From Pirellula sp. SH-Sr6A (GTDB taxonomy: Bacteria > Planctomycetota > Planctomycetia > Pirellulales > Pirellulaceae): DNA of 64,000 bases. A program made the position numbers and the translations under genes. How positions within the stretch are numbered: position 1 is the first letter of the stretch; every line of letters begins with the position of its first letter. The stretch lies in the NCBI RefSeq assembly GCF_001610875.1, contig NZ_CP011272.1, positions 6,429,988-6,493,987 on the forward strand, given 5' to 3'. Under the pieces are notes generated by a model. That model saw only the letters and a list, made by a program, of their open reading frames with translations, did not search any database and was not told the DNA's origin. Of the stretch, positions 1-64,000 are shown in pieces.

Positions 1-130
1 CCTACATCTGCAAGACAATTCCCGCCCTGACTGCTGCCTCCCGATCGGATGCAAAAGGTTTTCCAGCCGTCGCATCCTTGATAGTTGTCCGACAGCCGTT
101 GAAGGCCGAAAGGCCCTTGTGAGTGTTTAC

Positions 131-481
131 TCATTGTCCCCTTGCTTTCTGCATCACGGCCTGAGCGCGACTGATAGCTCCGACAAGCGTTGTCGCGTCT
201 ACTTGAAGCCGATCTAAGTCGCGAAGATAGCCCCTCGCTTCAAAAACGAGGTTGTCGAGCTCTTTGAGCAAGTCGGGAGACGCGGCGATCAAGCGCGCGT
301 TCTTGGTCATTTCTTGGTAATCGATCCGCGATTCCGTCGCGTTGTGATCCCCATCGAAGTCCCATCGCAGCTCAGCAACCACTTTTCCCATGTGCTGTGC
401 TTTCGGATTTGGGAATGGCTCAGGTGGCCCGACAATAAGCTGGCCGCTGATGTCCCACGGTGCAGATGTGTGTTTATTCAT
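131..481 (-). CDS. small phage hypothetical protein
   Basis: A 116-aa protein, last in the leftward array before the window edge. Seen: residues 61-75 read NARLIAASPDLLKEL, a helical signature that recurs in many short phage proteins of unknown role; the N-terminal half is rich in Pro and Gly and the rest is predicted helical. The ATG start has no strong ribosome site. It lies downstream of the 524-829 gene in the same direction. Known: the signature family has no assigned biochemical function. No function is inferred. Confidence 0.7.
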   Translation of the reverse strand: MNKHTSAPWDISGQLIVGPPEPFPNPKAQHMGKVVAELRWDFDGDHNATESRIDYQEMTKNARLIAASPDLLKELDNLVFEARGYLRDLDRLQVDATTLVGAISRAQAVMQKARGQ

Positions 482-523
482 AGATTGATCTCATGGAGTG
501 CGGGGAAACCGCGTGTTGTTTCC

Positions 524-829
524 CTAGAAGTAAATAACCCCGCTCCGGCGAAGTTTCTTCGCCATCCTTCGTGTCGCTTTGTCCATCCGGACCTGCTGCG
601 CGTGACTCGCCCCACCCACCGTGATACCGTCTTGCTTCACTTCGCCCTTGATATACCGATCGTAGATGTCCGTGGGCTTCACGTCCTTCCGAGTCAATTC
701 CTCTTTTGCCATGCTGATCCAGTTGCACGCAGCTCGCTCGCTCTCGGTCAGGTTGCAGTACCCTTCTGAGCAAAGCAGGTGGATGGCCTTGCCGATAAGC
801 TGGCTGGCTTCTCGTACGTGTTTCTTCAT
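524..829 (-). CDS. phage hypothetical protein
   Basis: A 101-aa basic, helix-rich protein (MKKHVREAS start). Seen: an AAGGAG ribosome site stands 11 bases before the ATG at 829; longer upstream readings of this frame and of the neighbouring frame run through atypical Cys/Trp-rich sequence and were not used. The C-terminus has many Arg and Lys residues (RRMAKKLRRS), suggesting nucleic-acid contact, which is inference only. It is transcribed with the 867-1247 gene, 37 bases upstream. Family not recognised. Confidence 0.65.
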   Translation of the reverse strand: MKKHVREASQLIGKAIHLLCSEGYCNLTESERAACNWISMAKEELTRKDVKPTDIYDRYIKGEVKQDGITVGGASHAQQVRMDKATRRMAKKLRRSGVIYF

Positions 830-866
830 CCGCAGCAATCTCCTTGTAATGATCCACTCGAACCGG

Positions 867-1247
867 TCACGCCTTTGCTTGCTTGTAGCCAATGGTTCGG
901 ATCCACTTCCTATCCAGGTCGTAGACCCAAACGTCGTCCAGCACGAACACATTGCCGCACCGCAGTTGCAGCACGATTTCATAGAAGCCCTTACCGCCAT
1001 CGATCTCCACGAACAGTTTGTGTACTTCCGAAACAGTTGCCACGTAACCGCTCTCGATATTCTTTACACCGAGCCCCATTCGACGATTAGTGTCATGGAA
1101 GTGGACGCAGAGCGCAACGTGGTGCTTCGTATCGCTACCGGCCTCAAACGTTTGCCCAAGGTAATGCCGAGCAATCTCGTCGTCCGACCCGTTGATCGAA
1201 GTTGTGATGGTATCTCCATCGCTCATGTAGACAGTGATTGTTCGCAC
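867..1247 (-). CDS. phage hypothetical protein, GTG start
   Basis: A 126-aa protein starting at GTG (1247), chosen because a run of AAGGGGGGG sits just before it. Beta-rich with several short acidic stretches; the C-terminal third (VWVYDLDRKW) resembles small all-beta phage proteins, but no family is recognised. The bipartite GGCC motif lies 39 bases upstream, overlapping the stop codon of the preceding gene, so this gene probably has its own transcript start. Confidence 0.7.
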   Translation of the reverse strand: MRTITVYMSDGDTITTSINGSDDEIARHYLGQTFEAGSDTKHHVALCVHFHDTNRRMGLGVKNIESGYVATVSEVHKLFVEIDGGKGFYEIVLQLRCGNVFVLDDVWVYDLDRKWIRTIGYKQAKA

Positions 1248-1282
1248 GATCGCCCCCCCTTATTGTTCTTGCTCTCAACCAA

Positions 1283-1828
1283 CTAGGCCGGATTCATCGC
1301 TGGTTCTTGACGAGCTGCCGCGATTTCTTCGTGGGTGTAGTACTTCTGGGTCGGGTACTGCATCAGGACCGTTTGGGTATCGCCTCCCCGGTGGAACAAG
1401 ACTTCCCACAAACCCGGTGTCTTGCTTGTCCACATGCTTCCGCGGCGCCAGAGATCGGCAACGGATTTTGTATGCCCTATTACCCGCGAAAGGATCTTAG
1501 ACTGGCTCGGCTCACGTAACCACGCCTCGATCGACTTCCATTTGTCGCTTTTCCATGTGGCTCCAGTTCGCGCCATGCTCACAGCACTTTTAAGCTGCTC
1601 ATCGGTCGCCAGCTCGGGCCATCGCAGGTAGACCAACACGGCATGGCAATCTTCTTCGAGCCATTGCGGAAACTTGGCGAACTGAGGGATCGAACAGAAC
1701 TCGGAATACCGCTCTTGGCTCAAGTGATACCCACCGTGCCCCGCGGTCGAGTGAAACACAATCCCTGGAGCATGCTCGTGCTGTGACTGGGATGGCCCCC
1801 ACGGGGTTTCAATGATTTGCTGCCTCAT
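1283..1828 (-). CDS. DUF7007-like protein
   Basis: A 181-aa protein. Seen: TPWG at residues 8-11 and GIVFHSTAGHGG at about 22-33, followed by a Trp/Glu/Asp-rich segment (WLEEDCHAV); this layout matches DUF7007-type proteins of phages and mobile elements, whose activity is unknown. The ATG at 1828 follows a GAGGA ribosome site at 9-base spacing. The last three codons are part of the GGCC motif that serves the next gene. The family call is from memory of the motif, not from a search. Confidence 0.65.
   Translation of the reverse strand: MRQQIIETPWGPSQSQHEHAPGIVFHSTAGHGGYHLSQERYSEFCSIPQFAKFPQWLEEDCHAVLVYLRWPELATDEQLKSAVSMARTGATWKSDKWKSIEAWLREPSQSKILSRVIGHTKSVADLWRRGSMWTSKTPGLWEVLFHRGGDTQTVLMQYPTQKYYTHEEIAAARQEPAMNPA
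1286..1311 (-). promoter_or_regulatory. GGCC bipartite motif upstream of 867-1247
   Basis: On the gene strand: GTCAAGAA (1311-1304), 14 bases, then GGCC (1289-1286) followed by TAGTTGG. The core overlaps the last codons (CCG GCC TAG) of the 1283-1828 gene. The start codon is 39 bases downstream. One of a recurrent set in this element; the promoter role is inferred. Confidence 0.5.
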
Positions 1829-1865
1829 CGCCTATGAATCCTCTGACTAAAAACCTTGTGAATGT

Positions 1866-2531
1866 CTACTCTCGCTCACCACGCACGGTCGGATCCGTGC
1901 GCAGCTTTCCATCGCTTCCAAAGAGGACCTGCAACTGCGAGTCAATCCTCTGCGCGATCTCGAATGGATGGTTCGTTACACATTGGCCATCCGCTTTTTG
2001 GTTTTCGTAATCTTCCGATTCGAACTCGCGGATGTACGAAAGCAGCATTTCGATGTCATCTCGAAAGGATGCGGGATCGGCCGCCACTTGCTCTTCCGCG
2101 AACACGCGAGTTGGGATAGTGAAATACACCCCGCGACGCGCCCCAGTCTCTCCTGCGTAGAAAATCCAGAATTCGGCAAGACGCCACCCGATGTGCTTAA
2201 GATCCAAGGTCACTGGCGAGTCAAGCGAACCCGCGAAATCACCGCACCCCTCGTGCAGGTAGAAGCTCCCTGCCTTTGCAGGTTGAAACGTAGTGTCTCT
2301 GAAATTGATTCGAGATCGAACAAAGGCGATCCTTACATACTCATCACCCTTTTTGACCCATTCACCCAGCATCGGCGGCATTCCGTGAAAGCCCTCCCAG
2401 CATTTCTGAATCAATTCGATAGTCTTCTGTGTATCGCTCTGGCTTGGAGAGCGAACACCATGAGCGACTTTAACGCTCTGGGTGATTTCCCGATGCAGAC
2501 GGTCAATGTCTAAACGTTCAATGGTTGTCAC
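1866..2531 (-). CDS. phage hypothetical protein
   Basis: A 221-aa protein read from GTG at 2531 (VTTIERLDID), preceded by AAGGG at about 10 bases; an ATG at 2576, which would overlap the previous gene's stop, is the alternative. Mixed alpha/beta; residues about 110-150 are rich in Gly and aromatic residues. No recognised domain. It follows the 2564-2887 gene with a small gap and is probably co-transcribed with it. Confidence 0.65.
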   Translation of the reverse strand: MTTIERLDIDRLHREITQSVKVAHGVRSPSQSDTQKTIELIQKCWEGFHGMPPMLGEWVKKGDEYVRIAFVRSRINFRDTTFQPAKAGSFYLHEGCGDFAGSLDSPVTLDLKHIGWRLAEFWIFYAGETGARRGVYFTIPTRVFAEEQVAADPASFRDDIEMLLSYIREFESEDYENQKADGQCVTNHPFEIAQRIDSQLQVLFGSDGKLRTDPTVRGERE

Positions 2532-2563
2532 TGGTTGGTTCCCTTGAAGTAGATGGATGCCGA

Positions 2564-2887
2564 TCACACAAAGCATCCGAGGTGTTGTCCCCTCGGAATA
2601 CAGCCGCAGCACTCGCGGCTTTCGCAGTTCTTGCACTCCCAATCCTCATCGGGACCAGCCGTCATCAGCTCGTACTGGATCGGTTGCGAGGGAATCCGCG
2701 GCGTGTCCATCGTCACGGGATACCTGGCCTGAAGCCGCCACAGCACTCTCTCCGCTGTACCGCGATCGGTGAACAGATAGGGATTGCCATCCCTCCTAAA
2801 CGAGGGCAAGTCATTGCCCTCCCAAAGACAAGCCAGCGTGTCGGACATCAAACCGATCTGACGTTCAATGAAATACTTGATAGCCAT
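2564..2887 (-). CDS. small protein with Cys-rich C-terminus
   Basis: A 107-aa protein. Seen: strong ribosome site GAGGGAG before the ATG; a Cys cluster near the C-terminus (CKNCESRECCGC) that could bind zinc or form an iron-sulfur site; the middle resembles small phage proteins with a WEGNDLPSF segment. The GGCC motif lies 34 bases upstream. Function unknown; metal binding is inference from Cys spacing. Confidence 0.7.
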   Translation of the reverse strand: MAIKYFIERQIGLMSDTLACLWEGNDLPSFRRDGNPYLFTDRGTAERVLWRLQARYPVTMDTPRIPSQPIQYELMTAGPDEDWECKNCESRECCGCIPRGQHLGCFV

Positions 2888-2920
2888 GTCGAACTCCCTC
2901 TTGATTGAGACACCTAACTA

Positions 2921-2946
2921 GGCCGGGTTTCGACAGGATTTGAATC
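2921..2946 (-). promoter_or_regulatory. GGCC bipartite motif upstream of 2564-2887
   Basis: Gene strand: GATTCAAA (2946-2939), 14 bases, GGCC (2924-2921) followed by TAGTTAG. Intergenic, not in any coding frame, 34 bases before the ATG. Because this copy is non-coding, its similarity to the copies at 1286 and 6439 argues for a DNA or RNA function rather than shared protein ends. Confidence 0.55.
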
Positions 2947-2956
2947 GAACTGGCGA

Positions 2957-3472
2957 TCAGGACGCGACGGGCTCGAACCGCCTAGGGATCATCAGCAGGG
3001 TCATCAAAGCATCAAGCTCCCCAGCCGACTCAAATTCCGGCAACGCAATGCTGGTTCCGTCCTCGGCTTGTAACGAGAAGTTTCTCCCGACACACGCGAT
3101 CCGAAGCCCCATAGGATTCGGCTTGGATTTCGCCGTCACAACTGTGTTGGCGTCGTCCGCGGCAAGGTCGACATCGAACTCTTCGAAGTTCATTTCCAGC
3201 CAGCTATCATCGAGATCCCGATACTCCATAGGAGCGATCGGCTTCAATCTCGCATGCTGTTCAAGTTCAGCGAGCATCGAAAGCGCGTCCATCTCGACAT
3301 GGGCAAAGACTTCGCACGCAAACCCAGTCCATTCGACTTTGGTTTTTGCATATTCGATCACGCAGCTTTTGCGGCTCGGCTTCTTAACCGGCACGAGCAC
3401 TCGATCTACGCCGTCTCGGACGCAATAGCGTTTGCCGCCGAACTCGCCACCAACAAAGAAATACGACCGCAT
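2957..3472 (-). CDS. phage hypothetical protein
   Basis: A 171-aa protein starting at the ATG at 3472, which overlaps the TGA of the 3475-3669 gene region and has GGTGATTGAGG just upstream. Acidic centre (residues about 90-110: MNFEEFDVDLAADD). No recognised domain. Translation is probably coupled to the preceding small gene. Confidence 0.65.
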   Translation of the reverse strand: MRSYFFVGGEFGGKRYCVRDGVDRVLVPVKKPSRKSCVIEYAKTKVEWTGFACEVFAHVEMDALSMLAELEQHARLKPIAPMEYRDLDDSWLEMNFEEFDVDLAADDANTVVTAKSKPNPMGLRIACVGRNFSLQAEDGTSIALPEFESAGELDALMTLLMIPRRFEPVAS

Positions 3473-3474
3473 CC

Positions 3475-3669
3475 TCAATCACCATACTTTCGAACTATTT
3501 GCTTGGCGACCGACCGCTGCTTTTCGGTCATCGTCACCTTGTTTTTGAAAAGAACCGACTCAATAAACTGAGCCTCCCATCGCGTCACGCACTGAGCGTG
3601 CTCATCGACATCTTTAAGAACCGCACGCAGCTCCTCGTCGGAGGCTTTTTCCAACCAATCGAGACTCAT
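3475..3669 (-). CDS. small phage protein, DNA-replication-associated type
   Basis: A 64-aa protein (MSLDWLEKASDEELR start). Seen: acidic N-terminal helix, then a WEAQFIESV segment and a C-terminal TEKQRSVAKQIVRKY helix. This helix pattern is common in short phage and plasmid proteins near primase-like or replication genes; the role is not known. The start at 3669 was preferred over a longer reading because it follows a normal hydrophilic N-terminus. It overlaps the 3614-3853 gene by 56 bases. Confidence 0.6.
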   Translation of the reverse strand: MSLDWLEKASDEELRAVLKDVDEHAQCVTRWEAQFIESVLFKNKVTMTEKQRSVAKQIVRKYGD

Positions 3670-3853
3670 CCTTGCTAATCTCCCTGACCAAATCGAGATC
3701 GTTTTCGCTAAAAGAAAACTGGCCGTTGTCGCGATAGGTCCACTCGCCAACCGACCAATGAAACGGAGCGGTCTTTGTACCGGTCAGCATCTCGGCCGGT
3801 CCAACCGCTTTCCCGTCGCGCCGCACGTAGAACCTTCCTTCAACTAGCAGCAT
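3614..3853 (-). CDS. phage hypothetical protein
   Basis: A 79-aa protein. Seen: GRFYVRRDGKAVGP at residues 6-19, a beta-hairpin-like motif that recurs in small phage proteins (YVRRDGxxxGP). The ATG at 3853 overlaps the end of the 3840-4133 gene by 14 bases, typical of tight phage packing. The C-terminal part overlaps the next gene in another frame, so the exact end is less certain than the start. Confidence 0.55.
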   Translation of the reverse strand: MLLVEGRFYVRRDGKAVGPAEMLTGTKTAPFHWSVGEWTYRDNGQFSFSENDLDLVREISKDESRLVGKSLRRGAACGS

Positions 3854-4133
3854 TTTGTGTTTCTTCCTTAGGCAGAGACAGCACGTCCGCGATGGGCTCC
3901 ACAGCCGCGATCACTTGCTTGAGCTTCTCAACGGCTTCGTCTATTCGATCTCGGTTCTTAGAGAGCTCTGCTTGCCTGATGAACAGAAGATGAACGTCCG
4001 CCTGGACCCCTACCGGGACAGGTCCTTTTTCGTACTTGTTTCCTGTCACTATCATGGCCCACTCTTCGCGGGACATCCGAACGATCAAGTCATCATTCCC
4101 ATACGTTTTTGGGACCTTCCCGATTACATTCAT
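3840..4133 (-). CDS. phage hypothetical protein
   Basis: A 97-aa protein with a C-terminal predicted helical pair (residues about 55-85, RQAELSKNRDRIDEAVEKLKQ). The ATG follows AAGGAG at good spacing. The GGCC motif with its upstream box lies 36 bases before the start. No family recognised. Confidence 0.7.
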   Translation of the reverse strand: MNVIGKVPKTYGNDDLIVRMSREEWAMIVTGNKYEKGPVPVGVQADVHLLFIRQAELSKNRDRIDEAVEKLKQVIAAVEPIADVLSLPKEETQNAAS

Positions 4134-4168
4134 GCCGAACTCCTTATGTGAGGCTTGTCACACAAAAA

Positions 4169-4196
4169 GGCCGGAAACGCGATCGATTTGTTTCAC
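4169..4196 (-). promoter_or_regulatory. GGCC bipartite motif upstream of 3840-4133
   Basis: Gene strand: GTGAAACAAA (4196-4187), 14 bases, TTCC-GGCC-TTTTTGTG. Purely intergenic and 36 bases upstream of the ATG. One of the clearest copies; the core plus flanks TTCCGGCCTTTT is shared with the copies at 10103 and 37046. Confidence 0.55.
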
Positions 4197-4300
4197 GGGA
4201 ATCGGCCGCAGGAAAGAAATTTGCTGAGAATCAGCAAAGAACGCCATCGGACGACGGCAGCGACCGTTGACTAACGACCACCGCGAGGGCCATAAGTCCG

Positions 4301-4591
4301 CTATTTTGGAGCAGCCTCGCCCTCAGCCGTCTCGATCACTTCGATCTGTACTGGCATCAGCACGTCGCTTGCATCGACCAGCCGCACGCCGGAGCACTGA
4401 TCGATCTCGAAACGCCGCGGAGTCTCCCGGCATAAGCACAACGCGAGAATCGCATTCCCCTTGAGCCACTTGATCGGACTCACCACCCTCTCAGTGAGAG
4501 TCCCCTGCTTGTCCCGATACTTCATCCGAATTACGAAAGACTCCGGGGCCAACATCGCCTTGTTCACAGCGATCATTTCTTTTGGGACCAT
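4301..4591 (-). CDS. WYL-like small protein
   Basis: A 96-aa protein. Seen: an IRMKYRDKQGTLTERVV strand pair, then SPIKWLKGNAILALCL and RRFEIDQ, the order of strands in WYL domains. Known: WYL domains sense nucleic-acid ligands and often sit in regulators of phage and CRISPR systems; here the domain is alone, without an HTH. Start 4591 has AAGGG about 10 bases upstream. It overlaps the end of the 4491-4766 gene by about 100 bases in another frame, which is large for a phage gene pair. WYL is a pattern-based call. Confidence 0.55.
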   Translation of the reverse strand: MVPKEMIAVNKAMLAPESFVIRMKYRDKQGTLTERVVSPIKWLKGNAILALCLCRETPRRFEIDQCSGVRLVDASDVLMPVQIEVIETAEGEAAPK

Positions 4592-4766
4592 TGGACGGCT
4601 GCCCTTTCGATGTGAGATGCCACCCGTTACACCGATCGCAGTGGTAAGAACGAACCGGACATCGGTCCCGGGTCGAACTTTGCTGTAAACACTGGACTGC
4701 ACGAACCGCGCTCTTGTGGTCTTTGAACCGTCGCTTCTTGCACCAGTGCCGATCTCGCATGTTCAT
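4491..4766 (-). CDS. small zinc-ribbon phage protein
   Basis: A 91-aa protein. Seen: a basic N-terminus (CKKRRFKDHKSAVRAV) and YHCDRCNGWHLTS at about residues 41-53, with C43, C46 and H50 as likely metal ligands. Known: the pattern 'K-rich helix, then Y-x-C-x2-C-x-GWHLTS' is a recurrent small phage/prophage protein of unknown role. Everything after about residue 55 overlaps the next gene and may be poorly constrained. Confidence 0.6.
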   Translation of the reverse strand: MNMRDRHWCKKRRFKDHKSAVRAVQCLQQSSTRDRCPVRSYHCDRCNGWHLTSKGQPSNGPKRNDRCEQGDVGPGVFRNSDEVSGQAGDSH

Positions 4767-5034
4767 TCCCTCGCCACGGGTCGAGCCTCCAAAACGTTCC
4801 TTCTCCATCTACCATCGCAATCGACGAATATCCGACAGTCACCCCCAGCGGTACAAGCCAGTCCAGATCAGCCACCTCGTACCGCACGAACCGCTCTCGC
4901 CTGAGGACATACACCAACCCGTCGCGGACGATCCATTGGTAGAGGTCTTTTTCTAGGACCTCTCGAGTCAGTTCCCTGATGGAGCCATTGGACCTGACGC
5001 CGATCACCTTCACGTTTATCCCGAGCATTGACAT
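4627..5034 (-). CDS. phage hypothetical protein
   Basis: A 135-aa reading frame; the first 95 residues (MSMLGINVKVIGVRS start) look like a normal mixed alpha/beta protein with a basic-aromatic centre (YVLRRERFVRYEV). The last 40 residues overlap the zinc-ribbon gene in another frame and look like shadow sequence, so the stop may have moved by a frameshift or the overlap may be genuine. Function unknown. Confidence 0.55.
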   Translation of the reverse strand: MSMLGINVKVIGVRSNGSIRELTREVLEKDLYQWIVRDGLVYVLRRERFVRYEVADLDWLVPLGVTVGYSSIAMVDGEGTFWRLDPWRGNEHARSALVQEATVQRPQERGSCSPVFTAKFDPGPMSGSFLPLRSV

Positions 5035-5066
5035 TCCTTTCGCTTCGCGATTTCCGTCAGCAGAAA

Positions 5067-6014
5067 CTACACACCAGCTACGACACGATCCCTCTTCACC
5101 TGAGCGTCCACCTTAGACATCCATGCGTGCATCGCCGCCGTATCCATCCCATCGAAGTGGATCCACGGCTTTCCCTGAGCAACACCCTGACGATATAGGC
5201 CGATGCGATCGAACACGTTTCCAGTCTCACACGACTTGGAAAGCATCGTGTAACATTCAAGCAGCATGTCCGAATAGAACCGTCCTCTGCAGATAGACTC
5301 GACCTGCCCCCAGAAGGCTTGATCGAGCGGGTTGATCTTCCCTCGCTCGAGCACCTCCACAATCTCGGCAGCCATCTCCCTGGACAGCGATGCGTACGTC
5401 CCCATCACTTGATCCCACTCAAAGCATTCCACGCCCTGCAAAAGCGCCGTACACGTTCGCTCTTTTTCCTTCTCCCAGTCCGTTGGCTTGTAATCGTCAA
5501 CGCTCAGCGAGCAATAACACAGCCCGCGACGTCGGTCCAAGGATTCTCTTGGATCTCGGAGAAGATTCCATTTCGCGTAGTACATCCATTCGTAGTCGGA
5601 CTGGATGAACGCTTTCAGCGCGGCGTAAATAGCCAACGTCCCCACGTACCACCGCGTTGCCGGTCTTGGGGCTGCCACGTCGTAGATCATCTTCATCACG
5701 GGATTCTCGTCGCCAATCGTCACAACGTCCCCAGCGAACCACCTTCGATTCCAAGCTACTGTTTTCTTGGCGCTCTCCAGATCGTCGCTGCCAAGCCCTG
5801 CAGTACCGACATACAGCACTGCTTTCGCACCCGAGAGATCTCTTCCGCTGCTAAGCTCTGGAGCACCCCCCGTCCCATGAGCGCAAATTTGCGCTAACGG
5901 GACCGACTCCAGGTCCTCAAGCCGCCGCTCGATCCTTTGATGGCTGAACCAATCCCAAATCAGATGGATCACCAAAGTGATCAGCAAGGTCAGCGTCGCA
6001 AGCTCAAACTGCAT
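5067..6014 (-). CDS. single-pass membrane protein, unknown
   Basis: A 315-aa protein. Seen: N-terminal hydrophobic helix at about residues 5-23 (LATLTLLITLVIHLIWDWF) followed by a charged helix, so an N-in or N-out anchored protein with a large soluble domain of about 280 residues. The soluble part has a VLYVGTAGLGSDD segment near residue 70 and later several Trp/Tyr-rich stretches; no family is recognised. The start at 6014 overlaps the previous stop by 11 bases. Membrane anchoring in the middle of a non-structural gene array is unusual; a surface-exclusion or lysis-related role is possible but unsupported. Confidence 0.65.
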   Translation of the reverse strand: MQFELATLTLLITLVIHLIWDWFSHQRIERRLEDLESVPLAQICAHGTGGAPELSSGRDLSGAKAVLYVGTAGLGSDDLESAKKTVAWNRRWFAGDVVTIGDENPVMKMIYDVAAPRPATRWYVGTLAIYAALKAFIQSDYEWMYYAKWNLLRDPRESLDRRRGLCYCSLSVDDYKPTDWEKEKERTCTALLQGVECFEWDQVMGTYASLSREMAAEIVEVLERGKINPLDQAFWGQVESICRGRFYSDMLLECYTMLSKSCETGNVFDRIGLYRQGVAQGKPWIHFDGMDTAAMHAWMSKVDAQVKRDRVVAGV

Positions 6015-6390
6015 TTGTTGCCATCTCTTGACACGTCGCGAGAAACGGGACCGGGCGATACAGCCCTTCGAGCTGCTCAAGTAGTTCGCTATCGAGTTTG
6101 TTTCGGAAGCCTGGCACAAAGGCCGACGCGAGAATGAGCATTTCGCTGCAACGGATCGCGTACCCGAGTACTGTTTCGTCCCCGTCGTCATGGCAGACAC
6201 CGAGTCCCCACATCTGCCCTGGCTTATGCCGGTAGATGAAGAACCGCTTGTCGCATTTCAGTTCGAACACATCGGTGAATGGCCCGAGACGATTCGCAAA
6301 TCGCTTGAGCCAGTCCACGAACACGTATTCGTCAAGATCGGCCGACCCAGGATTGGGATCGACATCGGCAGGATCGTAATGTCGACGCAT
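6004..6390 (-). CDS. phage hypothetical protein
   Basis: A 128-aa protein from ATG 6390, with GAGGAG 8 bases upstream. Aromatic-rich centre (FELKCDKRFFIYRHKPGQMWG) then a helical C-terminus. No domain recognised. The GGCC motif lies 49 bases upstream, overlapping the stop codon (TCG GCC TAG) of the 6436-6987 gene. Confidence 0.65.
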   Translation of the reverse strand: MRRHYDPADVDPNPGSADLDEYVFVDWLKRFANRLGPFTDVFELKCDKRFFIYRHKPGQMWGLGVCHDDGDETVLGYAIRCSEMLILASAFVPGFRNKLDSELLEQLEGLYRPVPFLATCQEMATNAV

Positions 6391-6435
6391 AATGAAATCT
6401 CCTCGCGGATGGATTGGTTTGAATAGGACTCCCAA

Positions 6436-6987
6436 CTAGGCCGAACACTCGACAGTTTTGTCGAGCGATTGTTTCAGCCACTCGAGGTTCGCATCGATCC
6501 CTTCGACGTAGGCATCCCACGCGGCGATCACTTCTGGAGAATCGGCTTCGAAACACTTCTTCTCAGCGCCGATCGTGTAGTGGTAAGCCTCACGGCGAAC
6601 ATAGCCGGAGAAAGGAGTCTCGAGCAACCAACGCGATTCGCCATTCGCCGCTTGGAAGTAAACCCCGCGACTGGTCACTGCGAGCCACTCGACATCGCGT
6701 TCCACCGCACCACCGGTGACCACGAAACATCCGCCCTCTTTGTGGTACACCGACTTCTTGGGAGCGCACCACACCCCGTTCTTGTTGGTTGTCGTCTTGC
6801 AGGTTCGCCACCCGTGCTTGGCATGGCGTTCGACCGCCAGTTCACACCGCCCCCGATTGCGTCCGCCGATGGGATAATTCTCGATCGTAGCCACGGGATG
6901 AACGTCAAGCGTCTTGATCACTTCCATCGCAGAAGCGATTGCCGTTTTGATTTCATCGATCGTGAGCTTGCAGGTTGTGTTCGTCAT
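6436..6987 (-). CDS. phage hypothetical protein
   Basis: A 183-aa protein from ATG 6987 (MTNTTCKLTIDEI), preceded by GAAGGTGA. Seen: N-terminal helix, then a beta-rich body with GWRTCKTTTNKNGVW and YFQAANGESRWLLE; possibly a small beta-barrel or substrate-binding fold, not identifiable. Ends in CSA-stop, the codons of which form part of the next GGCC motif. It carries its own GGCC core 44 bases upstream. Confidence 0.65.
   Translation of the reverse strand: MTNTTCKLTIDEIKTAIASAMEVIKTLDVHPVATIENYPIGGRNRGRCELAVERHAKHGWRTCKTTTNKNGVWCAPKKSVYHKEGGCFVVTGGAVERDVEWLAVTSRGVYFQAANGESRWLLETPFSGYVRREAYHYTIGAEKKCFEADSPEVIAAWDAYVEGIDANLEWLKQSLDKTVECSA
6439..6464 (-). promoter_or_regulatory. GGCC bipartite motif upstream of 6004-6390
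   Basis: Gene strand: TCGACAAA (6464-6457), 14 bases, GGCC (6442-6439) then TAGTTGGGAG. Core and TAG coincide with the end of the 6436-6987 reading frame; 49 bases to the ATG. Confidence 0.45.
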
Positions 6988-7030
6988 GGAATCACCTTCG
7001 TTTGAGTGTTGAATTGGATCTATCAAGAAA

Positions 7031-7056
7031 GGCCGGAAACTCGGCCAATTCATCGC
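7031..7056 (-). promoter_or_regulatory. GGCC motif upstream of 6436-6987 (weak box)
   Basis: Gene strand: core TTTCC-GGCC-TTTCTTG at 7034-7031 region, 44 bases before the ATG. The position of the upstream box (7056-7049) reads GCGATGAA, a poor match, so only the core half is well conserved here. Confidence 0.4.
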
Positions 7057-7307
7057 AGCAAAGGCGATTCGTTTTTGGTTTTTGTTTTCAAGTCCCAGTG
7101 CACCCCGCGGATGCCAAAGCCCGACACGGTCTCGCCGTTGGCAACTTCTGACACCCCATTCACGTGGATGCAGTCATTGCAAAGCCCGTAGCCAGCATCC
7201 CGGTTCCACCACTGGCGACCCAGCGTGCTGCCACCGCAGCAACAACACCTAAGGTTTCGTATCGGCCGCCGCACTTCGCTGTTCCGCTTATCCATTGGCC
7301 AGCTCAT
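7050..7307 (-). CDS. small zinc-ribbon protein
   Basis: An 85-aa protein. Seen: four adjacent Cys (RCCCCGG) at about residue 19 followed after about 20 residues by GLCNDCI, giving two CxxC knuckles, a treble-clef or zinc-ribbon layout. The start at 7307 has GGAA at 7-base spacing and overlaps the previous gene by 20 bases; a second ATG lies four codons later. Likely a nucleic-acid or protein-binding metal protein; role unknown. Confidence 0.6.
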   Translation of the reverse strand: MSWPMDKRNSEVRRPIRNLRCCCCGGSTLGRQWWNRDAGYGLCNDCIHVNGVSEVANGETVSGFGIRGVHWDLKTKTKNESPLLR

Positions 7308-7653
7308 TGCGATATTCCCCGTGTTGGTAGTGCTCCAGGTAAGCCTCGACTTTTTCCCAGACATCGTCCGGAACGACGAATGTCCCGTCATCGATGAACA
7401 CAGCCCCAAAAGACGCATCTCGGTCCAAGTACTTGTTGAGAAGCAAAGCCGGCAGCCGGTTGTCGCAAGCCTGTATCCACTCCGACACCAACCGCTCGAA
7501 CTCTTCGAGGCAAGCACGGGTGCTAAAGAACGTACTCGTCGCAACTTCTTCATCAGACGTAATACGCCAGCCCCAGTAGCTCAAAGGCTTGTTGCCATCC
7601 CAGAATATCCGCTCTTCGACGAGATAAATGTTTGGAACTCGATTGACGCCCAT
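7288..7653 (-). CDS. phage hypothetical protein
   Basis: A 121-aa protein (MGVNRVPNIYLVEE start) beginning two bases after the previous stop region. Helical centre with FERLVSEWIQAC and an acidic C-terminus (DDVWEKVEAYLEHYQ). Upstream in-frame sequence is a shadow of the neighbouring Asp-rich gene and was excluded. No family recognised. Confidence 0.65.
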   Translation of the reverse strand: MGVNRVPNIYLVEERIFWDGNKPLSYWGWRITSDEEVATSTFFSTRACLEEFERLVSEWIQACDNRLPALLLNKYLDRDASFGAVFIDDGTFVVPDDVWEKVEAYLEHYQHGEYRNELANG

Positions 7654-7654
7654 G

Positions 7655-7927
7655 TTAGTGCGCTGCCTCCCAGGCTCTCTTGCTCCCGTAACAGATCTGA
7701 CCGCCTTCGACGATGTAAACCATGTTTTCGACTTCATCATCCGATTCATCGTCCTCATAGTCTTCATCGTCCTCATCGCATGCTTCGTTCATTTCCTCAG
7801 CGGAGACGAGCCCCACGATGCGATTTTCGAACGGCCACTTCTCTTGGGTCATGAGACGCACTTCGACTTCTCCGCCCATTGCGTCTCGATACTCGGTAAG
7901 CCTCTCTATCAACTGATCGACTGTCAT
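7655..7927 (-). CDS. small phage protein with acidic insert
   Basis: A 90-aa protein. Seen: MTVDQLIERLTEYRDAMGGE then EVRLMTQEKWPFENRIVG, a pattern shared by a widespread small phage family (helix, then a strand with 'QxxWPFE'). An Asp/Glu run at about residues 50-66 is inserted before the C-terminal strand (MVYIVEGGQ), where the family normally has a short loop. Function unknown. A degenerate GGCT copy of the bipartite motif lies 56 bases upstream. Confidence 0.75.
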   Translation of the reverse strand: MTVDQLIERLTEYRDAMGGEVEVRLMTQEKWPFENRIVGLVSAEEMNEACDEDDEDYEDDESDDEVENMVYIVEGGQICYGSKRAWEAAH

Positions 7928-7982
7928 GATTGCCTCTTTGGGAAGTGGATTCTTTGAACGTCTGCCGTCTTACAAAGAAATG

Positions 7983-8008
7983 AGCCCGACACACGCGATG
8001 TTTGAACG
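7983..8008 (-). promoter_or_regulatory. GGCT variant of bipartite motif upstream of 7655-7927
   Basis: Gene strand: CGTTCAAA (8008-8001), 14 bases, GGCT (7986-7983), then CATTTCTTTGTAAG. The box and the 14-base spacing match the GGCC copies although the core has one change; 56 bases to the ATG. Confidence 0.45.
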
Positions 8009-8048
8009 AGTGGCATGCGGTTTTTTCAAACCCTTTTTGCACTTCCCC

Positions 8049-8729
8049 TCAGCTTGCGTGAAACAGCTCCCGTGCCAGATCTGTTGCGCCTTCTTCCTCT
8101 GGAGCTTCTTCGTTGAGAAGCTCCAGCACATCGCGCAGCAACCGAAAGCAACCTTGTGCGTTGCAGTTCTTGCGGACTCCAGCGCGATGGACCGTGATCC
8201 ACTCGACATTCGTCGCCGCCCCCGCCGTCCTCGGGTGCACTTGGATACCAATGTGCCTTGCAAGATTGACCAACTCGCGACCCGAGATGTTCTGACCGCT
8301 CTTGGTCCGCGTGGCGATCTCGTCCATCAGCCCCGCATAGTAGGCTTCTTGCTGCTCTCGATCCCGCTTAGCTTCCGCCTCACGTTCGGCCCGCTCTTTT
8401 TCCTGTTGCTGACTGACCCATTCAGGACCGATGTACGCTATGAGAAACTCCCTGGTCGCTTTGACGCCTGGGGGCAACTGGAGCCCTGTCAGCTTCTGAA
8501 ACATCTCGCGAGAGCATCGATTGTCCGGCCGGAATGTTCCGTTCCACATGCGAAGGTAAAGCGACTCTTTGTCAGCGATTTCCTCGATCAACTGGAGCCC
8601 TAGCTTTCGCAGACGTTCGTGATTCCCGATTTCCTCCTCTTGCGTCACGGGACCAGCAGGTCGCGTCTTTCGAATTTGCAACATGATCCCATCAACGTAC
8701 TCCTCGACTAGCTTTTGCTTGTCGACCAT
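8049..8729 (-). CDS. phage hypothetical, charged coiled-coil protein
   Basis: A 226-aa protein. Seen: helical N-terminus, then a highly charged segment at about residues 106-130 (QQQEKERAEREAEAKRDREQ) typical of a coiled coil, then a small globular C-terminus ending in an acidic LLNEEAPEEEG stretch. No catalytic motif. It could be a scaffold or nucleoprotein component; this is a guess from composition only. Confidence 0.65.
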   Translation of the reverse strand: MVDKQKLVEEYVDGIMLQIRKTRPAGPVTQEEEIGNHERLRKLGLQLIEEIADKESLYLRMWNGTFRPDNRCSREMFQKLTGLQLPPGVKATREFLIAYIGPEWVSQQQEKERAEREAEAKRDREQQEAYYAGLMDEIATRTKSGQNISGRELVNLARHIGIQVHPRTAGAATNVEWITVHRAGVRKNCNAQGCFRLLRDVLELLNEEAPEEEGATDLARELFHAS

Positions 8730-8751
8730 TCTTCACCGCCCTTTCAAGGCA

Positions 8752-9021
8752 TTACGCCATATTGATGAACTTCAACCCAAGCCTCTTACAGGCTTCTCGC
8801 ACCATCTCGTTGATCTTGAGGTAGTGCTCGCTTTTCTTGCCGACGAACACGTCTCCGATCGGAACCGGATCGTTATCCCCGCTCCAATCGACTTGGCCGA
8901 TGGCACAGAAGCCTTGCTTCTTGCAAGCTGGCCACGCATGCAACGCCACCGGAAGTTCGCTTCGCAATCGGAACCAGTGACGATTGAGCTTCGCTTCGAT
9001 CATGTCGACATCAACGTGCAT
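8752..9021 (-). CDS. phage hypothetical protein
   Basis: An 89-aa protein with start MHVDVDMIEAKL at 9021, overlapping the stop of the 9011-9484 gene. Contains a WPACKKQGFCAIG segment and a helical C-terminus (YLKINEMVREACKRLG). Not recognised. Confidence 0.6.
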   Translation of the reverse strand: MHVDVDMIEAKLNRHWFRLRSELPVALHAWPACKKQGFCAIGQVDWSGDNDPVPIGDVFVGKKSEHYLKINEMVREACKRLGLKFINMA

Positions 9022-9484
9022 CGCACTCATCCTCCCAGACGATCTTGCCACTCTTGTAGAAGCCGATCCTAGCGCCCACTTCTCGCCATCCGTCGACATA
9101 TTTCTTGATGGACACGAAGTCCAATGCACCTGGCTTCGACCGCGATTGGGATTTGTGAAGCGTCAACAGTGCACCGTACTCGTTCCCACCTTCGGAGAGC
9201 GCTCCCGCCATCACCGATGACACCTCGGGCAGATCCTCGGTCTCTTCGTCTTCGAGATCCACTTGAACGATCGGACCGTTAAATACGTGCCTGAACCCGG
9301 CTTTCGTCTTTACGGCTGGACGCTTATCAATTACCGGAGTTCCGTCCGGATACTCTTTGCCATCCTCTGGCTCGGCAGCGTGCGGTCGTTCCGGCGAACC
9401 GTACCCGGTGGATCGGCACCCGCCGCCCCACTCGACGCTATCGCCACCTGCTCCGAAACAAACCAGCTTGGCGACATACTTCAT
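9011..9484 (-). CDS. phage hypothetical protein
   Basis: A 157-aa protein, read from ATG 9484 (MKYVAKLVCFG). A GTG at 9496 with TGAGG upstream is a reasonable alternative start. Gly-rich N-terminal region, acidic segment around residue 80 (DLEDEETEDLPEV), then a basic C-terminal half with KSQSRSKPG. Family not recognised. Confidence 0.6.
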   Translation of the reverse strand: MKYVAKLVCFGAGGDSVEWGGGCRSTGYGSPERPHAAEPEDGKEYPDGTPVIDKRPAVKTKAGFRHVFNGPIVQVDLEDEETEDLPEVSSVMAGALSEGGNEYGALLTLHKSQSRSKPGALDFVSIKKYVDGWREVGARIGFYKSGKIVWEDECDAR

Positions 9485-9540
9485 TTGACTTGCCACGACT
9501 CGAACCTCATTGAATCTTGTGAATGGAACGTGCTCTCGGC

Positions 9541-9747
9541 TTAGGATCCGATCACTACAACTTGTAAGGCCGGAACATCGGGTGCTTTGGTGCAATACAC
9601 AACCGAACCATCGCGACGATGCGGCGGGTACACGGTCGAAAAGACCATCTCCCATCCACGCTTGCAGGCATCCTCCACCGACTTGGCCTCCACCGTGCAC
9701 CTAGAAAAAAAGCCGCTTGGCATGGCGAATTGAACATCGAACTTCAT
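9541..9747 (-). CDS. small phage hypothetical protein
   Basis: A 68-aa protein (MKFDVQFAMPSGFFS start) with CCGGAG upstream. Seen: a single alpha/beta unit with AKSVEDACKRGWE helix, a layout common in small phage proteins that look like short ubiquitin- or ferredoxin-like folds. A GGCC (9570-9573) inside its 3' end resembles the intergenic core but lacks the upstream box. Confidence 0.6.
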   Translation of the reverse strand: MKFDVQFAMPSGFFSRCTVEAKSVEDACKRGWEMVFSTVYPPHRRDGSVVYCTKAPDVPALQVVVIGS

Positions 9748-9760
9748 CGCAAAACTCCGG

Positions 9761-10063
9761 TTAGATATAGAGCCACCCAACTGCATCAACATCTGGCTCG
9801 CCATCGCCCACGAATGTGACAATGACGCGAACCGACTTCCCACCGAGCTTGTACTGAACCTTCCGGCCAACAACTTTCACACGGCAGGCAACCGATCGGA
9901 ACACAGCGGAGTCGCACTCCAGCCGCAAAGGAGAGAAACCATCACCTGGCAACAGTCGCCTCGAGCAACGATTGCAATCCAGCCGAACGAACATGCCGGC
10001 TTTGACTTCGAACTCGCAACCGTCAACGAAGTGCACTGAACTGTTTTCTTGGACTACGCTCAT
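9761..10063 (-). CDS. phage hypothetical protein
   Basis: A 100-aa beta-rich protein (MSVVQENSSVHF start) with a CxxC (LDCNRCSRR) near residue 30 and GGAGA before the ATG. A GGCC core lies 40 bases upstream. Function unknown. Confidence 0.65.
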   Translation of the reverse strand: MSVVQENSSVHFVDGCEFEVKAGMFVRLDCNRCSRRLLPGDGFSPLRLECDSAVFRSVACRVKVVGRKVQYKLGGKSVRVIVTFVGDGEPDVDAVGWLYI

Positions 10064-10102
10064 TTTGTTTCTCCGATGTGTTGTGTTTGCTACACAAGAA
10101 AA

Positions 10103-10140
10103 GGCCGGAACGAGCGTCAAGTCGTGCGTCTTTTTGTGAC
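10103..10140 (-). promoter_or_regulatory. GGCC motif upstream of 9761-10063, longer spacing
   Basis: Gene strand: GTCACAAA (10140-10133), 26 bases, TTCC-GGCC-TTTTCTTGTG. Both halves are near-perfect but the gap is 12 bases longer than in the other copies, about one helical turn. Confidence 0.45.
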
Positions 10141-10143
10141 TTT

Positions 10144-10656
10144 TTAACTGGCTTTGATCATGCGAGCACTGTTGTCCTCGCAGACACCGCTCCCGACGAC
10201 GAAGAACAAGTAGTCGGCCCCACGCTTGATACGCAGTTGCAGCGAGTCATGAAACAGTCCAGCTCGATCGCAGTACTGGTTGTTGTTTGCCCCGACCCAG
10301 CACATTTGCAACTCATCACCGCACTTCAAGATCTGAATCACCGAGCGCCACACCTCATCGAACTTAGCACTCGTGATCGAAGAGACACATCGCACGTTGC
10401 CAGGCTTGTACCGCCCACCCGAGTAACCACCGAAGTACCGGCACGATCCGTAAAGCTCGATCTCGATCGTCGCCTCGCTACCATCGTTGTCCCAGGGGCC
10501 ATCGCCCCTGCGCTTCTTGCCAAGCGTCATGCGCCCCTTGCTGACGCTCCCGTCGGTACTTCCGGTCCAGTGAAAGCAAATGCTATCGGCCTGCTTGAAC
10601 AGGCTGATCAACTTACGATCAACGACGCACTGAACTTTGGTTTGATCAACGATCAT
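10144..10656 (-). CDS. phage hypothetical protein
   Basis: A 170-aa protein (MIVDQTKVQC start). Seen: beta-rich with a Gly/Tyr-rich centre (GSCRYFGGYSGGRYKPG); no known motif. It is the first gene of the left array after the plus-strand ATPase gene, with which it is divergent. GGCC core 47 bases upstream of the ATG. Confidence 0.65.
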   Translation of the reverse strand: MIVDQTKVQCVVDRKLISLFKQADSICFHWTGSTDGSVSKGRMTLGKKRRGDGPWDNDGSEATIEIELYGSCRYFGGYSGGRYKPGNVRCVSSITSAKFDEVWRSVIQILKCGDELQMCWVGANNNQYCDRAGLFHDSLQLRIKRGADYLFFVVGSGVCEDNSARMIKAS

Positions 10657-10702
10657 GGCTGGAACTTTGGTGTGTGGAGGCAATACCGACTACACCAAGA
10701 AA

Positions 10703-10728
10703 GGCCTGGAAAATCAAAAAATTTGCAG
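10703..10728 (-). promoter_or_regulatory. GGCC bipartite motif upstream of 10144-10656
   Basis: Gene strand: CTGCAAAT (10728-10721), 14 bases, GGCC (10706-10703) then TTTCTTGGTG. Lies in the divergent gap with the plus-strand GHKL gene. Confidence 0.45.
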
Positions 10729-10832
10729 CGTTTTTGCAATTCGCCGCTCTAAGGAAATCGATGAATTGCGAACGTAGCCATTGTTCAGCCAGCTTGGAGA
10801 ACGTGGTTGTGTACTGCCAATCTGGTGAAAGG

Positions 10833-10864
10833 TTGTCCAGCCTCCTAAAAGACGTTGCTAAAAT
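10833..10864 (+). promoter_or_regulatory. possible sigma70-type promoter for the GHKL gene
   Basis: TTGTCC at 10833-10838 and TGCTAAAAT ending at 10864, an extended -10 (TGnTAAAAT), with a 20-base gap, longer than ideal. The start codon is about 80 bases downstream. Tentative; it is the best match in the divergent gap. Confidence 0.25.
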
Positions 10865-10946
10865 GTGGTCGTCGGCCCGAGAAACGCAGAGGCGAACGAC
10901 TTCGCTTTCGATACCCCTACCGTCCAAACCAAAGGCACAGATCAAC

Positions 10947-13007
10947 ATGCCCTTTCAGAGTTTCGATTACGCAAACTACATCAAGCAGAACCCACTTTCA
11001 GCAAATTCCCGGTTCTTACCGCTTTTTGAGGCAATCGAGAACGCGTTCAATGCCATCGAAGAAAGGTATCGACTGACGGGCAAAGAGTCTGGTGGTCTTG
11101 TAACCATCACAATAGTTCGAGAGGCGGTTCAGCCTGTACTCAAGCTTGAAGAAACAAAAATCTCGCCGCCCCCGATAATAGGTTTCCAGATAAAAGACAA
11201 CGGAATTGGCTTCCGGGAAGCAAACTGGCGAGCATTCAAAGAAGTCTACACGACACACAAGCTCTCTTTTGGCGGCAAGGGCGTCGGCAGACTCACGTAT
11301 CTTCTAGCATTTCAAGAAGCGAGCGTTGAAAGTTACTTCGCCGAAGGAGACAAAAAGTACGCTAGGTCATTCAGTATCGAACCTACGCGCAGTGGGCCGA
11401 CGGAGAGTTTGCTGAAAGAAGTGGAGTCAACAGACGAATTTACTATTGTGAGTCTGAACCAGATGAGGCCAATGCTACGCGAGAAGTGCCCAAAAAACAT
11501 TTCTGCCGTTGCAAATCAGATCGCTCTTCATTTCTTCAAACGTCTTTCCATTTCAGGAGGCATTAGATGCGAACTGCACGACGCATTCGATGGTCAAATT
11601 ATTGACCTTCACACGTTTTTCCGAGAAGAAATGCTGCTTTCAGACAAAAGAAGCCGTTTCACACTTCGCAACGAAGAATTCGTTGTCACTCAAACTAAAT
11701 GCAAGACAAAGGCGGCGAACCGCCATCAAATAATGTTGTGTGCAAACGGAAGAGTAGTTTCCACGCACGCCGTACCTGCCGGCTTCATCCAGTCAAAAGC
11801 AAAGCTTGATGATGGCAATGATCAGTTCTTCTACGTGGCACTTGTGGAGTCTCAGTTGCTCGACAGCAATTGTAGCAACGACAGAACGCGTTTCCTTCTT
11901 GATGAGGAGGACGACGACGTCAATTCACCGAGCCTTCTTGAGTCATCGACACCTTCAATCAGCTCCATTCTCACCGAAGTGGGAAAGCTCTGCAAAAAAT
12001 TCCTACGCAAGGAGGTTGCGCCGCTAGAGGTAATTCACCAACGTCGAATCGAGGAGCTCTGCCGAAGCAATATGAATTTCAAACCACTCTTGAAGCAGAA
12101 ACAAAAAGAACTATTCGAGCTTCCATACGATTTGTCTGATTCCGAATTAGAGAAGTCTGTTTGGAGAATCTATTCACAATGGAAATACGAGATCCGAACG
12201 CGATTTTCTTCGATGACTAAGTCTGTTCGCGACAACAACAACAAATGGATGGAGTACCGCGATAGGTATCGGTCGACACTCCATGAACTTAGCCAAATGG
12301 CGATGCACGATCTAGCCGTGTATGTAACTGATCGTCGGGCTGTTCTTGACTTTCTTTGGGATCGTCTGAAGGCAACCGAAGACGGAAAATTTCGTGATGA
12401 AGCAGCGATACATGACATCTTCTTTCCGAGAAACACTGATTCGAATGACATCGCATGGGACGAGTCGAATCTATGGATAATTGACGAGAGATTGCTTTTT
12501 CAACAATACACTGCATCTGACTTGAACTGGAAAAAGGTCGGACTCGATGGAGTCGACTCGAACGACCGACCAGACGTATGTAGTAGTTACGATCGAGTCT
12601 TTGATGATACATTTGCCTTCACTGAAGGGTCGCAGCCCTATTCCTCCGCAACACTCGTTGAATTCAAGAGACCAGAACGAGAGTCTTACACCGAGCTCGA
12701 AAACCCCTACGCGCAGGTTGTGAGGTATATCAATCAAATCCGAAAGGCAGGATCCATTACGAAAGACGGTCACACGTTTCGAATGGACAAGAGCCAGCCA
12801 ATTCACGCTTACGTCGTCTGTCATCTTGTCGAGAAACTTCTAGAACACTTAAACGCAGTCGACTTTACTGAGTCGGCCGATGGACAAGGGTTTGTAGTTC
12901 ACCTACCAAAGCTAAATGCAATTATCTACTTTGCCACATTTGAAAAGTTGATCGCTGACGCAAGGAAGCGAAATCGCGCCTTCTTCGATAAGTTGGGACT
13001 GGAGTAA
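10947..13007 (+). CDS. GHKL ATPase with PD-(D/E)XK nuclease signature
   Basis: A 686-aa protein, the only large plus-strand gene of the element. Seen: GHKL ATPase N-box FEAIENAFNAIE (residues 28-38), G1 box KDNGIG (83-88), G2 box GGKGVGR (109-115), as in MutL, Hsp90 and MORC ATPases. A helical middle follows. Near the C-terminus RPDV (541-544) and VEFKRP (571-576) form a PD-x28-ExK pair, the PD-(D/E)XK nuclease signature. Known: prokaryotic MORC/MutL-like GHKL ATPases occur with restriction-type modules. Inferred: ATP-gated nuclease used in conflict or defence. Start at 10947 is where the conserved domain begins; an in-frame extension to 10674 looks non-coding. Codon use is more A-rich than its neighbours, fitting acquisition as cargo. 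Confidence 0.85.
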   Translation: MPFQSFDYANYIKQNPLSANSRFLPLFEAIENAFNAIEERYRLTGKESGGLVTITIVREAVQPVLKLEETKISPPPIIGFQIKDNGIGFREANWRAFKEVYTTHKLSFGGKGVGRLTYLLAFQEASVESYFAEGDKKYARSFSIEPTRSGPTESLLKEVESTDEFTIVSLNQMRPMLREKCPKNISAVANQIALHFFKRLSISGGIRCELHDAFDGQIIDLHTFFREEMLLSDKRSRFTLRNEEFVVTQTKCKTKAANRHQIMLCANGRVVSTHAVPAGFIQSKAKLDDGNDQFFYVALVESQLLDSNCSNDRTRFLLDEEDDDVNSPSLLESSTPSISSILTEVGKLCKKFLRKEVAPLEVIHQRRIEELCRSNMNFKPLLKQKQKELFELPYDLSDSELEKSVWRIYSQWKYEIRTRFSSMTKSVRDNNNKWMEYRDRYRSTLHELSQMAMHDLAVYVTDRRAVLDFLWDRLKATEDGKFRDEAAIHDIFFPRNTDSNDIAWDESNLWIIDERLLFQQYTASDLNWKKVGLDGVDSNDRPDVCSSYDRVFDDTFAFTEGSQPYSSATLVEFKRPERESYTELENPYAQVVRYINQIRKAGSITKDGHTFRMDKSQPIHAYVVCHLVEKLLEHLNAVDFTESADGQGFVVHLPKLNAIIYFATFEKLIADARKRNRAFFDKLGLE

Positions 13008-13193
13008 GCCACCGTCGGCGTATGGCAGAGGTATTTGGCGATGTAGCAAATTTGCGGTACCGCAATGCCAAAGGTAACCACACCCGCTTGTCCCGACCGA
13101 GCCCCACTTCAACCGATAGTTGACCAGCAACCCGCCGAGTTCGTCCTTGTGCACTACTGGCGTGTAATCGTTAGTTCCATCATCAATCTGCAA
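12912..13193 (-). pseudogene. possible truncated small gene after the sigma factor
   Basis: A minus-strand reading frame starts at TTG 13193, four bases after the sigma-factor stop, and runs 62 codons before entering the antisense of the GHKL gene. Residues 20-55 (GLLVNYRLKWGSVGTSG onward) do not match a family I know. Either a remnant left when the plus-strand gene inserted or a chance frame. Two perfect palindromes (GCAAATTTGC at 13046-13055, TTGCGGTACCGCAA at 13052-13065) lie within it, just past the GHKL stop, and may act as a two-way terminator. Confidence 0.25.
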
Positions 13194-13196
13194 CCG

Positions 13197-13958
13197 CTAG
13201 ACGGTTACTGATTCACCTTGGATGAAGGCGAGCATCTCAGTTCCCTCAGCATAGCTCAAGCGAGCGAGCGACTTTTCGAATCGAGCGATTGCCTTTTCAC
13301 GGGTCACGAAGCACTCGATGGCCATCATCGCGTCGTAGTGTTTCTTCCAAGACTTAAGGCGAGCTCTGTTGGCGCTGCCGGTGGACTTGACGGCACGTCG
13401 AACAGGCTTGCTTTCGCCTTCGAGAAGTTCTTTGAGCTGGCGTCGTGCGTAGTACGCGAACGCTGCGTCCTTCCCAACCTTCTCACCGGCTTCGCGAGGC
13501 GAAAGTCCTTGAGCAAGGTACTCGATCACTTGGAACTCATCGTCCCCAAGTTGGGCTGCGACAGCCATCACACCGGAGAGGTTCTCGCGACCAATCATGA
13601 TTTCCACTGCAGTCCGATCATCGCAACCAACATCAAAACCTTCCCCGATCGCCGAGGTTCGGTCGGCCGAACGACGGAGCGACTTCACGTACTCGACTTG
13701 CTTGTAAACGTTGTTGCGGCAAACGCAGAACAACCAGGCCTTGAAGCCGTTCCACTCATCGAAGTCGGTCGTCGCCACGCCAGTCGCGACTTGCATCAGC
13801 ACTTCCTGCAGGACGTCTTCGGCATCGATCCGAGCGGAGTACTTGGTACCGAGAAAATGACTGATGATCGTCTTGCATTCGGAACTGATGCTGACGAGCA
13901 GGCTGCTGATAGCGAATTGGGAACCATTCTTTGCGGACACGAGCAATTCCATCGACAT
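13197..13958 (-). CDS. ECF-like sigma factor
   Basis: A 253-aa protein of the sigma70 family, ECF group. Seen: region 2 with DAEDVLQEVLMQVA (residues 45-58) and FKAWLFCVCRNNVYKQ (72-87); a region 4 helix-turn-helix with LAQGLSPREAGEKVGK at about 148-163; then about 75 extra residues rich in Lys and Arg that standard ECF factors (about 180-200 aa) lack. Known: such factors direct RNA polymerase to bipartite promoters. Inferred: it may drive the GGCC bipartite promoters found across this element. It has its own sigma70-type promoter and sits alone between a terminator upstream and a convergent gene downstream. Confidence 0.85.
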   Translation of the reverse strand: MSMELLVSAKNGSQFAISSLLVSISSECKTIISHFLGTKYSARIDAEDVLQEVLMQVATGVATTDFDEWNGFKAWLFCVCRNNVYKQVEYVKSLRRSADRTSAIGEGFDVGCDDRTAVEIMIGRENLSGVMAVAAQLGDDEFQVIEYLAQGLSPREAGEKVGKDAAFAYYARRQLKELLEGESKPVRRAVKSTGSANRARLKSWKKHYDAMMAIECFVTREKAIARFEKSLARLSYAEGTEMLAFIQGESVTV

Positions 13959-13990
13959 ATTACAAACTCCAGAGTGGGTTAATTAAGAGT

Positions 13991-14008
13991 CGCGAATCAA
14001 CGTTCGCG
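13991..14008. promoter_or_regulatory. inverted repeat in the sigma-gene leader
   Basis: CGCGAA-TCAACG-TTCGCG, a perfect 6-bp inverted repeat with a 6-base centre, just downstream of the predicted transcription start and 33 bases before the sigma start codon. It could be an operator or a leader hairpin. Intervening AT-rich DNA is otherwise unremarkable. Confidence 0.4.
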
Positions 14009-14018
14009 TGTATATATT

Positions 14019-14048
14019 ATTATACGCAAATAGACGTCTAATTGTCTA
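14019..14048 (-). promoter_or_regulatory. sigma70-type promoter of the sigma-factor gene
   Basis: Gene strand: TAGACA (14048-14043), 18-base spacer, TATAAT (14024-14019), a perfect -10. The spacer contains the palindrome TAGACGTCTA next to the -35, a possible operator. The leader to the ATG at 13958 is about 55 bases. Confidence 0.65.
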
Positions 14049-14152
14049 GTTAAATAGGCGTGTTTTTGTGCTTTTGTTTGAGCTTTCTTTGATGTTGTTT
14101 CGTGTATATCGCTCATGGCTGAGTTTTATATACAGCTCTTGAAGGCACAAAA

Positions 14153-14182
14153 GAAAAAAGGCTTCATGCAATATGAAGCCTT
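14153..14182 (-). terminator. rho-independent terminator
   Basis: Stem of 10 bp AAGGCTTCAT / ATGAAGCCTT with a 5-base loop, followed on the minus strand by a run of T. It ends the long leftward transcript of the terminase-AlkB block and separates it from the sigma-factor gene. Confidence 0.8.
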
Positions 14183-14215
14183 CTTGGCAAGAGATTTATA
14201 CAAACTGTTGTTAGA

Positions 14216-14431
14216 CTACGGCGTGTCTTCGCCGCTGTCATTCACTCGTCGACCTCTACCTGCTCGGATCGTCAATCGATCGCGAGATTTCTTCGGCAGC
14301 GTAGCGTTGCAACAATCGCCGATCCACTCGGAAAGCAACTTCCCCTGTTTGAACGCCTCCACTTCCCAAGCCTGCCACCAGTCCTCTGGCTGCGTGATGG
14401 TTTTCTTCGTCACTCGTCCCACCGACGACAT
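14216..14431 (-). CDS. small phage hypothetical protein
   Basis: A 71-aa basic protein (MSSVGRVTKKTITQ start). Seen: PEDWWQAWEVEAFKQGK then LSEWIGDCCNATLP and a C-terminal RAGRGRR; the pattern suggests a small DNA-binding helix bundle, as in Arc/MetJ-like or toxin-antitoxin-type proteins, but no HTH is clear. It lies just before the terminator and nine bases after the AlkB stop. Confidence 0.65.
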   Translation of the reverse strand: MSSVGRVTKKTITQPEDWWQAWEVEAFKQGKLLSEWIGDCCNATLPKKSRDRLTIRAGRGRRVNDSGEDTP

Positions 14432-14439
14432 AGTCACCT

Positions 14440-15051
14440 CTACTTGATCACTCGGAATGTTAGATTGATTCGTTCCCCGCGCACTGTCTCTTTGGGCACC
14501 TGGTGCTTCCAAAATCGTTGCATGGGAGCGCCCATCTTGAGCAAGTCTCCGTGCCCAAGACGAATGTTATACAGCGAATGCTCCGGTAATGTGACGTGCT
14601 TTATTTGGAAAGTCCGAGGCACGCCGAGGCTCAGAGAAAAGATAGTGGGTTCTTGCCCATCGTTTCCGCCCAGATCGCTATGCCACCCCAAGGAGTCCTG
14701 CCCACTCCGATAGTAATTGCACAGCACCGAGTTCGGACGGAATCCCGTCATAGAGCCAATACCGTCGGCCAGCTCACGTAGCGCGACGTGCCATTCATGC
14801 GTTTCCCAGTTCGAACCGGAGTAACTGTACTCTTTCCCTACGTCGCCATAGAGACACGTCAGACGGGGCTGCTTGACCCACCGGCCGAACATGAACAAGT
14901 TCCGACACTCCCATCGCAGCTCGCTTTTGAGGACGTCGAAGATCGACCGCCCGACGGACGGCTCCACCCAATTCCGCCAAAGAGCGATCTCACAATCAGG
15001 CAGGAAACCGAGGTCACCTGCCTCCAGAAAACGCACAGCCGTTTTAGGCAC
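14440..15051 (-). CDS. AlkB-like 2-oxoglutarate/Fe(II) dioxygenase
   Basis: A 203-aa protein of the AlkB family, which removes alkyl groups from DNA or RNA bases by oxidation. Seen: iron ligands H124-S-D126 (LGWHSDLG) and H183 (WKHQVP), 2-oxoglutarate-binding R194 and R200 (RGERINLTFR), and the NYYRSGQDSLGWH nucleotide-recognition stretch. All catalytic residues are present. It overlaps the preceding gene's stop by 8 bases. Known phage AlkB copies protect genomes from alkylation damage; with the DNA methyltransferases in this element it might also act on modified bases, which is speculation. Confidence 0.9.
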   Translation of the reverse strand: MPKTAVRFLEAGDLGFLPDCEIALWRNWVEPSVGRSIFDVLKSELRWECRNLFMFGRWVKQPRLTCLYGDVGKEYSYSGSNWETHEWHVALRELADGIGSMTGFRPNSVLCNYYRSGQDSLGWHSDLGGNDGQEPTIFSLSLGVPRTFQIKHVTLPEHSLYNIRLGHGDLLKMGAPMQRFWKHQVPKETVRGERINLTFRVIK

Positions 15052-15397
15052 AATCTAACCCTTCAGTAAGAAACTTTTCGACACCGTACTCATTGAGATC
15101 GATCATCCCAAACGGAGCTGCGTCGACGTGGAATTTCGTCGCGAGCTTTAAGGGAACAATCAGTTGGATCTCTTCGCTCATTCCCCCAGGCGACGAGGAT
15201 CCGTCGCAAATGATCTTGCCGTCTTGGATTTCAACGACAGCATCCCAGCACAAGTATTCGCCGTCGTCACCGTTCGGACCGCAAATCAGAAGCCTTTCGT
15301 CAGCGTTCGAAGGATCAATTCGAGCCAGCGTTAATCCGCCATAGCAATGATCGAGTTCGATCGCGACTTCATGCTGAAGGGTATAGGTCTTTGTCAT
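15044..15397 (-). CDS. phage hypothetical protein
   Basis: A 117-aa beta-rich acidic protein starting at ATG 15397, overlapping the AlkB start by 8 bases. Residues 35-75 have Asp/Gly-rich turns (GPNGDDGEY, CDGSSSPGG). No family recognised. A GGCC (15447-15450) 50 bases upstream lacks the usual box. Confidence 0.65.
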   Translation of the reverse strand: MTKTYTLQHEVAIELDHCYGGLTLARIDPSNADERLLICGPNGDDGEYLCWDAVVEIQDGKIICDGSSSPGGMSEEIQLIVPLKLATKFHVDAAPFGMIDLNEYGVEKFLTEGLDCA

Positions 15398-15418
15398 CGG
15401 TATTATCCTGGTTTTCGA

Positions 15419-15703
15419 TCAGCTAACATGTAAACAAACCTGTTCAGGCCGTTTCTTGGCGACGATCGAGTGATGGCAACTCCGGTGCATAATGTCGATG
15501 TTCTCAGGAGAGTTGTTTCCCGCGTCATCATCATGATGCCGGATCAAAACAGAATCTCTCCATTGGTAGAACTCTTTGGGATCGATCGCCTCACCGCAAT
15601 GTGAACATCGAACGCAGAACTTGCGAATGAAGAACTCCAAGAACTCGTTTCGCCTTCTCAACCTCACCGACATCGCGGTACTTCTGTTCAAAGCCTTCGC
15701 CAT
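15419..15703 (-). CDS. HNH endonuclease
   Basis: A 94-aa protein. Seen: CSHCGE zinc knuckle (C33, C36), LIRHHDDD with the catalytic H56/H57 region, then NIDIMHRSCHHS with N68 and a second metal pair (C76, H77). Known: short HNH proteins next to terminase assist DNA packaging cleavage in many phages. It follows the large terminase by 51 bases, as expected for that role. A GGCC motif with a good box precedes it, inside the end of the terminase gene. Confidence 0.85.
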   Translation of the reverse strand: MAKALNRSTAMSVRLRRRNEFLEFFIRKFCVRCSHCGEAIDPKEFYQWRDSVLIRHHDDDAGNNSPENIDIMHRSCHHSIVAKKRPEQVCLHVS

Positions 15704-15747
15704 TGCGACACCTTTCGCGGAGTGAACACATCCTATCCACAGGAACA

Positions 15748-15773
15748 GGCCGCGTTAGCGACTGTTTTTGACG
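15748..15773 (-). promoter_or_regulatory. GGCC bipartite motif upstream of the HNH gene
   Basis: Gene strand: CGTCAAAA (15773-15766), 14 bases, GGCC (15751-15748), 45 bases before the HNH start. It lies across the end of the terminase gene, so it could allow HNH expression apart from terminase. Confidence 0.5.
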
Positions 15774-17431
15774 TACCAATCGTTGTACTTGGTCGAACAC
15801 TCGGCCGTATGCGAATGACAAACCTCACCCTCTGGCGCGAGCCGTTCGCATTCATGGCAGCAAAACCCAGCTTCGGTGAACGCCGGCCGATCGCAGGCCG
15901 GGTTCTGGCATTTGCCCTCCTTGAACCGAGGCTTGCCAGCCGCCTTGCTAGAAACGACCACCGACTGCGACTTGGCCGAAGGATTCACCAACTCCAGGTA
16001 GGCCCCAGCGAACGCATCCGACTGATCCTTGAACGGACCACTCGGGAACACTTCCATCTCGTCGAACACTTCGGTAAGCCAAGGCCCTTCGATTGCGTAA
16101 ACGTCCCCGTTCTCGATGGCGATCGAAAGGGGCTCGGCATGCACCTCCTTCGAGTCCTTCGCTCGTACTCCATAGACACGATGCCCACGAAGCCGATTGA
16201 TCGTGATCTCGGCAACACGCTTCCCTGAGGAGGCCCCTTCAATTTCAAAACACGTCCACAGCTTCGAGAATCCAAACTCGATCTCGTCGAGCTTGACGTT
16301 CATCTCGATGGCAGCTTCGACATCACCGGCCGTCATCCGCTTGCGAATCATGTGCAGCAGGTAGAACTTGCTTCCTTTCCGGCCGACCAAGGCCCCAGCC
16401 GTGTAAGCTCCATCCTCGACGCTGGCAGCCCGATCCCAGAACCGACAAACCGCGTCAAACTCAAACGGCGCTTCATCCCGTCGAATGATCTTGATGTTGG
16501 AGCACTTGAAGAACTCCCCGTCCTTTCTGATCGGACGCTGCCCCAACTGGGCCGAACTGTTGGAAGCCCCGAGCGACCGTTCCAACTTCGTCACCTTCTT
16601 CTCATCGAGCAGTTGCGGGTAGAGCAGCTCCCCCTTCTCCGTCCGCCAGTCCCCTCCGAAGCCTCGGTCCTCCATCTTGTATTCGGGATCGTATCGCATC
16701 GGAAGCATGACCTGATGCCAAGGCTTTTCTTCGCCGGCTCTTTCCGCGAACTCATTCTCCCGCTCAAACATGCCGCACGGATCGTCCACGTGCACTCGCT
16801 GCATTCCAACGACATGCCGCACCCCTTTGGCCACGCCCCGGGTGGAAAGCGTGTCGCGGTACCAATCGTTGAACGCCTTCCGCTCGTTCGCGTTCTTCGA
16901 CTTCTCTACCGACAACGGGTCGTCGATGATGACATACTTCGGGTGATCCCCCGTCGCTCGCCCCGATCGCGTCGTGCTCAATCGCCAACCTCCAGCCGTG
17001 AGCCGGTAGAACGTCTTGGCATCGTGACCAAAGGCAACCTGAACCTTGTCACCCCACCGGTCGATATACCAAGGGTCCGCAATAAGCTCTCGGCATGCGA
17101 CCGCATCCCGAACGGTCAAGTCTTGGTTGTACGTCACGCAGAGGAACGTCGCATCCGGCTCAACCGTCCAAACCCAAGCCGGCCAAAGGACCGAGAGTAG
17201 CGTCGACTTGGTGCACCCAGGAGGCAGATTGACCATGAGTCGATCGACCTTTCCGGCTTGAACAGCCTGGAGATGGTCACAAACAACCTGAATGTGATTA
17301 CCCCAAACGAAGCCGGGGATAAGGATCTTCGCAGCATGTCGCACGAACTCAGCAAACTCGAGCTCGCAATGACGGCGAATGATCTTATCCAGATTACTGA
17401 GCGAGCGACGAACGGTCACTTCGCCGCTCAT
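15755..17431 (-). CDS. terL: terminase large subunit with Cys-rich tail
   Basis: A 558-aa DNA-packaging motor: ATPase plus RNase-H-like nuclease that cuts concatemers and drives DNA into the capsid. Seen: Walker A PPGCTKST (70-77), Walker B YVIIDD (166-171), nuclease acid in RFWDRAASVEDG (about 343), second acid in CFEIEG, C-terminal DQSDAFAGAY. GAGGGG ribosome site at 6 bases. Odd: about 65 residues follow the nuclease domain with a Cys/His cluster (CQNPACDRP, CCHECE, CHSHTAEC), a likely zinc-binding tail that terminases normally lack. Start overlaps the small subunit by 38 bases. Confidence 0.93.
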   Translation of the reverse strand: MSGEVTVRRSLSNLDKIIRRHCELEFAEFVRHAAKILIPGFVWGNHIQVVCDHLQAVQAGKVDRLMVNLPPGCTKSTLLSVLWPAWVWTVEPDATFLCVTYNQDLTVRDAVACRELIADPWYIDRWGDKVQVAFGHDAKTFYRLTAGGWRLSTTRSGRATGDHPKYVIIDDPLSVEKSKNANERKAFNDWYRDTLSTRGVAKGVRHVVGMQRVHVDDPCGMFERENEFAERAGEEKPWHQVMLPMRYDPEYKMEDRGFGGDWRTEKGELLYPQLLDEKKVTKLERSLGASNSSAQLGQRPIRKDGEFFKCSNIKIIRRDEAPFEFDAVCRFWDRAASVEDGAYTAGALVGRKGSKFYLLHMIRKRMTAGDVEAAIEMNVKLDEIEFGFSKLWTCFEIEGASSGKRVAEITINRLRGHRVYGVRAKDSKEVHAEPLSIAIENGDVYAIEGPWLTEVFDEMEVFPSGPFKDQSDAFAGAYLELVNPSAKSQSVVVSSKAAGKPRFKEGKCQNPACDRPAFTEAGFCCHECERLAPEGEVCHSHTAECSTKYNDWYVKNSR

Positions 17432-17924
17432 ACAATCCCCTCATGACTTTCAGCTCATCGACCGTCGCCACCGAAAGCATCGAGTCGATATCGTCCACGC
17501 CTTGGTCCCTACCGACGTTGGCACTCGCGATCGCAACTCGGAACGGAACGTCGAGCCCGAGCAACTGATCGATCCGCTTCTGCGCGTTGATCTTCGCACC
17601 GACCCCAACCTGAGGATCGGACAGCACACTCTTGTAGAAAGCCAACGACGATGCCCGGTGTACGTCTCGCTCTTCACGAAGATCCTCAAGCTGGAGCAAC
17701 CTCGCGCGAGCAAGATAGTTCTCGGCAGTCCGTGCACTGATCTGATACTGAGCCTTGAGGGCGGCTTTGATCTCGGACTTCCTCATCCCCTCGACGAGCA
17801 TCCGGTAGGTGAGCTCTACACGGTCCTCGTACTCATCGTCTGGAGTTCTTCCTGGGTTCTGGGGTGTCTCCGTACTTGTGGACAGTTCCCCGATAGCGAT
17901 TAGATTCTCATCCTGGCTAACCAC
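17394..17924 (-). CDS. terS: terminase small subunit (putative)
   Basis: A 176-aa protein. Seen: HTH-like helices at about residues 40-75 (YRMLVEGMRKSEIKAALK, then ISARTAENYLARAR), a long helical centre, and a C-terminal QKRIDQLLGLDVP helix of the kind that forms the oligomerisation ring in small terminases. It immediately precedes and overlaps the large subunit, the standard order. Known role: recognises the pac or cos site. The call rests on position plus HTH; sequence alone would be weaker. Confidence 0.75.
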   Translation of the reverse strand: MVSQDENLIAIGELSTSTETPQNPGRTPDDEYEDRVELTYRMLVEGMRKSEIKAALKAQYQISARTAENYLARARLLQLEDLREERDVHRASSLAFYKSVLSDPQVGVGAKINAQKRIDQLLGLDVPFRVAIASANVGRDQGVDDIDSMLSVATVDELKVMRGLYERRSDRSSLAQ

Positions 17925-17956
17925 CCTTTACCGCCTCCTCCTACGTCTACCCCCGG

Positions 17957-18454
17957 CTATCGGTCAAACAGCAACAGTTGCTCGCTTTGTGGCCCCTCAT
18001 CGGCCTTTCCGAAGTGCTGGACCGCGAATTGGAAGTTGCGGCATGTTAGGAACGATTTGCCCTTTGCGGGGAAAAGTCGTTTAGCCGCAGCACCGTCAAA
18101 ACTTAACGCCTTCGCTCCCAGTATTTCAAACTCCATGCCGTTGTAGAGACGCTTCCGCACGGACTCCCCCTCGCAAGCCTCGAGCACCAAGTGGAAGTTG
18201 TTCTGGTACCGGTAGGGACGCGATACGCCGCATAGGTACAAGATCGCTCCTTGCAAGCAGGGAAGGTCTAGTTGGTCCCCGCCCTCGAGCTCCTTGTTGA
18301 TCATCTTCTCGTAGGAGCCGACCAGGCACTTCGCGCAGTGCTGGGAATCGTCGAAGCCGACCACCCACTTCCCCCAAAAGTAGGAGAACTGGCCCGACAA
18401 AGGTCGCCCACGCCCATCGTTTTCCAAAAGTCTGATTTGCATGTATTGCTTCAT
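17957..18454 (-). CDS. hypothetical protein, paralog of 21453-22016
   Basis: A 165-aa protein. Seen: FSYFWGKWVVGFDDSQHC then CAKCLVG (zinc-like Cys/His), YLCGVSRPYRYQNNFHLVL and a C-terminal FLTCRNFQFAVQHFGK. The same elements in the same order occur in the 21453-22016 protein, so the two are diverged copies. No known family. Its start ATG lies only 11 bases from a GGCC core that overlaps the previous gene's stop; a second in-frame ATG at 18442 is possible. Confidence 0.65.
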   Translation of the reverse strand: MKQYMQIRLLENDGRGRPLSGQFSYFWGKWVVGFDDSQHCAKCLVGSYEKMINKELEGGDQLDLPCLQGAILYLCGVSRPYRYQNNFHLVLEACEGESVRKRLYNGMEFEILGAKALSFDGAAAKRLFPAKGKSFLTCRNFQFAVQHFGKADEGPQSEQLLLFDR

Positions 18455-18461
18455 GTTGCTA

Positions 18462-18764
18462 CTAGGCCGATCGAATCTCGCGCTCTCGCTCTCGTTGCAT
18501 CATTTCCCACGCTCGCAGCTTCTTGATCGCTGCCGACACAGTAGGAATCCGCTTTAGGAGAACGTTTTGAAAATCCTTATCAATTTTGGTGCAAGCCGCC
18601 TCGAGAACGTGATCGTCCTCCAGAACGTTCGTAACCCAACTTTGAGGGTCGCCCGTCACCGCATCCGCTCGAACCGCGTCGATGATCTGCTCCATGAGCA
18701 CCAGGTCGCGGCCCTGTGCGTTAAACGCTTCTACGAACTTCGCAATTTTCGCTTTGTTTGCCAT
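18462..18764 (-). CDS. small phage hypothetical protein
   Basis: A 100-aa helical protein (MANKAKIAKFVEAFN start) with AAGGGG upstream. Charged C-terminus (RAWEMMQRERERE). A longer in-frame reading upstream is unlikely to be translated. A GGCT variant of the bipartite motif lies 49 bases before the ATG. Function unknown. Confidence 0.65.
   Translation of the reverse strand: MANKAKIAKFVEAFNAQGRDLVLMEQIIDAVRADAVTGDPQSWVTNVLEDDHVLEAACTKIDKDFQNVLLKRIPTVSAAIKKLRAWEMMQREREREIRSA
18465..18468 (-). promoter_or_regulatory. GGCC core at the 18462-18764 stop (no box)
   Basis: TCG-GCC-TAG-TAG at the end of the 18462-18764 gene, 11 bases before the next ATG. Core present, but the upstream CAAA-type box is not, so this may be chance or a decayed copy. 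Confidence 0.2.
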
Positions 18765-18812
18765 CTGATAGCCCCTTGTCGTGAATGTGTCGTTTCTGCC
18801 AACACAAAAACA

Positions 18813-18838
18813 AGCCGTTTCGCGCACCAATTTGGACA
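18813..18838 (-). promoter_or_regulatory. GGCT variant of bipartite motif upstream of 18462-18764
   Basis: Gene strand: TGTCCAAA (18838-18831), 14 bases, GGCT (18816-18813), followed by TGTTTTTGTG, which matches the TTTTTGTG tail of the copy at 4169. 49 bases to the ATG. Confidence 0.45.
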
Positions 18839-18904
18839 TCATTGGTGCACTTTTTCTGTTGTTTTTTTGGGGACTCAAAAGCAGGCTACCGCAGAGCCGG
18901 CTCG

Positions 18905-20314
18905 CTAAGTACCAGCCGCTGCTTCCGCAAAGAAAGGACGAAACGCTGCTAGCACGTCCTCGGATCGATTGATCTTCTTGCCCTCAGGCCAATCGAGCTC
19001 GAACTCATAACGAATCGCCCGCTCAATATCCTCAAACGGGACATCGTGTGTCTTGATCCCGGTGCATCGCCAGGTTCCGGATCCCATCTTCGCTTCTGGC
19101 GCCTCAATCCCCATGTAGGTGCCGAGGTGCTCGCACTGCTCTTGCGTGTGAAACTTCTGATAGAACCACTCACCATTGCGGAAGATGCCCGAGTATCCCT
19201 CTTCGTCGAGGAAGTACAGTTGCTGCGCTGAGCCGTTCTTCGTCTTGTAGTTGCCCGACTTGAGAGCGGCATGAACGCTCTTGAGAGTTCGACCGCTATA
19301 GAAGATCCGCCCTCCGACCTTGCAAAGAGCCCCCAGCATGGTCGCCACCGCGAACTCCGCTTCGGGGCAATCCACCGAGTTGAACACGGAGTCGCATACC
19401 ACGAAGTCGAATCGACCCATTTTCTTGAGCGCCATGCAGAGCTGATTGATGGCACGGTTCACCCAAACCGTATCGATCGCGTTCTGACCCTGAACACGAC
19501 GGAACAGCTCGAGGTCCATCATGTTGTAACCTTCTCGCCGCAGCTTGCCTGCGTAGTCACCCTTCCCGCTCCCAAAATCGAAACCACGGGCCTTGGGGTT
19601 CTCTTTGAGCCACGGTTCAACCGCATCCCGATAAAGTCCACTTTCTCTCGGCAACGTCCCTGGAACGTCGCGTATGCGGTTTAACTGAGCCAGCGTCTGG
19701 ATGTAAGTCTTGCGTTCGAGGTTGTCGTAGCTGAAGCGCCCGTACTGGTCGCCAAGGAACTCTTTGTACTCCGCCTTCCGCTCCGTCGGCACGCCGTACA
19801 CCAAAAGCGGCTGATTGAGCTGGATGCACGCCATCGCGTATTGAGTGCAATGGATCACCTCGCCGTCCAAAGTCGCTACACAAGCCCCCCAGGGGCCAAA
19901 TTTGAGGATCAGAGCGGCGATGTTGGTGCGAATCACCTGCATACCACAGGTCCAGTTCGCATCCATCTTCGTTACATGCTGCCACCCCAGCTTGAGCGGC
20001 TCTCGGATCCAAGCGTTGGCATCCGGGTGATCGACGTCGGTACCGTTGTGGAGTTGGTTGAACTTGATCTCGTCGGCCTGCGTGGTGTCACCAGGTAGAA
20101 CGTAGACCGGCGCCGTGTTCACGCCGTTCGCTCTTAACGCTTTGGTTCTCTGGTGACCCGCAACAATCAGCCCGTCCGTTTTGCAGATGATCGGTTTGAC
20201 CACCCCAAAGCGTCGGATCGACTCCCACAGCTTTTGAAGTTGCTCGTTGCTAATCTTGCGCGGGTTGTACTCCGCTCCCCTCAGACCCTCCAACGGGTAG
20301 TCCATGTGCAGCAC
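18905..20314 (-). CDS. ParB-domain / class I methyltransferase fusion
   Basis: A 469-aa two-domain protein. Seen: N-terminal ParB/sulfiredoxin-type domain with YNPRKIS, SIRRFGVVKPI, VAGHQRTKAL (residues about 16-60); C-terminal Rossmann fold with motif I FDFGSGKGDYAG (about 246-257) and a later DFVVCDSVFN. Known: phages carry ParB-like NTPase/nuclease domains joined to DNA methyltransferases that modify or protect their DNA. The target base cannot be read from sequence; an NPPY/NPPF motif is not evident, so RNA, protein or small-molecule methylation remains possible. Starts at GTG 20314, overlapping the previous gene by 65 bases; an ATG follows three codons later. Confidence 0.8.
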   Translation of the reverse strand: MLHMDYPLEGLRGAEYNPRKISNEQLQKLWESIRRFGVVKPIICKTDGLIVAGHQRTKALRANGVNTAPVYVLPGDTTQADEIKFNQLHNGTDVDHPDANAWIREPLKLGWQHVTKMDANWTCGMQVIRTNIAALILKFGPWGACVATLDGEVIHCTQYAMACIQLNQPLLVYGVPTERKAEYKEFLGDQYGRFSYDNLERKTYIQTLAQLNRIRDVPGTLPRESGLYRDAVEPWLKENPKARGFDFGSGKGDYAGKLRREGYNMMDLELFRRVQGQNAIDTVWVNRAINQLCMALKKMGRFDFVVCDSVFNSVDCPEAEFAVATMLGALCKVGGRIFYSGRTLKSVHAALKSGNYKTKNGSAQQLYFLDEEGYSGIFRNGEWFYQKFHTQEQCEHLGTYMGIEAPEAKMGSGTWRCTGIKTHDVPFEDIERAIRYEFELDWPEGKKINRSEDVLAAFRPFFAEAAAGT

Positions 20315-20906
20315 GGTTTTCTTTCACTCTCTTTAGAATCCAACTAACGAAATCCAAATAGGATCCGGTGTTCTCGCAATAACGCCGCGCGATCAGCGTC
20401 AGCTTGGCGCTCTCAGCGTTTGTAAGCTGGACACGATACTTTCCTACCGATAGCGTCTCAACTCGCGCACGCGTCGAGTTGCCCCCCTTTGGCATCGGCG
20501 CGGCTTTCGTTTCCCCCTTCACCATGCCGTTAAGCATCTCACGAACCGCCCCCGTCTGAGCGAATGCTCTCTCCAGCAACGAGTCAACTCGCTCCTGGTT
20601 CTTATCCGCCAACGCCTTCACAGGGTCGAAGGTCAGCAAGAACGAAGCCGCTTCTTCGTCGTTCAAGTCGACAATCACCACGGGAACCTTCTCGTCACCG
20701 AGAAGGGACTTACGCATGTGGCCGTCGAGGATTTGATAGCCCTCTTCGATCTTTCGAACGACGATCGCGTCGGCGAAACCGATCTCCTCAAGAAGCCCTT
20801 TCATGGCTGTCTTTTGCTCATCGGGATGCAACCGGACGTTGTCCGCGTTATCAATCAACGAACTTGCCTCGACCCATTCGAATCCAACAATTCTGTCCTT
20901 GAACAC
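20250..20906 (-). CDS. ParB-like domain protein
   Basis: A 218-aa protein. Seen: NVRLHPDEQKTAMKGLLEEI, IVVRKIEEGYQILDGHMRK, VPVVIVDLNDEEAASFLLTFDP, the core of the ParB/Srx domain (GHxR box as GHMRK). After a Lys/Pro-rich linker the C-terminus (LTLIARRYCENTGSYLDF) is a small helical unit. It is a tandem copy of the next gene, 20909-21517. Known ParB-like domains bind CTP or cut DNA; the activity of this subgroup is unknown. Confidence 0.8.
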   Translation of the reverse strand: MFKDRIVGFEWVEASSLIDNADNVRLHPDEQKTAMKGLLEEIGFADAIVVRKIEEGYQILDGHMRKSLLGDEKVPVVIVDLNDEEAASFLLTFDPVKALADKNQERVDSLLERAFAQTGAVREMLNGMVKGETKAAPMPKGGNSTRARVETLSVGKYRVQLTNAESAKLTLIARRYCENTGSYLDFVSWILKRVKENRAAHGLPVGGSEGSGVQPAQD

Positions 20907-20908
20907 GC

Positions 20909-21517
20909 TTACGCCTCCCCGATCAGCTTCAACAAGTAAGTACCAAACCCAACGAACGACCCGTTTGCATCTCCGTACTCGGCGAGTATCAACGTCAACT
21001 CGGCGATTTCATCCGGAGTGCATGGAACTCGGATCGGCCCAATCGAAACCGAAGAGAGCGTGTTGCGAACCGTGCTTCGTCTTTTCTCGATCTCCTTCTT
21101 TGCGGTCTCCGTCCCTAACTGAGACCGCTCAATGATCTGGTTAAACACGGTGCTTTGCAGACCAAGAGCTTTCGTCCGCAAGGAGTTCATCTTCGACCTT
21201 TGCTGCTTTGCCATCGCAGCGATCGGATCGAACGTCAGCAGGAACAGGTCCGCCTCTTCGTCGTCCAAGTCAACGATCAACACCGGCACCTCTTGGTCGG
21301 CTGCGAGCTCGGCCCGGAGGTGACCATCGAGGATCTCGATTTTGTCGCCAACCCGCCTACCGATGATCGCATCAGCAAACCCAGTTGACTCGAGAATGGA
21401 GTCCATCACGATCTTTTGACGATCGGAATGGACGCTAGGGTTAAAGTCGTTTTTAAGAAGCTCGGATGATTTGACCCGAACCAACTCGACCACTCGGTTT
21501 TTGTATTTCGTTTCCAT
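20909..21517 (-). CDS. ParB-like domain protein, tandem paralog
   Basis: A 202-aa protein aligned end to end with the 20250-20906 product: shared NPSVHSDRQKIVMDSILE, IEILDGHLRAEL, VPVLIVDLDDEEADLFLLTFDP and a C-terminal ELTLILAEYGDANGS unit. Only two bases separate the two genes, so they arose by duplication and are translated together. Together with the ParB-methyltransferase fusion downstream this makes three ParB domains in a row. Confidence 0.8.
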   Translation of the reverse strand: METKYKNRVVELVRVKSSELLKNDFNPSVHSDRQKIVMDSILESTGFADAIIGRRVGDKIEILDGHLRAELAADQEVPVLIVDLDDEEADLFLLTFDPIAAMAKQQRSKMNSLRTKALGLQSTVFNQIIERSQLGTETAKKEIEKRRSTVRNTLSSVSIGPIRVPCTPDEIAELTLILAEYGDANGSFVGFGTYLLKLIGEA

Positions 21518-22016
21518 GAAGTGACGCAGCTACGGCGATCTGTCCTTTGTTGGGAAGATACAACCCTTTCTTGAACGCCCACGCGAATTGCGCGTTTCGA
21601 CACGTCATGTAAGACGGGTCGTCTTTGAAGCGACAATCTGGGTCAATAAAGCTAGACCGGATTTCTAGCCTCTCCGCGTTCTCAATTTCAAACGACACCC
21701 CAAACCACTTCGCCTTCACGACGCGGCCGGGACTTCGACGAAGCGCTAGGTGAAAGTTCCGAATCCAAACGTGCGGAAAAGTAACACCACAGATGTAAAC
21801 GAACTCCGAGTTGCTCTCATCCAGCACGATATCGCGTAGAACGAATCTGTCGCGATTTCGATAGAACATGGGAGTGCAGATCTTCTTGCTGCGTCTCCCG
21901 AGGAGACAAGGCTGGCAATGCACCGAGAGATCAACGTCTCTCACGTACATTGCCCAGAAAAACCGGAACGCTTGTTCCGACGGGTTAAACACCAACCGCT
22001 TGACTACGATACTCAC
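21453..22016 (-). CDS. hypothetical protein, paralog of 17957-18454
   Basis: A 187-aa protein starting at GTG 22016. Seen: FRFFWAMYVRDVDLSVHCQPC, YICGVTFPHVWIRNFHLAL, MTCRNAQFAWAF, matching the order of motifs in the 17957-18454 product (FWGK, CAKC, YLCGV, NFHLVL, LTCRNFQFA). Overlaps the helicase gene upstream by 32 bases and the ParB gene downstream by 65. Not a family I recognise; the Cys/His spacing suggests a metal site. Confidence 0.65.
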   Translation of the reverse strand: MSIVVKRLVFNPSEQAFRFFWAMYVRDVDLSVHCQPCLLGRRSKKICTPMFYRNRDRFVLRDIVLDESNSEFVYICGVTFPHVWIRNFHLALRRSPGRVVKAKWFGVSFEIENAERLEIRSSFIDPDCRFKDDPSYMTCRNAQFAWAFKKGLYLPNKGQIAVAASLHGNEIQKPSGRVGSGQIIRAS

Positions 22017-24384
22017 TGGCGGAAGCCTCGACGTACTGAAAAAGTTTCTTGAAATCCATCACGCGACCCATCTCCTCCTGTTCCTGCTTGTCCAGTCGGG
22101 CCAAGTTTGCCTTGAGCCGCCGGATCTTGAGAGCTGCACCCGCCGCCCCACTCTGGGCCTCAGCTAGCACGTGCTCGAAATGGTTCTTCCACTGACGCAT
22201 CCGACTGGGACTCACAGCCACGGTCGGTTTCGCCCCGGCATGAACGACATCACTCTTGGCATGTCGAGCGGCAGCCATCGGGACTTCTGAGCATTTTGCT
22301 GCCATCGGCAATATGGTCGGTGAGCACGACGCCACGTTGGGCTTGGCTTCGACACGATCGACCTTCGCCATCGCCACGCGAGCCGGCATCGGCATCGGCA
22401 AGGCCGGCTGCACATGAGTCATCGGAACTCTCGGAACCCTGGATATCACCTCATCCGCCAACTTCTTAGCAAGAGCCATCGCCACCGACTCGTCTCCTGC
22501 GGTCAGAGCATCGAACGAGCTTTGGCTGAAATTGCCTTCGATCGCCTTGGCGGCCTTGGTCTTTTGGGACATCAATCGCACGCACTGCTCTTGCATGGTC
22601 CCTTCGTAGAACATGTAGTGCACTTCGCAGTCGAGCCACTGACCGATACGCCAGGATCGCGCCGCCGCTTGCCGCAACGTGTCGAGGTTGTAACCGGTTT
22701 GGTAGAACACCAAGACACTGAAATTGTGATTCCCCCCGCGGTCGAACAAATCCAGGCCGGTCTTCACCAAGGTTGGATTGGATATGATCACATTCGCTTT
22801 GCCGTTGTTGAAGATCCACTCTTCACGGTCGCAAGAACTCACTTTCTGAGATCGAAGGATGCGAACGTCGAGCCCTTCCCTGTCGAGCAGCTCCTTCAAG
22901 CGGACCTGCACGTCTCGCTTCTGAGTCATCTCGCAGTAAATCCACACCTGCCGCCCCCGCGATACCGCGTCTTTAACGACCTCCACGAGCTTCGCTTCCT
23001 TGGTCCGTATCGTCTCCGCATCGAGATCAGGCGGCGTAGCCACCTCGACCCATTCCCCTTCTGCAGTTCGATAGCCGATCGAGTTGTAACCATACGGATG
23101 GTCAGGCCAACCATTGAGCGTGTTGAGAAGCACCGACATGGCCGCTTTGCTGCCCATCGCGATCAACTGCCTCATGCTGGCTCGAATACTGGACTCTACC
23201 TGCTCATAATGCTCCGCTTGTTCCGCGTCCATCTGAACCGGGTGCATCACCTCGGCGAGACCGGGCAACTTGTACCCGAGATCTTCAAGCGACCCGAACA
23301 CGGCACAATCGAGCAAGCAGTCTCCGTAGATGCTTGGCACAATCCCGGGTCGGATTTTGATCGACGTCGTTTTGCCTCCCCCTCGGCTTTGCCGATTAGC
23401 AAACGACTCACTGTCTTTGTAGCTCACGATCGTCTCGATACGTCCGTACCGCTTCGTGAACTCCATCCCATCGTTCCACTTGAACCCCAGTGCTTTCATC
23501 TTCCCGGGAAACAGACGGTACGACATGGGGAATATCGAATCGGCGTAACCGTTGAGCAAAGTCCCTGTCAACGCAACCTTGAACGGTACCTTCGCCGCGA
23601 GCTTCCCGACAGAAAGACCGATTGCAGATCGTTCCCCTTTTGACTCGTGTACCTCGTCAATCACAAGGTATTTGAACACCTTGCGAGCCTGCCGATGGAT
23701 GATGTTGGCCACAGGCCATCGATCCATATCGTGCGTCCACTGGTACAACGCTTCGCTGCAATGACGGCACTTTTGCTGTTTCTTCGCGAGGTCCGCTTCC
23801 TGGGCGAACACCCAAACGTCGGACCCTTCCTGCACCACCTTCTTCTCGATCGGCTGGTTGCACCTCGGGCACTTGAGAATCCCAATATCAAATCGCTGCG
23901 ACTTTATGAACGAAGGCTTCCAACTCGTCGACATCTTCGCTTTGTTGCCGGACATGATGAACCACTCAGTCCCGGTGGGCTTGGTCCCAACCAAACGGAG
24001 AACATCGGAGTAATGATCGATGATCTTGCATTTGGAGTCCGGAATCGTCATCTCGATTTCACGCACCCACTTCTTCTGCAAGTGCGGTGGGCAAACAACG
24101 ATCGTTCGGTACGCAGCCCCTTCGGCATGAACATGGATCATTGCAATCGCGCAGAGGGTTTTACCAAAACCCATCGACATCGAGCACGGCACGCTCTTGC
24201 GACCGGCCTGCCAGGCTTTGACTCCTGCCACGATTCGATGCCACTGGGCGTCCATAGGCTCGCGAAGCAAGTGCACGTCGGGACGAACGAACGTCTCCAT
24301 CAACGGGCGAGAACTTTCCTCGACCTTTTGGATCAACAAGTCACCGTAGGTTTGAAGATAATCCGCCAGTGTTTCAGCCTGCAT
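21985..24384 (-). CDS. SNF2/DEAD-type helicase with zinc insert
   Basis: A 799-aa superfamily 2 ATPase. Seen: Walker A MGFGKT (71-76), DEVH box (243-246), a zinc ribbon inserted between them (C172, C175, C206, C209), ALTGTLLNG motif III and a C-terminal helicase half with AAARSWRIGQ (motif VI). After about residue 650 comes a Pro/Met/Ala-rich linker with repeated PMAA-like units and a charged coiled coil. Starts at ATG 24384, overlapping the next gene by 11. Known: such enzymes remodel or scan DNA in restriction, anti-restriction and repair systems. Next to a DNA methyltransferase gene this suggests a modification/anti-restriction module. Confidence 0.88.
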   Translation of the reverse strand: MQAETLADYLQTYGDLLIQKVEESSRPLMETFVRPDVHLLREPMDAQWHRIVAGVKAWQAGRKSVPCSMSMGFGKTLCAIAMIHVHAEGAAYRTIVVCPPHLQKKWVREIEMTIPDSKCKIIDHYSDVLRLVGTKPTGTEWFIMSGNKAKMSTSWKPSFIKSQRFDIGILKCPRCNQPIEKKVVQEGSDVWVFAQEADLAKKQQKCRHCSEALYQWTHDMDRWPVANIIHRQARKVFKYLVIDEVHESKGERSAIGLSVGKLAAKVPFKVALTGTLLNGYADSIFPMSYRLFPGKMKALGFKWNDGMEFTKRYGRIETIVSYKDSESFANRQSRGGGKTTSIKIRPGIVPSIYGDCLLDCAVFGSLEDLGYKLPGLAEVMHPVQMDAEQAEHYEQVESSIRASMRQLIAMGSKAAMSVLLNTLNGWPDHPYGYNSIGYRTAEGEWVEVATPPDLDAETIRTKEAKLVEVVKDAVSRGRQVWIYCEMTQKRDVQVRLKELLDREGLDVRILRSQKVSSCDREEWIFNNGKANVIISNPTLVKTGLDLFDRGGNHNFSVLVFYQTGYNLDTLRQAAARSWRIGQWLDCEVHYMFYEGTMQEQCVRLMSQKTKAAKAIEGNFSQSSFDALTAGDESVAMALAKKLADEVISRVPRVPMTHVQPALPMPMPARVAMAKVDRVEAKPNVASCSPTILPMAAKCSEVPMAAARHAKSDVVHAGAKPTVAVSPSRMRQWKNHFEHVLAEAQSGAAGAALKIRRLKANLARLDKQEQEEMGRVMDFKKLFQYVEASASEYRSQAVGV

Positions 24385-24922
24385 GAAGATGCCTCTTGCT
24401 TGGAATCGTGATGGTTTTGTTTTGGAGCAACTTCGTGACCACTTCATCAAGCTGCTCGGATGTCACTGTGCAATAGTGAGCCGAAATCCCGAACGATTTA
24501 ACGGGAGCAATTAAGCCAAAGTCCTTGAGGCTTTCGATCACATTCGGGATCCATTCGTCCAAGATCGGCGTCGAGATTTCCGGCGACTTCAAATAAGCTG
24601 CCAACGCCGGCTCTAGCTCACCAAACAACAAGCCCTTGACCTTTGCAACGGCAACAACGTGTACCGCTCGGTACCGCGGTAATTTCATCCGACGAATCTC
24701 GTAACCCTCTGGGTAAACGGTAAACGACTCGTCCTCCATCTCAATCCAACCTCCACGCTTGCCCAAGTGAAGAACGGCGATCACCGACTTGGCAACCGAC
24801 TCGGTCGCTACAAACGAGATCATCCCAATGTAGGAACGATCGAAGATGTTGGTTCCCGCCGTTGTGAACCGATCGACATCCACGGTCAATTCAAGATCAC
24901 TTGATTTAACAGTCGCCTTCAT
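24374..24922 (-). CDS. hypothetical protein in helicase-methyltransferase operon
   Basis: A 182-aa mixed alpha/beta protein overlapping the methyltransferase gene by 17 bases and the helicase gene by 11, so translationally coupled to both. Seen: N-terminal beta-rich half with YIGMISFVATES and KRGGWIEMEDES; C-terminal helices. No known domain. The tight packing implies a shared job with its neighbours. Confidence 0.7.
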   Translation of the reverse strand: MKATVKSSDLELTVDVDRFTTAGTNIFDRSYIGMISFVATESVAKSVIAVLHLGKRGGWIEMEDESFTVYPEGYEIRRMKLPRYRAVHVVAVAKVKGLLFGELEPALAAYLKSPEISTPILDEWIPNVIESLKDFGLIAPVKSFGISAHYCTVTSEQLDEVVTKLLQNKTITIPSKRHLHAG

Positions 24923-25952
24923 CGCTCACCTCTTCCTCTTCGTTCTCGGGTGGTTGTTCTGCTTCGTTCTCAATCTTGTCCTCCAGCGTCGTGATTCCGG
25001 TTTCGTCCGCAATCTTGATCGTGAGCTTGATCTGTTCGGTCTTGTGCACCTTGACCTTTTTCTCTTCCTTCACGGTCTGCTCGGTGACGATCTTACGCGT
25101 CGAACCTCGAACCACGTGCGGCTTCTCGCCTGGTGGCTCGACGACTCCATCCAGCATTCCGGAAGCCAGCAGCAACGCGATATGCCCCTTGGACAGCCTC
25201 ATCGGAGGCACAAGCTCTCTCGCAGCTTCTGCATGGTTTAGCTTGAGTATTTCATCTGCCTTGGAACCGCGTATCGCCTGTTCGATCTCCTGAGCCGTAT
25301 AGAATCGTTTTTCAACTCGAACGCATCCACCATCCATCGCGGAGTACGGCGGTATCAAATCGACCGATTTGCAGCAGTACGTGTCATCGAACAGGTTGTA
25401 ATCGGCACGCGCCTCGAACTTCCGGCGAACGCCGAAAATCAAGTGCTCTTGGAACTTTGTTTCGAAGGGAAACGGAGCGCATCGCAAACGGTCAAAGTAT
25501 CGAGTCAACACTTCGAAAGTCCGCCAACTTGTCGCCGTTCTTTCCGGCAACACGGCAACCAGAATCGACCCAGGGGATGCCTGGTTCGCGATCTTCTGTA
25601 GGAACCGCCATTCAACACGACCACCCCCACCGAGTTCGTCATCGAAAGGCGGGTTCACGTAGAAGATCGACGCATTGCCATAGCTCGGCGATTCGAGCCA
25701 ATCGACTGGACCGAAGCAATTTCGGATCCGAGTCTTGGCAACAGCATGACGACCTTCGTCCATCTCCGCCGCGTACACGTTCGCTTTATCGATCCCCATC
25801 TCCTCTGCAATCGCCACAACTGCATCACCGGCACCACAGCACGGATCGAAGATCGTGGCTTTTGAACTGCATTCTATTTTGGCCGCGATATGCGGGACCG
25901 CTTGTAGATCGAGCGGGTAATACCCACTCTTGGCTTGTGCTTCTAAACGCAT
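24906..25952 (-). CDS. DUF6094 N6-adenine-type DNA methyltransferase
   Basis: A 348-aa class I methyltransferase. Seen: MRLEAQAKSGYYPLD N-terminal signature of the DUF6094 group, AdoMet motif I DPCCGAGDA (36-44), catalytic motif IV NPPF (101-104), which marks amino-methylation of adenine (or cytosine N4). The C-terminal third is a charged Glu/Lys-rich tail. Known: DUF6094 enzymes occur in mobile elements beside SNF2-type helicases, as here. First gene of the leftward operon that continues through the helicase and the ParB genes; a bipartite motif lies 33 bases upstream. Confidence 0.88.
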   Translation of the reverse strand: MRLEAQAKSGYYPLDLQAVPHIAAKIECSSKATIFDPCCGAGDAVVAIAEEMGIDKANVYAAEMDEGRHAVAKTRIRNCFGPVDWLESPSYGNASIFYVNPPFDDELGGGGRVEWRFLQKIANQASPGSILVAVLPERTATSWRTFEVLTRYFDRLRCAPFPFETKFQEHLIFGVRRKFEARADYNLFDDTYCCKSVDLIPPYSAMDGGCVRVEKRFYTAQEIEQAIRGSKADEILKLNHAEAARELVPPMRLSKGHIALLLASGMLDGVVEPPGEKPHVVRGSTRKIVTEQTVKEEKKVKVHKTEQIKLTIKIADETGITTLEDKIENEAEQPPENEEEEVSDEGDC

Positions 25953-25984
25953 TGAAATCTCCTGTTGAAGGGCACACGGAAACG

Positions 25985-26010
25985 GGCCTGACGCGTCGAG
26001 AATTTGGTTT
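25985..26010 (-). promoter_or_regulatory. GGCC bipartite motif upstream of the methyltransferase operon
   Basis: Gene strand: AAACCAAA (26010-26003), 14 bases, GGCC (25988-25985) then CGTTTCCGTGTG, 33 bases before the ATG. It would control the methyltransferase-helicase-ParB operon. Confidence 0.45.
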
Positions 26011-26034
26011 GGTCGCTCGTGCGCCCGCGCAGCG

Positions 26035-26283
26035 CTAACGGCTCAAAGAAAGGTCAGGCATGCGAAACGGAACATTGCCGTGCAACCGCCAGCCCTTGTT
26101 CCGAGACACGATTTCAATGAATTGAGAAATGATTTCTGGGCTCACCCATTCCTTGCGACTCAGATGAAAGACCCACTCCAGAAGGGACTGAGGTGTTTCA
26201 ATATCGCGGAGTTCTACTTCGTAGATTTCTCGGCTGCCAATCACGACAGTCTTTCCAATCAACTCGACTTTTAGCTTCTCCAT
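26035..26283 (-). CDS. small phage hypothetical protein
   Basis: An 82-aa protein (MEKLKVELIGKTVV start) with an AAAGGA ribosome site at 7 bases. Beta-rich start, then a helical LLEWVFHLSRKEW segment. The GGCC core is only 24 bases upstream, the shortest distance of the set. Function unknown. Confidence 0.65.
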   Translation of the reverse strand: MEKLKVELIGKTVVIGSREIYEVELRDIETPQSLLEWVFHLSRKEWVSPEIISQFIEIVSRNKGWRLHGNVPFRMPDLSLSR

Positions 26284-26306
26284 CAGCAAATCCTTTCAAC
26301 TAGAAA

Positions 26307-26332
26307 GGCCGGATCCGACCTTGTGTTGAATC
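26307..26332 (-). promoter_or_regulatory. GGCC bipartite motif upstream of 26035-26283
   Basis: Gene strand: GATTCAAC (26332-26325), 14 bases, GGCC (26310-26307) then TTTCTAG, 24 bases before the ATG. Confidence 0.45.
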
Positions 26333-26356
26333 GTCAATCGCCGAAAGAAAACGGCA

Positions 26357-26695
26357 TTAGTCGCTTTTCTTCTTAATGCCATGCAATGAGCCGTGAGCCG
26401 CTTCATGGTCAATCACACATGTCGCGCCGGGAGGTATGTTCTTCAGCTTGCAGGCCGCTTCATCTCGGATCCAATCGCGCAACTCGTCTACCTCAACCTT
26501 GCGAGCAACACGCTCACTCTCCAAAGCCTTACTAAAATCCTCCGTGAGCTTCGCAATCGTCGCCTGATGCTGTGCCACCAAATCGGGAATCGTCTTGGTC
26601 GTGTTATGCCACAGATACCAAACCAAGACGCCGGGAACTCCGACACTTTGGAGTATCTGACCGATATCCCCGAGAGCTGCTTGAGCAAACCACAT
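26357..26695 (-). CDS. small membrane / coiled-coil protein, holin-like position
   Basis: A 112-aa protein. Seen: one hydrophobic helix near the N-terminus (about residues 13-29, ILQSVGVPGVLVWYLWH) followed by a long charged helix (KLTEDFSKALESERVARKVEVDELRDW). Size and topology resemble BhlA/UviB-type holin-like proteins, which is a weak match. It follows the exported protein and subtilisin genes, so a role in lysis is possible. Not recognised by motif. Confidence 0.5.
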   Translation of the reverse strand: MWFAQAALGDIGQILQSVGVPGVLVWYLWHNTTKTIPDLVAQHQATIAKLTEDFSKALESERVARKVEVDELRDWIRDEAACKLKNIPPGATCVIDHEAAHGSLHGIKKKSD

Positions 26696-26714
26696 GTAAC
26701 AATCCTTCCTTTGA

Positions 26715-27500
26715 TCACAAACCTTCCGCCGCGGCCAGCATCATGCTCAAGTACGTCTCGACGTCAGCAGGACTCGCCTTCTTAATCGCGTCCGAAACTG
26801 GACGCCTCCAATTCAACCACCAATCGCGGTTGGGACTGGTACGCCCCAACATCGCGACATCGATCGCTTGAACCATCATGTTCTTGGCTCCATCGAGAGT
26901 GGGGCACTGGCCGGATCGGCACATTGCACGCACTGAATCCGCGACTTGCTGGATTGTGCCTTTTAGCACCACCGCGGTCGCCGCATCTCCCAAGGCTTGC
27001 GACTTTTGCCGGCTAAGCTCGCGAAGCTGTTGGAGGATTGGACCGCTTGGAGGAGCCGGTTCCGGCTGCGGATCGACAGGAAGCGGATCGCTTGGAGGAG
27101 GCAATTGACTCTCCCCCGCCGCGACGATGGTTTCGAACCAAAGAGGACGATCCGACCCCCTGGACGACACATAGAACCGCTCGCCCGGAATCCCCCGAAT
27201 CAGGAAGCGACCGTCCTTGAAAGGCATCTGCACCGTCGGAGGGAAAGGCTTTGCGGCCGGATGGATTTCAATCCACTTCACTTCCGCAGGAAGCGTAACG
27301 ATCACTCCATACTCGCGAGCCTCAGAAAGCTCTTCGGCGATGATCGCGACCTTGCCGTTGACTTCCGCCAGTTCCGCCTTGGCCGCTTTTAGAAACACGA
27401 CCTGAGTCTGCGTGACTTCCGTTGGAGCGACTACATCCCAGAGGTCCTGAGCCACCACGCCGTTAGCAAACAGTAGCAATGCGAGGAAAGCGCGTATCAT
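26715..27500 (-). CDS. exported protein downstream of subtilisin
   Basis: A 261-aa protein. Seen: signal peptide MIRAFLALLLFANGVVAQ (cleavage likely after VAQ), a beta-rich domain to about residue 105, a Pro-rich linker (PPPSDPLPVDPQPEP) and a helical C-terminal domain. Start ATG at 27500 overlaps the protease stop as ATGA, so the two are translated together. No family recognised. Being exported and coupled to a protease, it may be a partner or inhibitor; inference only. Confidence 0.7.
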   Translation of the reverse strand: MIRAFLALLLFANGVVAQDLWDVVAPTEVTQTQVVFLKAAKAELAEVNGKVAIIAEELSEAREYGVIVTLPAEVKWIEIHPAAKPFPPTVQMPFKDGRFLIRGIPGERFYVSSRGSDRPLWFETIVAAGESQLPPPSDPLPVDPQPEPAPPSGPILQQLRELSRQKSQALGDAATAVVLKGTIQQVADSVRAMCRSGQCPTLDGAKNMMVQAIDVAMLGRTSPNRDWWLNWRRPVSDAIKKASPADVETYLSMMLAAAEGL

Positions 27501-28435
27501 GCGAACTCCGTAATTCTGGCTTTGATCCAATTGAGAATGTTTTGACTGGTTACACTGATCCCCTCACCGAAGCGAGGATCTCTTCCAACGGGACCGGCGT
27601 CCTTGAGGAAGTTTTCGCTCTTGAAGAATTGCACAAGCCCGCGTGACGTCAGGTACACCGACATCCCGAGCATCTTCATGGTTTGACGTAGCAGGATGGC
27701 ATCGCTGCAGAACGTAGGACAAGCCATGCTCGTCCCCGACATCATCACCAAGTTTCCTTTCAAGCCGCACGAAAGGATGTACGAGCCGCCTGCCGCGACA
27801 TCCACGCGAGGACCGCCCGACGAGAACGAGCTAGGAGCTCCAGCCTCGGTCACAGAAGCGACCGCAACGCAATTGGGAGAGCTAGCTGGTGAACCGACCG
27901 TGTTCCAACCGCGATAACCTTCATTGCCAGCCGCGAAGAAGATCCACTTCCCGCACTCCTCAGCCAATACCAACGCACGCTGCGTTCGCGAGTCGACTTG
28001 CGTGGTGTTAGCGCCCCAACTGCAACTTACGACATCGCCTTCTTCCTTGGCCGCCCATTCAAGACCGGCCGCCGTGTTTGATCCGCCACCAGAATCACCG
28101 AGCACCTTCCCAACCTTTATGTCAGCTTCGGGTGCCGCGCTGAGTCCGTTGCGTCCAACGTTCGATCCGATCGTGTGATTGCCGTGACCGTGTCGATCCG
28201 TGACGTCCGACCGATCGGAACCTGTGAAGTTCCGAACCGCCTTGGGTACCGGCAAACTTGGATGAGGACGATAGCCGGTATCGAGATTGATACAGATGCA
28301 GCCTTTACCTGTAATACCCGCTCTCCAAACGGGCTCCATTACTTCCGCCTTCCGCGTCCACGGAACCGAGCTCAGTGGCATTGGCTCGTTCGCATGCACA
28401 ATGGTCGGCGGAATTCGATATACCGGTGCGTTCAT
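27497..28435 (-). CDS. subtilisin-family (S8) serine protease without signal peptide
   Basis: A 312-aa S8 peptidase. Seen: catalytic D52 (LDTG), H84 (GHGNH), oxyanion N171 (AAGNEG), S236 (SGTSMACP); all present and in order. No signal peptide, no pro-domain and no membrane helix are visible from the start at 28435, so it should accumulate in the cytoplasm. Known: S8 proteases are rare in phage genomes. Inferred: planctomycete envelopes are rich in protein, so a cytoplasmic protease released at the end of infection could serve host lysis, in place of or beside a muralytic enzyme; protein maturation is the alternative. Confidence 0.92.
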   Translation of the reverse strand: MNAPVYRIPPTIVHANEPMPLSSVPWTRKAEVMEPVWRAGITGKGCICINLDTGYRPHPSLPVPKAVRNFTGSDRSDVTDRHGHGNHTIGSNVGRNGLSAAPEADIKVGKVLGDSGGGSNTAAGLEWAAKEEGDVVSCSWGANTTQVDSRTQRALVLAEECGKWIFFAAGNEGYRGWNTVGSPASSPNCVAVASVTEAGAPSSFSSGGPRVDVAAGGSYILSCGLKGNLVMMSGTSMACPTFCSDAILLRQTMKMLGMSVYLTSRGLVQFFKSENFLKDAGPVGRDPRFGEGISVTSQNILNWIKARITEFA

Positions 28436-28481
28436 CTCACGCTCTCCCCTGATTCCTACAACGAAGACCTGAAACCCAAAA

Positions 28482-28787
28482 CTAGGCAACTGTCGAGAAG
28501 TAGTCGTAGATCATGGAAGATTGCTGCAGAACGATGGCTCGCAGCGCGTTATCCACCCAGGGCTCGACGATGTTTGGAACACCAGGGATGTCGATGGGAG
28601 CGACATACGTGTCGTATGCGTCCGCGACGATTTTGAGGAACTGATCCTTGGGCGGAAGAGAGACTCGGGTTTGCTCCAGAAACTTCTTGACCTTCTCAAG
28701 AAGCGACCCGGCAGCGGCCAACTGACTTCCACATCCCTCTGCATCCAACGCAAAGGTATCTCTGTTAAAAACGTTCATCTCTGTCAT
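28482..28787 (-). CDS. phage hypothetical protein
   Basis: A 101-aa mostly helical protein (MTEMNVFNRDTFAL start), with GGAG at 8 bases before ATG 28787. A longer reading upstream would cross a strong terminator and was rejected. Acidic N-terminus, helical C-terminus (WVDNALRAIVLQQ). First gene of the protease transcription unit. Function unknown. Confidence 0.65.
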   Translation of the reverse strand: MTEMNVFNRDTFALDAEGCGSQLAAAGSLLEKVKKFLEQTRVSLPPKDQFLKIVADAYDTYVAPIDIPGVPNIVEPWVDNALRAIVLQQSSMIYDYFSTVA

Positions 28788-28869
28788 CGTCTTACTCCAC
28801 ACAGTGATTGCGACTCGAAACGGATTGAAGTAAACGATGCTGCCAAAAACCCCACCTACAGTGCAAATG

Positions 28870-28904
28870 AAAAAAGGGACGGTGTTACTCATTAACACCG
28901 TCCC
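28870..28904 (-). terminator. rho-independent terminator
   Basis: 12-bp stem GGGACGGTGTTA / TAACACCGTCCC with a 5-base loop, then T6 on the minus strand. It ends the replication-recombination transcript coming from the right and isolates the protease unit. Confidence 0.85.
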
Positions 28905-28949
28905 CCCGCTCCTGTAATACGCTAAGACACGCGTTACATTGTTACCATG

Positions 28950-29645
28950 CTACGCGTTCGATCCGACTAATTCAAACTCGCCAGACTCGAGCAACAGCAC
29001 GTCGTCTTCGCTCTCCCCGTACTGGACGAATGCTTGCCCGGAATCATGCACATCCGCCTGGACCGTGTCCCCTTTCTTGATCCCAGAACCATCCAGATCC
29101 ACCTTAACCACGATGGTGAACTTGGATTCGGTGTTCTTTGGATCCCCGTCCTTGGCCTTCTGAATTGGAGCCGTGTACGGGATCGTCGTCGGTGAGTCAT
29201 CGTCATCATCTTCGCAGAGGTCATTGAACTCGCTCAAGATTCGATTGATCGCATCCTCATCGAGATTCGGAACGTCCCTCAAGCCAGACGAATACTCTGG
29301 ATCCAGCCCGTTGGTTATCAACTCCAAACGACTGAACGTGGACACGCCTGCTTTTTCGAGTAACCCATAGATACGTGCAGGGAGCTTAAGCTTCCGAATC
29401 GAATCTTTATTGTCGGGCTGTTCTGCCACGCTTCCGAACAGCGTTGGTTGCGCGTCCTCATCCCCGAATGGGCCTCGATCTCCCAACTGTTTCAACCGCG
29501 TCTTGAGCTCTTCAAGCTTGTGCTGCTTCTCGAGCCGGATCTTCTTCGCATCGTCATACTCGACCTGAGCGACGGTGATCGCTCTTGATACGGACATGAT
29601 TTCATTCTGCCACTTTTCCTGCATAGCAAACTGCTCAGGTGTCAT
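28950..29645 (-). CDS. phage hypothetical protein
   Basis: A 231-aa protein. Seen: N-terminal coiled coil (about residues 20-55, QVEYDDAKKIRLEKQHKLEE), a central helical unit containing LLEKAGVSTFSRLEL that resembles a small helix-hairpin-helix/SAM-type DNA-binding unit, an Asp run (EDDDDDS) and a C-terminal beta domain with KKGDTVQADVHDSGQAFVQY. Possibly a single-strand DNA or recombination accessory protein; unproven. Confidence 0.6.
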   Translation of the reverse strand: MTPEQFAMQEKWQNEIMSVSRAITVAQVEYDDAKKIRLEKQHKLEELKTRLKQLGDRGPFGDEDAQPTLFGSVAEQPDNKDSIRKLKLPARIYGLLEKAGVSTFSRLELITNGLDPEYSSGLRDVPNLDEDAINRILSEFNDLCEDDDDDSPTTIPYTAPIQKAKDGDPKNTESKFTIVVKVDLDGSGIKKGDTVQADVHDSGQAFVQYGESEDDVLLLESGEFELVGSNA

Positions 29646-29651
29646 TGCCTT

Positions 29652-30137
29652 CTATCCTTGATTACTTGCCAAACACATAATCCAGTAGGCCTCCGCAGCT
29701 AACTGGCTATTAATCTTGATCTGGACGCCGTTCTTTCCCGCCGCATCGATGTAGTCTGCCGGTGTAGCACCTTTCCGACCGATCGCCATCCGCGAAACCG
29801 CATCGGGAGCGAACTCCACTAATTGAACTTTGTGCCGAGCCGACGCCATGAGCACTACACCGGCCATTCGAGCATTCGCTTCTGCGTCGTTAAAACTCTT
29901 GACGTTAATACCGTACTGAGACGACTGAATTGCAACGATGTCGTACCTTCGATCGGAGAGGATGTGCTTATCGAGGTAGTTATGCAACTCGAGAAGCCTA
30001 GCTCCTGCGAGCGAGGAAGAACCGATGGCCTTGGCTTTCCCTCCGCTCGGAAGGTTGTATTGACCGAACACAAGATCGAAGCCAGCGATACCAATACTCA
30101 CCGGGCTCAGGCTAATGGCGACAACTCTTCTAGTCAT
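29652..30137 (-). CDS. RuvC-like fold protein with altered active site
   Basis: A 161-aa protein. Seen: VVAISLSPVSIGIAGFD, DIVAIQSSQYG, EANARMAGVVLMASA, VQLVEFAPDAVSRMA, the strand order of RuvC-type Holliday junction resolvases. The usual acidic residues are changed: S9 stands where the first Asp is expected, Q71 for the Glu of the second strand, and A148-E149 near the C-terminal Asp position. So it may bind junctions without cutting, or use other residues. Overlaps the DUF1643 gene by 8 bases. Fold call is from pattern, not search. Confidence 0.6.
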   Translation of the reverse strand: MTRRVVAISLSPVSIGIAGFDLVFGQYNLPSGGKAKAIGSSSLAGARLLELHNYLDKHILSDRRYDIVAIQSSQYGINVKSFNDAEANARMAGVVLMASARHKVQLVEFAPDAVSRMAIGRKGATPADYIDAAGKNGVQIKINSQLAAEAYWIMCLASNQG

Positions 30138-30936
30138 TATCGAGAGACTCCAGATACTTGAATCGAATGCTGTGCAACGAGGCTCCGTGCTCGACGTCCT
30201 TCAACCCAACAGGCTGGACAAACCGATTGCCCGTGCCGTTTTCGGACATGTAGGCCGGAGTCGCCCCGTACCAAAACACGCGATCCTCTTTGAGTGTGTT
30301 CTTCACGCCTGAAACAACGTAGGCAGACCGACCAACAAACCGACCCGCCTTACCCCAGCACAGGACGGTGAAACTCGTCGACAAACAAGTCAAGCGAATC
30401 ACTCGGTCGTTCCAATCCCCAATGGGATCTTCGTCGCCCCAAAGCTCGTCCACTCGTTTAAGCCGCTTCGCAAAAAGGTTTAGTCTTTGGAAGCCGCCGC
30501 ACCCGTGTGACATTGCGAGCATCATTTCTTTGCGACTGTCAATCGAAGGATCCGGGAACAAACCTATGAAGCAAGCGATCGGCTTGGACTTATCCCAGAT
30601 CTCCCACTTTCGATACTCGTACCGACCGTCAACGCTCTTCTCGATCCCCCGATCCTCATTCCCATCCCATGTGGTCCAGGTCGGATCAGTCGCGTAAGCA
30701 TCGAATTGCTCACTCCTGGTCCCATCGAAAAAAATCGTGTCGCTCTTGGAGAATAGCGGCATGCCCTTTCGCATCCGCTTTCGCATAACATCAATGCGGT
30801 CCATCGATGACGGCATCGCATCGTTAGGCGCGTCGGCATCCACCAACGGAAGATATCCAAAGTCATCTCCGAACTTTGTAACCCAGTCAAAGAAACTGAC
30901 CGGGAGCTTAATTGTACCTGCAGCTCGTTCCAGCAC
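30130..30936 (-). CDS. DUF1643 protein with N-terminal extension
   Basis: A 268-aa protein. Seen: RYEYRKWEIWDKSKPIACFIG, GCGGFQRLNLFAKR, WGDEDPIGDWND, VLCWGKAGRFVG; these are the conserved blocks of DUF1643. About 105 residues precede the domain, which alone is about 150 aa; the extension has no recognised motif. DUF1643 proteins are small enzymes of unknown activity found in phage and mobile DNA. Situated between recT and a RuvC-like gene, so it may belong to DNA processing. Confidence 0.75.
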   Translation of the reverse strand: MLERAAGTIKLPVSFFDWVTKFGDDFGYLPLVDADAPNDAMPSSMDRIDVMRKRMRKGMPLFSKSDTIFFDGTRSEQFDAYATDPTWTTWDGNEDRGIEKSVDGRYEYRKWEIWDKSKPIACFIGLFPDPSIDSRKEMMLAMSHGCGGFQRLNLFAKRLKRVDELWGDEDPIGDWNDRVIRLTCLSTSFTVLCWGKAGRFVGRSAYVVSGVKNTLKEDRVFWYGATPAYMSENGTGNRFVQPVGLKDVEHGASLHSIRFKYLESLDND

Positions 30937-30962
30937 TGTAGCGTCCTTGCGTTTTGTGGTTC

Positions 30963-32009
30963 CTACAGCCTGGCTTTAGCCGACGCGATCGCAGCGAGTA
31001 CTTCATCTCGATCTTCAGCTCGGACATGCTCCAAGTCTCGCTCGATTTCGATGATAGTCAACGGGTCGGTAGCTGCTTTGAGCTCCAAGAGCAAAGCCTG
31101 CTTCGAAATGCCTTCGGGAGCGACGAATTCCGTGTCATGGATCACCTCAGTACTGGTGGACTCCGCGTTCCGTCGTTTCAATTCCTCTTTTAAGTCGTCC
31201 GCCGACCGAACAGTTCGCACGCTGGGGGAGTTGATGACATTGCTGTTACGATCACCGTAGTCGTTGCGATCTTCCTTCTCGATCGCCGCTTGGGCCTCCG
31301 CGGAGATTGGGAGCCATTTGCTTAGCCGCTTGAACGTGGTTTTTTTCCACATCTCAAACTCTTTGTGCGGAAATCTCGGATCCCAAGGGGTGTCGTTACT
31401 CTTCTTGGCTACGAAAGCCTGCCACCCGGGTGAACCATCACGAATCGCGAGGATGTCCGCGCGAGACATCACTTCCGCTCGCTCGGTACCATCTTTGAAC
31501 ACAACCAGTGAGTAAGCCGCAAAGACTTCTCCGGCCTCTTTCGGTGCCTTCGCATCTGTCCTAAGGAAGTGCGGGACGTGTTCTTTGAGCTGCCCCTTAT
31601 TCCAAACGAAGATGTCTCCACGCCGGATCACATCGGCAGCCACGTGCGACACCTTCCCCGATCGCAGAACCAACTCCGCGATCCCTTTGTAATCGAGCTG
31701 ATAAGTGCACGTCCGCCCGTAGGGAATCAAGTGCGCTCGCCTACCGTCCGGCTCGAGGCCGATCGCAGCAAGATCCAGCACGGAGCCGATGAAGCTCTGC
31801 CGTGTGCACAAAGCGAGTTTTGGATTCTTGTTGAGCTGATTGATTACCACGCGCACGAAGAACTCAGGCTTCATGTGCGAAGGCAGAATTTGCAATAATT
31901 TCCTGGAAGTGTCATCCGACTGGAGATCCTCCAATAGGATCATAGCCTCCGACCTTTTCGGACTTGCACCACTGACATGCTCGGTACGTTCTTCAGCTGC
32001 TGCTGTCAT
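30963..32009 (-). CDS. recT: RecT-family single-strand annealing protein
   Basis: A 348-aa protein that anneals complementary single strands during phage recombination. Seen: KLLQILPSHMKPEFFVRVVI, DLAAIGLEPDGRRAHLIPYG, QLDYKGIAELVLRSG, EFEMWKKTTFKRLSKWLP, all conserved blocks of the RecT family. A charged C-terminal extension (about residues 255-348) is longer than usual. It follows the YqaJ exonuclease gene, overlapping it by 4 bases, the standard exonuclease-annealase pair. Confidence 0.93.
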   Translation of the reverse strand: MTAAAEERTEHVSGASPKRSEAMILLEDLQSDDTSRKLLQILPSHMKPEFFVRVVINQLNKNPKLALCTRQSFIGSVLDLAAIGLEPDGRRAHLIPYGRTCTYQLDYKGIAELVLRSGKVSHVAADVIRRGDIFVWNKGQLKEHVPHFLRTDAKAPKEAGEVFAAYSLVVFKDGTERAEVMSRADILAIRDGSPGWQAFVAKKSNDTPWDPRFPHKEFEMWKKTTFKRLSKWLPISAEAQAAIEKEDRNDYGDRNSNVINSPSVRTVRSADDLKEELKRRNAESTSTEVIHDTEFVAPEGISKQALLLELKAATDPLTIIEIERDLEHVRAEDRDEVLAAIASAKARL

Positions 32010-32890
32010 GCTTCCACCTTTACATTCGAAGGCAATTTCGCCAATACGGATAACGATTTACCCAGCTTTACCACCTGCTGGTCATCCAACACCAAATAGG
32101 TACAACCGCTCGAGCTCTTAGCGATTATTTGCTTGTTCTTTTCGAGTTTCTTAGTTGCTTCATTGATCTGCTGTTGCAACCGAACAGCCTCTTTGACGGT
32201 CTGGCTGATTTCGCGCCCGACGTATTTGGCCGAGTACCGATCTGCTTCGGCACGAACCGCTTCATACGCGGTCTTTCCATGCACCATTGGGCGGATGCCC
32301 TTGGCAGCCTTGTCGATCAAATCGGCATAGGTAATCAGCATTTGCTCAATGAGCTCTTCATTGCGTTCAACCCAACGCTGAACGTACGTGCCACGTAGCA
32401 AACTGATGAGCACACCTGCCTTGTATCCAGTGCAAATCAACTGATGTTGAATCTGCAGATAATGTTTCATGGGGATTTGGTCGTCCGCGTAGTCCGCCCA
32501 ATTCCCATGCTGCTCAAACTTGGCTTCAATGACGATCCGTTCACTGGTCGACGTCTTGAACCCAGACGCATCGAGCGTGCAGCAAAGGTGCGGATATTGA
32601 TCCGGAACGACCAAGTTGAATCCGCCAGACTCAACATCCCACTCGGGATTCTTTTGCTTGAAGAGCTGAATGATGGAGGGCTCGAATATCTTGCCTTCGT
32701 TCATCAAGCTAATTTGACTGGCATTGAAAGATTTTCGCTTCCCAGTTGTTAGCCGCTCCCAAACGGTAACGATGTCTTCATCGTCGTAACCAAAGCCGAA
32801 GATTGCTCTTGCATCGGATGACCCGATACGTCGCAACTTTTTGCTAAGCCACTCGGATTCTTGAGCGTTAGTATCAACCATGATCATCAA
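32006..32890 (-). CDS. YqaJ-family phage exonuclease
   Basis: A 294-aa nuclease of the YqaJ/lambda-exonuclease fold, which resects double-strand ends for RecT. Seen: RRIGSSDARAIFG, EGKIFEPSIIQLF, TLDASG and VIEAKFEQ (the D-x-ExK active-site core), then HYLQIQHQLICTG, all characteristic. A C-terminal coiled coil (about residues 225-255) follows. A second in-frame ATG is at 32881. Confidence 0.9.
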   Translation of the reverse strand: MMIMVDTNAQESEWLSKKLRRIGSSDARAIFGFGYDDEDIVTVWERLTTGKRKSFNASQISLMNEGKIFEPSIIQLFKQKNPEWDVESGGFNLVVPDQYPHLCCTLDASGFKTSTSERIVIEAKFEQHGNWADYADDQIPMKHYLQIQHQLICTGYKAGVLISLLRGTYVQRWVERNEELIEQMLITYADLIDKAAKGIRPMVHGKTAYEAVRAEADRYSAKYVGREISQTVKEAVRLQQQINEATKKLEKNKQIIAKSSSGCTYLVLDDQQVVKLGKSLSVLAKLPSNVKVEA

Positions 32891-32899
32891 TTCGATAGA

Positions 32900-33283
32900 C
32901 TAAGAACACAACGGGAAGTCTCGTGCGACCGACGCGTCGATCAACCTTTGGAAAGCCGACCAATCGACCTTTCCTTCTTTGAACGGGATTGTGGATTCAT
33001 CCACTGCCTTGCGAACGGTGAATTTCCGAATCCACCTCCCCCTCGCCACAGTCTCGCTCTCGTCGGAACTGTTGACGTAACAGAGGTACTCGGACACGCT
33101 CGGAAGATCTACCGGTACGTTCCAACTCTTTGCACCCAACTTGATTCCACCGATCGCAGCTAGGCACGCGTTTACGCTAACGCGTATCGGCAGGTCACAC
33201 ACTGGAAGAATGAACGCCTGCTCTTTGACGAATAGCGTTCCGTCTTGAGTCACTATTGATATTCGATGTTTCTTGTCTGCCAT
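32900..33283 (-). CDS. phage hypothetical protein
   Basis: A 127-aa protein (MADKKHRISIVTQ start) with GGGGAGAG before the ATG; mixed alpha/beta, helical C-terminus. Ten bases upstream of the exonuclease gene, so possibly a recombination accessory protein. GGCC motif 37 bases upstream. Confidence 0.65.
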   Translation of the reverse strand: MADKKHRISIVTQDGTLFVKEQAFILPVCDLPIRVSVNACLAAIGGIKLGAKSWNVPVDLPSVSEYLCYVNSSDESETVARGRWIRKFTVRKAVDESTIPFKEGKVDWSAFQRLIDASVARDFPLCS

Positions 33284-33308
33284 ACTCTCCCCGCTGTACT
33301 TGAACCCT

Positions 33309-33953
33309 TCATACAAAGAGGCCGGAATGGGCAGCGGTTTGTGACATAGATTCCAGTTTTTTTAACAACAAAAAGTCAGGACGGTATTTTCTTGATTGTT
33401 TGCTATTGAGAACCCAATCCACTTCGACTCCCTTCTCTTCGCAGTCTGATAGCGTCAAAGACTTCACTTCCAAGCTCTCCACACGATCCCAGTAATCGTC
33501 TTGATCTGAGACCGGAAAGATAAATGTTCGAGCGGGAACGGTGCGCTTCGCAAGAGATCTTTCGTTCCAATGGAACAAAAAGAAGCACGTTGCGCCGAAG
33601 CGGCTTCTGCGGAGCATGTGTTTCAACTGCCGCGCCCGCGGCCCGCGAGTCTCCGCTCGATATTTGTTCCAAGGAAACGATGCGGAAGAGCAAACCTTTG
33701 CGTCAAAGATAACGTGCCTAAAAGTATGCGGTAGGCCTTTGCTTTCGCCTTCGAGGCACCGGTACATGCCTTCGAAGTCCGGAAGAGACTGTATGAGCTG
33801 CGTCTCCATTGCCCCTGGGGTTGTATGCGACGGTCTCACAGTTGCTTGGACCCCATAACGACCGATCACCGCGAATTTGATTTCTTCGTACCAGGCACTT
33901 TGGTCCAGCACGAGTTGCTCAAATTCTTTGCTTGTCAATTTGCTCGGAACCAT
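33309..33953 (-). CDS. PD-(D/E)XK nuclease, Holliday-junction-resolvase-like
   Basis: A 214-aa protein. Seen: a helical N-terminus, HVIFDAKVCSSASFPW with an FDAK core of the PD-(D/E)XK kind, RQLKHMLRRSRFGATCFFLFHW resembling the RecU/HJR helix and strand, and RTFIFPVSD. Known: phage resolvases of this group cut recombination intermediates and branched packaging DNA. The first catalytic acid cannot be assigned with certainty. It lies between DnaB and the RecT-YqaJ pair. Confidence 0.75.
   Translation of the reverse strand: MVPSKLTSKEFEQLVLDQSAWYEEIKFAVIGRYGVQATVRPSHTTPGAMETQLIQSLPDFEGMYRCLEGESKGLPHTFRHVIFDAKVCSSASFPWNKYRAETRGPRARQLKHMLRRSRFGATCFFLFHWNERSLAKRTVPARTFIFPVSDQDDYWDRVESLEVKSLTLSDCEEKGVEVDWVLNSKQSRKYRPDFLLLKKLESMSQTAAHSGLFV
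33320..33345 (-). promoter_or_regulatory. GGCC bipartite motif upstream of 32900-33283
   Basis: Gene strand: GTCACAAA (33345-33338), 14 bases, TTCC-GGCC-TCTTTG (33323-33320), 37 bases before the ATG. Both boxes are near-perfect. Would start the recombination unit. Confidence 0.55.
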
Positions 33954-33956
33954 TAT

Positions 33957-35285
33957 TCACCCCAGTTGGTCGACGTTCGCGTCGGAAAAAGTCTGAAAAT
34001 GCCCTGCCCAGTTCAATGGAACCGCACCGAGCGGTCCATTCCGTTGTTTCGAGATAATGAGCCGGGAGTCAGTGGACTCTCGAGATGCTCGATGCAGTAA
34101 CATCGCCACGTCTGCGTCGTCAACAATTCGCTTTGAATCGGCCCAGCTAGAATTGTCCGGCTCCTCCATGACGCCGCTTCGGCCCTTTGTGATCTCCGAA
34201 TCGACTGACAACTGACACAAAACAAGCACCGCGATATTCATCTCTTTCGCAAGATCCTTGAACGCCTCGGTGAGTTGCTTGGTTCGTTCATGCTTGGGAC
34301 TTCGGTAATCGAACGGACGAACGAGCTGGAGGTTGTCAACGATCAGGAATTCCAAACCTTCGCAAGACTTCCTTAACCGGCATTTCGCCCGGATTGATTG
34401 GTAGGATTCTTTTACGTCGGTCATCCATAAACGCGCGGACGCGGCAACCGTATCGCGAAACTCTCTTACCGCCAGCAACTCTTGGTCTGAAAGCCTGCCA
34501 AGCCATCGCCTGTGATTCATCTTCAAGTATGAAGACATAATGCGTTCTGTCACCTCTGCGTTCTTCATCTCGAGCGAGGAGAACCACGCACATTTCCCCT
34601 GGGCGACGGCGCTCATGCAGAAGTTGGCTGCTAACGCCGTCTTGCCTACTCCGGTTCGCGCTCCAAGCAAATACAACTTACTCGGAGCGAACCCACCTAT
34701 TAACGCATCGAGCGAAGGAAGGCCCGTCGTGAATCCAACACGCGCCGCATCCTCCTCATCGGACCCGCCTATCTTGGATTCCACAACACTGTCAACGATC
34801 TCTTTAAAATGCCTGAACCCGGCGTCCTTGCTATTCCCCACGCCTTCGGTCTTTGCCGTAAACGCGTTGAGAAGTTTTTGAGGGTCTGCTTTTGGATCCG
34901 TCGACGCAGTCAGTAACGACCCAGCAGCATATTCGAGCCGTCTCAACTCCGCGTAGCGCGCTACCTCACGGCAGTAGTACTCATAGTGCGTGACCGTTGG
35001 CTGGCGATTGATGATCTTCGCGAGCGCCGACATGCCGCCGATTTGTTCCAACAACCCTCGCTTTTTGAGCTCAAGAATGAGCATCCTGGCATCGGAGTCG
35101 ACATTACCGACGCGAAGATCGAGGCACACCCCCCAGATATCCGCCAACGTCCTATCGAAGAAGTCTCGGTGCGAAACCAATGCGCTCATTGCTTCAATCA
35201 AGTGAGGCCCAATAAAAGCGATTGAGATCACGCTCTCTTCTGCCTCGACACGTGCTTCGATCGCACCATCCTTGACGCTTGTCAT
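33957..35285 (-). CDS. dnaB: replicative DNA helicase, DnaB family
   Basis: A 442-aa DnaB helicase. Seen: helical N-terminal domain, Walker A GARTGVGKTA (about 209-218), Walker B FLIVDNLQL, and ISKQRNGPLG near the C-terminus (arginine-finger region). The ATG at 35285 overlaps the stop of the ParB fusion gene as TGATG, linking loader or initiator and helicase translation. Expected to unwind element DNA during replication. Confidence 0.93.
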   Translation of the reverse strand: MTSVKDGAIEARVEAEESVISIAFIGPHLIEAMSALVSHRDFFDRTLADIWGVCLDLRVGNVDSDARMLILELKKRGLLEQIGGMSALAKIINRQPTVTHYEYYCREVARYAELRRLEYAAGSLLTASTDPKADPQKLLNAFTAKTEGVGNSKDAGFRHFKEIVDSVVESKIGGSDEEDAARVGFTTGLPSLDALIGGFAPSKLYLLGARTGVGKTALAANFCMSAVAQGKCAWFSSLEMKNAEVTERIMSSYLKMNHRRWLGRLSDQELLAVREFRDTVAASARLWMTDVKESYQSIRAKCRLRKSCEGLEFLIVDNLQLVRPFDYRSPKHERTKQLTEAFKDLAKEMNIAVLVLCQLSVDSEITKGRSGVMEEPDNSSWADSKRIVDDADVAMLLHRASRESTDSRLIISKQRNGPLGAVPLNWAGHFQTFSDANVDQLG

Positions 35286-36667
35286 CAACTCTCCACGGGT
35301 TCGAATGGTTTGAGTTTCTTGAATTGATCCATCAGGTCCTTACGAGGCCGGAGCGGTTGCTCTTCTGCCGGAGGCAAAATGCCTACCAGGGGAATCCCAC
35401 CAGGCCGGGCCGGAGTCTGAACCGATTTGGTTCCAGCCGATTTCTCCCACGTGCGAATGGCAGATTGCCAGTCTTTCATGGAGTTTCCGTTCGCCAGCTT
35501 CCAGCCTTGCGTCTGGTAGTAGTCATAGAACTTTTCAGGGTCGACGCTGTTCTTTCTCTCGTTGCAGTACTGGGTCACTTGTTCGAGGGTTGGTTTTATG
35601 AACACATTCGAACGCTTGGGCTTCCCACCGCTTTCGACCCTCCAAAGATCCGAGATGGTTGCGTAGACAGTAGCCCTCCCGCTCGCATCAAAGCGATCGA
35701 ATAGCTTCTGCGATTCCAATTCAGGATCGTCGCTTGCAACCGGCGAGGCCGATTCCGACGGCGTTCTCGAGTCGATGTCATGGAGGGTGACATCTGACTC
35801 ACCTTCGTTCGGCCTCGCCAAGATTCCCGTGGTTACGGGGCACTTCTCGCGAAGCAGCTTCTCAAACTCCTCGCACCCATCGAGCTTCTCCAAGATCAGC
35901 TCAGCAACGTCGAGGAGATCCACCTTTGCCAACAGGGCCTGGATCTGCACGATCGGCGAAGCAGTCGGAACCGGTTGCGAGCGCTCAACCAACTCACGAG
36001 ATTTCTCAGGCTTCAGTTTGGGAGGCTTCGGATCTGCAACCGCTGCTTTGACAGCAGCAGCCCCCTCTTGAATGATCTTTTTCTGCTCCGTCTTGTCGGG
36101 GATAACGTCTACCAACCTGGAAGCCGTACTCACTTTCAGCTCGCCGGACTCAACCGCGCTGACAACCTCTGCTGCTCCCTCGTTTAGCACTTTCTTTGCG
36201 AAATCGACGGTCTTGCCAGACACACCGACGGATTTGCCTGCCATATCGCGAGCAGTCCCCGTCTGACCCTGTGGAAAATTTTCCATAGGGTCAGCTTTGC
36301 CTCTCAGCATTCGCTTTCTGGCCTCGGACTCGTAGTACTCGCTGAGTTTCGCAGCGACCACGGCCTTTTGCGAAACGGACAAGTTCCTTCGATGATTGTT
36401 TTTCGCGATCACGAAGGTTGCTGGATCTTCTCCAGCCTTGAGCGTTTCGAACTCCGGCTTCACCCCTGCTTCCTTGCAAGCGGTGTATCGGTTTCGGCCA
36501 TCGAGAATTTTCTTCTCGAAGAGGGTGATCTTCTCTTTCTGCCCGTGCTTCTTGATGCTCTCGACAAGTTCCTTGTGCTCCTGCGAAGTGGCAAGCGGCC
36601 AGCAGTTCGCCAGCTCATGGAAGTCGTAGTTTGGGAAACGATTCATCGAAACAGATACGCTCGGCAT
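35285..36667 (-). CDS. ParB-domain / replication-organizer-like fusion
   Basis: A 460-aa protein. Seen: N-terminal ParB domain with LVESIKKHGQKEKI and LDGRNRYTACKEAG, then SVSQKAVVAAKLSEYY, a helical HTH-like unit (about residues 125-200), a long Pro/Lys-rich and helical middle, and a C-terminal module PTLEQVTQYCNERKNS, DPEKFYDYYQTQGW, KDWQSAIRTWEKS, which is the C-terminal signature seen in phage replisome organizers and DnaD-like helicase loaders. Inferred: origin-binding initiator that loads the DnaB made from the overlapping next gene. Fusion of these two modules is unusual. Confidence 0.8.
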   Translation of the reverse strand: MPSVSVSMNRFPNYDFHELANCWPLATSQEHKELVESIKKHGQKEKITLFEKKILDGRNRYTACKEAGVKPEFETLKAGEDPATFVIAKNNHRRNLSVSQKAVVAAKLSEYYESEARKRMLRGKADPMENFPQGQTGTARDMAGKSVGVSGKTVDFAKKVLNEGAAEVVSAVESGELKVSTASRLVDVIPDKTEQKKIIQEGAAAVKAAVADPKPPKLKPEKSRELVERSQPVPTASPIVQIQALLAKVDLLDVAELILEKLDGCEEFEKLLREKCPVTTGILARPNEGESDVTLHDIDSRTPSESASPVASDDPELESQKLFDRFDASGRATVYATISDLWRVESGGKPKRSNVFIKPTLEQVTQYCNERKNSVDPEKFYDYYQTQGWKLANGNSMKDWQSAIRTWEKSAGTKSVQTPARPGGIPLVGILPPAEEQPLRPRKDLMDQFKKLKPFEPVES

Positions 36668-36721
36668 ACGAACAACCACCAGGATCTAGTCGGAAGAAAG
36701 ACACGCCACCAGAGTGGGGCG

Positions 36722-36958
36722 CTACGCTCGGAACAAACCGCCAGCGACAATAGCGACTAAGAAAAAAGCAAACAACAAGACGCCGATGCCAACCAGTACT
36801 AGCTTGTCTTCGGAACCTAGTTCGTACCAACGGTTTGGAAGGTCTTGGCTAGTCCGAGAATCGATGAATGACTCGTTGATACGAGATCGATCCATTTTGC
36901 GAGCAGAGTCAACTGCTTCGTCTTCGGCTGAGCAGGATTGCTCAAAGAGATTCCTCAT
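36722..36958 (-). CDS. small C-terminal membrane protein
   Basis: A 78-aa protein. Seen: soluble charged N-terminal half and one hydrophobic helix at about residues 53-73 (LVLVGIGVLLFAFFLVAIVAGG). GGAG ribosome site at about 7 bases. A tail-anchored or holin-like small membrane protein; function unknown. Lies just upstream of the replication genes. Confidence 0.6.
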   Translation of the reverse strand: MRNLFEQSCSAEDEAVDSARKMDRSRINESFIDSRTSQDLPNRWYELGSEDKLVLVGIGVLLFAFFLVAIVAGGLFRA

Positions 36959-37045
36959 CTGTCACTCCATAGCCACAGCTTTAAGCGGCTGGTCGCTGTT
37001 CCGTTTCCATTTGTTAGGTGCGAGATCAACTCGCTCACCCTAAAA

Positions 37046-37071
37046 GGCCGGAAGCATGTTGCGTTTGTGAC
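37046..37071 (-). promoter_or_regulatory. GGCC bipartite motif upstream of 36722-36958
   Basis: Gene strand: GTCACAAA (37071-37064), 14 bases, TTCC-GGCC-TTTTAG (37049-37046). The annotated gene starts 88 bases away; a 9-codon leader ATG lies 36 bases away, the distance typical of the set. Confidence 0.55.
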
Positions 37072-37158
37072 AGACGAACGAAAAGTTTTTTTGCCGAACC
37101 AGTGCTGGTATCTCGCGCGATCTAGTAGATTCTCTTACCTAACTAAGAAGAAAAACAT

Positions 37159-37353
37159 CTAGCGATAATGTTCCGCCCACGCGGGCAGACCCCCTCTATC
37201 CCCCAATACCGGGATGAGTGGCCCGCGTGATGGTCTAGCGACAACGTCCAAGCCCTTTCGCGCGCAGTTCGCATTATCTTTTTTTACGTCGCGATGCTTG
37301 CCGTCCCCACGACGGACTTTCTGGCCCGTCGATCGGCGAGGAAAGAATCTCAC
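37159..37353 (-). CDS. possible small basic protein, GTG start
   Basis: A 64-aa reading frame rich in Arg and Lys (FPRRSTGQKVRRGDGK). Weak ribosome site. Support comes from the GGCC motif whose core ends 34 bases upstream of the GTG, the usual distance. Could be a small DNA-binding protein or a chance frame. Confidence 0.3.
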   Translation of the reverse strand: MRFFPRRSTGQKVRRGDGKHRDVKKDNANCARKGLDVVARPSRGPLIPVLGDRGGLPAWAEHYR

Positions 37354-37386
37354 CAGACAGCGACAACAGATCGTCTACTAGAGATA

Positions 37387-37412
37387 GGCCGGAAAGAGGC
37401 AATTCTGTTACC
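37387..37412 (-). promoter_or_regulatory. GGCC motif upstream of 37159-37353
   Basis: Gene strand: GGTAACAG (37412-37405, partial match to the box), 14 bases, TTTCC-GGCC-TATC (37390-37387). Confidence 0.4.
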
Positions 37413-37427
37413 AAGATTTCGGAGAAA

Positions 37428-37847
37428 TTAAGCGGACTTTTTTGCCTTGCCGTTTTGAACAATCATCTTGGGAGGCATTTGGTGGTACCGCCCGTTGACA
37501 CAGACAATCGCGTGCGCGTGGAGCGAGCCCTCGGAGTCGTTACGGATTTCAACGATGAAGTCGTCGAACTCAAGAGCGAGGAAGTCGCGATATTGCATGA
37601 CGAGCTTTTGGTTGGTCCGATTTAGGGTCTGCTTCTCCTTCTTGATCACGTTCGGTCCACCCATCTCAGCTCGGACGAGGGACTTGCGGTAGTAGAACAA
37701 GTGCCCACCTCTCCAGCGGAACGGGTACCGACCTGCATATCCGTTTCGAAGGACACTTGCGCGAGTATTCCCGATGATTTCAGCAGCTTGAGACAAAGAT
37801 ACCCAGTCTGAAAAACTGTTTAACCATTCGTCGTCTTGGGAGACCAT
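37428..37847 (-). CDS. HTH-type DNA-binding protein at element end
   Basis: A 139-aa protein. Seen: WVSLSQAAEIIGNTRASVLRN (quoted in part), a MerR/excisionase-type helix-turn-helix near residues 15-34, then a wing-like FRWRGGHLFYYRKSLVRAE; C-terminal half is beta-rich and unknown. AGAGGT ribosome site. As the first gene inside the tRNA end it may be an excisionase or regulator. No integrase gene lies beside it in this window. Confidence 0.6.
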   Translation of the reverse strand: MVSQDDEWLNSFSDWVSLSQAAEIIGNTRASVLRNGYAGRYPFRWRGGHLFYYRKSLVRAEMGGPNVIKKEKQTLNRTNQKLVMQYRDFLALEFDDFIVEIRNDSEGSLHAHAIVCVNGRYHQMPPKMIVQNGKAKKSA

Positions 37848-37917
37848 GTGTTACCTCTTGTTGCCACTCGGAGGTGCAAAAAAAGGACATACGCTTGATT
37901 TTCTAAATTTTCCGATT

Positions 37918-37942
37918 AGGGTGAACGGATCGCGTTTACCCT
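37918..37942. repeat. inverted repeat between element and tRNA
   Basis: AGGGTGAAC - 7 bases - GTTTACCCT, a 9-bp stem with one G-T pair. It lies between the last element gene and the tRNA 3' end. It may be a tRNA transcript terminator (no T run) or an integrase-related repeat. Confidence 0.4.
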
Positions 37943-37975
37943 GTGGAATTCATAGAGTTTCAAGGATGTCTTCAG

Positions 37976-38049
37976 TAGCGATGAGTGGACTCGAACCACC
38001 GACACACGGCTTATGAAGCCGTTGCTCTAACCGACTGAGCTACATCGCC
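37976..38049 (-). tRNA. tRNA-Met (CAT), elongator type
   Basis: Cloverleaf is complete: acceptor GGCGATG pairs with CATCGCT (one G-U), D arm GCTCAGTCGGTTAGAGC, anticodon arm CGGCT-TCATAAG-CCG with CAT anticodon, T arm with GGTTCGAGTCC, discriminator A; CCA is not encoded. The first stem pair begins GGC as in elongator tRNA-Met. Its 3' end faces the phage-type element, so it is the likely attachment site. The left-hand duplicate expected at the far end lies outside the window. Confidence 0.93.
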
Positions 38050-38382
38050 AAATTGTTTCCCACCCCACATTTTCTACCACTTGCTAGCTCGCTCGAGGAG
38101 GGGCTGCAAAGGGTCTTTTCAACGGAGGAAGGCAACGCATTCGAGGGGGAGTCCGTTGCCCGGAGGACCCCTCGACCGCTGTGCCCAGAAATGTAACGGC
38201 TACCCTGCCAGTTGCCAAGGGCGTCGATTCGCTACTCGAAAAAAGTTCCTGTTTCCAATTCTGACTTGCTGCAAAATGGGTATCATCCGTTTCGCCTGTA
38301 TGGCCCGCCCATCCCTCGCAAACCGGGGCCTGCGCGCTGGGCTCTGTAAAACTATCTTCCCCCCGAACAAGGTCGATTGTTG
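38050..38382. other. intergenic region between tRNA and proline racemase gene
   Basis: 333 bases without a convincing gene. Short plus-strand and minus-strand frames here are Arg/Ser-rich with no ribosome site. It must hold the tRNA promoter (minus) and that of the racemase-family gene (plus); neither is obvious. Confidence 0.5.
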
Positions 38383-39312
38383 ATGTCCAACCTAGGATTC
38401 CGTGTCGTCGATTCTCATACCGCAGGTGAACCGACGCGAACGATCGTCGATTGCGACTTGAACCTCCCAGCATCGACCATGGACGAGCGTTTGGCCATCC
38501 TCCGCTCCGATTTCGACCACTTTCGCCGCGCGATCGTTCGTGAACCTCGCGGTTCCGAAGTGATGGTGGGAGCCCACCTCCTCCCTCCTATCCACCCGGA
38601 CCATACCGCCGCGGTCGTTTTCTTTAACAATGTCGGCTACCTCGGCATGTGCGGGCATGGAATGATCGGTGTCATCGAGACCTTGCGATTTCTCGGCCGG
38701 ATCCAGCCGGGAATCCAGACGATTGAAACGGTCGCGGGGATCGTCAAGGCGGAACTACTCCCAGACCACTCGGTTCGCATCCAAAATGTACCCAGCTACC
38801 GAATCGCGAAAGATGCCCCCATCGCGACCCAATCCTTTGGGACAATTCCCTGCGATATCGCCTACGGAGGGAACTGGTTTTGTTTGGCGAAACCCGATGC
38901 GATGAAGAATCTGGATGCGCCCATTCCCGAACTGTTGAGTCTTTCTCAAGAACTCATGGTCGCTTGCCGCGAACAATACCCGGACGTCGATCACGTCGAG
39001 CTTGTGGGACCGCCTCGCCATCCGACCTCGAACGCTCGTAACTTTGTTCTTTGCCCCGGCGCGATGTACGATCGGTCTCCGTGCGGGACCGGGACGAGCG
39101 CTAAATTGGCGTGCCTCGCTGCCGACGGCGAACTGCTCGTCGGTCAGCGCTGGATCCAGGAAGGAGTTCTCGGCACTCGCTTCGAAGGTACCTTTCAATG
39201 GTACGACAGCGAATGCGGAAAAATTATCCCCACGGTCCGAGGGAGGGCCTTCGTGAACGGGGATCTCCAGGTCGTCGTGGATCCGGAAGATCCGTTTGCT
39301 TGGGGGATGTAA
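38383..39312 (+). CDS. proline racemase family: 4-hydroxyproline epimerase type
   Basis: A 309-aa two-cysteine enzyme. Seen: catalytic C90 in MCGHGMIG and C234 in SPCGTGTSA, which act as the proton donor and acceptor pair; both present, so racemase/epimerase rather than the dehydratase branch that has Thr or Ser. N-terminal VVDSHTAGEPTR is the family signature. Known substrates: proline or trans-4-hydroxyproline; the exact one cannot be told. ATG 38383 with AAGG 10 bases upstream. Stands alone. Confidence 0.88.
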   Translation: MSNLGFRVVDSHTAGEPTRTIVDCDLNLPASTMDERLAILRSDFDHFRRAIVREPRGSEVMVGAHLLPPIHPDHTAAVVFFNNVGYLGMCGHGMIGVIETLRFLGRIQPGIQTIETVAGIVKAELLPDHSVRIQNVPSYRIAKDAPIATQSFGTIPCDIAYGGNWFCLAKPDAMKNLDAPIPELLSLSQELMVACREQYPDVDHVELVGPPRHPTSNARNFVLCPGAMYDRSPCGTGTSAKLACLAADGELLVGQRWIQEGVLGTRFEGTFQWYDSECGKIIPTVRGRAFVNGDLQVVVDPEDPFAWGM

Positions 39313-39392
39313 AAGTTGTCTTTGTCACCAACATGCAAAGCTGCCGGTCCTGGGGCCGTGGGAGAAACGTGTGCCTTTCGCCGGCGTGGGAA

Positions 39393-40349
39393 TTAGTAAC
39401 CGGATATTTTGCGGACCGGGCCCAAAACAAAGCCGGGGTTTCTTTGCAGTGCGATCGCGGACGCGTCGGCGCTATTGCGGGCGGGGACGACCACGGAGAT
39501 TGGGTAGCCAAACATTCCATTGGGAGGATAGAGGTATACTTCCCACATGTCAGTTACCCCTGCGGCCACGGTATTCATGAGCAATTGTAACCTAGCAATC
39601 TGCATCATCTCTTGCTGTTGTTGCTGCATCGCCATCGCCTGCGACTGAAGATAGAGATCGTTTTGTCGCTCCGATTCGGCCGCTTGCTCCTGGGCTCGAT
39701 CTTGCTGACGTTCCGATTTCCACTGCTCGTAGGACGAATTCAATAGTTTGGATGCGCTCGGCGACAAGAAGAACAATGGCAATGCATATTCGTCCCCGTT
39801 TGGAAACTCGACCATAACCCCTTCGCAATGGAAAGTTCGCACGTTCGACTTTTGGGCCGCGACCCACCGATCGAATGCGATGTGATCTGTGAACTTGGTC
39901 TTCTCAAAGTGCGCGACAATCGAAGGGATCATCTTTTGATACACTTCGGGCAAGTTATTGATCGGGCGATCGTTTACATACAATCGCCCCCTGCGGCGTT
40001 GCAAGGAGACGTCCTTCTCGACAAATCGGACCAGCCTGCCATAGACCTTCATGCCGTTGGCCAGCTCCCAAACTTGCTTCTGCCCTTCCGCTGCAAGCTG
40101 ATCGGTGACTTCTTGGGACTTCAGGTATTCGAGGTCCTCTTTCGACAAGTTTTCGAGCGGAACCGCGAGCAGCTCGTGCTCCTTTCGCTTTTGATCCAAT
40201 TTGATCACGACTTCATGATCGTCGGCAGCGAGCAGCGTTCCCTGAATCTTGACCATTCCCGTCGAGTCTTTCCATTCGCGGGCACTGCACCAAGGAGCGC
40301 CGACCAATGCGGCGGTCATGACCATAAAACGGGAAAGGGAGTGAAACAT
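39393..40349 (-). CDS. SHD1-domain exported protein
   Basis: A 318-aa protein. Seen: signal peptide (about residues 1-23), then an SHD1 (SLA1 homology 1) domain REWKDSTGMVKIQGTLL... VVIKLDQKRKE ... VPLENLSKEDLEYL, repeated in part around residues 92-130; then a Gln/Met-rich helix (MAMQQQQQEMMQ) and a small C-terminal domain. Known: SHD1 domains are numerous in planctomycetes, where they are thought to be extracytoplasmic protein-binding units. GAGG ribosome site. Confidence 0.8.
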   Translation of the reverse strand: MFHSLSRFMVMTAALVGAPWCSAREWKDSTGMVKIQGTLLAADDHEVVIKLDQKRKEHELLAVPLENLSKEDLEYLKSQEVTDQLAAEGQKQVWELANGMKVYGRLVRFVEKDVSLQRRRGRLYVNDRPINNLPEVYQKMIPSIVAHFEKTKFTDHIAFDRWVAAQKSNVRTFHCEGVMVEFPNGDEYALPLFFLSPSASKLLNSSYEQWKSERQQDRAQEQAAESERQNDLYLQSQAMAMQQQQQEMMQIARLQLLMNTVAAGVTDMWEVYLYPPNGMFGYPISVVVPARNSADASAIALQRNPGFVLGPVRKISGY

Positions 40350-40404
40350 CGTGGCCTCGTGTGCAATGCAAAAATGGATAGGAAAAGGAATACAACAAAC
40401 TATT

Positions 40405-43400
40405 CTATCGTTTCACGACACATGCATCATGATTCAATAGGGCTTGGCATAGGATAGTTGCCGCGGCAAGGTCGTTTCGATCCATTCCGTCGGGAATGGG
40501 CACACGACCGATTTTCAAGAATGCCTCAGCGGCGCCGGCATTCGCGAGAAAGTAGCTCCGTTGCTCGTCGATCATCCTTTGCCCGATAGCAACCTCTGGC
40601 TCGGTCGGAGGACGTGAGAGAGTTCTGCGAAATGCTCGATCTACCCAGATGGGAGCTTGGCTAGGTTCCTCTTTGAGGATCGCAATCGCCATGGCGCGGG
40701 CCGCTTCGACATACTGGACACCGTTGAGGAGTACCAGCGATTGCAGCGGGGAATCGGTCCGCTCTCGTTTGGCGACGCAAACAGCCCGGCGTGGTGCATC
40801 GAATGCGATCATCGCGGGAGGCGGTCCCGTGCGTCTCCACTGCGTATATAGACTGCGTCGATGTACACCGCTCCCTTCACTAGCCGGGGCCGGCTTGAAG
40901 GATTCGCTCATTTCATACGGCACCACGGGAGGACCTCCCACGGTCAAATCGAGAAGTCCTGAAGCCGCTAACACTTGGTCGCGAATCATCTCCGCAGGCA
41001 ATCGGAATCGAGGGCCACGAGCCAACCATTCGTTGTCCGGATCCTCCGCCATCTGTTCCTCGGTCGATACACTCCTTTGCTGATAGGTCTGGCTGAGTAC
41101 GATCGCTTTTACAAGATCCTTCATGTTCCAACCCGAGTTCACGAATCGGACCGCGAGTGCATCGAGAACTTCGGGATGCAAGGGGCGAGATCCTTGGCTA
41201 CCAAAATCTTCCGACGTTTTCACAAGACCAGACCCGAAGAAACTTTGCCATACGCGATTGACGAGAACGCGCGCGGTAAGAGGATTGTCCCGGGATACCG
41301 TCCAACGGGCCAAGCCCAATCGATTCAAGGGAGAATCGATTGGAAACGCGTGGAGCGCGGAGGGTGTCCCCGCCGTGATTTCTTCTCCCTGCCGATTGTA
41401 CTCACCGCGCACCAGCACATAGGCGGGTTTGGGCTTCGGCAACTCCTTCATAACCATGATCTCTCCCACGCTATCTTGCTTTGCAAATTGATTCTTGCGA
41501 GCGTCCCTCAATCGGTCGTTCGTCGACTTCAGGGGCGACGAGTGCGTGGTGGCGTAATGCGTCAGCGCGGCGTGGTCCATGCCTGGCTCGAAAGATTTGG
41601 AATCGGAATCATGCACGCTGGGAGGGAAGAGAAACCCCACTTCGAAGGCTGTTAGCTCGTGCGAGAAAACTTCGAATTGGTCGATCCTGCCACCTCGCAA
41701 GCCTCGGTCGCGGAACCGTTCCCCCAAGTCGATTGAATCGTATCCACCGCCGGTGATATTCTTTGTTAGAGAATCCTTGATCACGTCCGACTCGCATCGA
41801 ACTCCATCGACGTAGATGGCGAGTCCCCGTGCTTGGCTACTACCGTCGTACGTGACAACCACGTGGGTCCATGCCGAAGTTCGCAATGGCGTCTTGCTCC
41901 GGACCGAAATGGCATTTCCCGGCCAAAAGTGAATGAGGCTCCATTTCAGTTTGCCATCCTCGATGAGCAATTCGTATCCGCGGCTCGCAGCATCGGTCCA
42001 CGCTCTCGAGCGGTGGAAAACGACGTTTCGATCCCGATGATCGGGGACGAATAGCCAGAGTGAAACGCTGAACGGCTCGTGACGTTGAAAATTCCCAATG
42101 CTGGTTTTGACCGGATCGTCACCGGTGAATTCAATCGCATTTCCAAATCGTCCCGGAACCGTTCGGTTTTCACCCTCGACCGATGCTGTCGCGCCATCCG
42201 GTAGGAGGCTTGCCGTCTTGCGATCCTTCACCTCATCCATGCTCAATGCCAGTGAGGGAGGTCGGACTCCAGCCGCTAGGCGGAAGCTCTGAATCGTGTC
42301 CCAATTCAGCTCTTTCCTCTCGTTGGCAATCATCGAGGATTTATAAAGGGCATCTTTGCATTTTGACAGCCAATCGCGATAGGGCTCCTGGGCTGCTAAA
42401 CCCACAAGTTCCTCTGCAAGGAGTTCCTTTGCATCGGATTCCAGTTTCCGAACGTTTTCCTCCTCTTGGGACAACTGCTGCTGTTGTTCGGAAGTAATTA
42501 AACCAAGCGTCGGGGTAGGAGGGGAATCGGTGAAGTAAGAGTAGAGTCCGGCTTCATCGATGTTCTGGAACATGGAAAAGAGTTGGTAGTACTCTTTTTG
42601 GGAGATCGGATCGAATTTGTGATCGTGGCAACGTGCGCATTCGAAGGTAAGGCCTAGGAATGCGGTCGCATAGGTTTGGACGCGATCGCAAACATACTCG
42701 ACGCGATATTCTTCTTCGACACTTCCCCCTTCGCTCTCTTGCTGATGAAGCCGATTGAAGGCGGTCGCCAGGATCTGATCGGATGTGGGATTGGGCAAGA
42801 GATCACCGGCGATCTGCTCCACAATAAACTGGTCGAAGGGCTTGTTGTCGCGGAATGAACGCACGACCCAATCCCGCCATTGCCAAACCGCCCGTTCCCG
42901 GTCGACTTGAAATCCGTAGCTGTCCGCATAGCGTGAGATGTCGAGCCAATCGACCGCCATCCGTTCTGCGTATTGGGGTGTCGCTAGCAGGCGATCCACA
43001 AAATCGCTCCAGTGCTCCGGTGCATCATGCTGTTCCATATGCACAAGTTGTTCTTCGCTGGGAGGCAATCCAGTAAGGTCCAAAGCGATTCGTCGGGCCA
43101 GCGTGCGCGCGTCCGCGCGCGGTTGCATGCTCCATGCACGGCTTTTGAGTTTGGCCGCTACGAATGGGTCGATCGGATTCTGCTGGGCCGCTTGGGCAAG
43201 GGACTCGTAGGGAAGAGGCAAAAACGACCAATGCTTTTCGTACTCAGCCCCTTCTTCGATCCACTGTTTCAGTTTGGAAATGTCGGACTCGGAGAGACGT
43301 CCGAGCTTCGAATGTGGGGGAGGCATTTGGGAGTCGGGATCTGTGGAGAGGATTCGTTTAATGATCTCGCTTCGATCGGCGTGATTGGGAACGATGGCTC

Positions 43401-43617
43401 CGGACGCGGTCGCTTCGTCGCGCAGGTCCAGACGCAAGTCGGCTTCTCGTTTTGCGGCATCCGGTCCGTGACAGAAAAAGCATTTGTCGGAGAGAATCGG
43501 GCGAATATCGTCGTTGAAACGGAGTTGCCCGAGTGCTGTCGAGATGGGGCACACAGACGCGAGAGCGCACAATCCAACGAAGATGGAGAGCACGCGGAGT
43601 CGGCAAAGAGATGGCAT
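40405..43617 (-). CDS. PSD1 protein: cytochrome c-like, DUF1549, LamG, DUF1553
   Basis: A 1070-aa exported protein. Seen: signal peptide; heme motif CFFCH (46-50); DUF1549 from about DPFVAAKLKSR to residue 370 with ECARCHDHKFDP, a second CxxCH; a LamG/concanavalin-like domain around FGNAIEFTGDD; DUF1553 with SRDNPLTARVLVNRVW and HPEVLDALAVRF. This domain set is almost confined to Planctomycetes, where it is often followed by a DUF1501 gene; here the next gene is SHD1. Role unknown, probably extracytoplasmic substrate breakdown with electron transfer. Start taken at ATG 43617 before the signal peptide. Confidence 0.93.
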   Translation of the reverse strand: MPSLCRLRVLSIFVGLCALASVCPISTALGQLRFNDDIRPILSDKCFFCHGPDAAKREADLRLDLRDEATASGAIVPNHADRSEIIKRILSTDPDSQMPPPHSKLGRLSESDISKLKQWIEEGAEYEKHWSFLPLPYESLAQAAQQNPIDPFVAAKLKSRAWSMQPRADARTLARRIALDLTGLPPSEEQLVHMEQHDAPEHWSDFVDRLLATPQYAERMAVDWLDISRYADSYGFQVDRERAVWQWRDWVVRSFRDNKPFDQFIVEQIAGDLLPNPTSDQILATAFNRLHQQESEGGSVEEEYRVEYVCDRVQTYATAFLGLTFECARCHDHKFDPISQKEYYQLFSMFQNIDEAGLYSYFTDSPPTPTLGLITSEQQQQLSQEEENVRKLESDAKELLAEELVGLAAQEPYRDWLSKCKDALYKSSMIANERKELNWDTIQSFRLAAGVRPPSLALSMDEVKDRKTASLLPDGATASVEGENRTVPGRFGNAIEFTGDDPVKTSIGNFQRHEPFSVSLWLFVPDHRDRNVVFHRSRAWTDAASRGYELLIEDGKLKWSLIHFWPGNAISVRSKTPLRTSAWTHVVVTYDGSSQARGLAIYVDGVRCESDVIKDSLTKNITGGGYDSIDLGERFRDRGLRGGRIDQFEVFSHELTAFEVGFLFPPSVHDSDSKSFEPGMDHAALTHYATTHSSPLKSTNDRLRDARKNQFAKQDSVGEIMVMKELPKPKPAYVLVRGEYNRQGEEITAGTPSALHAFPIDSPLNRLGLARWTVSRDNPLTARVLVNRVWQSFFGSGLVKTSEDFGSQGSRPLHPEVLDALAVRFVNSGWNMKDLVKAIVLSQTYQQRSVSTEEQMAEDPDNEWLARGPRFRLPAEMIRDQVLAASGLLDLTVGGPPVVPYEMSESFKPAPASEGSGVHRRSLYTQWRRTGPPPAMIAFDAPRRAVCVAKRERTDSPLQSLVLLNGVQYVEAARAMAIAILKEEPSQAPIWVDRAFRRTLSRPPTEPEVAIGQRMIDEQRSYFLANAGAAEAFLKIGRVPIPDGMDRNDLAAATILCQALLNHDACVVKR

Positions 43618-43677
43618 TGGAGTGGAGTACCTGAGGTGGGACAACGTGGAACCCTCTATGGTACTCGATCGAGCGTG

Positions 43678-43706
43678 CCCTTACCAAACGCGAGTTTGAT
43701 AAGGGG
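43678..43706. terminator. hairpin between motB and PSD1 gene
   Basis: CCCTTA..AAAC - GCGA - GTTT..TAAGGG stem with a 2-base internal mismatch. It follows the MotB stop in the direction of transcription but has no T run; a weak or rho-assisted terminator. Confidence 0.4.
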
Positions 43707-43733
43707 GTAATGTGCGGATTTCTATTTGACCTG

Positions 43734-44501
43734 TTAGTGGCCCCCAGAGGGCTTCACTTCCGCGGCAGCGCGCGCTTTTTCTTCTTCGTCCAGTCGAATT
43801 GCTTCCGTGTCCAAGTTGCGGTTGGAGATGAGTCGTTCTGTCTGGGAGGAAGGTGCTTCGAAAATCTCGGAGAGGACGAAGACTTCGACGCGAGAGTCGA
43901 GTTCGGGGTCTACTTCGTCCCCTTTGAATCGGGGTTCGGAGTGGCCCGCAGCGCTGACTCGGATGCGGCGAGGGTCGATTCCTTCGTCGATCAAGAATTG
44001 GGAGACGATCATTGCGCGGCGGAACGAAATGGTCCAAGCGTCTAGGGCCGATTGGGCTGGGTTTCCGCCATTGTTGGCCGCATGGCCGCGCACGTCGATC
44101 CGGTGTTGTTTCCCTTCGAGTTCGGGCAACAATTGAACCAATTCCTTCTTGCCGTCTTCAGATAGTTCGATGGAATTGAGTTCAAATCGAATGATTTTGC
44201 CGACATTCGAACGTTCTCCTTCATCGCTCATTTCGCGATGCTTGGCCTCCTCCTCGGTCTTTTTGGAACCTCGCGACTTGACCGTTCGGCGACTTCCATT
44301 ACCGACCGCGGAAGAGTTGACAAGCGACTTGGCATCGCTGCCGGTCATTCGTTTGCCGCTGGGGTTTCGAAAGTGTTCCGCGACCGCTTCCTTCACATCG
44401 GAGCTCTGCGATGTCAACCACATCACCATGAAGAAGGCCATCATCGCGGTTACGAAGTCCGCGTAGGCGACTTTCCATGCACCACCACCTTTACCCGCCA
44501 T
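43734..44501 (-). CDS. motB: MotB-type stator / OmpA peptidoglycan-binding protein
   Basis: A 255-aa protein of the flagellar-motor stator. Seen: WKVAYADFVTAMMAFFMVMWL with the plug/proton-channel Asp (D15), one membrane helix, a charged linker, and an OmpA-like domain with IDVRGHAANNGG and RRAMIVSQFLID, RIRVSAAGHSEP. Known: anchors the stator to peptidoglycan. Immediately follows motA. The linker (residues about 40-95) is highly charged and longer than in enteric MotB. Confidence 0.9.
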   Translation of the reverse strand: MAGKGGGAWKVAYADFVTAMMAFFMVMWLTSQSSDVKEAVAEHFRNPSGKRMTGSDAKSLVNSSAVGNGSRRTVKSRGSKKTEEEAKHREMSDEGERSNVGKIIRFELNSIELSEDGKKELVQLLPELEGKQHRIDVRGHAANNGGNPAQSALDAWTISFRRAMIVSQFLIDEGIDPRRIRVSAAGHSEPRFKGDEVDPELDSRVEVFVLSEIFEAPSSQTERLISNRNLDTEAIRLDEEEKARAAAEVKPSGGH

Positions 44502-44503
44502 GA

Positions 44504-45370
44504 TTAGGAGCCTCCCGAGTCAACAGCTTTGAAGAGCGCTTCCATTTCCTCAGGGGATGGCCTCAGATCTTGACTGAGTCCGCGGCGACCTGTTTCGATT
44601 GCCATCTTAGGCTGCATACCATTGAAGAACCCTTGCAAGACGCATGCGATGGTTTTGAAGTACGCGCCTTCCTCGTGACCGATCAGCTCCATCTTTCCCG
44701 CGAGTGGTGCGAAGAAGCCATAGGAGGCGAGAATACCCAAAAACGTACCGACGAGTGCCGCACCGACTTTGTGACCGATTTCAGCAGGAGGGCCATCGAT
44801 GTGTCCCATCGTGATAACGATACCGAGAACAGCGGCGACGATTCCGAAGCCCGGGAGACCGTCCGCGGTTTTCGAGAGGACGCCGATAGGAAGGTGATGT
44901 TCTTCTTCCATCGCTTTCAGTTCGATATCCATCAGGTTACCGACATCCTCAGGGCGGACCGATCCGTCGATTACCGGTCCGAATGCTCCCTTGATAAAGT
45001 CGGTTGCATGGTGATCGGCAGCCAGTTTGGGATATTTGGCAAATACAGCGCTCTTATGAGGGTCTGCGATATGGCCTTCGAGGGCGAGCAACCCATCGCG
45101 CCGAGCGATTCGAAACAGTTCGTAGAGCGCTGAGAAGGTTTCCTCGTAAGATCGTTTACTGTACGGCGACCCCTTCAACGCTTGGAGGATCCCCTTCACA
45201 AGCCCTTTGAGGACGGCGGGAGAGGACATCACGATCAGAGCGCCCATCGACGCTCCACCGATGGTCAACACTTCGGAGGGGTGGATCAATGCTTCGATAT
45301 GTCCACCGGCCCACATAAAGCCGCCGAGAACACATCCGCAAACGACTAGACATCCAACGATGACAACCAT
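44504..45370 (-). CDS. motA: MotA stator subunit
   Basis: A 288-aa membrane protein. Seen: four hydrophobic helices, HPSEVLTIGGASMGALI at the N-terminal pair, and PGFGIVAAVLGIVITMGHIDG then VGAALVGTFLGILASYGFFAPLA in the second pair, as in MotA/LafT. ATG 45370 has GGAG at 6 bases; an upstream in-frame stretch is not MotA-like. Two bases separate it from motB. Known: forms the proton channel that powers flagellar rotation. Confidence 0.92.
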   Translation of the reverse strand: MVVIVGCLVVCGCVLGGFMWAGGHIEALIHPSEVLTIGGASMGALIVMSSPAVLKGLVKGILQALKGSPYSKRSYEETFSALYELFRIARRDGLLALEGHIADPHKSAVFAKYPKLAADHHATDFIKGAFGPVIDGSVRPEDVGNLMDIELKAMEEEHHLPIGVLSKTADGLPGFGIVAAVLGIVITMGHIDGPPAEIGHKVGAALVGTFLGILASYGFFAPLAGKMELIGHEEGAYFKTIACVLQGFFNGMQPKMAIETGRRGLSQDLRPSPEEMEALFKAVDSGGS

Positions 45371-45591
45371 GACTTCTCCGATGCGAGGCCGACTTGGTTG
45401 GAGAACACCCCCTACCATCGAGCCTTGGGGATATAGCTCTCAATACTCCTAGGAGCAAGCGATAGGTGGTGGAAAGAGGAATCGCGTGGGCAGAGATTGA
45501 CGGATTGCACGGTCGTATCGATGATGCGGTTTTCGTGGACTTTCCTTTCATCTTTCCCCGGTACGTCGAGCCGGTACCAACGAGGCCCCGC

Positions 45592-46089
45592 GTGCACCCG
45601 GTATTCCAAACTGAGGCCGTCTTGCTCGAGCAGTGCAAACTGACGCATCTGCGTGCGTCCGGACCTGGCGGGCAGAATCGAAACAAAGTGGAAACGGCTG
45701 TGGAATGGATCCATTTGCCCTCCGGCTGCCGTGGAAAAGCATCCGAACGTCGCAGTCAAAAAGAAAATCGCGACGTGGCGGTGCACCGGCTCCGCGAGCA
45801 GCTCGCGGTACATGTGCGCTCCGAGCCGACCGAAGCAGGAAGGCTCGTAACCAATCGTTACACCGATGGATTGGGGCGAATCAACATCTCGGAAGGGAAC
45901 TGGGAATGGCCGATGATTCTTGCGGAGCTGCTAAACCGCTTGGCCTATCATCAGTGGGAGATACCTCCTGCGGCCGTGGAGTTGAGCACGACGACCTCTC
46001 AGGTTATCAAGCTCCTGCGCAAGTCCCGTCCGGCGCTCGAATGGGTCAATTCGCAGCGCCAAGCCCTTGGTCGATCGGCACTGCGTTGA
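45592..46089 (+). CDS. peptide chain release factor-like protein (GGQ)
   Basis: A 165-aa protein. Seen: GPGGQNRNKVETAV with the GGQ (26-28) that triggers peptide release, and a helical C-terminus; codon-recognition domains of full release factors are absent, so it belongs with ArfB/YaeJ or similar rescue hydrolases. The GTG at 45592 with GAGG upstream fits the family N-terminus (HPVFQTEAVLLEQC); the frame is open from 45466 but without an ATG. Convergent with nothing downstream; divergent from motA. Confidence 0.82.
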   Translation: MHPVFQTEAVLLEQCKLTHLRASGPGGQNRNKVETAVEWIHLPSGCRGKASERRSQKENRDVAVHRLREQLAVHVRSEPTEAGRLVTNRYTDGLGRINISEGNWEWPMILAELLNRLAYHQWEIPPAAVELSTTTSQVIKLLRKSRPALEWVNSQRQALGRSALR

Positions 46090-46162
46090 GCCGATCTAAG
46101 AAAATGCCACTCTTTCAAAAATCAGTCTATCGAGGATCAACCATCTGACGCGAGGCGGCTGA

Positions 46163-49100
46163 TTAGACGGTTTCCACCTGACTGAGTCGGATCAATGAGA
46201 CGAGTTCGTCGGTCGACATACGACCCGCGCGATCCGCACCATCGAGTACACCGCTAATCAGTTCTCGTTTGTCGGCATGGAGTGCGAGAATCTGCTGTTC
46301 GATGGTATCCTTGGCGACGAGTCGGTAGACCGTCACGGCGCGTTGTTGTCCGATGCGGTGGGCTCGGTCGGTCGCTTGATCTTCCACGGCTGGGTTCCAC
46401 CATGGATCCATGTGGATCACGTAGTCGGCGGCGGTCAAGTTGAGACCGGTTCCACCTGCTTTGAGGGAGATCAAGAAGAGGTCCCCTTCACCTGCTTGGA
46501 AGCGATCGACGGCTTCTTGGCGTTTTGCGGCTGGAGTCGAACCGTCGAGGTATTGGTAGGTAACGCCTGTTTTGTCCAACGCTTCGCGGAGCAGGGACAG
46601 GTGCTGTACGAATTGGCTAAAGACCAATGCGCGGTGTTCCCCTTCGCGAAGTTCTTCGACGATCTCCATGAAGAGATCGAGTTTGGCAGACGATTCCGTC
46701 CAGCGCTTGTCGACCAGGGCGGGGTGGCAAGAGAGCTGTCGCAATCGCGTCAACCACGCGAGAACGCGAATGCGCATTTGGGAGTCGCTGTCTTCTCCTT
46801 CGGGTTGCGTGAGTTCATTGATCGCGGCCAATCGTGCGGAGTCGTATTTCTTTCGTTCTTCGGTGGAAAGCTCGGCGTATCGAACGACTTCTGTTCGTTC
46901 CGGCAACTCCGACAAAACTTCCTTTTTGGTACGTCGCAAGATGAAGGGGCGAACCACGCGACCGAGAGCTTGCAAGCGATCGCGATTTCCCTGGCGTTCG
47001 ATCGGCTCTGCGAAGTTCTTTCGGAAGCGATCCCACGACCCTAGCAATCCAGGGCTCACGGTCCGCATCAGGCTCCACAATTCGCCCAGATGATTTTCGA
47101 GCGGGGTACCGGAAAGCGCGATTCTCCAGTCCGCATCGAGCTGTCGAACCGCTTGTGCCGTTTTCGTTTGAAAGTTTTTGATGAATTGGGCTTCGTCCAG
47201 CACGAGGGTGTACCAAGATCGGGCGGTGAATCGGTCGACGTCTCGTTGGAGCAACTGGTAGCTGGTGATGATCAAATCCCCAGGTCCAGCGCTATCGATC
47301 AAAGTTTGACGATCATGTTCCCGGTATAGTTTTGGCTTGAGCGAAGGAGCAAATCGCTCCGCTTCGCGTTGCCAGTTCGAGCCGACGCTCGTGGGAGCGA
47401 TGATCAACGCCGCCCCTTTGTTCGACCGATCGAGCAACACACCCAGCGTTTGAACGGTCTTTCCGAGACCCATGTCGTCCGCCAAGCATCCGCCGATTCC
47501 CCAGTGTGCTAGACGAGCAAGCCAGCTGTAGCCTGACTTCTGATACTCGCGCAAATCGGCCATCAAGTTCTCTGGAACTTTAGGTTGCAGCGTCTTTGCG
47601 GTACGAAGGCGGTCCAACGCATCGCGCCACGACGAATCCGCTTCGTAGGTGATATCCGTACCGAGGGCTTCCTCGATGACCGCAGTCGCGGCTCGGGATA
47701 CGCGAATTTGTCCGGATTCGGTGCTCGAAACATCTTGGATGCTGTTTAGCCGTTGTCGGAGCTGCTCCGATATCATGGCGAATTGCCCATCCCCCAATGG
47801 CACGAATCGCCGACCGCCGCGGAGTGCTGCGAGGAGTTCCGCGAGGGGAATTTCAAGGCCTTCTAGTTGCGCGACGCCTTCGACTCCGAACCAGTCTCGC
47901 TGGCTCGTCAGTCGAACTTGAAGTCGCTGCGGCGTGATCTCGCCGATGATTCGCATCGGTTGACTCTTAGGCCAGCAGACCGTCGGTGCGTCTTCTCCAA
48001 GCTGCTGGATGCGTTGGATCAAGTCCAATGCTTCGTCCGGAGTTTCGGCAATCCAGGTGTAGGGGCTTTCATAGGAGAGCCGACCTAGCTCGAGCACCCC
48101 TGCGACTTCATCGGCTCGCATCGCTTCCTCTTCCAACGCGCGCAGCAATTGGAATCGTCCGGCTGCAGTCGCGACTCGCAATCGATCCGGCTCCATGCCG
48201 GGGACCGGCGCTTCGCGAACCAAGTCGCAAGCCACGCGGAGGGAGACCATCAAGCTTTCTTTTGCAAATGGCGAAAGATGCAGCTCGATGTTCGGTTCAA
48301 GCGGTTGTTCGGGACCGGCCAATCGTTCGGGCAGATTGATCTGGACTTGAAGGGGATTCGCCGCAGCGGCGACCAGATCTGCAAATCGCTCTGCCGTCTC
48401 TTGATCGAAAACCGCTTCGCGTCGCTCCGCCATCTGCAAATCGTCGATCAGACGCTTCATCTTTTGGTCCAGCGTGCTGACCAAGATGCAGCGTTGATCT
48501 CGATCCAAACGAAACATTACCGATTCATTGTTATTGATGCTTCCGATCGAGCAATTGGCAGCATCTTGCGTCGAAACAATCTGATAGTCCCCTTGGAAGA
48601 CGCTGGGTCGATACGTTTCGGATTCTTCTTCGACGCGAACCTCGAGAGGGCATTCTCGGATTCGGATAGGAGTTTGGTTTTCATCGTCGAGCGTTACGTT
48701 GGGATGATCGTAAAGCAGCTTAAAGCACTCGCGAATCATACGTGGGGTTTGGCCACGGTAGGACTCCTCGGCGGCTTGAAGAAGTAGGACCAGCGTTCGG
48801 TCCGAGGCGTGGCTCAGGGTCGTTTCGTCGACGGTGTCGAGGGATTCGCGAACCAGTCGCCCTTTGTTCCAGCCTCCTCGCTTTCGCATTGTTTGCAAGT
48901 ATGGATTGATCCGAACGGAATGCTGAGTGAACGCGACTCTCCATTGGATGCGCGTCAATCTTTCCCGCTCCTGTGGTTCCTCTTCGCTCGGTTCCAGCTC
49001 GGGGACTTTCAAGTAGTCGAGCGACTCAACGAACTTTTTGCCGGCATGCCGCCCATCGGTGATGCAGCTCTCCATCCATTGCATCGCATCATCGGTCGAT

Positions 49101-49489
49101 TTTTGACTCAAGTTGCGGCGTAGATAGTGCAAGCAGAAGATCTGGTGAACACAGGGTTTGATCTCTTCGGTGCACGAGCACTGGGCGCTGAGTTGACGGA
49201 CAACGCGCACGCTGGGATCGTCGACCGATGCGCTCAGGTGGCGAGTATCGAGATCAAACAGGATGCTGGTGTTGTACTGACCGCGAACGGGCGAGACACC
49301 TTGCAGCTCGAAATCCCACTGGAGCGTCGACTCTGCACGCTTGAGACGAGGAATATCGTTGGAGGAGTAATATCGGGCCATCAGCAGTTGCTGAGGGCGG
49401 ATCTTTCTCTCGAGCTGCGCAATCGCTTGGAGTATATGGACAATCAATCCGGTCGCCTTGGGAGGGTCCAGTTGTGCCAAGTTCGTCAT
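46163..49489 (-). CDS. SWIM zinc-finger SNF2-family helicase
   Basis: A 1108-aa SWI2/SNF2 ATPase. Seen: N-terminal SWIM-type zinc finger CSCTEEIKPCVH, a long middle, Walker A DDMGLGKT, DEAQFIKN box, LSGTPLENHLGELWSL, and the C-terminal helicase half with LISLKAGGTGLNLTAADYV and TDRAHRIGQQR. Known: common in Planctomycetes and Firmicutes as an RapA-like or DNA-repair-linked ATPase; substrate unknown. ATG 49489 chosen; an extension to 49564 lacks a ribosome site. Confidence 0.9.
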   Translation of the reverse strand: MTNLAQLDPPKATGLIVHILQAIAQLERKIRPQQLLMARYYSSNDIPRLKRAESTLQWDFELQGVSPVRGQYNTSILFDLDTRHLSASVDDPSVRVVRQLSAQCSCTEEIKPCVHQIFCLHYLRRNLSQKSTDDAMQWMESCITDGRHAGKKFVESLDYLKVPELEPSEEEPQERERLTRIQWRVAFTQHSVRINPYLQTMRKRGGWNKGRLVRESLDTVDETTLSHASDRTLVLLLQAAEESYRGQTPRMIRECFKLLYDHPNVTLDDENQTPIRIRECPLEVRVEEESETYRPSVFQGDYQIVSTQDAANCSIGSINNNESVMFRLDRDQRCILVSTLDQKMKRLIDDLQMAERREAVFDQETAERFADLVAAAANPLQVQINLPERLAGPEQPLEPNIELHLSPFAKESLMVSLRVACDLVREAPVPGMEPDRLRVATAAGRFQLLRALEEEAMRADEVAGVLELGRLSYESPYTWIAETPDEALDLIQRIQQLGEDAPTVCWPKSQPMRIIGEITPQRLQVRLTSQRDWFGVEGVAQLEGLEIPLAELLAALRGGRRFVPLGDGQFAMISEQLRQRLNSIQDVSSTESGQIRVSRAATAVIEEALGTDITYEADSSWRDALDRLRTAKTLQPKVPENLMADLREYQKSGYSWLARLAHWGIGGCLADDMGLGKTVQTLGVLLDRSNKGAALIIAPTSVGSNWQREAERFAPSLKPKLYREHDRQTLIDSAGPGDLIITSYQLLQRDVDRFTARSWYTLVLDEAQFIKNFQTKTAQAVRQLDADWRIALSGTPLENHLGELWSLMRTVSPGLLGSWDRFRKNFAEPIERQGNRDRLQALGRVVRPFILRRTKKEVLSELPERTEVVRYAELSTEERKKYDSARLAAINELTQPEGEDSDSQMRIRVLAWLTRLRQLSCHPALVDKRWTESSAKLDLFMEIVEELREGEHRALVFSQFVQHLSLLREALDKTGVTYQYLDGSTPAAKRQEAVDRFQAGEGDLFLISLKAGGTGLNLTAADYVIHMDPWWNPAVEDQATDRAHRIGQQRAVTVYRLVAKDTIEQQILALHADKRELISGVLDGADRAGRMSTDELVSLIRLSQVETV

Positions 49490-49696
49490 TCGATGTCGTT
49501 CCGTCCGTATAAGTGAGCTCTGAGCAAGTCCAGTAGTTTGCCCGATGCAGGCTTGGTTTGACAAGGCGAAATTCCGGTTCTAACCAGCATCCCTAGGAGT
49601 TCCACCGAATTCCCATTTTCAGCATCGCACCCTGGATCAAATTGGCTTAAAATACTGGGTTCGAAAATTCTTGATCGATAGCTTTGAACAGACTTC

Positions 49697-50419
49697 ATGA
49701 TGATGCTCGCTGGAACATTGCCTGAGGATTTGCGTCGGTTTCTCGGCGAGCCGCCTAGTGCAGAACCTTCTTGGCGTGTGTTCGCGACGCGAGTTTTGGA
49801 CGAATTCGATCCCTATCGAATGCTGGCGCCGCAGTATGCTTATGGCAGACATCGTGGACCACCTCCTCGCTTGGCGCACCCCGCTGCCGTGATGCTCACG
49901 CTTTATCCGAACGGTAACGGAGGATGGTCGATCCCGCTGACACTTCGACCGCCGCAGATGCTCGACCATGCCGGACAAGTCTCTTTGCCAGGTGGAAGAT
50001 CCGAAAAGGGTGAGAGCGTTTGGCAAACGGCCTGCCGCGAATATGGCGAAGAATTGGGTTGCACAACTTCTTTCCTACAACCTGTAGGGCAATTGAAGTC
50101 TCTATACGTCTATGCCAGCCGCCATGTGGTGACACCGGTCTTAAGCGTTTGCCAAGAGCCAACCCCATTTCTGCCCAATGCGGACGAAGTTGCGGAGTTG
50201 CTATTTCTGCCCCTTGAGCAACTCTTGCTGCATGATGCTATCAAAGTGGGGGTGATGAAGCGTGGGAACGCCACGTTCAATGCTCCCGGGTTCTGGGTGG
50301 GCCAACATTTTGTTTGGGGTGCGACCGCGATGATTCTGGGGGAATTTCGATTCGCCCTACTGCAAATGCAATCGCAACCTTCCAGTCGCACGCGACATTC
50401 GGGCAACATGCGTTCTTAA
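49697..50419 (+). CDS. Nudix hydrolase, CoA pyrophosphatase type
   Basis: A 240-aa protein. Seen: Nudix box GGRSEKGESVWQTACREYGEELG given in part as GGRSEKGES...REYGEELG, with the catalytic Glu pair; upstream the QMLDHAGQVSLPGG segment is typical of NudL/YeaB-type CoA pyrophosphatases. C-terminus contains FNAPGFWVGQHFVWGATAMIL, also typical. Known: cleaves CoA to 3',5'-ADP and phosphopantetheine. Divergent from the SNF2 gene. Confidence 0.85.
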   Translation: MMMLAGTLPEDLRRFLGEPPSAEPSWRVFATRVLDEFDPYRMLAPQYAYGRHRGPPPRLAHPAAVMLTLYPNGNGGWSIPLTLRPPQMLDHAGQVSLPGGRSEKGESVWQTACREYGEELGCTTSFLQPVGQLKSLYVYASRHVVTPVLSVCQEPTPFLPNADEVAELLFLPLEQLLLHDAIKVGVMKRGNATFNAPGFWVGQHFVWGATAMILGEFRFALLQMQSQPSSRTRHSGNMRS

Positions 50420-50804
50420 ACGGGGAGATGCGAGACAATGCGTCTATGCACATCTCATCTTCTCGCCGGTCCTTCGATTCATCCACCGAGTGAAAAGGCT
50501 TCCATAACCTTCAGGCGACACCTCCGAGCGATCGTATCCTGACGCATTACGCCCCTAGAATCGTCTCGTTTGCAAGGCGGATTCGTTTGCCGTCGCAAGG
50601 CATGTCATTCGTTGACGTGGACGTTGGGGAGCTATCTGTGTTGCACGAAGCTTCGGTGCGGCCCGTTCGAACCAGTCTTCCATCCAGATAATCGGTGGCG
50701 AAACCCAATCCTTCCCGGGTGCACCTCCGGTGCGTGAATGAGTTATGATGAGAGGGTCTGTGCGACCGTTCCAACGCAACCTTTTTCGCCCAGGAGTTGC
50801 GACG
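50420..50804. other. intergenic, no feature seen
   Basis: 385 bases with no gene supported on either strand. Minus-strand frames here are Arg-rich and without a ribosome site. No clear promoter or terminator. Confidence 0.4.
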
Positions 50805-52172
50805 ATGGATAACCATCCACGCCCGTCGACCCACCGCCACGCAGCATGCCTCAATTCAGCGACCGTTCCTTCCTTTCGCGCTGACCAAGCTCCCGAGCCG
50901 ATGCGCCACATGCTGGCGCAGTTCACCGGGCATGCCACAATCTACGGAAGGGAGGCACCTTGGTCGGAGCCAACTTTAGGAATTTGCTCTTCGCATTCGA
51001 AGCGCTTTGGTTTCGCGGATTCGAGATGGCAGCAACCTGCGTGGGTCGCTGTTCAATTCGCGAAGCAGCATGGTTACCGTGTGTTGATCCCGGGCGATGC
51101 ACCTTACGCCCCGTCGATCGTCCATGTGTGTAAACGATTAGGAACCTCTTTCTCACTACTCTTGGCCCCAGAATCGGAAGTGAGTTTACCGAAGCGAATC
51201 TTGGAAGTGGCGTCGACCCAAGAGGAAAACTTTTTGGTTCACGAAGAGAACGTCGACGCGATCGATCCCCAACTACGCGCTATCCCGCTTCAGGATCGCA
51301 GTCTGATTGGACTTTCGAATCTGCTATTCGTGGTGCAAGTGTCCAAAGGGGGAAAAATAGAACAGCTCTTATCGAAGCGATTGGAGCTGCGCGAGGTGCC
51401 CTCCTCTACGATCAAGGTGGCATGGACCTCCTCCAACGATAGTCGATGGATCCAGCGAGGGGCTGTGGGCTGGTTTGGAGCTTGGAGTTCCCAAAGTTCA
51501 CCGAATGTTGCGGGCATCGAGACTTCATGGTCGACTTGCCTGAGGTTTCCTCAGGTGACGTATCAGCCCATTGCGCGTGCCACAGAATTCATGCGGCCAA
51601 CCAGCGATCGGTATTTAGTCCATTGCACAAGAGCGAGGCAGGGACCTTGGCCCGATCAATCGTGGGAACAATATTGCGACGAATTGCTGTTGGAACCGCA
51701 GCGTGCGGACGCAACGCCATTGCAGGCACTGTTGCGCATCCTTTCGACTGGCAAGCTGATTGCGACGCGGCCACGTAAACCAGGCGGTGTCGCTTCGGTC
51801 TCGTTTTCTCAACAGAACTTGAAAGATCTGCTTAGGGCTCGTAAGTATCAACGCCATCTAGGGCGTTGGGACTGGGAACCCTACGGCCTGCTCCTTTCGC
51901 TGGATCGACTCCAGGAGAACGGGGCTATCCCAGTGCAGTACGTAGACAAAAAACGCGCGCATCAAACTCCATCGAGCGAATGGCCGATGGTCCAATTCGT
52001 CGACGACACGGGTGGGGGGCAGGACTGGCGGTTCGAACGCGAATGGCGCGTGTTTGACGATGTAAGGCTATCTCGCTACTGGCGTACTCCGGGGTTTGTT
52101 TTTGTCCCGTCGTTTCCAGAAGCCAGATTGGTTCAGCACGTTTCGCCTTGGCCCGTGCTCGTCGTTGGATGA
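50805..52172 (+). CDS. uncharacterised protein, Rossmann-like N-terminus
   Basis: A 455-aa protein read from ATG 50805, which has AGGAG at 8 bases. Seen: a hydrophilic leader, then GICSSHSKRF, QHGYRVLIPGDAPYAP and LFVVQVSKGGKIEQL, strands and Gly turns like a DprA/LOG-type Rossmann fold; the C-terminal 150 residues end in WRFEREWRVFDD. Neither part is close enough to name. Convergent with the secretin-like gene, 68 bases away. Confidence 0.65.
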   Translation: MDNHPRPSTHRHAACLNSATVPSFRADQAPEPMRHMLAQFTGHATIYGREAPWSEPTLGICSSHSKRFGFADSRWQQPAWVAVQFAKQHGYRVLIPGDAPYAPSIVHVCKRLGTSFSLLLAPESEVSLPKRILEVASTQEENFLVHEENVDAIDPQLRAIPLQDRSLIGLSNLLFVVQVSKGGKIEQLLSKRLELREVPSSTIKVAWTSSNDSRWIQRGAVGWFGAWSSQSSPNVAGIETSWSTCLRFPQVTYQPIARATEFMRPTSDRYLVHCTRARQGPWPDQSWEQYCDELLLEPQRADATPLQALLRILSTGKLIATRPRKPGGVASVSFSQQNLKDLLRARKYQRHLGRWDWEPYGLLLSLDRLQENGAIPVQYVDKKRAHQTPSSEWPMVQFVDDTGGGQDWRFEREWRVFDDVRLSRYWRTPGFVFVPSFPEARLVQHVSPWPVLVVG

Positions 52173-52240
52173 CGGCATCGAAGGAATCCGGGGATGCCAG
52201 CCGCTCCAGTAACGGCTGCGTTCGTGATACGTTTCGAAAG

Positions 52241-54844
52241 CTAACGCCCACCCCGGAGCAATCGTCGGAGATTATCCGAGGCCTTGTTGGCACTGTTGTC
52301 TGATGAGAAAGGAAGGTCCGCTGCATTGAGGATGGCGATGGCATTCCCATCGGTCGGGGTATCCATCGACTCCACGAGCTTGAGAACTTCTTCGAGCAGA
52401 TATTTGGGAGCCGAGATAATCATCAGGTTGGCTTGCTCGTCGACGCTGATAGCCAAAAGTCCTTGGTACTCGGGGCTCGACGTGGTCGCCGCAATATTTC
52501 GGTTGAAGCTAGAGTTTCGATAGGACATGTTCGACAGAGATCGCTCACTGAAACGGAGCAAGTCCTCGTATACCCCTTCCAGAGCTTTGGCCACCACGCT
52601 GGCTTTGCGGTGTTGGAATCGGTAGGTAACTCGTTCGCGAACCAGCTTCTCGTCTTCCGGATTGGGTTGATCGAGGATCTCGATCGATTCCTTGATCGTC
52701 TTCCATTGCTTTTCGTTTGCGTTCTGAATGATCAAACGATTGGTTCGCGTGTCGACATCGATGATCACTTGGGGGGCCGATGCCAATTTGGAAGAAACAT
52801 TGCTTGTGGAGTATTGCAGCATTGTTCCCAGTTGCCGGCGCACCGCAAAGGCCTGCGAATGCTTGAGAGCGATGGCGCGGAATTCCGTTCCTTCTTTGAG
52901 GAGCTGGTCGATCAATCGCTTGGCGGTTTCCGCAGCGATAGGATCCTTGGATAGAACAACCAAATCACCACTTCCATTGCGCATCAAACGAACGGGAGGG
53001 TGTTCCTTTTCTGGGACACGAGCGGCATCCGTTGCATTTGAAGCGGTGATGGCTGCGACGAAGCGCGAATCACTTTTCTTCTCAATAGAGGATTCGTCCG
53101 ATGCGGACTGAGTCGTATCGGCACGCTTTTCGGAAGGGGCTGATTGGCTGTCCTCCTTGGCATCCACCGGTAGATCGAGGAGCAGTGGGCTATCGCTGAT
53201 TTCGGCCCAAATGCGTTTCAGTTTTTCGGTAATCTCCGAAGTATCTTGGCCACGCATATCGATGACGTGGAGTTTGGAATCAAGCTTTTGGTCGGAGAAA
53301 GTTTCGCCGAGTCTCGCGAGGAACTCTCGGACTTCGGTTAACTCACCAGGGGTTGCCCATAGGAGCAGCCGATTGTTCTGTGGATCGGGTTCGATTTGAA
53401 ACTTGCCATCGCTGGGCAAGCCTGGTGCAGAGGAGGGGCGATCGGGGGATTTCAGGATCAACTGGACCGCTTTCGCCGCGTAGGTAGGATCCACGTTAGC
53501 CAGGGTCAGGACGGTGGCGGTCCGCTTTTCGGAGCGGAAAGACTCGATCAGCTGTGCAACGGTTAATTGATCTTCGGGCGAAGCGAAAACGATGATGCGA
53601 TTGTAAGCGGCTTCATGTTGGATTCGCGTGTCTTTTCCGACCGTGCCACGCTCTTGCAGGGATGCGACCAATTTTGTGACCGCATCGGGTTCGAAGCCAG
53701 CGACATCGTATACCTTCACGCGGCTGATCGTTTCCCAAGCTGTTTCCTTTTCCGCGAGAGGCTTGTCCATCGCTTCGACGGCTTGCCGAACGATTTCGAT
53801 TTTGTTGGGAGGCGCGTTGACGAGAAGGCTGTTTTCCTTTTCGTTCACAACGACATAGATCGTGACCTTCTTGCTGTCTTGAATGAGTTCGCGAGCCTCG
53901 CGCCCCAATTGCTTCATCGCTTCGGCTTTGAAACGGGTTTGCTCGACATCCAACTGGGTTGGCGTCTGATTCGAAGCCGAATCGGGGGGTAGGCCGAGCA
54001 GTTGGCGAACTTTGGGCGCAACATCCTCGACACGGCGATGGGTCAATCGAAACTCGGCAACTCGTTCCTTTCGGGAATCATCTTCTTCCGCATCAATTAG
54101 GAGGCGGTGAAACTCGCGTAGATTGACGACTGCATCGACGACCTCGAGCCGATTGGCACTGGCCATCGGAGAGACCTTGCCATACGGGCTCAGAAGTGGT
54201 TTGAGTTCATTGGCCGCCTCTTCTGCAATCATCCAATCCAAAGGAAAGGAGACGCGAGCGATGGAATGCTTAGGAAGGGTTGCGAGTTCTTCAGGTTCCA
54301 CACGAGGAACGAGCGTGATATCGAGATCTTTCAAGCTCACCAATCGCAGGACATTTTCACGCTTGAGCAGGACAAAGCCTCTCGCGAGGAGCTGCATATT
54401 GAAGAGGTCTTCGACAGCATCGAGGGTAAGCTCCTGGGTGCTCGAAAGGCTCAGTTTGTCGGTTGGCAGTTCTTTCCAATCCAGATTGAGCGCGAGCTTG
54501 GCCGCGAGCCAACTGAGCGCTACTTGCCAATCTTGGTCGCGAAACTGCAGAAGAACCTTCTCTCCGGGTGCAGCCGGTTCGATGATCTCCGGTGGTTCGT
54601 AGACGGGTGGAACCACTACAGGAGCAGGTACCGCGTCGCTCGATTGGCCGGCCGTGTCGGACTGCTGGGCTGCTTCAACGGACTGCTGAGTGGCAACTGG
54701 GGCAGTCGTGGCTGGCGCGGTGGCGGCTGGGGCGGGCGCCGTGGCGGCTTGAGTAGTGGTGCCGGCGGAGTCCTGTGCAGTCAAACCGCTAGCGAAGGAG
54801 GTCGAACACGATATCGCGAGCAAGTAAGCAAAAGGCTTCTTCAT
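52241..54844 (-). CDS. secretin N-domain repeat protein (GspD-like, no pore domain)
   Basis: An 867-aa exported protein. Seen: signal peptide, Ala/Thr/Pro-rich linker (about residues 25-70), then an N0-like domain (VLLQFRDQDWQVALSWLA) and repeated secretin N1-type KH units, for example ARVSFPLDWMIAEEAANEL, VLTLANVDPTYAAKAVQLI, YRFQHRKASVVAKALEGVY. The C-terminal beta-barrel secretin domain is absent. Known: planctomycetes hold many such repeat proteins of unknown role, perhaps envelope scaffolds. Confidence 0.8.
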   Translation of the reverse strand: MKKPFAYLLAISCSTSFASGLTAQDSAGTTTQAATAPAPAATAPATTAPVATQQSVEAAQQSDTAGQSSDAVPAPVVVPPVYEPPEIIEPAAPGEKVLLQFRDQDWQVALSWLAAKLALNLDWKELPTDKLSLSSTQELTLDAVEDLFNMQLLARGFVLLKRENVLRLVSLKDLDITLVPRVEPEELATLPKHSIARVSFPLDWMIAEEAANELKPLLSPYGKVSPMASANRLEVVDAVVNLREFHRLLIDAEEDDSRKERVAEFRLTHRRVEDVAPKVRQLLGLPPDSASNQTPTQLDVEQTRFKAEAMKQLGREARELIQDSKKVTIYVVVNEKENSLLVNAPPNKIEIVRQAVEAMDKPLAEKETAWETISRVKVYDVAGFEPDAVTKLVASLQERGTVGKDTRIQHEAAYNRIIVFASPEDQLTVAQLIESFRSEKRTATVLTLANVDPTYAAKAVQLILKSPDRPSSAPGLPSDGKFQIEPDPQNNRLLLWATPGELTEVREFLARLGETFSDQKLDSKLHVIDMRGQDTSEITEKLKRIWAEISDSPLLLDLPVDAKEDSQSAPSEKRADTTQSASDESSIEKKSDSRFVAAITASNATDAARVPEKEHPPVRLMRNGSGDLVVLSKDPIAAETAKRLIDQLLKEGTEFRAIALKHSQAFAVRRQLGTMLQYSTSNVSSKLASAPQVIIDVDTRTNRLIIQNANEKQWKTIKESIEILDQPNPEDEKLVRERVTYRFQHRKASVVAKALEGVYEDLLRFSERSLSNMSYRNSSFNRNIAATTSSPEYQGLLAISVDEQANLMIISAPKYLLEEVLKLVESMDTPTDGNAIAILNAADLPFSSDNSANKASDNLRRLLRGGR

Positions 54845-55300
54845 GATAGTTCCAGCAGGCTGAACCGCTGCAATCCCATGGTCGGCCCCCGATCACTCAG
54901 AGGGACAAGAGGGATGGAATTCAACTCGCGACGATGGACTGCATCTTCGAGAGCAAACGCACGAGGCTTTTGGAGCACAACAGGAATCGTTGCGACTGCA
55001 AGGCGTCGAGCAAGGCAGCAGGGGTTAGGTGGGGAATTGGGAAGGTGGGAGGGGGTGAGGCTTTCAGCGATTTTCCGATGCCGCCCGGTTCCGAACCGAG
55101 CAGCTGAAAAAAATTCAATCACTGTACAAGTCTAGCTGCTAGCCCCTCGGGAAGCAACCGAAACTCGTCCCGGTTCGAAAATCGCCCTTGTGCGGGACGA
55201 AACGATTGGACGAATCCCTTTGGACTCGGTCACTGTGCGCCGTGGTCAAGGACCAAAGTGTGGCCTGGACGGGGCGGGTCCGGTGGGAATGGGGAATCGA
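54845..55300. other. intergenic, promoter region of secretin-like gene
   Basis: 456 bases. The palindrome CGGTTCCGAACCG (about 55087-55099) and an A/T-rich stretch (ATTGAATTTTTTT on the minus strand) could belong to the promoter or leader of the 52241-54844 gene. Short frames here are not convincing as genes. Confidence 0.4.
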
Positions 55301-56212
<912 letters not shown>

Positions 56213-56425
56213 GGATATCTGGGGGGTGAGGGAGGAGTCGGAGGAGGCGATCGCCAGCGGAACGCCGACCGAAATTGTATTTGGTACGTGGAGTGGTCGC
56301 AATCGACAAGTTGGGGGAAACCTGTCCAACCTTGTAGTCAATCGGCTATAATGGCGGGCATAGATCCAACCACATGCGGGCAAATTCCGCATCCCCCCAC
56401 CCTTCCCCTGCGTAGGTGACTCCGA

Positions 56426-58090
56426 ATGCGACAACGATTGTTTCGAAGACTTCCATGGTTCAGTTTCTTTGGCGGCTCGATGCTCGCTGCCAGCTTGACC
56501 AGCCATTCGACTCTCTCGGCCGCTGATTACGACCCGACCGCCGTCGCGAAGGCCTTCATCTCGAAGCTCAAAGTTGGGCCTAAGGATTGGCCTCAGTGGG
56601 GTGGGTCTCCCGAACGAAACAATGTTCCGGATAGCGGCCCGCTCCCGACTTCTTTTGATGTCGAGACGAAAGAGAACATCCTTTGGTCCATGCCCCTCGG
56701 TTCTGAAACCTATGGGAATCCCGTCGTCGCCAATGGAAAGGTTTACATCGGCACCAACAATGGGAACGGGTACATCAAACGCTACCCGGCCACGGTCGAT
56801 TTGGGCTGCCTCATCTGTTTCGACGAGAAAGACGGAAAGTTTCTTTGGCAGCACAGCAGCGAAAAGCTGCCGACCGGTCGCGTCCATGACTGGCCGAACC
56901 AAGGAATTTGCTGCGCTCCCATGATCGATGGCGATCGACTCTGGTACGTGACGAGCCGGGGCGAAGTCGTTTGTCTCGACACCGATGGATTCCTAGATGG
57001 TGAAAACGATGGGCCCTTCAACAAAGAGCCTAACGAAAACAAAGACGAAGCGGATGTGGTCTGGCGTTTGGACATGATGTCTCAGCTAAACGTTTCCCAG
57101 CACAACATGTGCAGCTGCTCGGTGACCGCCGTTGGCAACAAACTTTTTGTCAACACCTCCAACGGGGTCGATGACTCGCACTTGACCGTTCCCGAGGAAA
57201 AGGCTCCGAGCTTCATTTGCATCGATAAGAGCACAGGCGAAGTTCTTTGGACCGATAACACTCCCGGTGGAAACATCCTCCACGGACAATGGTCCTCCCC
57301 AACCTACGGCGTGTTCAATGGTCAGGAACAAGTCGTCTTTGGCGGAGGAGATGGCTGGATGTACAGCTTTGATCCCGCTGGGGATAACGGCAAATCGAAG
57401 ATGCTATGGAAGTTCGACTGCAATCCTAAGGATTCCGTCTATCGATTGAACGGTGCGACCCGAAACCACATCATCGCAACCCCTGTCGTTTATGACGGCT
57501 TGATTTACGTCGCCGTCGGTGAAGACCCCGAGCACGGTGAAGGGAATGGCCACCTTTGGGCAATCGACCCGAACAAGCGTGGAGATGTCAGCCCAACGTT
57601 GGTCTACAACTCCTCGAATCCGAATGTCGTGATCCCTCACAAGCGAAAGCAAGCGCTCGATGCGGCGGCTGGCGATCTCGAGCGAGATAATCCAAACTCT
57701 GCTGCGGTTTGGCATTACGTAGGCAGCAATCCGAAAGAGTTTGAGACGACCATGCACCGAACATGCGGAACCGTGGCGATCAAGAATGATATCCTCGTGA
57801 TTGCTGACTTCAGCGGTTTGGTTCATTGCTTGGATAGCAAAACAGGAGAGCCCCATTGGACCTATGACATGCTTGCGGCATCTTGGGCATCCCCGCTGAT
57901 CGCTGACAATAAGATTTTCATCGGCGACGAGGATGGAGACATCACCATTTTCGAATTGTCGAAAGAACAAAAGCAGATCGCTGAAATCAACTTAGGATCC
58001 GCCTTGTATACGACTCCTGTAGCGGCGAATGACAAGATTTTCGTCGCGAATCGAAACCGCATTTTTGCGATCGGTGAAAAGAAAGAGTAG
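56426..58090 (+). CDS. PQQ-type beta-propeller exported protein
   Basis: A 554-aa protein. Seen: signal peptide (about residues 1-33), then [12 protein letters not shown], the opening signature of PQQ-binding-like propellers, and blades with repeated [43 protein letters not shown]. No catalytic dehydrogenase Cys pair is evident, so it may be structural or substrate-binding. AGGTGA ribosome site at 6 bases. Divergent from the TIM-barrel gene across a 213-base promoter gap; ends at a strong terminator. Confidence 0.88.
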
Positions 58091-58153
58091 TAGCGACGCG
58101 GCGGTTCGAATGCTCGATTAGAGCTATTCTCCCACGACAGTTGTTAGGCTGAG

Positions 58154-58181
58154 ACGCCTCCGGTGATTCGGAGGCGTTTTT
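58154..58181 (+). terminator. rho-independent terminator
   Basis: 9-bp stem ACGCCTCCG / CGGAGGCGT, 6-base loop, T5 tail. Ends the beta-propeller transcript 64 bases after its stop. Confidence 0.88.
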
Positions 58182-58348
58182 CGTTGGCCCATCGAAGCTG
58201 CTATCACGGGCGCGTCCGTTGAAGGCAATGCGAATGAGGTGGGACTGCGATTGAAGCAAGGGCTGCAAGAGGGGATCGTTTCAGAAGGCCCTAGAATGAG
58301 TAGCGAATTGATCGGTTGACTTGGGGCTTCTTCAATGAGGGACAATAG

Positions 58349-58693
58349 ATGAGCAATCCGTACCAAGCCACCGCCACCGTGCATACGCCTCTTAGGGAAA
58401 GCGGGATATCTACGTTTTTGATAGGTGCTCGCAACGGTTTTTTATGGTCACTACTGGTTGCTGTACCAGCGGCAGTAACAATTTATGATCACAATATAAT
58501 GTCGAGCTCCAACTCATTTGATCCCGACACATTCGCGCCAAAACGGATTCCCCTCACGAACTCGCATCGTGTCTCTGCTTCGATTCGAGCGGGGACAACG
58601 GTGTTGTTCTATGTCATTCTTCCATGGACCGTGTGTGCTGGCATGTCTCATCTAACCCACTGGTCGCAGTCGCGTCGCAATCGTGCTGAATAA
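58349..58693 (+). CDS. small two-helix membrane protein
   Basis: A 114-aa protein. Seen: two hydrophobic helices at about residues 28-46 (NGFLWSLLVAVPAAVTIYD) and 84-98 (VLFYVILPWTVCAG), separated by a hydrophilic loop. The opening MSNPYQATA-type N-terminus is typical of short planctomycete membrane proteins. Function unknown. Confidence 0.6.
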   Translation: MSNPYQATATVHTPLRESGISTFLIGARNGFLWSLLVAVPAAVTIYDHNIMSSSNSFDPDTFAPKRIPLTNSHRVSASIRAGTTVLFYVILPWTVCAGMSHLTHWSQSRRNRAE

Positions 58694-58696
58694 GGT

Positions 58697-58879
58697 GTGG
58701 TAAACGCGGAAATTTCCACGATTCCTTGCACGGATGGCCTGGAAGATTTGGACCTATTTGGGCACCCAAAGGAGAAATACCAATTCTCCATTCGCGTGTT
58801 GCTCTTCGTGGTGATGTCGATCGCAATGGTGGTGAAGGGATTCGCTCGCAGGCCCTGGTGCTGGCCGTATTACGAGTGA
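58697..58879 (+). CDS. possible short membrane protein, GTG start
   Basis: A 60-aa frame beginning three bases after the previous stop. Seen: YQFSIRVLLFVVMSIAMVV, the opening of a widespread planctomycete membrane-protein pattern (FSIRxLL followed by a hydrophobic helix). It is either a very short member or the N-terminal remnant of a longer one. Overlaps the UvrA stop by 10 bases. Confidence 0.4.
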   Translation: MVNAEISTIPCTDGLEDLDLFGHPKEKYQFSIRVLLFVVMSIAMVVKGFARRPWCWPYYE

Positions 58880-61824
58880 TTCCCGCGAACGGACTGCCGA
58901 ACGACTTGCCCACCGTCGGGGCCCGCACCCGGCCCTAGTTCGATGACGAAGTCGGCGGCATCGATCAGTTGCTGGTTGTGTTCGATCACGACCAGTGTGT
59001 GTCCTTTCTCGAGCAAGATATCAAAGCAATCGAGGAGTCGATCGATATCGACAAAGTGCAAGCCGGTAGTCGGTTCATCCATCGCGATCAGCTCACCCCG
59101 TTTGGATCGATTCGTTTCCGAAAGGATGGTCGCCAATTTCAGTCGCATCGATTCGCCTGCGGAGAGCGTCGATAGGTTTTGACCTAAAGGAAGGTAATCG
59201 AGGCCGATATCGATCAGAAGTTGCAAGCGGCTTTGAATTTCAGTTTCGCCGCGAAAGAAATCGGATGCAGTGGAAACGCTCATCTGAAGCACATCGTGAA
59301 TGTTGCGATCTCGATACGTCACGTCGAGTACTTCCGGTTTGAATCGCTTTCCGAGACAGTCGGGGCATGGGAGAGCGACATCCGCCATGAACTGCATCTC
59401 AACCGTGATGCATCCTAAACCTTCGCAGTGTTCACATCGCCCTGACTCGCTGTTGAAGGAAAAGTGGCTCGCGCTCCATTTTCGACTCTTTGCATCCGGC
59501 GTATCCGCAAATGCATTTCGGATCGCGTCCATTGCTTTGCAATACGTCGCAGGGGTCGATCGCGACGAGCGAGGGATTGGGCTTTGGTCGAGCGACCGAA
59601 ATCCGCCCAGCGATTTCACTCCTGTAACAGACTGAAAAGGCAAAGGGATGGGACCTTCTTTTCCCGCAGCTTTTGAGCATGCGGGGAGGAGCGTATCCAA
59701 AATAAGCGTACTCTTTCCCGATCCGCTCGGTCCGGTGATGACCGTGAAGCATCCGAGGGGGATTTCGATATCGATGCCTTGGAGATTGCGCCCCGCTGCA
59801 CCCGAGAGTTTGATGAACTTTTCGCCCGATCTTCGGATGGAACGCCTGGGTTTTTCCCCACGAAGGTACTTGCCCGTGACACTGTCCGATTGCATCAATG
59901 CCTCGGGCGCTCCGTCAAAGACGACTTCTCCTCCGAACTCACCGGCTCCTGGCCCGATTTCGAGGATGCGGTCGGCCAGCTTCATCATGGAGGGTTCGTG
60001 CTCTACGAGGATGACCGTATTCCCTCGATCGCGGATCTTGAGAATCGCTTGGGCGACTCGATCCACATCGGCGGTGTGCAATCCGACGGTCGGTTCGTCA
60101 AAGACGTAGAGCATGTCGACCAAGCTGGAACCGAGGAGGGTTGTGAGATTAACTCGTTGGCTCTCGCCGCTGCTAAGAGTGTGGAGCGGCCGGTCCAAGG
60201 AGAGATAGCCCAAACCAACGTCTTGAAGGTATTCCAGACGCGAAAGGACTTGTCGAACTGGTTCGGATGCGTTGTATTGAGCTTGTTCCTCGGCCGCGAG
60301 CCAAAAGTTCGATGGCGTATCGGACGAGAAATGGTCTTCGTGGGCGGTTTGAATCGATCGGGATTGGGTTGATTCGCGGATCAATTGCGCGAGGCGGTTG
60401 ATCGAAAGAGAGCAGAGGTCGGCGAAGGAGCAATCCGCCAATCGGTAGGCGAGTGCTTCATGGCTCAATCGTTTCCCTTCGCAGCTTTTGCAGGTGGAAT
60501 AGGTGCGCCATCGCGACAAGAAGACTCGGACGTGCATCTTGTACTTTTTCTTTTCGAGCCAAGCGAAGAATCCTTTCAATCCACCGAAGCGATGGGATGG
60601 GACACCTTCCTCGATATGGCGCCACTGAGCCTTGGTGAGTTTGGACACCGGGACATCCGTTGGGATTCCCACATCGGGGGCGAGCGCCAAGAGTTCTTGG
60701 AGCTCATGCGAATAGGATGGGGTGTTCCATGGAGCGATTGCACCGTCTCGCAGACTCAGTGTTTTGTTCGGTACGACCTTGTTTGGGTCGATAGCGATCG
60801 TTTCGCCAAATCCTTCGCATTCTCGGCAAGCGCCCAGGGGATGATTGAAATTGAAGAGACTGGGTTCTGCCGCGGGATAATCGATGTTGCATGGAACACA
60901 TCGCAGCACCGGAGAGAATGCTAGGCGGTCGAAGGACTTTCCATCGATCGTTTCTGTGCCCGATTCGCTTTCTAGAAAGACGATCCCGATGGAATCATCA
61001 TGCAACGCCGCTTGATCCATGCACACGCCGAGGGACTGTAGCCAGCGTTCTTCCCGAGTTCCCGTCCACGAGAGTCGATCTACAATCACGGTCGCGCGTT
61101 GGACGTTTTTGAATTGCTCGACAAGCTCAGCGCGATCCGAGCTCCCTAAGTTGACCGTAGAATTTTGGACAACAAGGCGAACGAATCCACTCGACTGAAG
61201 GTCGGCGAGGAGCATGGCAAGTTCATCGGTCGACTTCCAGGCGATCTCGAATCCCACCATTGCGCGTCCTGATGTGCGGGTGCTCAACACGTCGAGGATG
61301 GTATTTGGCGAATGGGCTTGAACAGGTTGACCGCATTGGGGGCAGAACAGCGAAGCGGTCTTAGAGAAGACGTTTCGAAGGTATTCCAGAATCTCGCTAG
61401 CAGTGCCCACCGTGCTCCGATTGTTTCGAGCGCGCGAGTCGCGGGTCACGGCGATGGAAGGGGGAAGCGGTTCGAGGCTGTCGAAGCTAGGTTTGTCCAG
61501 TCGTTGTAGAAACTGCCGAGTGTAGGCAGAGAAACTCTCGATGTAGCGGCGTTGGCCTTCCGCGTAGAGGGTATCGAACGCCAAGCTCGATTTGCCGCTC
61601 CCGCTCACCCCGCAAAGCACTGTCAGTTGTCGGAGCGGGAAATCGATATTTAGCGACTTCAGATTGTGTTGGCACGCTCCTCGCAGGTGGATGGCAGGTC
61701 CGCCCATGCTCGTTCGCAGCGCAATGGTCGCGGGGTTACTTGCCTCAAGGATGCTCGTCCCGGAGGCGTCGTACGAGGAAACGGATGGAGAAGAGGAATT
61801 CGAGGACCGCGATTTCTTTGCCAT
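58870..61824 (-). CDS. uvrA: excinuclease ABC subunit A (UvrA family)
   Basis: A 984-aa ABC-ATPase that detects DNA damage with UvrB. Seen: first Walker A GVSGSGKS (72-79), second GPSGSGKST, two LSxGExxR signatures (TLSSGESQRVNL, TLSAGESMRLKL), zinc modules CPQCGQ, CVPC...CRECEGFG and CEHCEGLG...CPDCLGKRF. N-terminal 40 Ser/Ala-rich residues are extra. Sequence differs from the main bacterial UvrA in several blocks, so it may be a second, paralogous UvrA. Standard role: nucleotide excision repair. Confidence 0.92.
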   Translation of the reverse strand: MAKKSRSSNSSSPSVSSYDASGTSILEASNPATIALRTSMGGPAIHLRGACQHNLKSLNIDFPLRQLTVLCGVSGSGKSSLAFDTLYAEGQRRYIESFSAYTRQFLQRLDKPSFDSLEPLPPSIAVTRDSRARNNRSTVGTASEILEYLRNVFSKTASLFCPQCGQPVQAHSPNTILDVLSTRTSGRAMVGFEIAWKSTDELAMLLADLQSSGFVRLVVQNSTVNLGSSDRAELVEQFKNVQRATVIVDRLSWTGTREERWLQSLGVCMDQAALHDDSIGIVFLESESGTETIDGKSFDRLAFSPVLRCVPCNIDYPAAEPSLFNFNHPLGACRECEGFGETIAIDPNKVVPNKTLSLRDGAIAPWNTPSYSHELQELLALAPDVGIPTDVPVSKLTKAQWRHIEEGVPSHRFGGLKGFFAWLEKKKYKMHVRVFLSRWRTYSTCKSCEGKRLSHEALAYRLADCSFADLCSLSINRLAQLIRESTQSRSIQTAHEDHFSSDTPSNFWLAAEEQAQYNASEPVRQVLSRLEYLQDVGLGYLSLDRPLHTLSSGESQRVNLTTLLGSSLVDMLYVFDEPTVGLHTADVDRVAQAILKIRDRGNTVILVEHEPSMMKLADRILEIGPGAGEFGGEVVFDGAPEALMQSDSVTGKYLRGEKPRRSIRRSGEKFIKLSGAAGRNLQGIDIEIPLGCFTVITGPSGSGKSTLILDTLLPACSKAAGKEGPIPLPFQSVTGVKSLGGFRSLDQSPIPRSSRSTPATYCKAMDAIRNAFADTPDAKSRKWSASHFSFNSESGRCEHCEGLGCITVEMQFMADVALPCPDCLGKRFKPEVLDVTYRDRNIHDVLQMSVSTASDFFRGETEIQSRLQLLIDIGLDYLPLGQNLSTLSAGESMRLKLATILSETNRSKRGELIAMDEPTTGLHFVDIDRLLDCFDILLEKGHTLVVIEHNQQLIDAADFVIELGPGAGPDGGQVVRQSVRGNHS

Positions 61825-62065
61825 AGTGATAGAGCTTAGGCGCGGCGTTTGGAAATGACTAGTGCAACGTTGAGGGCGTCATCCGCAGCCGCTATACTTC
61901 GCAGACCGCGGTTGGACCGCGCGCCAACCTGGAATAAGCCCGCTCGAATCCTGTTTGTTTTCGAATCGGTGACCAAGAACAGGCAAAGCCGTGCGAATAC
62001 GCGAAAAATTGCGCGTTGGCGACATGAATGGGATGAAACTGGCCTTGCATGAATAGGATGCCGAA

Positions 62066-62641
62066 ATGAGCTCTCCGGAAGAAACCACCCCTGCACAGAG
62101 ATTTGCGAAAGCAGCGCCGGCTTATGACCCCAGCAAGGACGTTGAGGAAAAGCTATGGTCGGGCGGGTACTCTCCGCGCGCGATGATTGGAGCGTGGATT
62201 GGATGTTTGGTTGCTTCCGGACTGTTGATTGCGACTGCCATCTTTTTGCCGAGTGTCATGGAGCAAGTGGATCGACGAGTCATTTGGGGGATCGCGTTGG
62301 TGGGGATCGTCGCGATTTGGGGTTATGCAGCTCTCACCTATCTTTACAGGCGGTTTAGTGTTCACTACGAATTGACCAGTCAGCGTTTCATCCACAAGCA
62401 TGGTTTGCTGGTGCGAACCACCGATCGCATTGAACTGATCGACATCGACGACGTCGCGTATAGCCAAGGAATCGTGGAGAGAATGCTAAACGTCGGGGCG
62501 ATCAAGATTCTAAGCACCGACCTATCCCACGCCTCGTTGCGGATGATTGGAATCGAGGAAGTGGGACGGGTCGCTGGCTTGATCGACGACGCACGTCGAA
62601 AGGAACGAAGGAAGCGAGCGCTTCACATCGAGACGACTTAA
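62066..62641 (+). CDS. bacterial PH-domain membrane protein (YdbS-like)
   Basis: A 191-aa protein. Seen: N-terminal hydrophilic 40 residues with SGGYSPRAM, two membrane helices (about 42-63 and 73-92), then YLYRRFSVHYELTSQRFIHKHGLL...RTTDRIELIDIDDVAY, the bPH2 signature. Known: a widespread small envelope family of unknown role. Followed 30 bases later by the DUF3754 gene. Confidence 0.8.
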   Translation: MSSPEETTPAQRFAKAAPAYDPSKDVEEKLWSGGYSPRAMIGAWIGCLVASGLLIATAIFLPSVMEQVDRRVIWGIALVGIVAIWGYAALTYLYRRFSVHYELTSQRFIHKHGLLVRTTDRIELIDIDDVAYSQGIVERMLNVGAIKILSTDLSHASLRMIGIEEVGRVAGLIDDARRKERRKRALHIETT

Positions 62642-62671
62642 AAGCATCCGTCCTTCGATGAAAGCCGAACC

Positions 62672-63964
62672 ATGCCGAGAACTTGGTTGCCAACTGTATG
62701 GATACCCAAGAGTTGGAGGTCGGTGAAATTCAAAATGCCACCCGAGCATTGGGGGCGGGAGCATTATCTTCCTTTCACACCCAATGCGCTCGTCGATTCC
62801 CTTTTGAGAGACTTTCCGCTCTCCGCTCCTGAGCAGACTCCATTTCGCTCATTGGTCGAGCAGATCAAGAGAAACATCAGCCTCGCGTATCACTCCCATC
62901 ACGAGGTGTTATCGGATCTCTATCAACGCTACGATCCGGATCGCGATTTCTCCGACCGGGTATTGCGAGGGGAGGGGACAGGAGTCGAGGGAGAATTTCC
63001 TGATACCGAATGGAAATTGGGATCTTGTGGAGGGCTGACTGACCGGGAGGCTTCGCGCGAGTTGTTTTCCGAAATAGCGGCTTCGCTGGGACATGCCAAT
63101 TACCGACGACTTTCGCCGCGTGAGATTCAGAATGCTATTGGGGTAGCCAGTCATTGGGGCGTTCGGCTTCATATCCGATTCTCTTCCTTCCGCAAGTTGG
63201 AGGTGTACGGGCGGGGAGATATTGTCACGCGAAGATCGTTTCGAAGTTGGAGACATTTCTTCCGACTGGTCGATCGAGACGTACCCATTTATCAACGATT
63301 GGTTGTCGTCTTTCGTCCAAGGGAGATGCAGACCTTTCCAGAACCGCTCGATCCCAATCGGGTGCACATTCGAATGTTTAAAAACGTTCCCAAGGCGGAT
63401 ATCGACATGATGCTTCCTGGAACGCAGATTCGATTGAGTTGGCTAGACACGGGCAAGATTGGTATCCCAACCTTGTGGGGGATTGCAATGATGACTAGCA
63501 AGCTCGCTAAGAGCCTTTGGATCCTGGCGTTGTTTAGCACGCTCAAGCTGCTGTCCTCCTTTTTTCTGGTAGTCGCCGTCTTGGTGGCGACTTTGTTCTA
63601 CGGCATCAAGTCGATCTTTTCGTACACGACCACCAAACGTCGGTATCAGCTGAATATCACCAGAAGTCTTTATTACCAAAACTTGGACAACAATCTGGGG
63701 GCTTTGCTTCGAATTGAGGAGGAAGCCGAGCAGCAAGAGATTTGCGAGGCCATTCTGGGATGCTTCGTTCTGTTCCGTAGCTCTCAGCCCATGACGCTGG
63801 AGGAAATCGATCGGCAGGCAGAAGCGATTTTAATGCGGCTGACGGGGGTCGATATCGATTTCGATGTAAGAGATAGCATGCGCGATTTAGCGAAGTGCGG
63901 TGTTGTTGCGATTCAGGAAACCGGCTGGCAACTTGTCTCTCCTGTGGGTGAGTGCGGTATCTAG
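62672..63964 (+). CDS. DUF3754 membrane protein
   Basis: A 430-aa protein. Seen: HIRMFKNVPKADIDMMLPG, then two membrane helices (about residues 283-320), then YYQNLDNNLGALLRIEEEAEQQE, both blocks typical of DUF3754 (TMEM143-type). C-terminal helical part with MTLEEIDRQAEAIL. An ATG at 62735 (MPPEHWGRE) is another possible start. Likely an envelope protein; role unknown. Confidence 0.78.
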   Translation: MPRTWLPTVWIPKSWRSVKFKMPPEHWGREHYLPFTPNALVDSLLRDFPLSAPEQTPFRSLVEQIKRNISLAYHSHHEVLSDLYQRYDPDRDFSDRVLRGEGTGVEGEFPDTEWKLGSCGGLTDREASRELFSEIAASLGHANYRRLSPREIQNAIGVASHWGVRLHIRFSSFRKLEVYGRGDIVTRRSFRSWRHFFRLVDRDVPIYQRLVVVFRPREMQTFPEPLDPNRVHIRMFKNVPKADIDMMLPGTQIRLSWLDTGKIGIPTLWGIAMMTSKLAKSLWILALFSTLKLLSSFFLVVAVLVATLFYGIKSIFSYTTTKRRYQLNITRSLYYQNLDNNLGALLRIEEEAEQQEICEAILGCFVLFRSSQPMTLEEIDRQAEAILMRLTGVDIDFDVRDSMRDLAKCGVVAIQETGWQLVSPVGECGI

Positions 63965-64000
63965 TTTGCATTGAACCGATCGATGGTTTTCAAAAGAAAT

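Follow-up and report, generated by a model that had tools for sequence, protein, structure and literature searches.

The bipartite motif analysed here probably marks a promoter class belonging to a temperate phage of 106 kb with a probable planctomycete host, and its likely reader, judged from sequence, is an ECF-like sigma factor that the phage itself encodes and that would act on the host core RNA polymerase. Because the phage carries its own sigma genes together with about 20 promoter-like copies that are absent from the host DNA sampled, it probably switches on its own genes with its own transcription factor. The link between sigma factor and motif is one of association. The element is inserted in a tRNA-Met gene and two thirds of it lie beyond the window, by which we mean the whole 64,000-nt stretch of DNA analysed. 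Genes are numbered along the prophage, and motif positions are counted from the first G of GGCC (position 0).

Table 1. Features of the prophage in window coordinates; distances to starts are counted from the GG of the motif
Feature	Position	Strand	Basis	Details
Left attachment copy	start at -68105		sequence	
Motif copy	1275..1308	-	matrix	overlaps the upstream gene's stop codon; GTG start at 42 nt
Motif copy	2910..2943	-	matrix	start at 37 nt
Motif copy, best-scoring	4158..4191	-	matrix	score 41.1; start at 39 nt
Motif copy	6428..6461	-	matrix	overlaps the upstream gene's stop codon; ATG at 52 nt, opening 128 codons (ORF not picked by the gene caller)
Motif copy	7020..7053	-	matrix	perfect core, without CAAA; 47 nt
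Motif copy (GGCT)	7972..8005	-	matrix	start at 59 nt
Motif copy	10092..10125	-	matrix	perfect core, CAAA absent from the usual place; 43 nt
Motif copy	10692..10725	-	matrix	box at 15-base gap; start at 50 nt
ECF-like sigma factor gene (gene 25)	13197..13958	-	profile searches and tree	253 aa
Sigma-70-like promoter of gene 25	14019..14048	-	11/12 match	TAGACA-N18-TATAAT
Perfect 10-bp palindrome, candidate operator	14031..14040	-	sequence	TAGACGTCTA, in the promoter spacer
Terminator-like stem-loop	14155..14185	-		stem of 13 pairs and a T-rich tail; immediately 5' of the gene 25 promoter
Motif copy	15737..15770	-	leave-one-out 12.0	box at 15-base gap; 48 nt ahead of HNH-like ORF 15419-15703
Motif copy (GGCT)	18802..18835	-	leave-one-out 13.8	start at 52 nt
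Motif copy	25974..26007	-	matrix	36 nt ahead of DUF6094-like methyltransferase gene 24906-25952
Motif copy	26296..26329	-	matrix	start at 27 nt
Motif copy	33309..33342	-	matrix	TGTCACAAA box; start at 40 nt; overlaps the 3' end of the preceding gene
Motif copy	37035..37068	-	column and matrix scoring	CAAA-N14-GGCC; nearest start 91 nt on
Motif copy, weak	37376..37409	-	leave-one-out 11.0	box AACAGA, core TTTCCGGCC; GTG of a 64-codon ORF at 37 nt
Right attachment copy	37974..38022		sequence	49 bp, within tRNA-Met 37975-38049

All 15 GGCC or GGCT copies listed in a preliminary description of this DNA are present on the minus strand where it had placed them, GGCT being the form at 7983 and 18813. 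It had also described, in 12 of them, a box followed by exactly 14 bases. The exact form CAAA-N14-GGC[CT] occurs in eight (2921, 4169, 6439, 7983, 18813, 25985, 33320 and 37046), while the remaining four deviate (26307 has CAAC, 10703 and 15748 have CAAA one base farther away and 1286 has no CAAA there); the gap is thus less strict than proposed. Column counts over the 15 window copies identify the third letter of the box (A) as its sole letter present in 15/15. They also reveal a downstream part that the earlier description had missed, as conserved as the box itself: T at +4 (13/15 copies), T at +6, +7 and +8 (12, 11 and 12 of 15), and T at +12 and G at +13 (13/15 each). The fuller consensus is about CAAA-N11-TCCGGCC-T-N-TTT-NN-GTG. 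Between the motif and the start codon the 15 copies contain no further strongly conserved column. The start codon follows 27-67 nt past the GG in 19 of 20 curated copies (16 of these starts are those of the gene caller and three belong to other ORFs) and at 91 nt in one. Copies with a weak box tend to have a perfect core (Spearman -0.52, p=0.019; Fisher p=0.028), an anticorrelation that is partly an artefact of choosing sites on total score; the trade-off resembles the mix-and-match that the passages cited describe for promoters of ECF and phage sigmas (PMC5333181). An origin of the copies by recent duplication was rejected, their flanks being unlike each other when judged by eye.

Known promoter classes do not fit. 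Sigma-54 promoters have the form GG-N10-GC; here T and G occupy the GC places (13/15 copies each) and this reading was rejected. Sigma-28 (FliA-type) promoters read TAAA-N15-GCCGATAA, and the motif shares their spacing (AAA-N15-GCC), but the first box base is generally C and is T in only 1/15 copies, and TnTTT replaces GATAA; this reading, too, was rejected. A sigma-70 reading of the motif was rejected by the column counts and the scans. The earlier proposal of a promoter class matching neither sigma-70 nor sigma-54 and defining a regulon across the element is supported as a prediction from sequence: in the DNA scanned the full motif is confined to the prophage, lies on one strand and precedes starts, and weaker copies stand at two comparable positions in G625, a diverged virus contig considered below.

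Specificity was assessed with two matrices. The first, built from the 15 window copies and used at a threshold of at least 13, gave 19 places in window positions 1-38000, all on the minus strand and 15 of them its own sites, six in the remaining 146 kb scanned, all on the minus strand and inside the prophage, and none in 280 kb of host. The second was built from 20 curated sites, five of the 25 places scoring at least 13 having been left out (35397, 26618, 9557 and 1512, which fall inside genes, and -14472, where an IS21-like gene ends). At a score of at least 14 it found 24 minus-strand places in the prophage, including four of the five left out, none on the plus strand and none in 480 kb of host. 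The preliminary description had named equal frequency in genes or in the host as counting against its reading, and these results show no such equality. No copy scoring at least 14 occurs left of -41.3 kb, among the tail genes, and none lies directly ahead of the head-protein gene. Among 26 matches scoring at least 11, 16 have a called start no more than 70 nt away, compared with 7.3% of random positions. Twenty first-order Markov simulations of the prophage reached a maximum of 19.4, with a mean of two places of at least 11 per run, and because of this the weak copies (37376 and 15737) are insecure individually.

The motif discovery suggested earlier also returned the motif. De novo expectation maximisation (EM) on the 110-nt upstream regions of 109 minus-strand prophage genes recovered it with a gain of 223, against 134-147 in four shuffled sets run with half the starts and, at equal effort, 151-153 in two shuffled and 179-182 in two first-order Markov sets. 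It assigned 32 upstream regions, of which 17 are curated copies and the rest are mostly weak-looking. A scan of the whole genome with at most two mismatches gave seven matches, all on the minus strand of the prophage; the same pattern in 240 other genomes of the family gave 0-3 matches each, the range that reversed-pattern controls gave too. Shorter patterns discriminate less. CAAA-N14-GGCYTNTT has 18 matches in the genome against 8 for the reversed control, and as only four of the 18 fall within the prophage it is not prophage-specific by itself. Across the whole window CAAA-N14-GGC[CT] occurs 13 times on the minus strand (the eight copies named above, three others in the prophage and two outside it) and twice on the plus strand. 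The core alone, with at most one mismatch, gave ten matches in the genome (control, 2), three elsewhere and seven in the prophage, these being six motif copies and one plus-strand match at window position 31530 that we take as chance.

The prophage contains two related ECF-like sigma genes, gene 25 and gene 77 (window -13906..-13304). A tree of 25 ECF rows, built after L059 and all hits lacking a 150-320-aa ORF had been dropped, groups these two and the sigma of G625 in one clade (support 100/97). The predicted gene 25 product comprises region 2, a region 4-like part and a C-terminal tail of about 70 aa. It matches Pfam Sigma70_r2 above the family cut-off (8.7e-6, residues 41-87), PHROG 1740 (1e-9), NCBIfam sigma70-ECF under the curated cut-off (6.5e-8, residues 21-165) and a SigH-like PDB chain (E 5e-4, residues 44-180). 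It thus appears to show the ECF hallmark of regions 2 and 4 with no region 3: the matches are to region 2 and ECF-wide models, with no region 3 family match, and region 4 is assigned from the ECF-wide models and a helix-turn-helix (HTH) in a poor fold, with no Pfam region 4 match. A single-sequence AlphaFold model made with no alignment (mean pLDDT 41) was too poor for use. Searching 50,697 phage records as one set by tblastn with either sigma gave no match at E<=0.01. Gene 25 has no motif copy upstream and is preceded by a sigma-70-like promoter, the only site matching at least 11/12 positions in the 106-kb prophage (none in 480 kb of host); at the looser level of at least 10/12, the prophage has no fewer such sites for its length (5 in 106 kb, including this one) than the host (19 in 480 kb). 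Ahead of gene 77, 53 nt before the start, is a variant motif copy (CCGTCC).

These features suggest how the circuit might operate. The CAAA box would be the -35 element and (T)CCGGCC-T-N-TTT an (extended) -10, with transcription starting near the conserved GTG at +11 to +13. In the lysogen gene 25 would be kept silent, perhaps via the palindrome that its promoter contains. Upon induction it would be transcribed by host sigma-70 polymerase, after which the phage sigma would activate many phage operons through the motif. Gene 77, with its variant copy, could provide a second tier or feed back on the circuit. A tentative extension, which we regard as possible but doubtful, is that silence of gene 25 is itself what keeps lysogeny: the lytic genes would lack strong sigma-70 promoters, one operator-bearing promoter would gate the lytic programme and the second sigma would serve as a later tier. 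If true, the choice between lysis and lysogeny would here depend on a sigma-gated switch, built with a family of sigma factors that has to date been met in these phages alone.

Multi-copy operators are frequent in prophages, and the motif could instead be an operator or activator site at which a phage DNA-binding regulator acts beside host sigma-70 promoters. Candidate HTH proteins are present (for example, a MerR/excisionase-like one at -1684..-1469). We nevertheless consider this unlikely. The site is asymmetric, all copies share orientation and place, and the room between motif and start is mostly too short for another promoter. No conserved sigma-70 -10 accompanies the copies, and sigma-70-like sites in window positions 1-38100 are fewer than chance predicts (4 and 5, against an expectation of 9.0 and 9.0); since, in addition, no other column is conserved before the start, the motif is more likely a promoter core than an adjoining operator. 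Less likely again is a promoter read by an alternative sigma factor of the host. ECF-like genes are common in this phylum, and the phage sigma query matches 156 of 392 genomes at E<=0.001, its own included. However, 480 kb of host contained no place scoring at least 14, the whole-genome scan with at most two mismatches recovered the seven prophage copies only, with the 240 family genomes at control level, and a host regulon, of which the scans gave no sign, was rejected. T7-type promoters are long asymmetric sites recurring on one strand, an appearance that the motif shares, but a phage single-subunit RNA polymerase is a most improbable reader: the geometry is -35/-10-like, and Pfam showed no polymerase in six of the seven called prophage proteins of at least 700 aa (the one left out has 1083 aa, at -62453..-59202). 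A role in RNA, as a leader, an antitermination element or a terminator, is equally improbable. A few copies can form a hairpin (for example, 7046-7031) and 4/20 sites fold more than 2 sd better than shuffles, but the mean single-site z is -0.74 and the consensus fold of the 20 aligned sites is unpaired with energy 0, a comparison of low power in which 100/100 column shuffles behave likewise.

The proposed phage-sigma circuit resembles that of phiEco32 (gp36), 7-11 and SU10, in which, in the passages cited, a phage-encoded sigma accompanies a repeated phage promoter motif and the sigma gene has a host sigma-70 promoter, represented here by the 11/12 match in sequence; the SU10 sigma, annotated as ECF and stated to be 100% identical to phiEco32 gp36, likewise has an 18-nt spacer in the promoter of its gene (PMC4281155, PMC4331800). 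Those cascades come from phages of enterobacteria, and the motif copies listed for them number 6 in phiEco32 and 10 in 7-11, with a single box (tAATGTAtA / TGATGT). The present element differs from that kind in being a 106-kb prophage with two sigma genes, and its motif, in about 20 copies, has a -35-like box and a G+C-rich core; by the account in the passage cited, phage ECF promoters have no recognisable -35 (PMC5333181). Textbook ECF promoters, as outlined in PMC8103513, carry AAC at -35 and CGT at -10, unlike the CAAA and CGGCC found here or the CCGTCC of the gene 77 copy. ECF41 promoters are given as TGTCACA-n16-CGTC and the ECF41 sigma as having a C-terminal extension (PMC3426412); copies 33309 and 37035 read TGTCACA-N15-CGGC and the gene 25 sigma has its tail, but TGTCACA is missing from this position in all other copies and the -10 differs.

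A whole candidate circuit is visible in one prophage: a host-type promoter with a candidate operator, an ECF-like sigma and about 20 target promoters. The bacterial group of the host has few genetic tools, and the set would offer it ready promoters along with the sigma presumed to read them. Whether an ECF sigma recognises a G+C-rich -10 becomes testable in vitro, and comparable sites in G624 and G625 allow sigma and promoter change to be followed jointly.

In G625, whose portal is 46% identical, a weaker motif copy precedes two of three comparable genes, with differing flanking sequence. These copies, first spotted by eye and scored afterwards, reach 7.4-8.6, under the thresholds applied to the prophage. 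The three best of 34 upstream regions of plus-strand genes include orthologues of genes 82 and 55, both of which carry motif copies in the prophage, and at a score of at least 7 there are six plus-strand matches and no minus-strand match. The best match, 15.2 at 38852, lies 494 nt ahead of the next called plus gene, and the sigma gene of G625 has no motif copy. EM on G625 gave 119 against 102-106 in shuffled sets (width 32) and 84 against 67-72 (width 20), and on G407 176 against 124-132, in runs where the real set had more starts and the patterns drifted to ribosome-site-like or unclear ones. G407 has a sigma-like gene, yet its best motif score is 11.4. G299, a related but distant prophage, lacks a sigma gene and has no motif copy scoring at least 11, a single comparison. 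The G233 (40.0 of 43.6 kb) and G211 (23.4 kb) contigs, with terminases at 32%, gave no sigma match and no place of at least 11. Motif scans found no many-copy phage in IMG/VR (two contigs with one match each; none with a second pattern) or among GTDB contigs (three with one match each). IMG/VR searches by terminase, sigma and DnaB gave no relative; those by head protein and portal recovered relatives.

The genome carrying the window (positions 6429988-6493987) is a single contig of 6.53 Mb. A 49-bp direct repeat delimits approximately 106 kb of it: the right copy (37974-38022) lies inside a tRNA-Met gene and the left copy, adjoined by a tyrosine integrase gene, starts at -68105. Since the element is bounded in this way and carries phage genes (terminase, portal, DnaB, major head protein, RecT and also a RecE-like exonuclease), it is a prophage, 38 kb of which fall inside the window. 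It also includes a DnaN-like clamp gene (recognised by eye only).

Features of the prophage and of a related phage (negative coordinates lie to the left of the window)
Feature	Coordinates	Remarks
Transposase-like genes	-30900..-14400	recognised by eye
Gene 77	-13906..-13304	matches sigma or ECF models
Portal protein	-11412..-9226 (L023:8588-10774)	2'-5' RNA ligase/2H phosphoesterase-like C-terminal domain
Type ISP restriction-modification enzyme	-7088..-1728	1786 aa
Plus-strand gene	10761-13007	748 aa, no Pfam match
Gene 25	13197-13958	matches sigma or ECF models
Stem-loop CGCGAACGTTGATTCGCG	13991-14008	leader of the sigma gene
Sigma-70-like promoter	14048-14019	TAGACA-N18-TATAAT, upstream of gene 25
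Terminator-like hairpin	14185-14155	5' of gene 25
Terminase	15755-17431	within the element
Leader repeat TGCGCCTAATnAGCGCC..TGAGCCATTATAGTAGAGG	7361, 18950, 19559, 20267 (joined coordinates)	G407:C812 (L196-L197); one copy upstream of the sigma-like gene

All 15 motif copies listed in the preliminary description are present where it placed them. The 14-base gap, which it took to be fixed, is less rigid: exact CAAA-N14-GGC[CT] occurs in 8 of the 12 copies recorded with box and gap, but not in the other four. Counting the first G of GGCC as 0, the window copies conserve the T at +4, TTT at +6 to +8 and TG at +12/+13 no less than the box, and TCC directly precedes GGCC in most of these (11, 12 and 12 of 15 by column). 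Unsupervised EM on the 110-nt upstream regions of the element's 109 called minus-strand genes gave caAa........g.ttCCGGCCT.TtT.g.TG with a gain of 223. Four shuffled sets, given fewer starts, reached 134-147; with the effort matched, two shuffled sets reached 151-153 and two Markov sets 179-182. The motif was assigned to 32 upstream regions, 17 of them those of curated copies (20 sites, five outside the window).

A first matrix, built from the 15 window copies, was used to scan a 184-kb stretch and 280 kb of host DNA. At a score of at least 13 it found 19 places in window positions 1-38000 (its own 15 included), six in the remaining 146 kb of the stretch and none in the host; each of these 25 places is on the minus strand of the prophage. 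With a matrix from the 20 curated sites, 24 minus-strand places in the prophage (including all training sites) reach at least 14, against none on the plus strand and none in 480 kb of host, where five reach at least 13 and nine at least 11. Leave-one-out scores are at least 14.0 for 17 of the 20 sites, the lowest three being 13.8, 12.0 and 11.0. Genome-wide, the full pattern with up to two mismatches has seven matches, all in the prophage. Each of 240 other family genomes has 0 to 3 matches, as with reversed-pattern controls. The short pattern CAAA-N14-GGCYTNTT is unspecific (18 in the genome, four of them in the prophage; 8 for the control).

A start codon follows GG by 27-67 nt in 19 of the 20 curated copies, three of these codons opening ORFs that the gene caller did not pick. 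The five copies outside the window, unseen by the author of the preliminary description, keep this spacing (39, 44, 53, 56 and 67 nt). Between -31.2 and -14.5 kb no site reaches 14, and one that does lies at the right edge of the stretch which, judging by its transposase-like genes, looks like cargo inserted into the prophage.

Read as a promoter, CAAA would be the -35 element and CCGGCCTnTTT would span the -10; transcription starting near the conserved GTG would then give a leader of roughly 12-55 nt holding the ribosome site, as expected. PMC6411747 describes a rigid spacer as a requirement of ECF promoters, and the ECF41 spacer is given as 16 +/- 1 in PMC3426412. Copies with a poor box carry near-perfect cores (Fisher p 0.028), a trade-off partly built in because sites were selected on total score; PMC5333181 describes such a pattern for the promoters of ECF and phage sigmas. 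Comparable phage-encoded sigmas, together with phage promoters, are known from phiEco32, 7-11 and SU10 (PMC4331800 and PMC4281155). Titles and abstract openings, with subscription literature mostly outside coverage, yielded no such system in a planctomycete phage.

Genes 25 and 77, the two ECF-like sigma genes of the prophage, match Pfam models above and NCBIfam models below the curated cut-offs, and are 28% identical over 102 residues. The weak NCBIfam matches are to Planctomycetaceae-type sigmas, from which the host of the phage is probably a planctomycete. Gene 77 has a variant motif copy 53 nt upstream of its start. The promoter of gene 25 is the only sigma-70 match of at least 11/12 in the prophage, with none in 480 kb of host; at 10 or more there are five in the prophage and 19 in the 480-kb host sample. 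Its spacer contains TAGACGTCTA, which occurs once in the prophage. That this might be an operator is only a guess because, allowing one mismatch, the window has two matches where 0.6 would be expected. The CGCGAACGTTGATTCGCG stem-loop is possibly a second operator or an RNA hairpin.

The IMG/VR virus contig G624 is close to the prophage, with which it shares blocks of 2.6-13.9 kb at 81-96% DNA identity, integrase included. It retains the copy upstream of gene 55 with a single change, located in the spacer; at the place of prophage copy -41255 it has approximately 2 kb of different DNA, and three weaker matches (11.6-14.1) occur elsewhere. A second such contig, G625, is diverged: the values are 46% for the portal, 68% for the head protein, 50% for gene 55 and 28% over 108 residues for gene 82. 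When 34 plus-strand gene upstreams were scored with the full matrix, its genes 2, 10 and 8 came first (8.6, 8.3 and 7.4; next 3.6), with random-window P values of 0.0013, 0.0025 and 0.0043, uncorrected for 34 tests. The copy-bearing genes 82 and 55 of the prophage have genes 2 and 8, respectively, as their orthologues, and the flanks look unlike; on core columns alone gene 8 drops to sixth (P 0.08). The orthologue of gene 77, the third with a copy in the prophage, has none in G625. Matches of at least 7 are six on the plus and none on the minus strand, the best (15.2 at 38852; L191 18852) lying 494 nt upstream of the next called plus gene.

A 25-row tree unites genes 25 and 77 with the sigma of G625 in one clade (support 100/97), and the sigma of G407, another related source, falls elsewhere on a long branch. 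The G299 prophage (terminase 36%, tail genes 22-32%) spans 61.5 kb and is flanked by 48-bp repeats, one of them at a tRNA-His; no sigma match lies between these repeats, and no motif place reaches 11. In G407 (25.5 kb of a 35.5-kb contig) a sigma-like gene lies 3' of the portal, and motif scores reach 11.4 at most. G407 carries a different repeated leader, with four copies by one pattern on one strand, which is perhaps that phage's own promoter class.

The 748-aa gene, in mostly minus-strand surroundings, resembles a GHKL-type ATPase by eye. The C-terminal domain of the portal protein (residues 576-673), identified as 2'-5' RNA ligase/2H phosphoesterase-like with E 1.9e-11, matches the anti-CBASS protein Acb1 weakly (E 0.0047, below cut-off), and this part is also aligned in relatives from L180 (G625) and G407.
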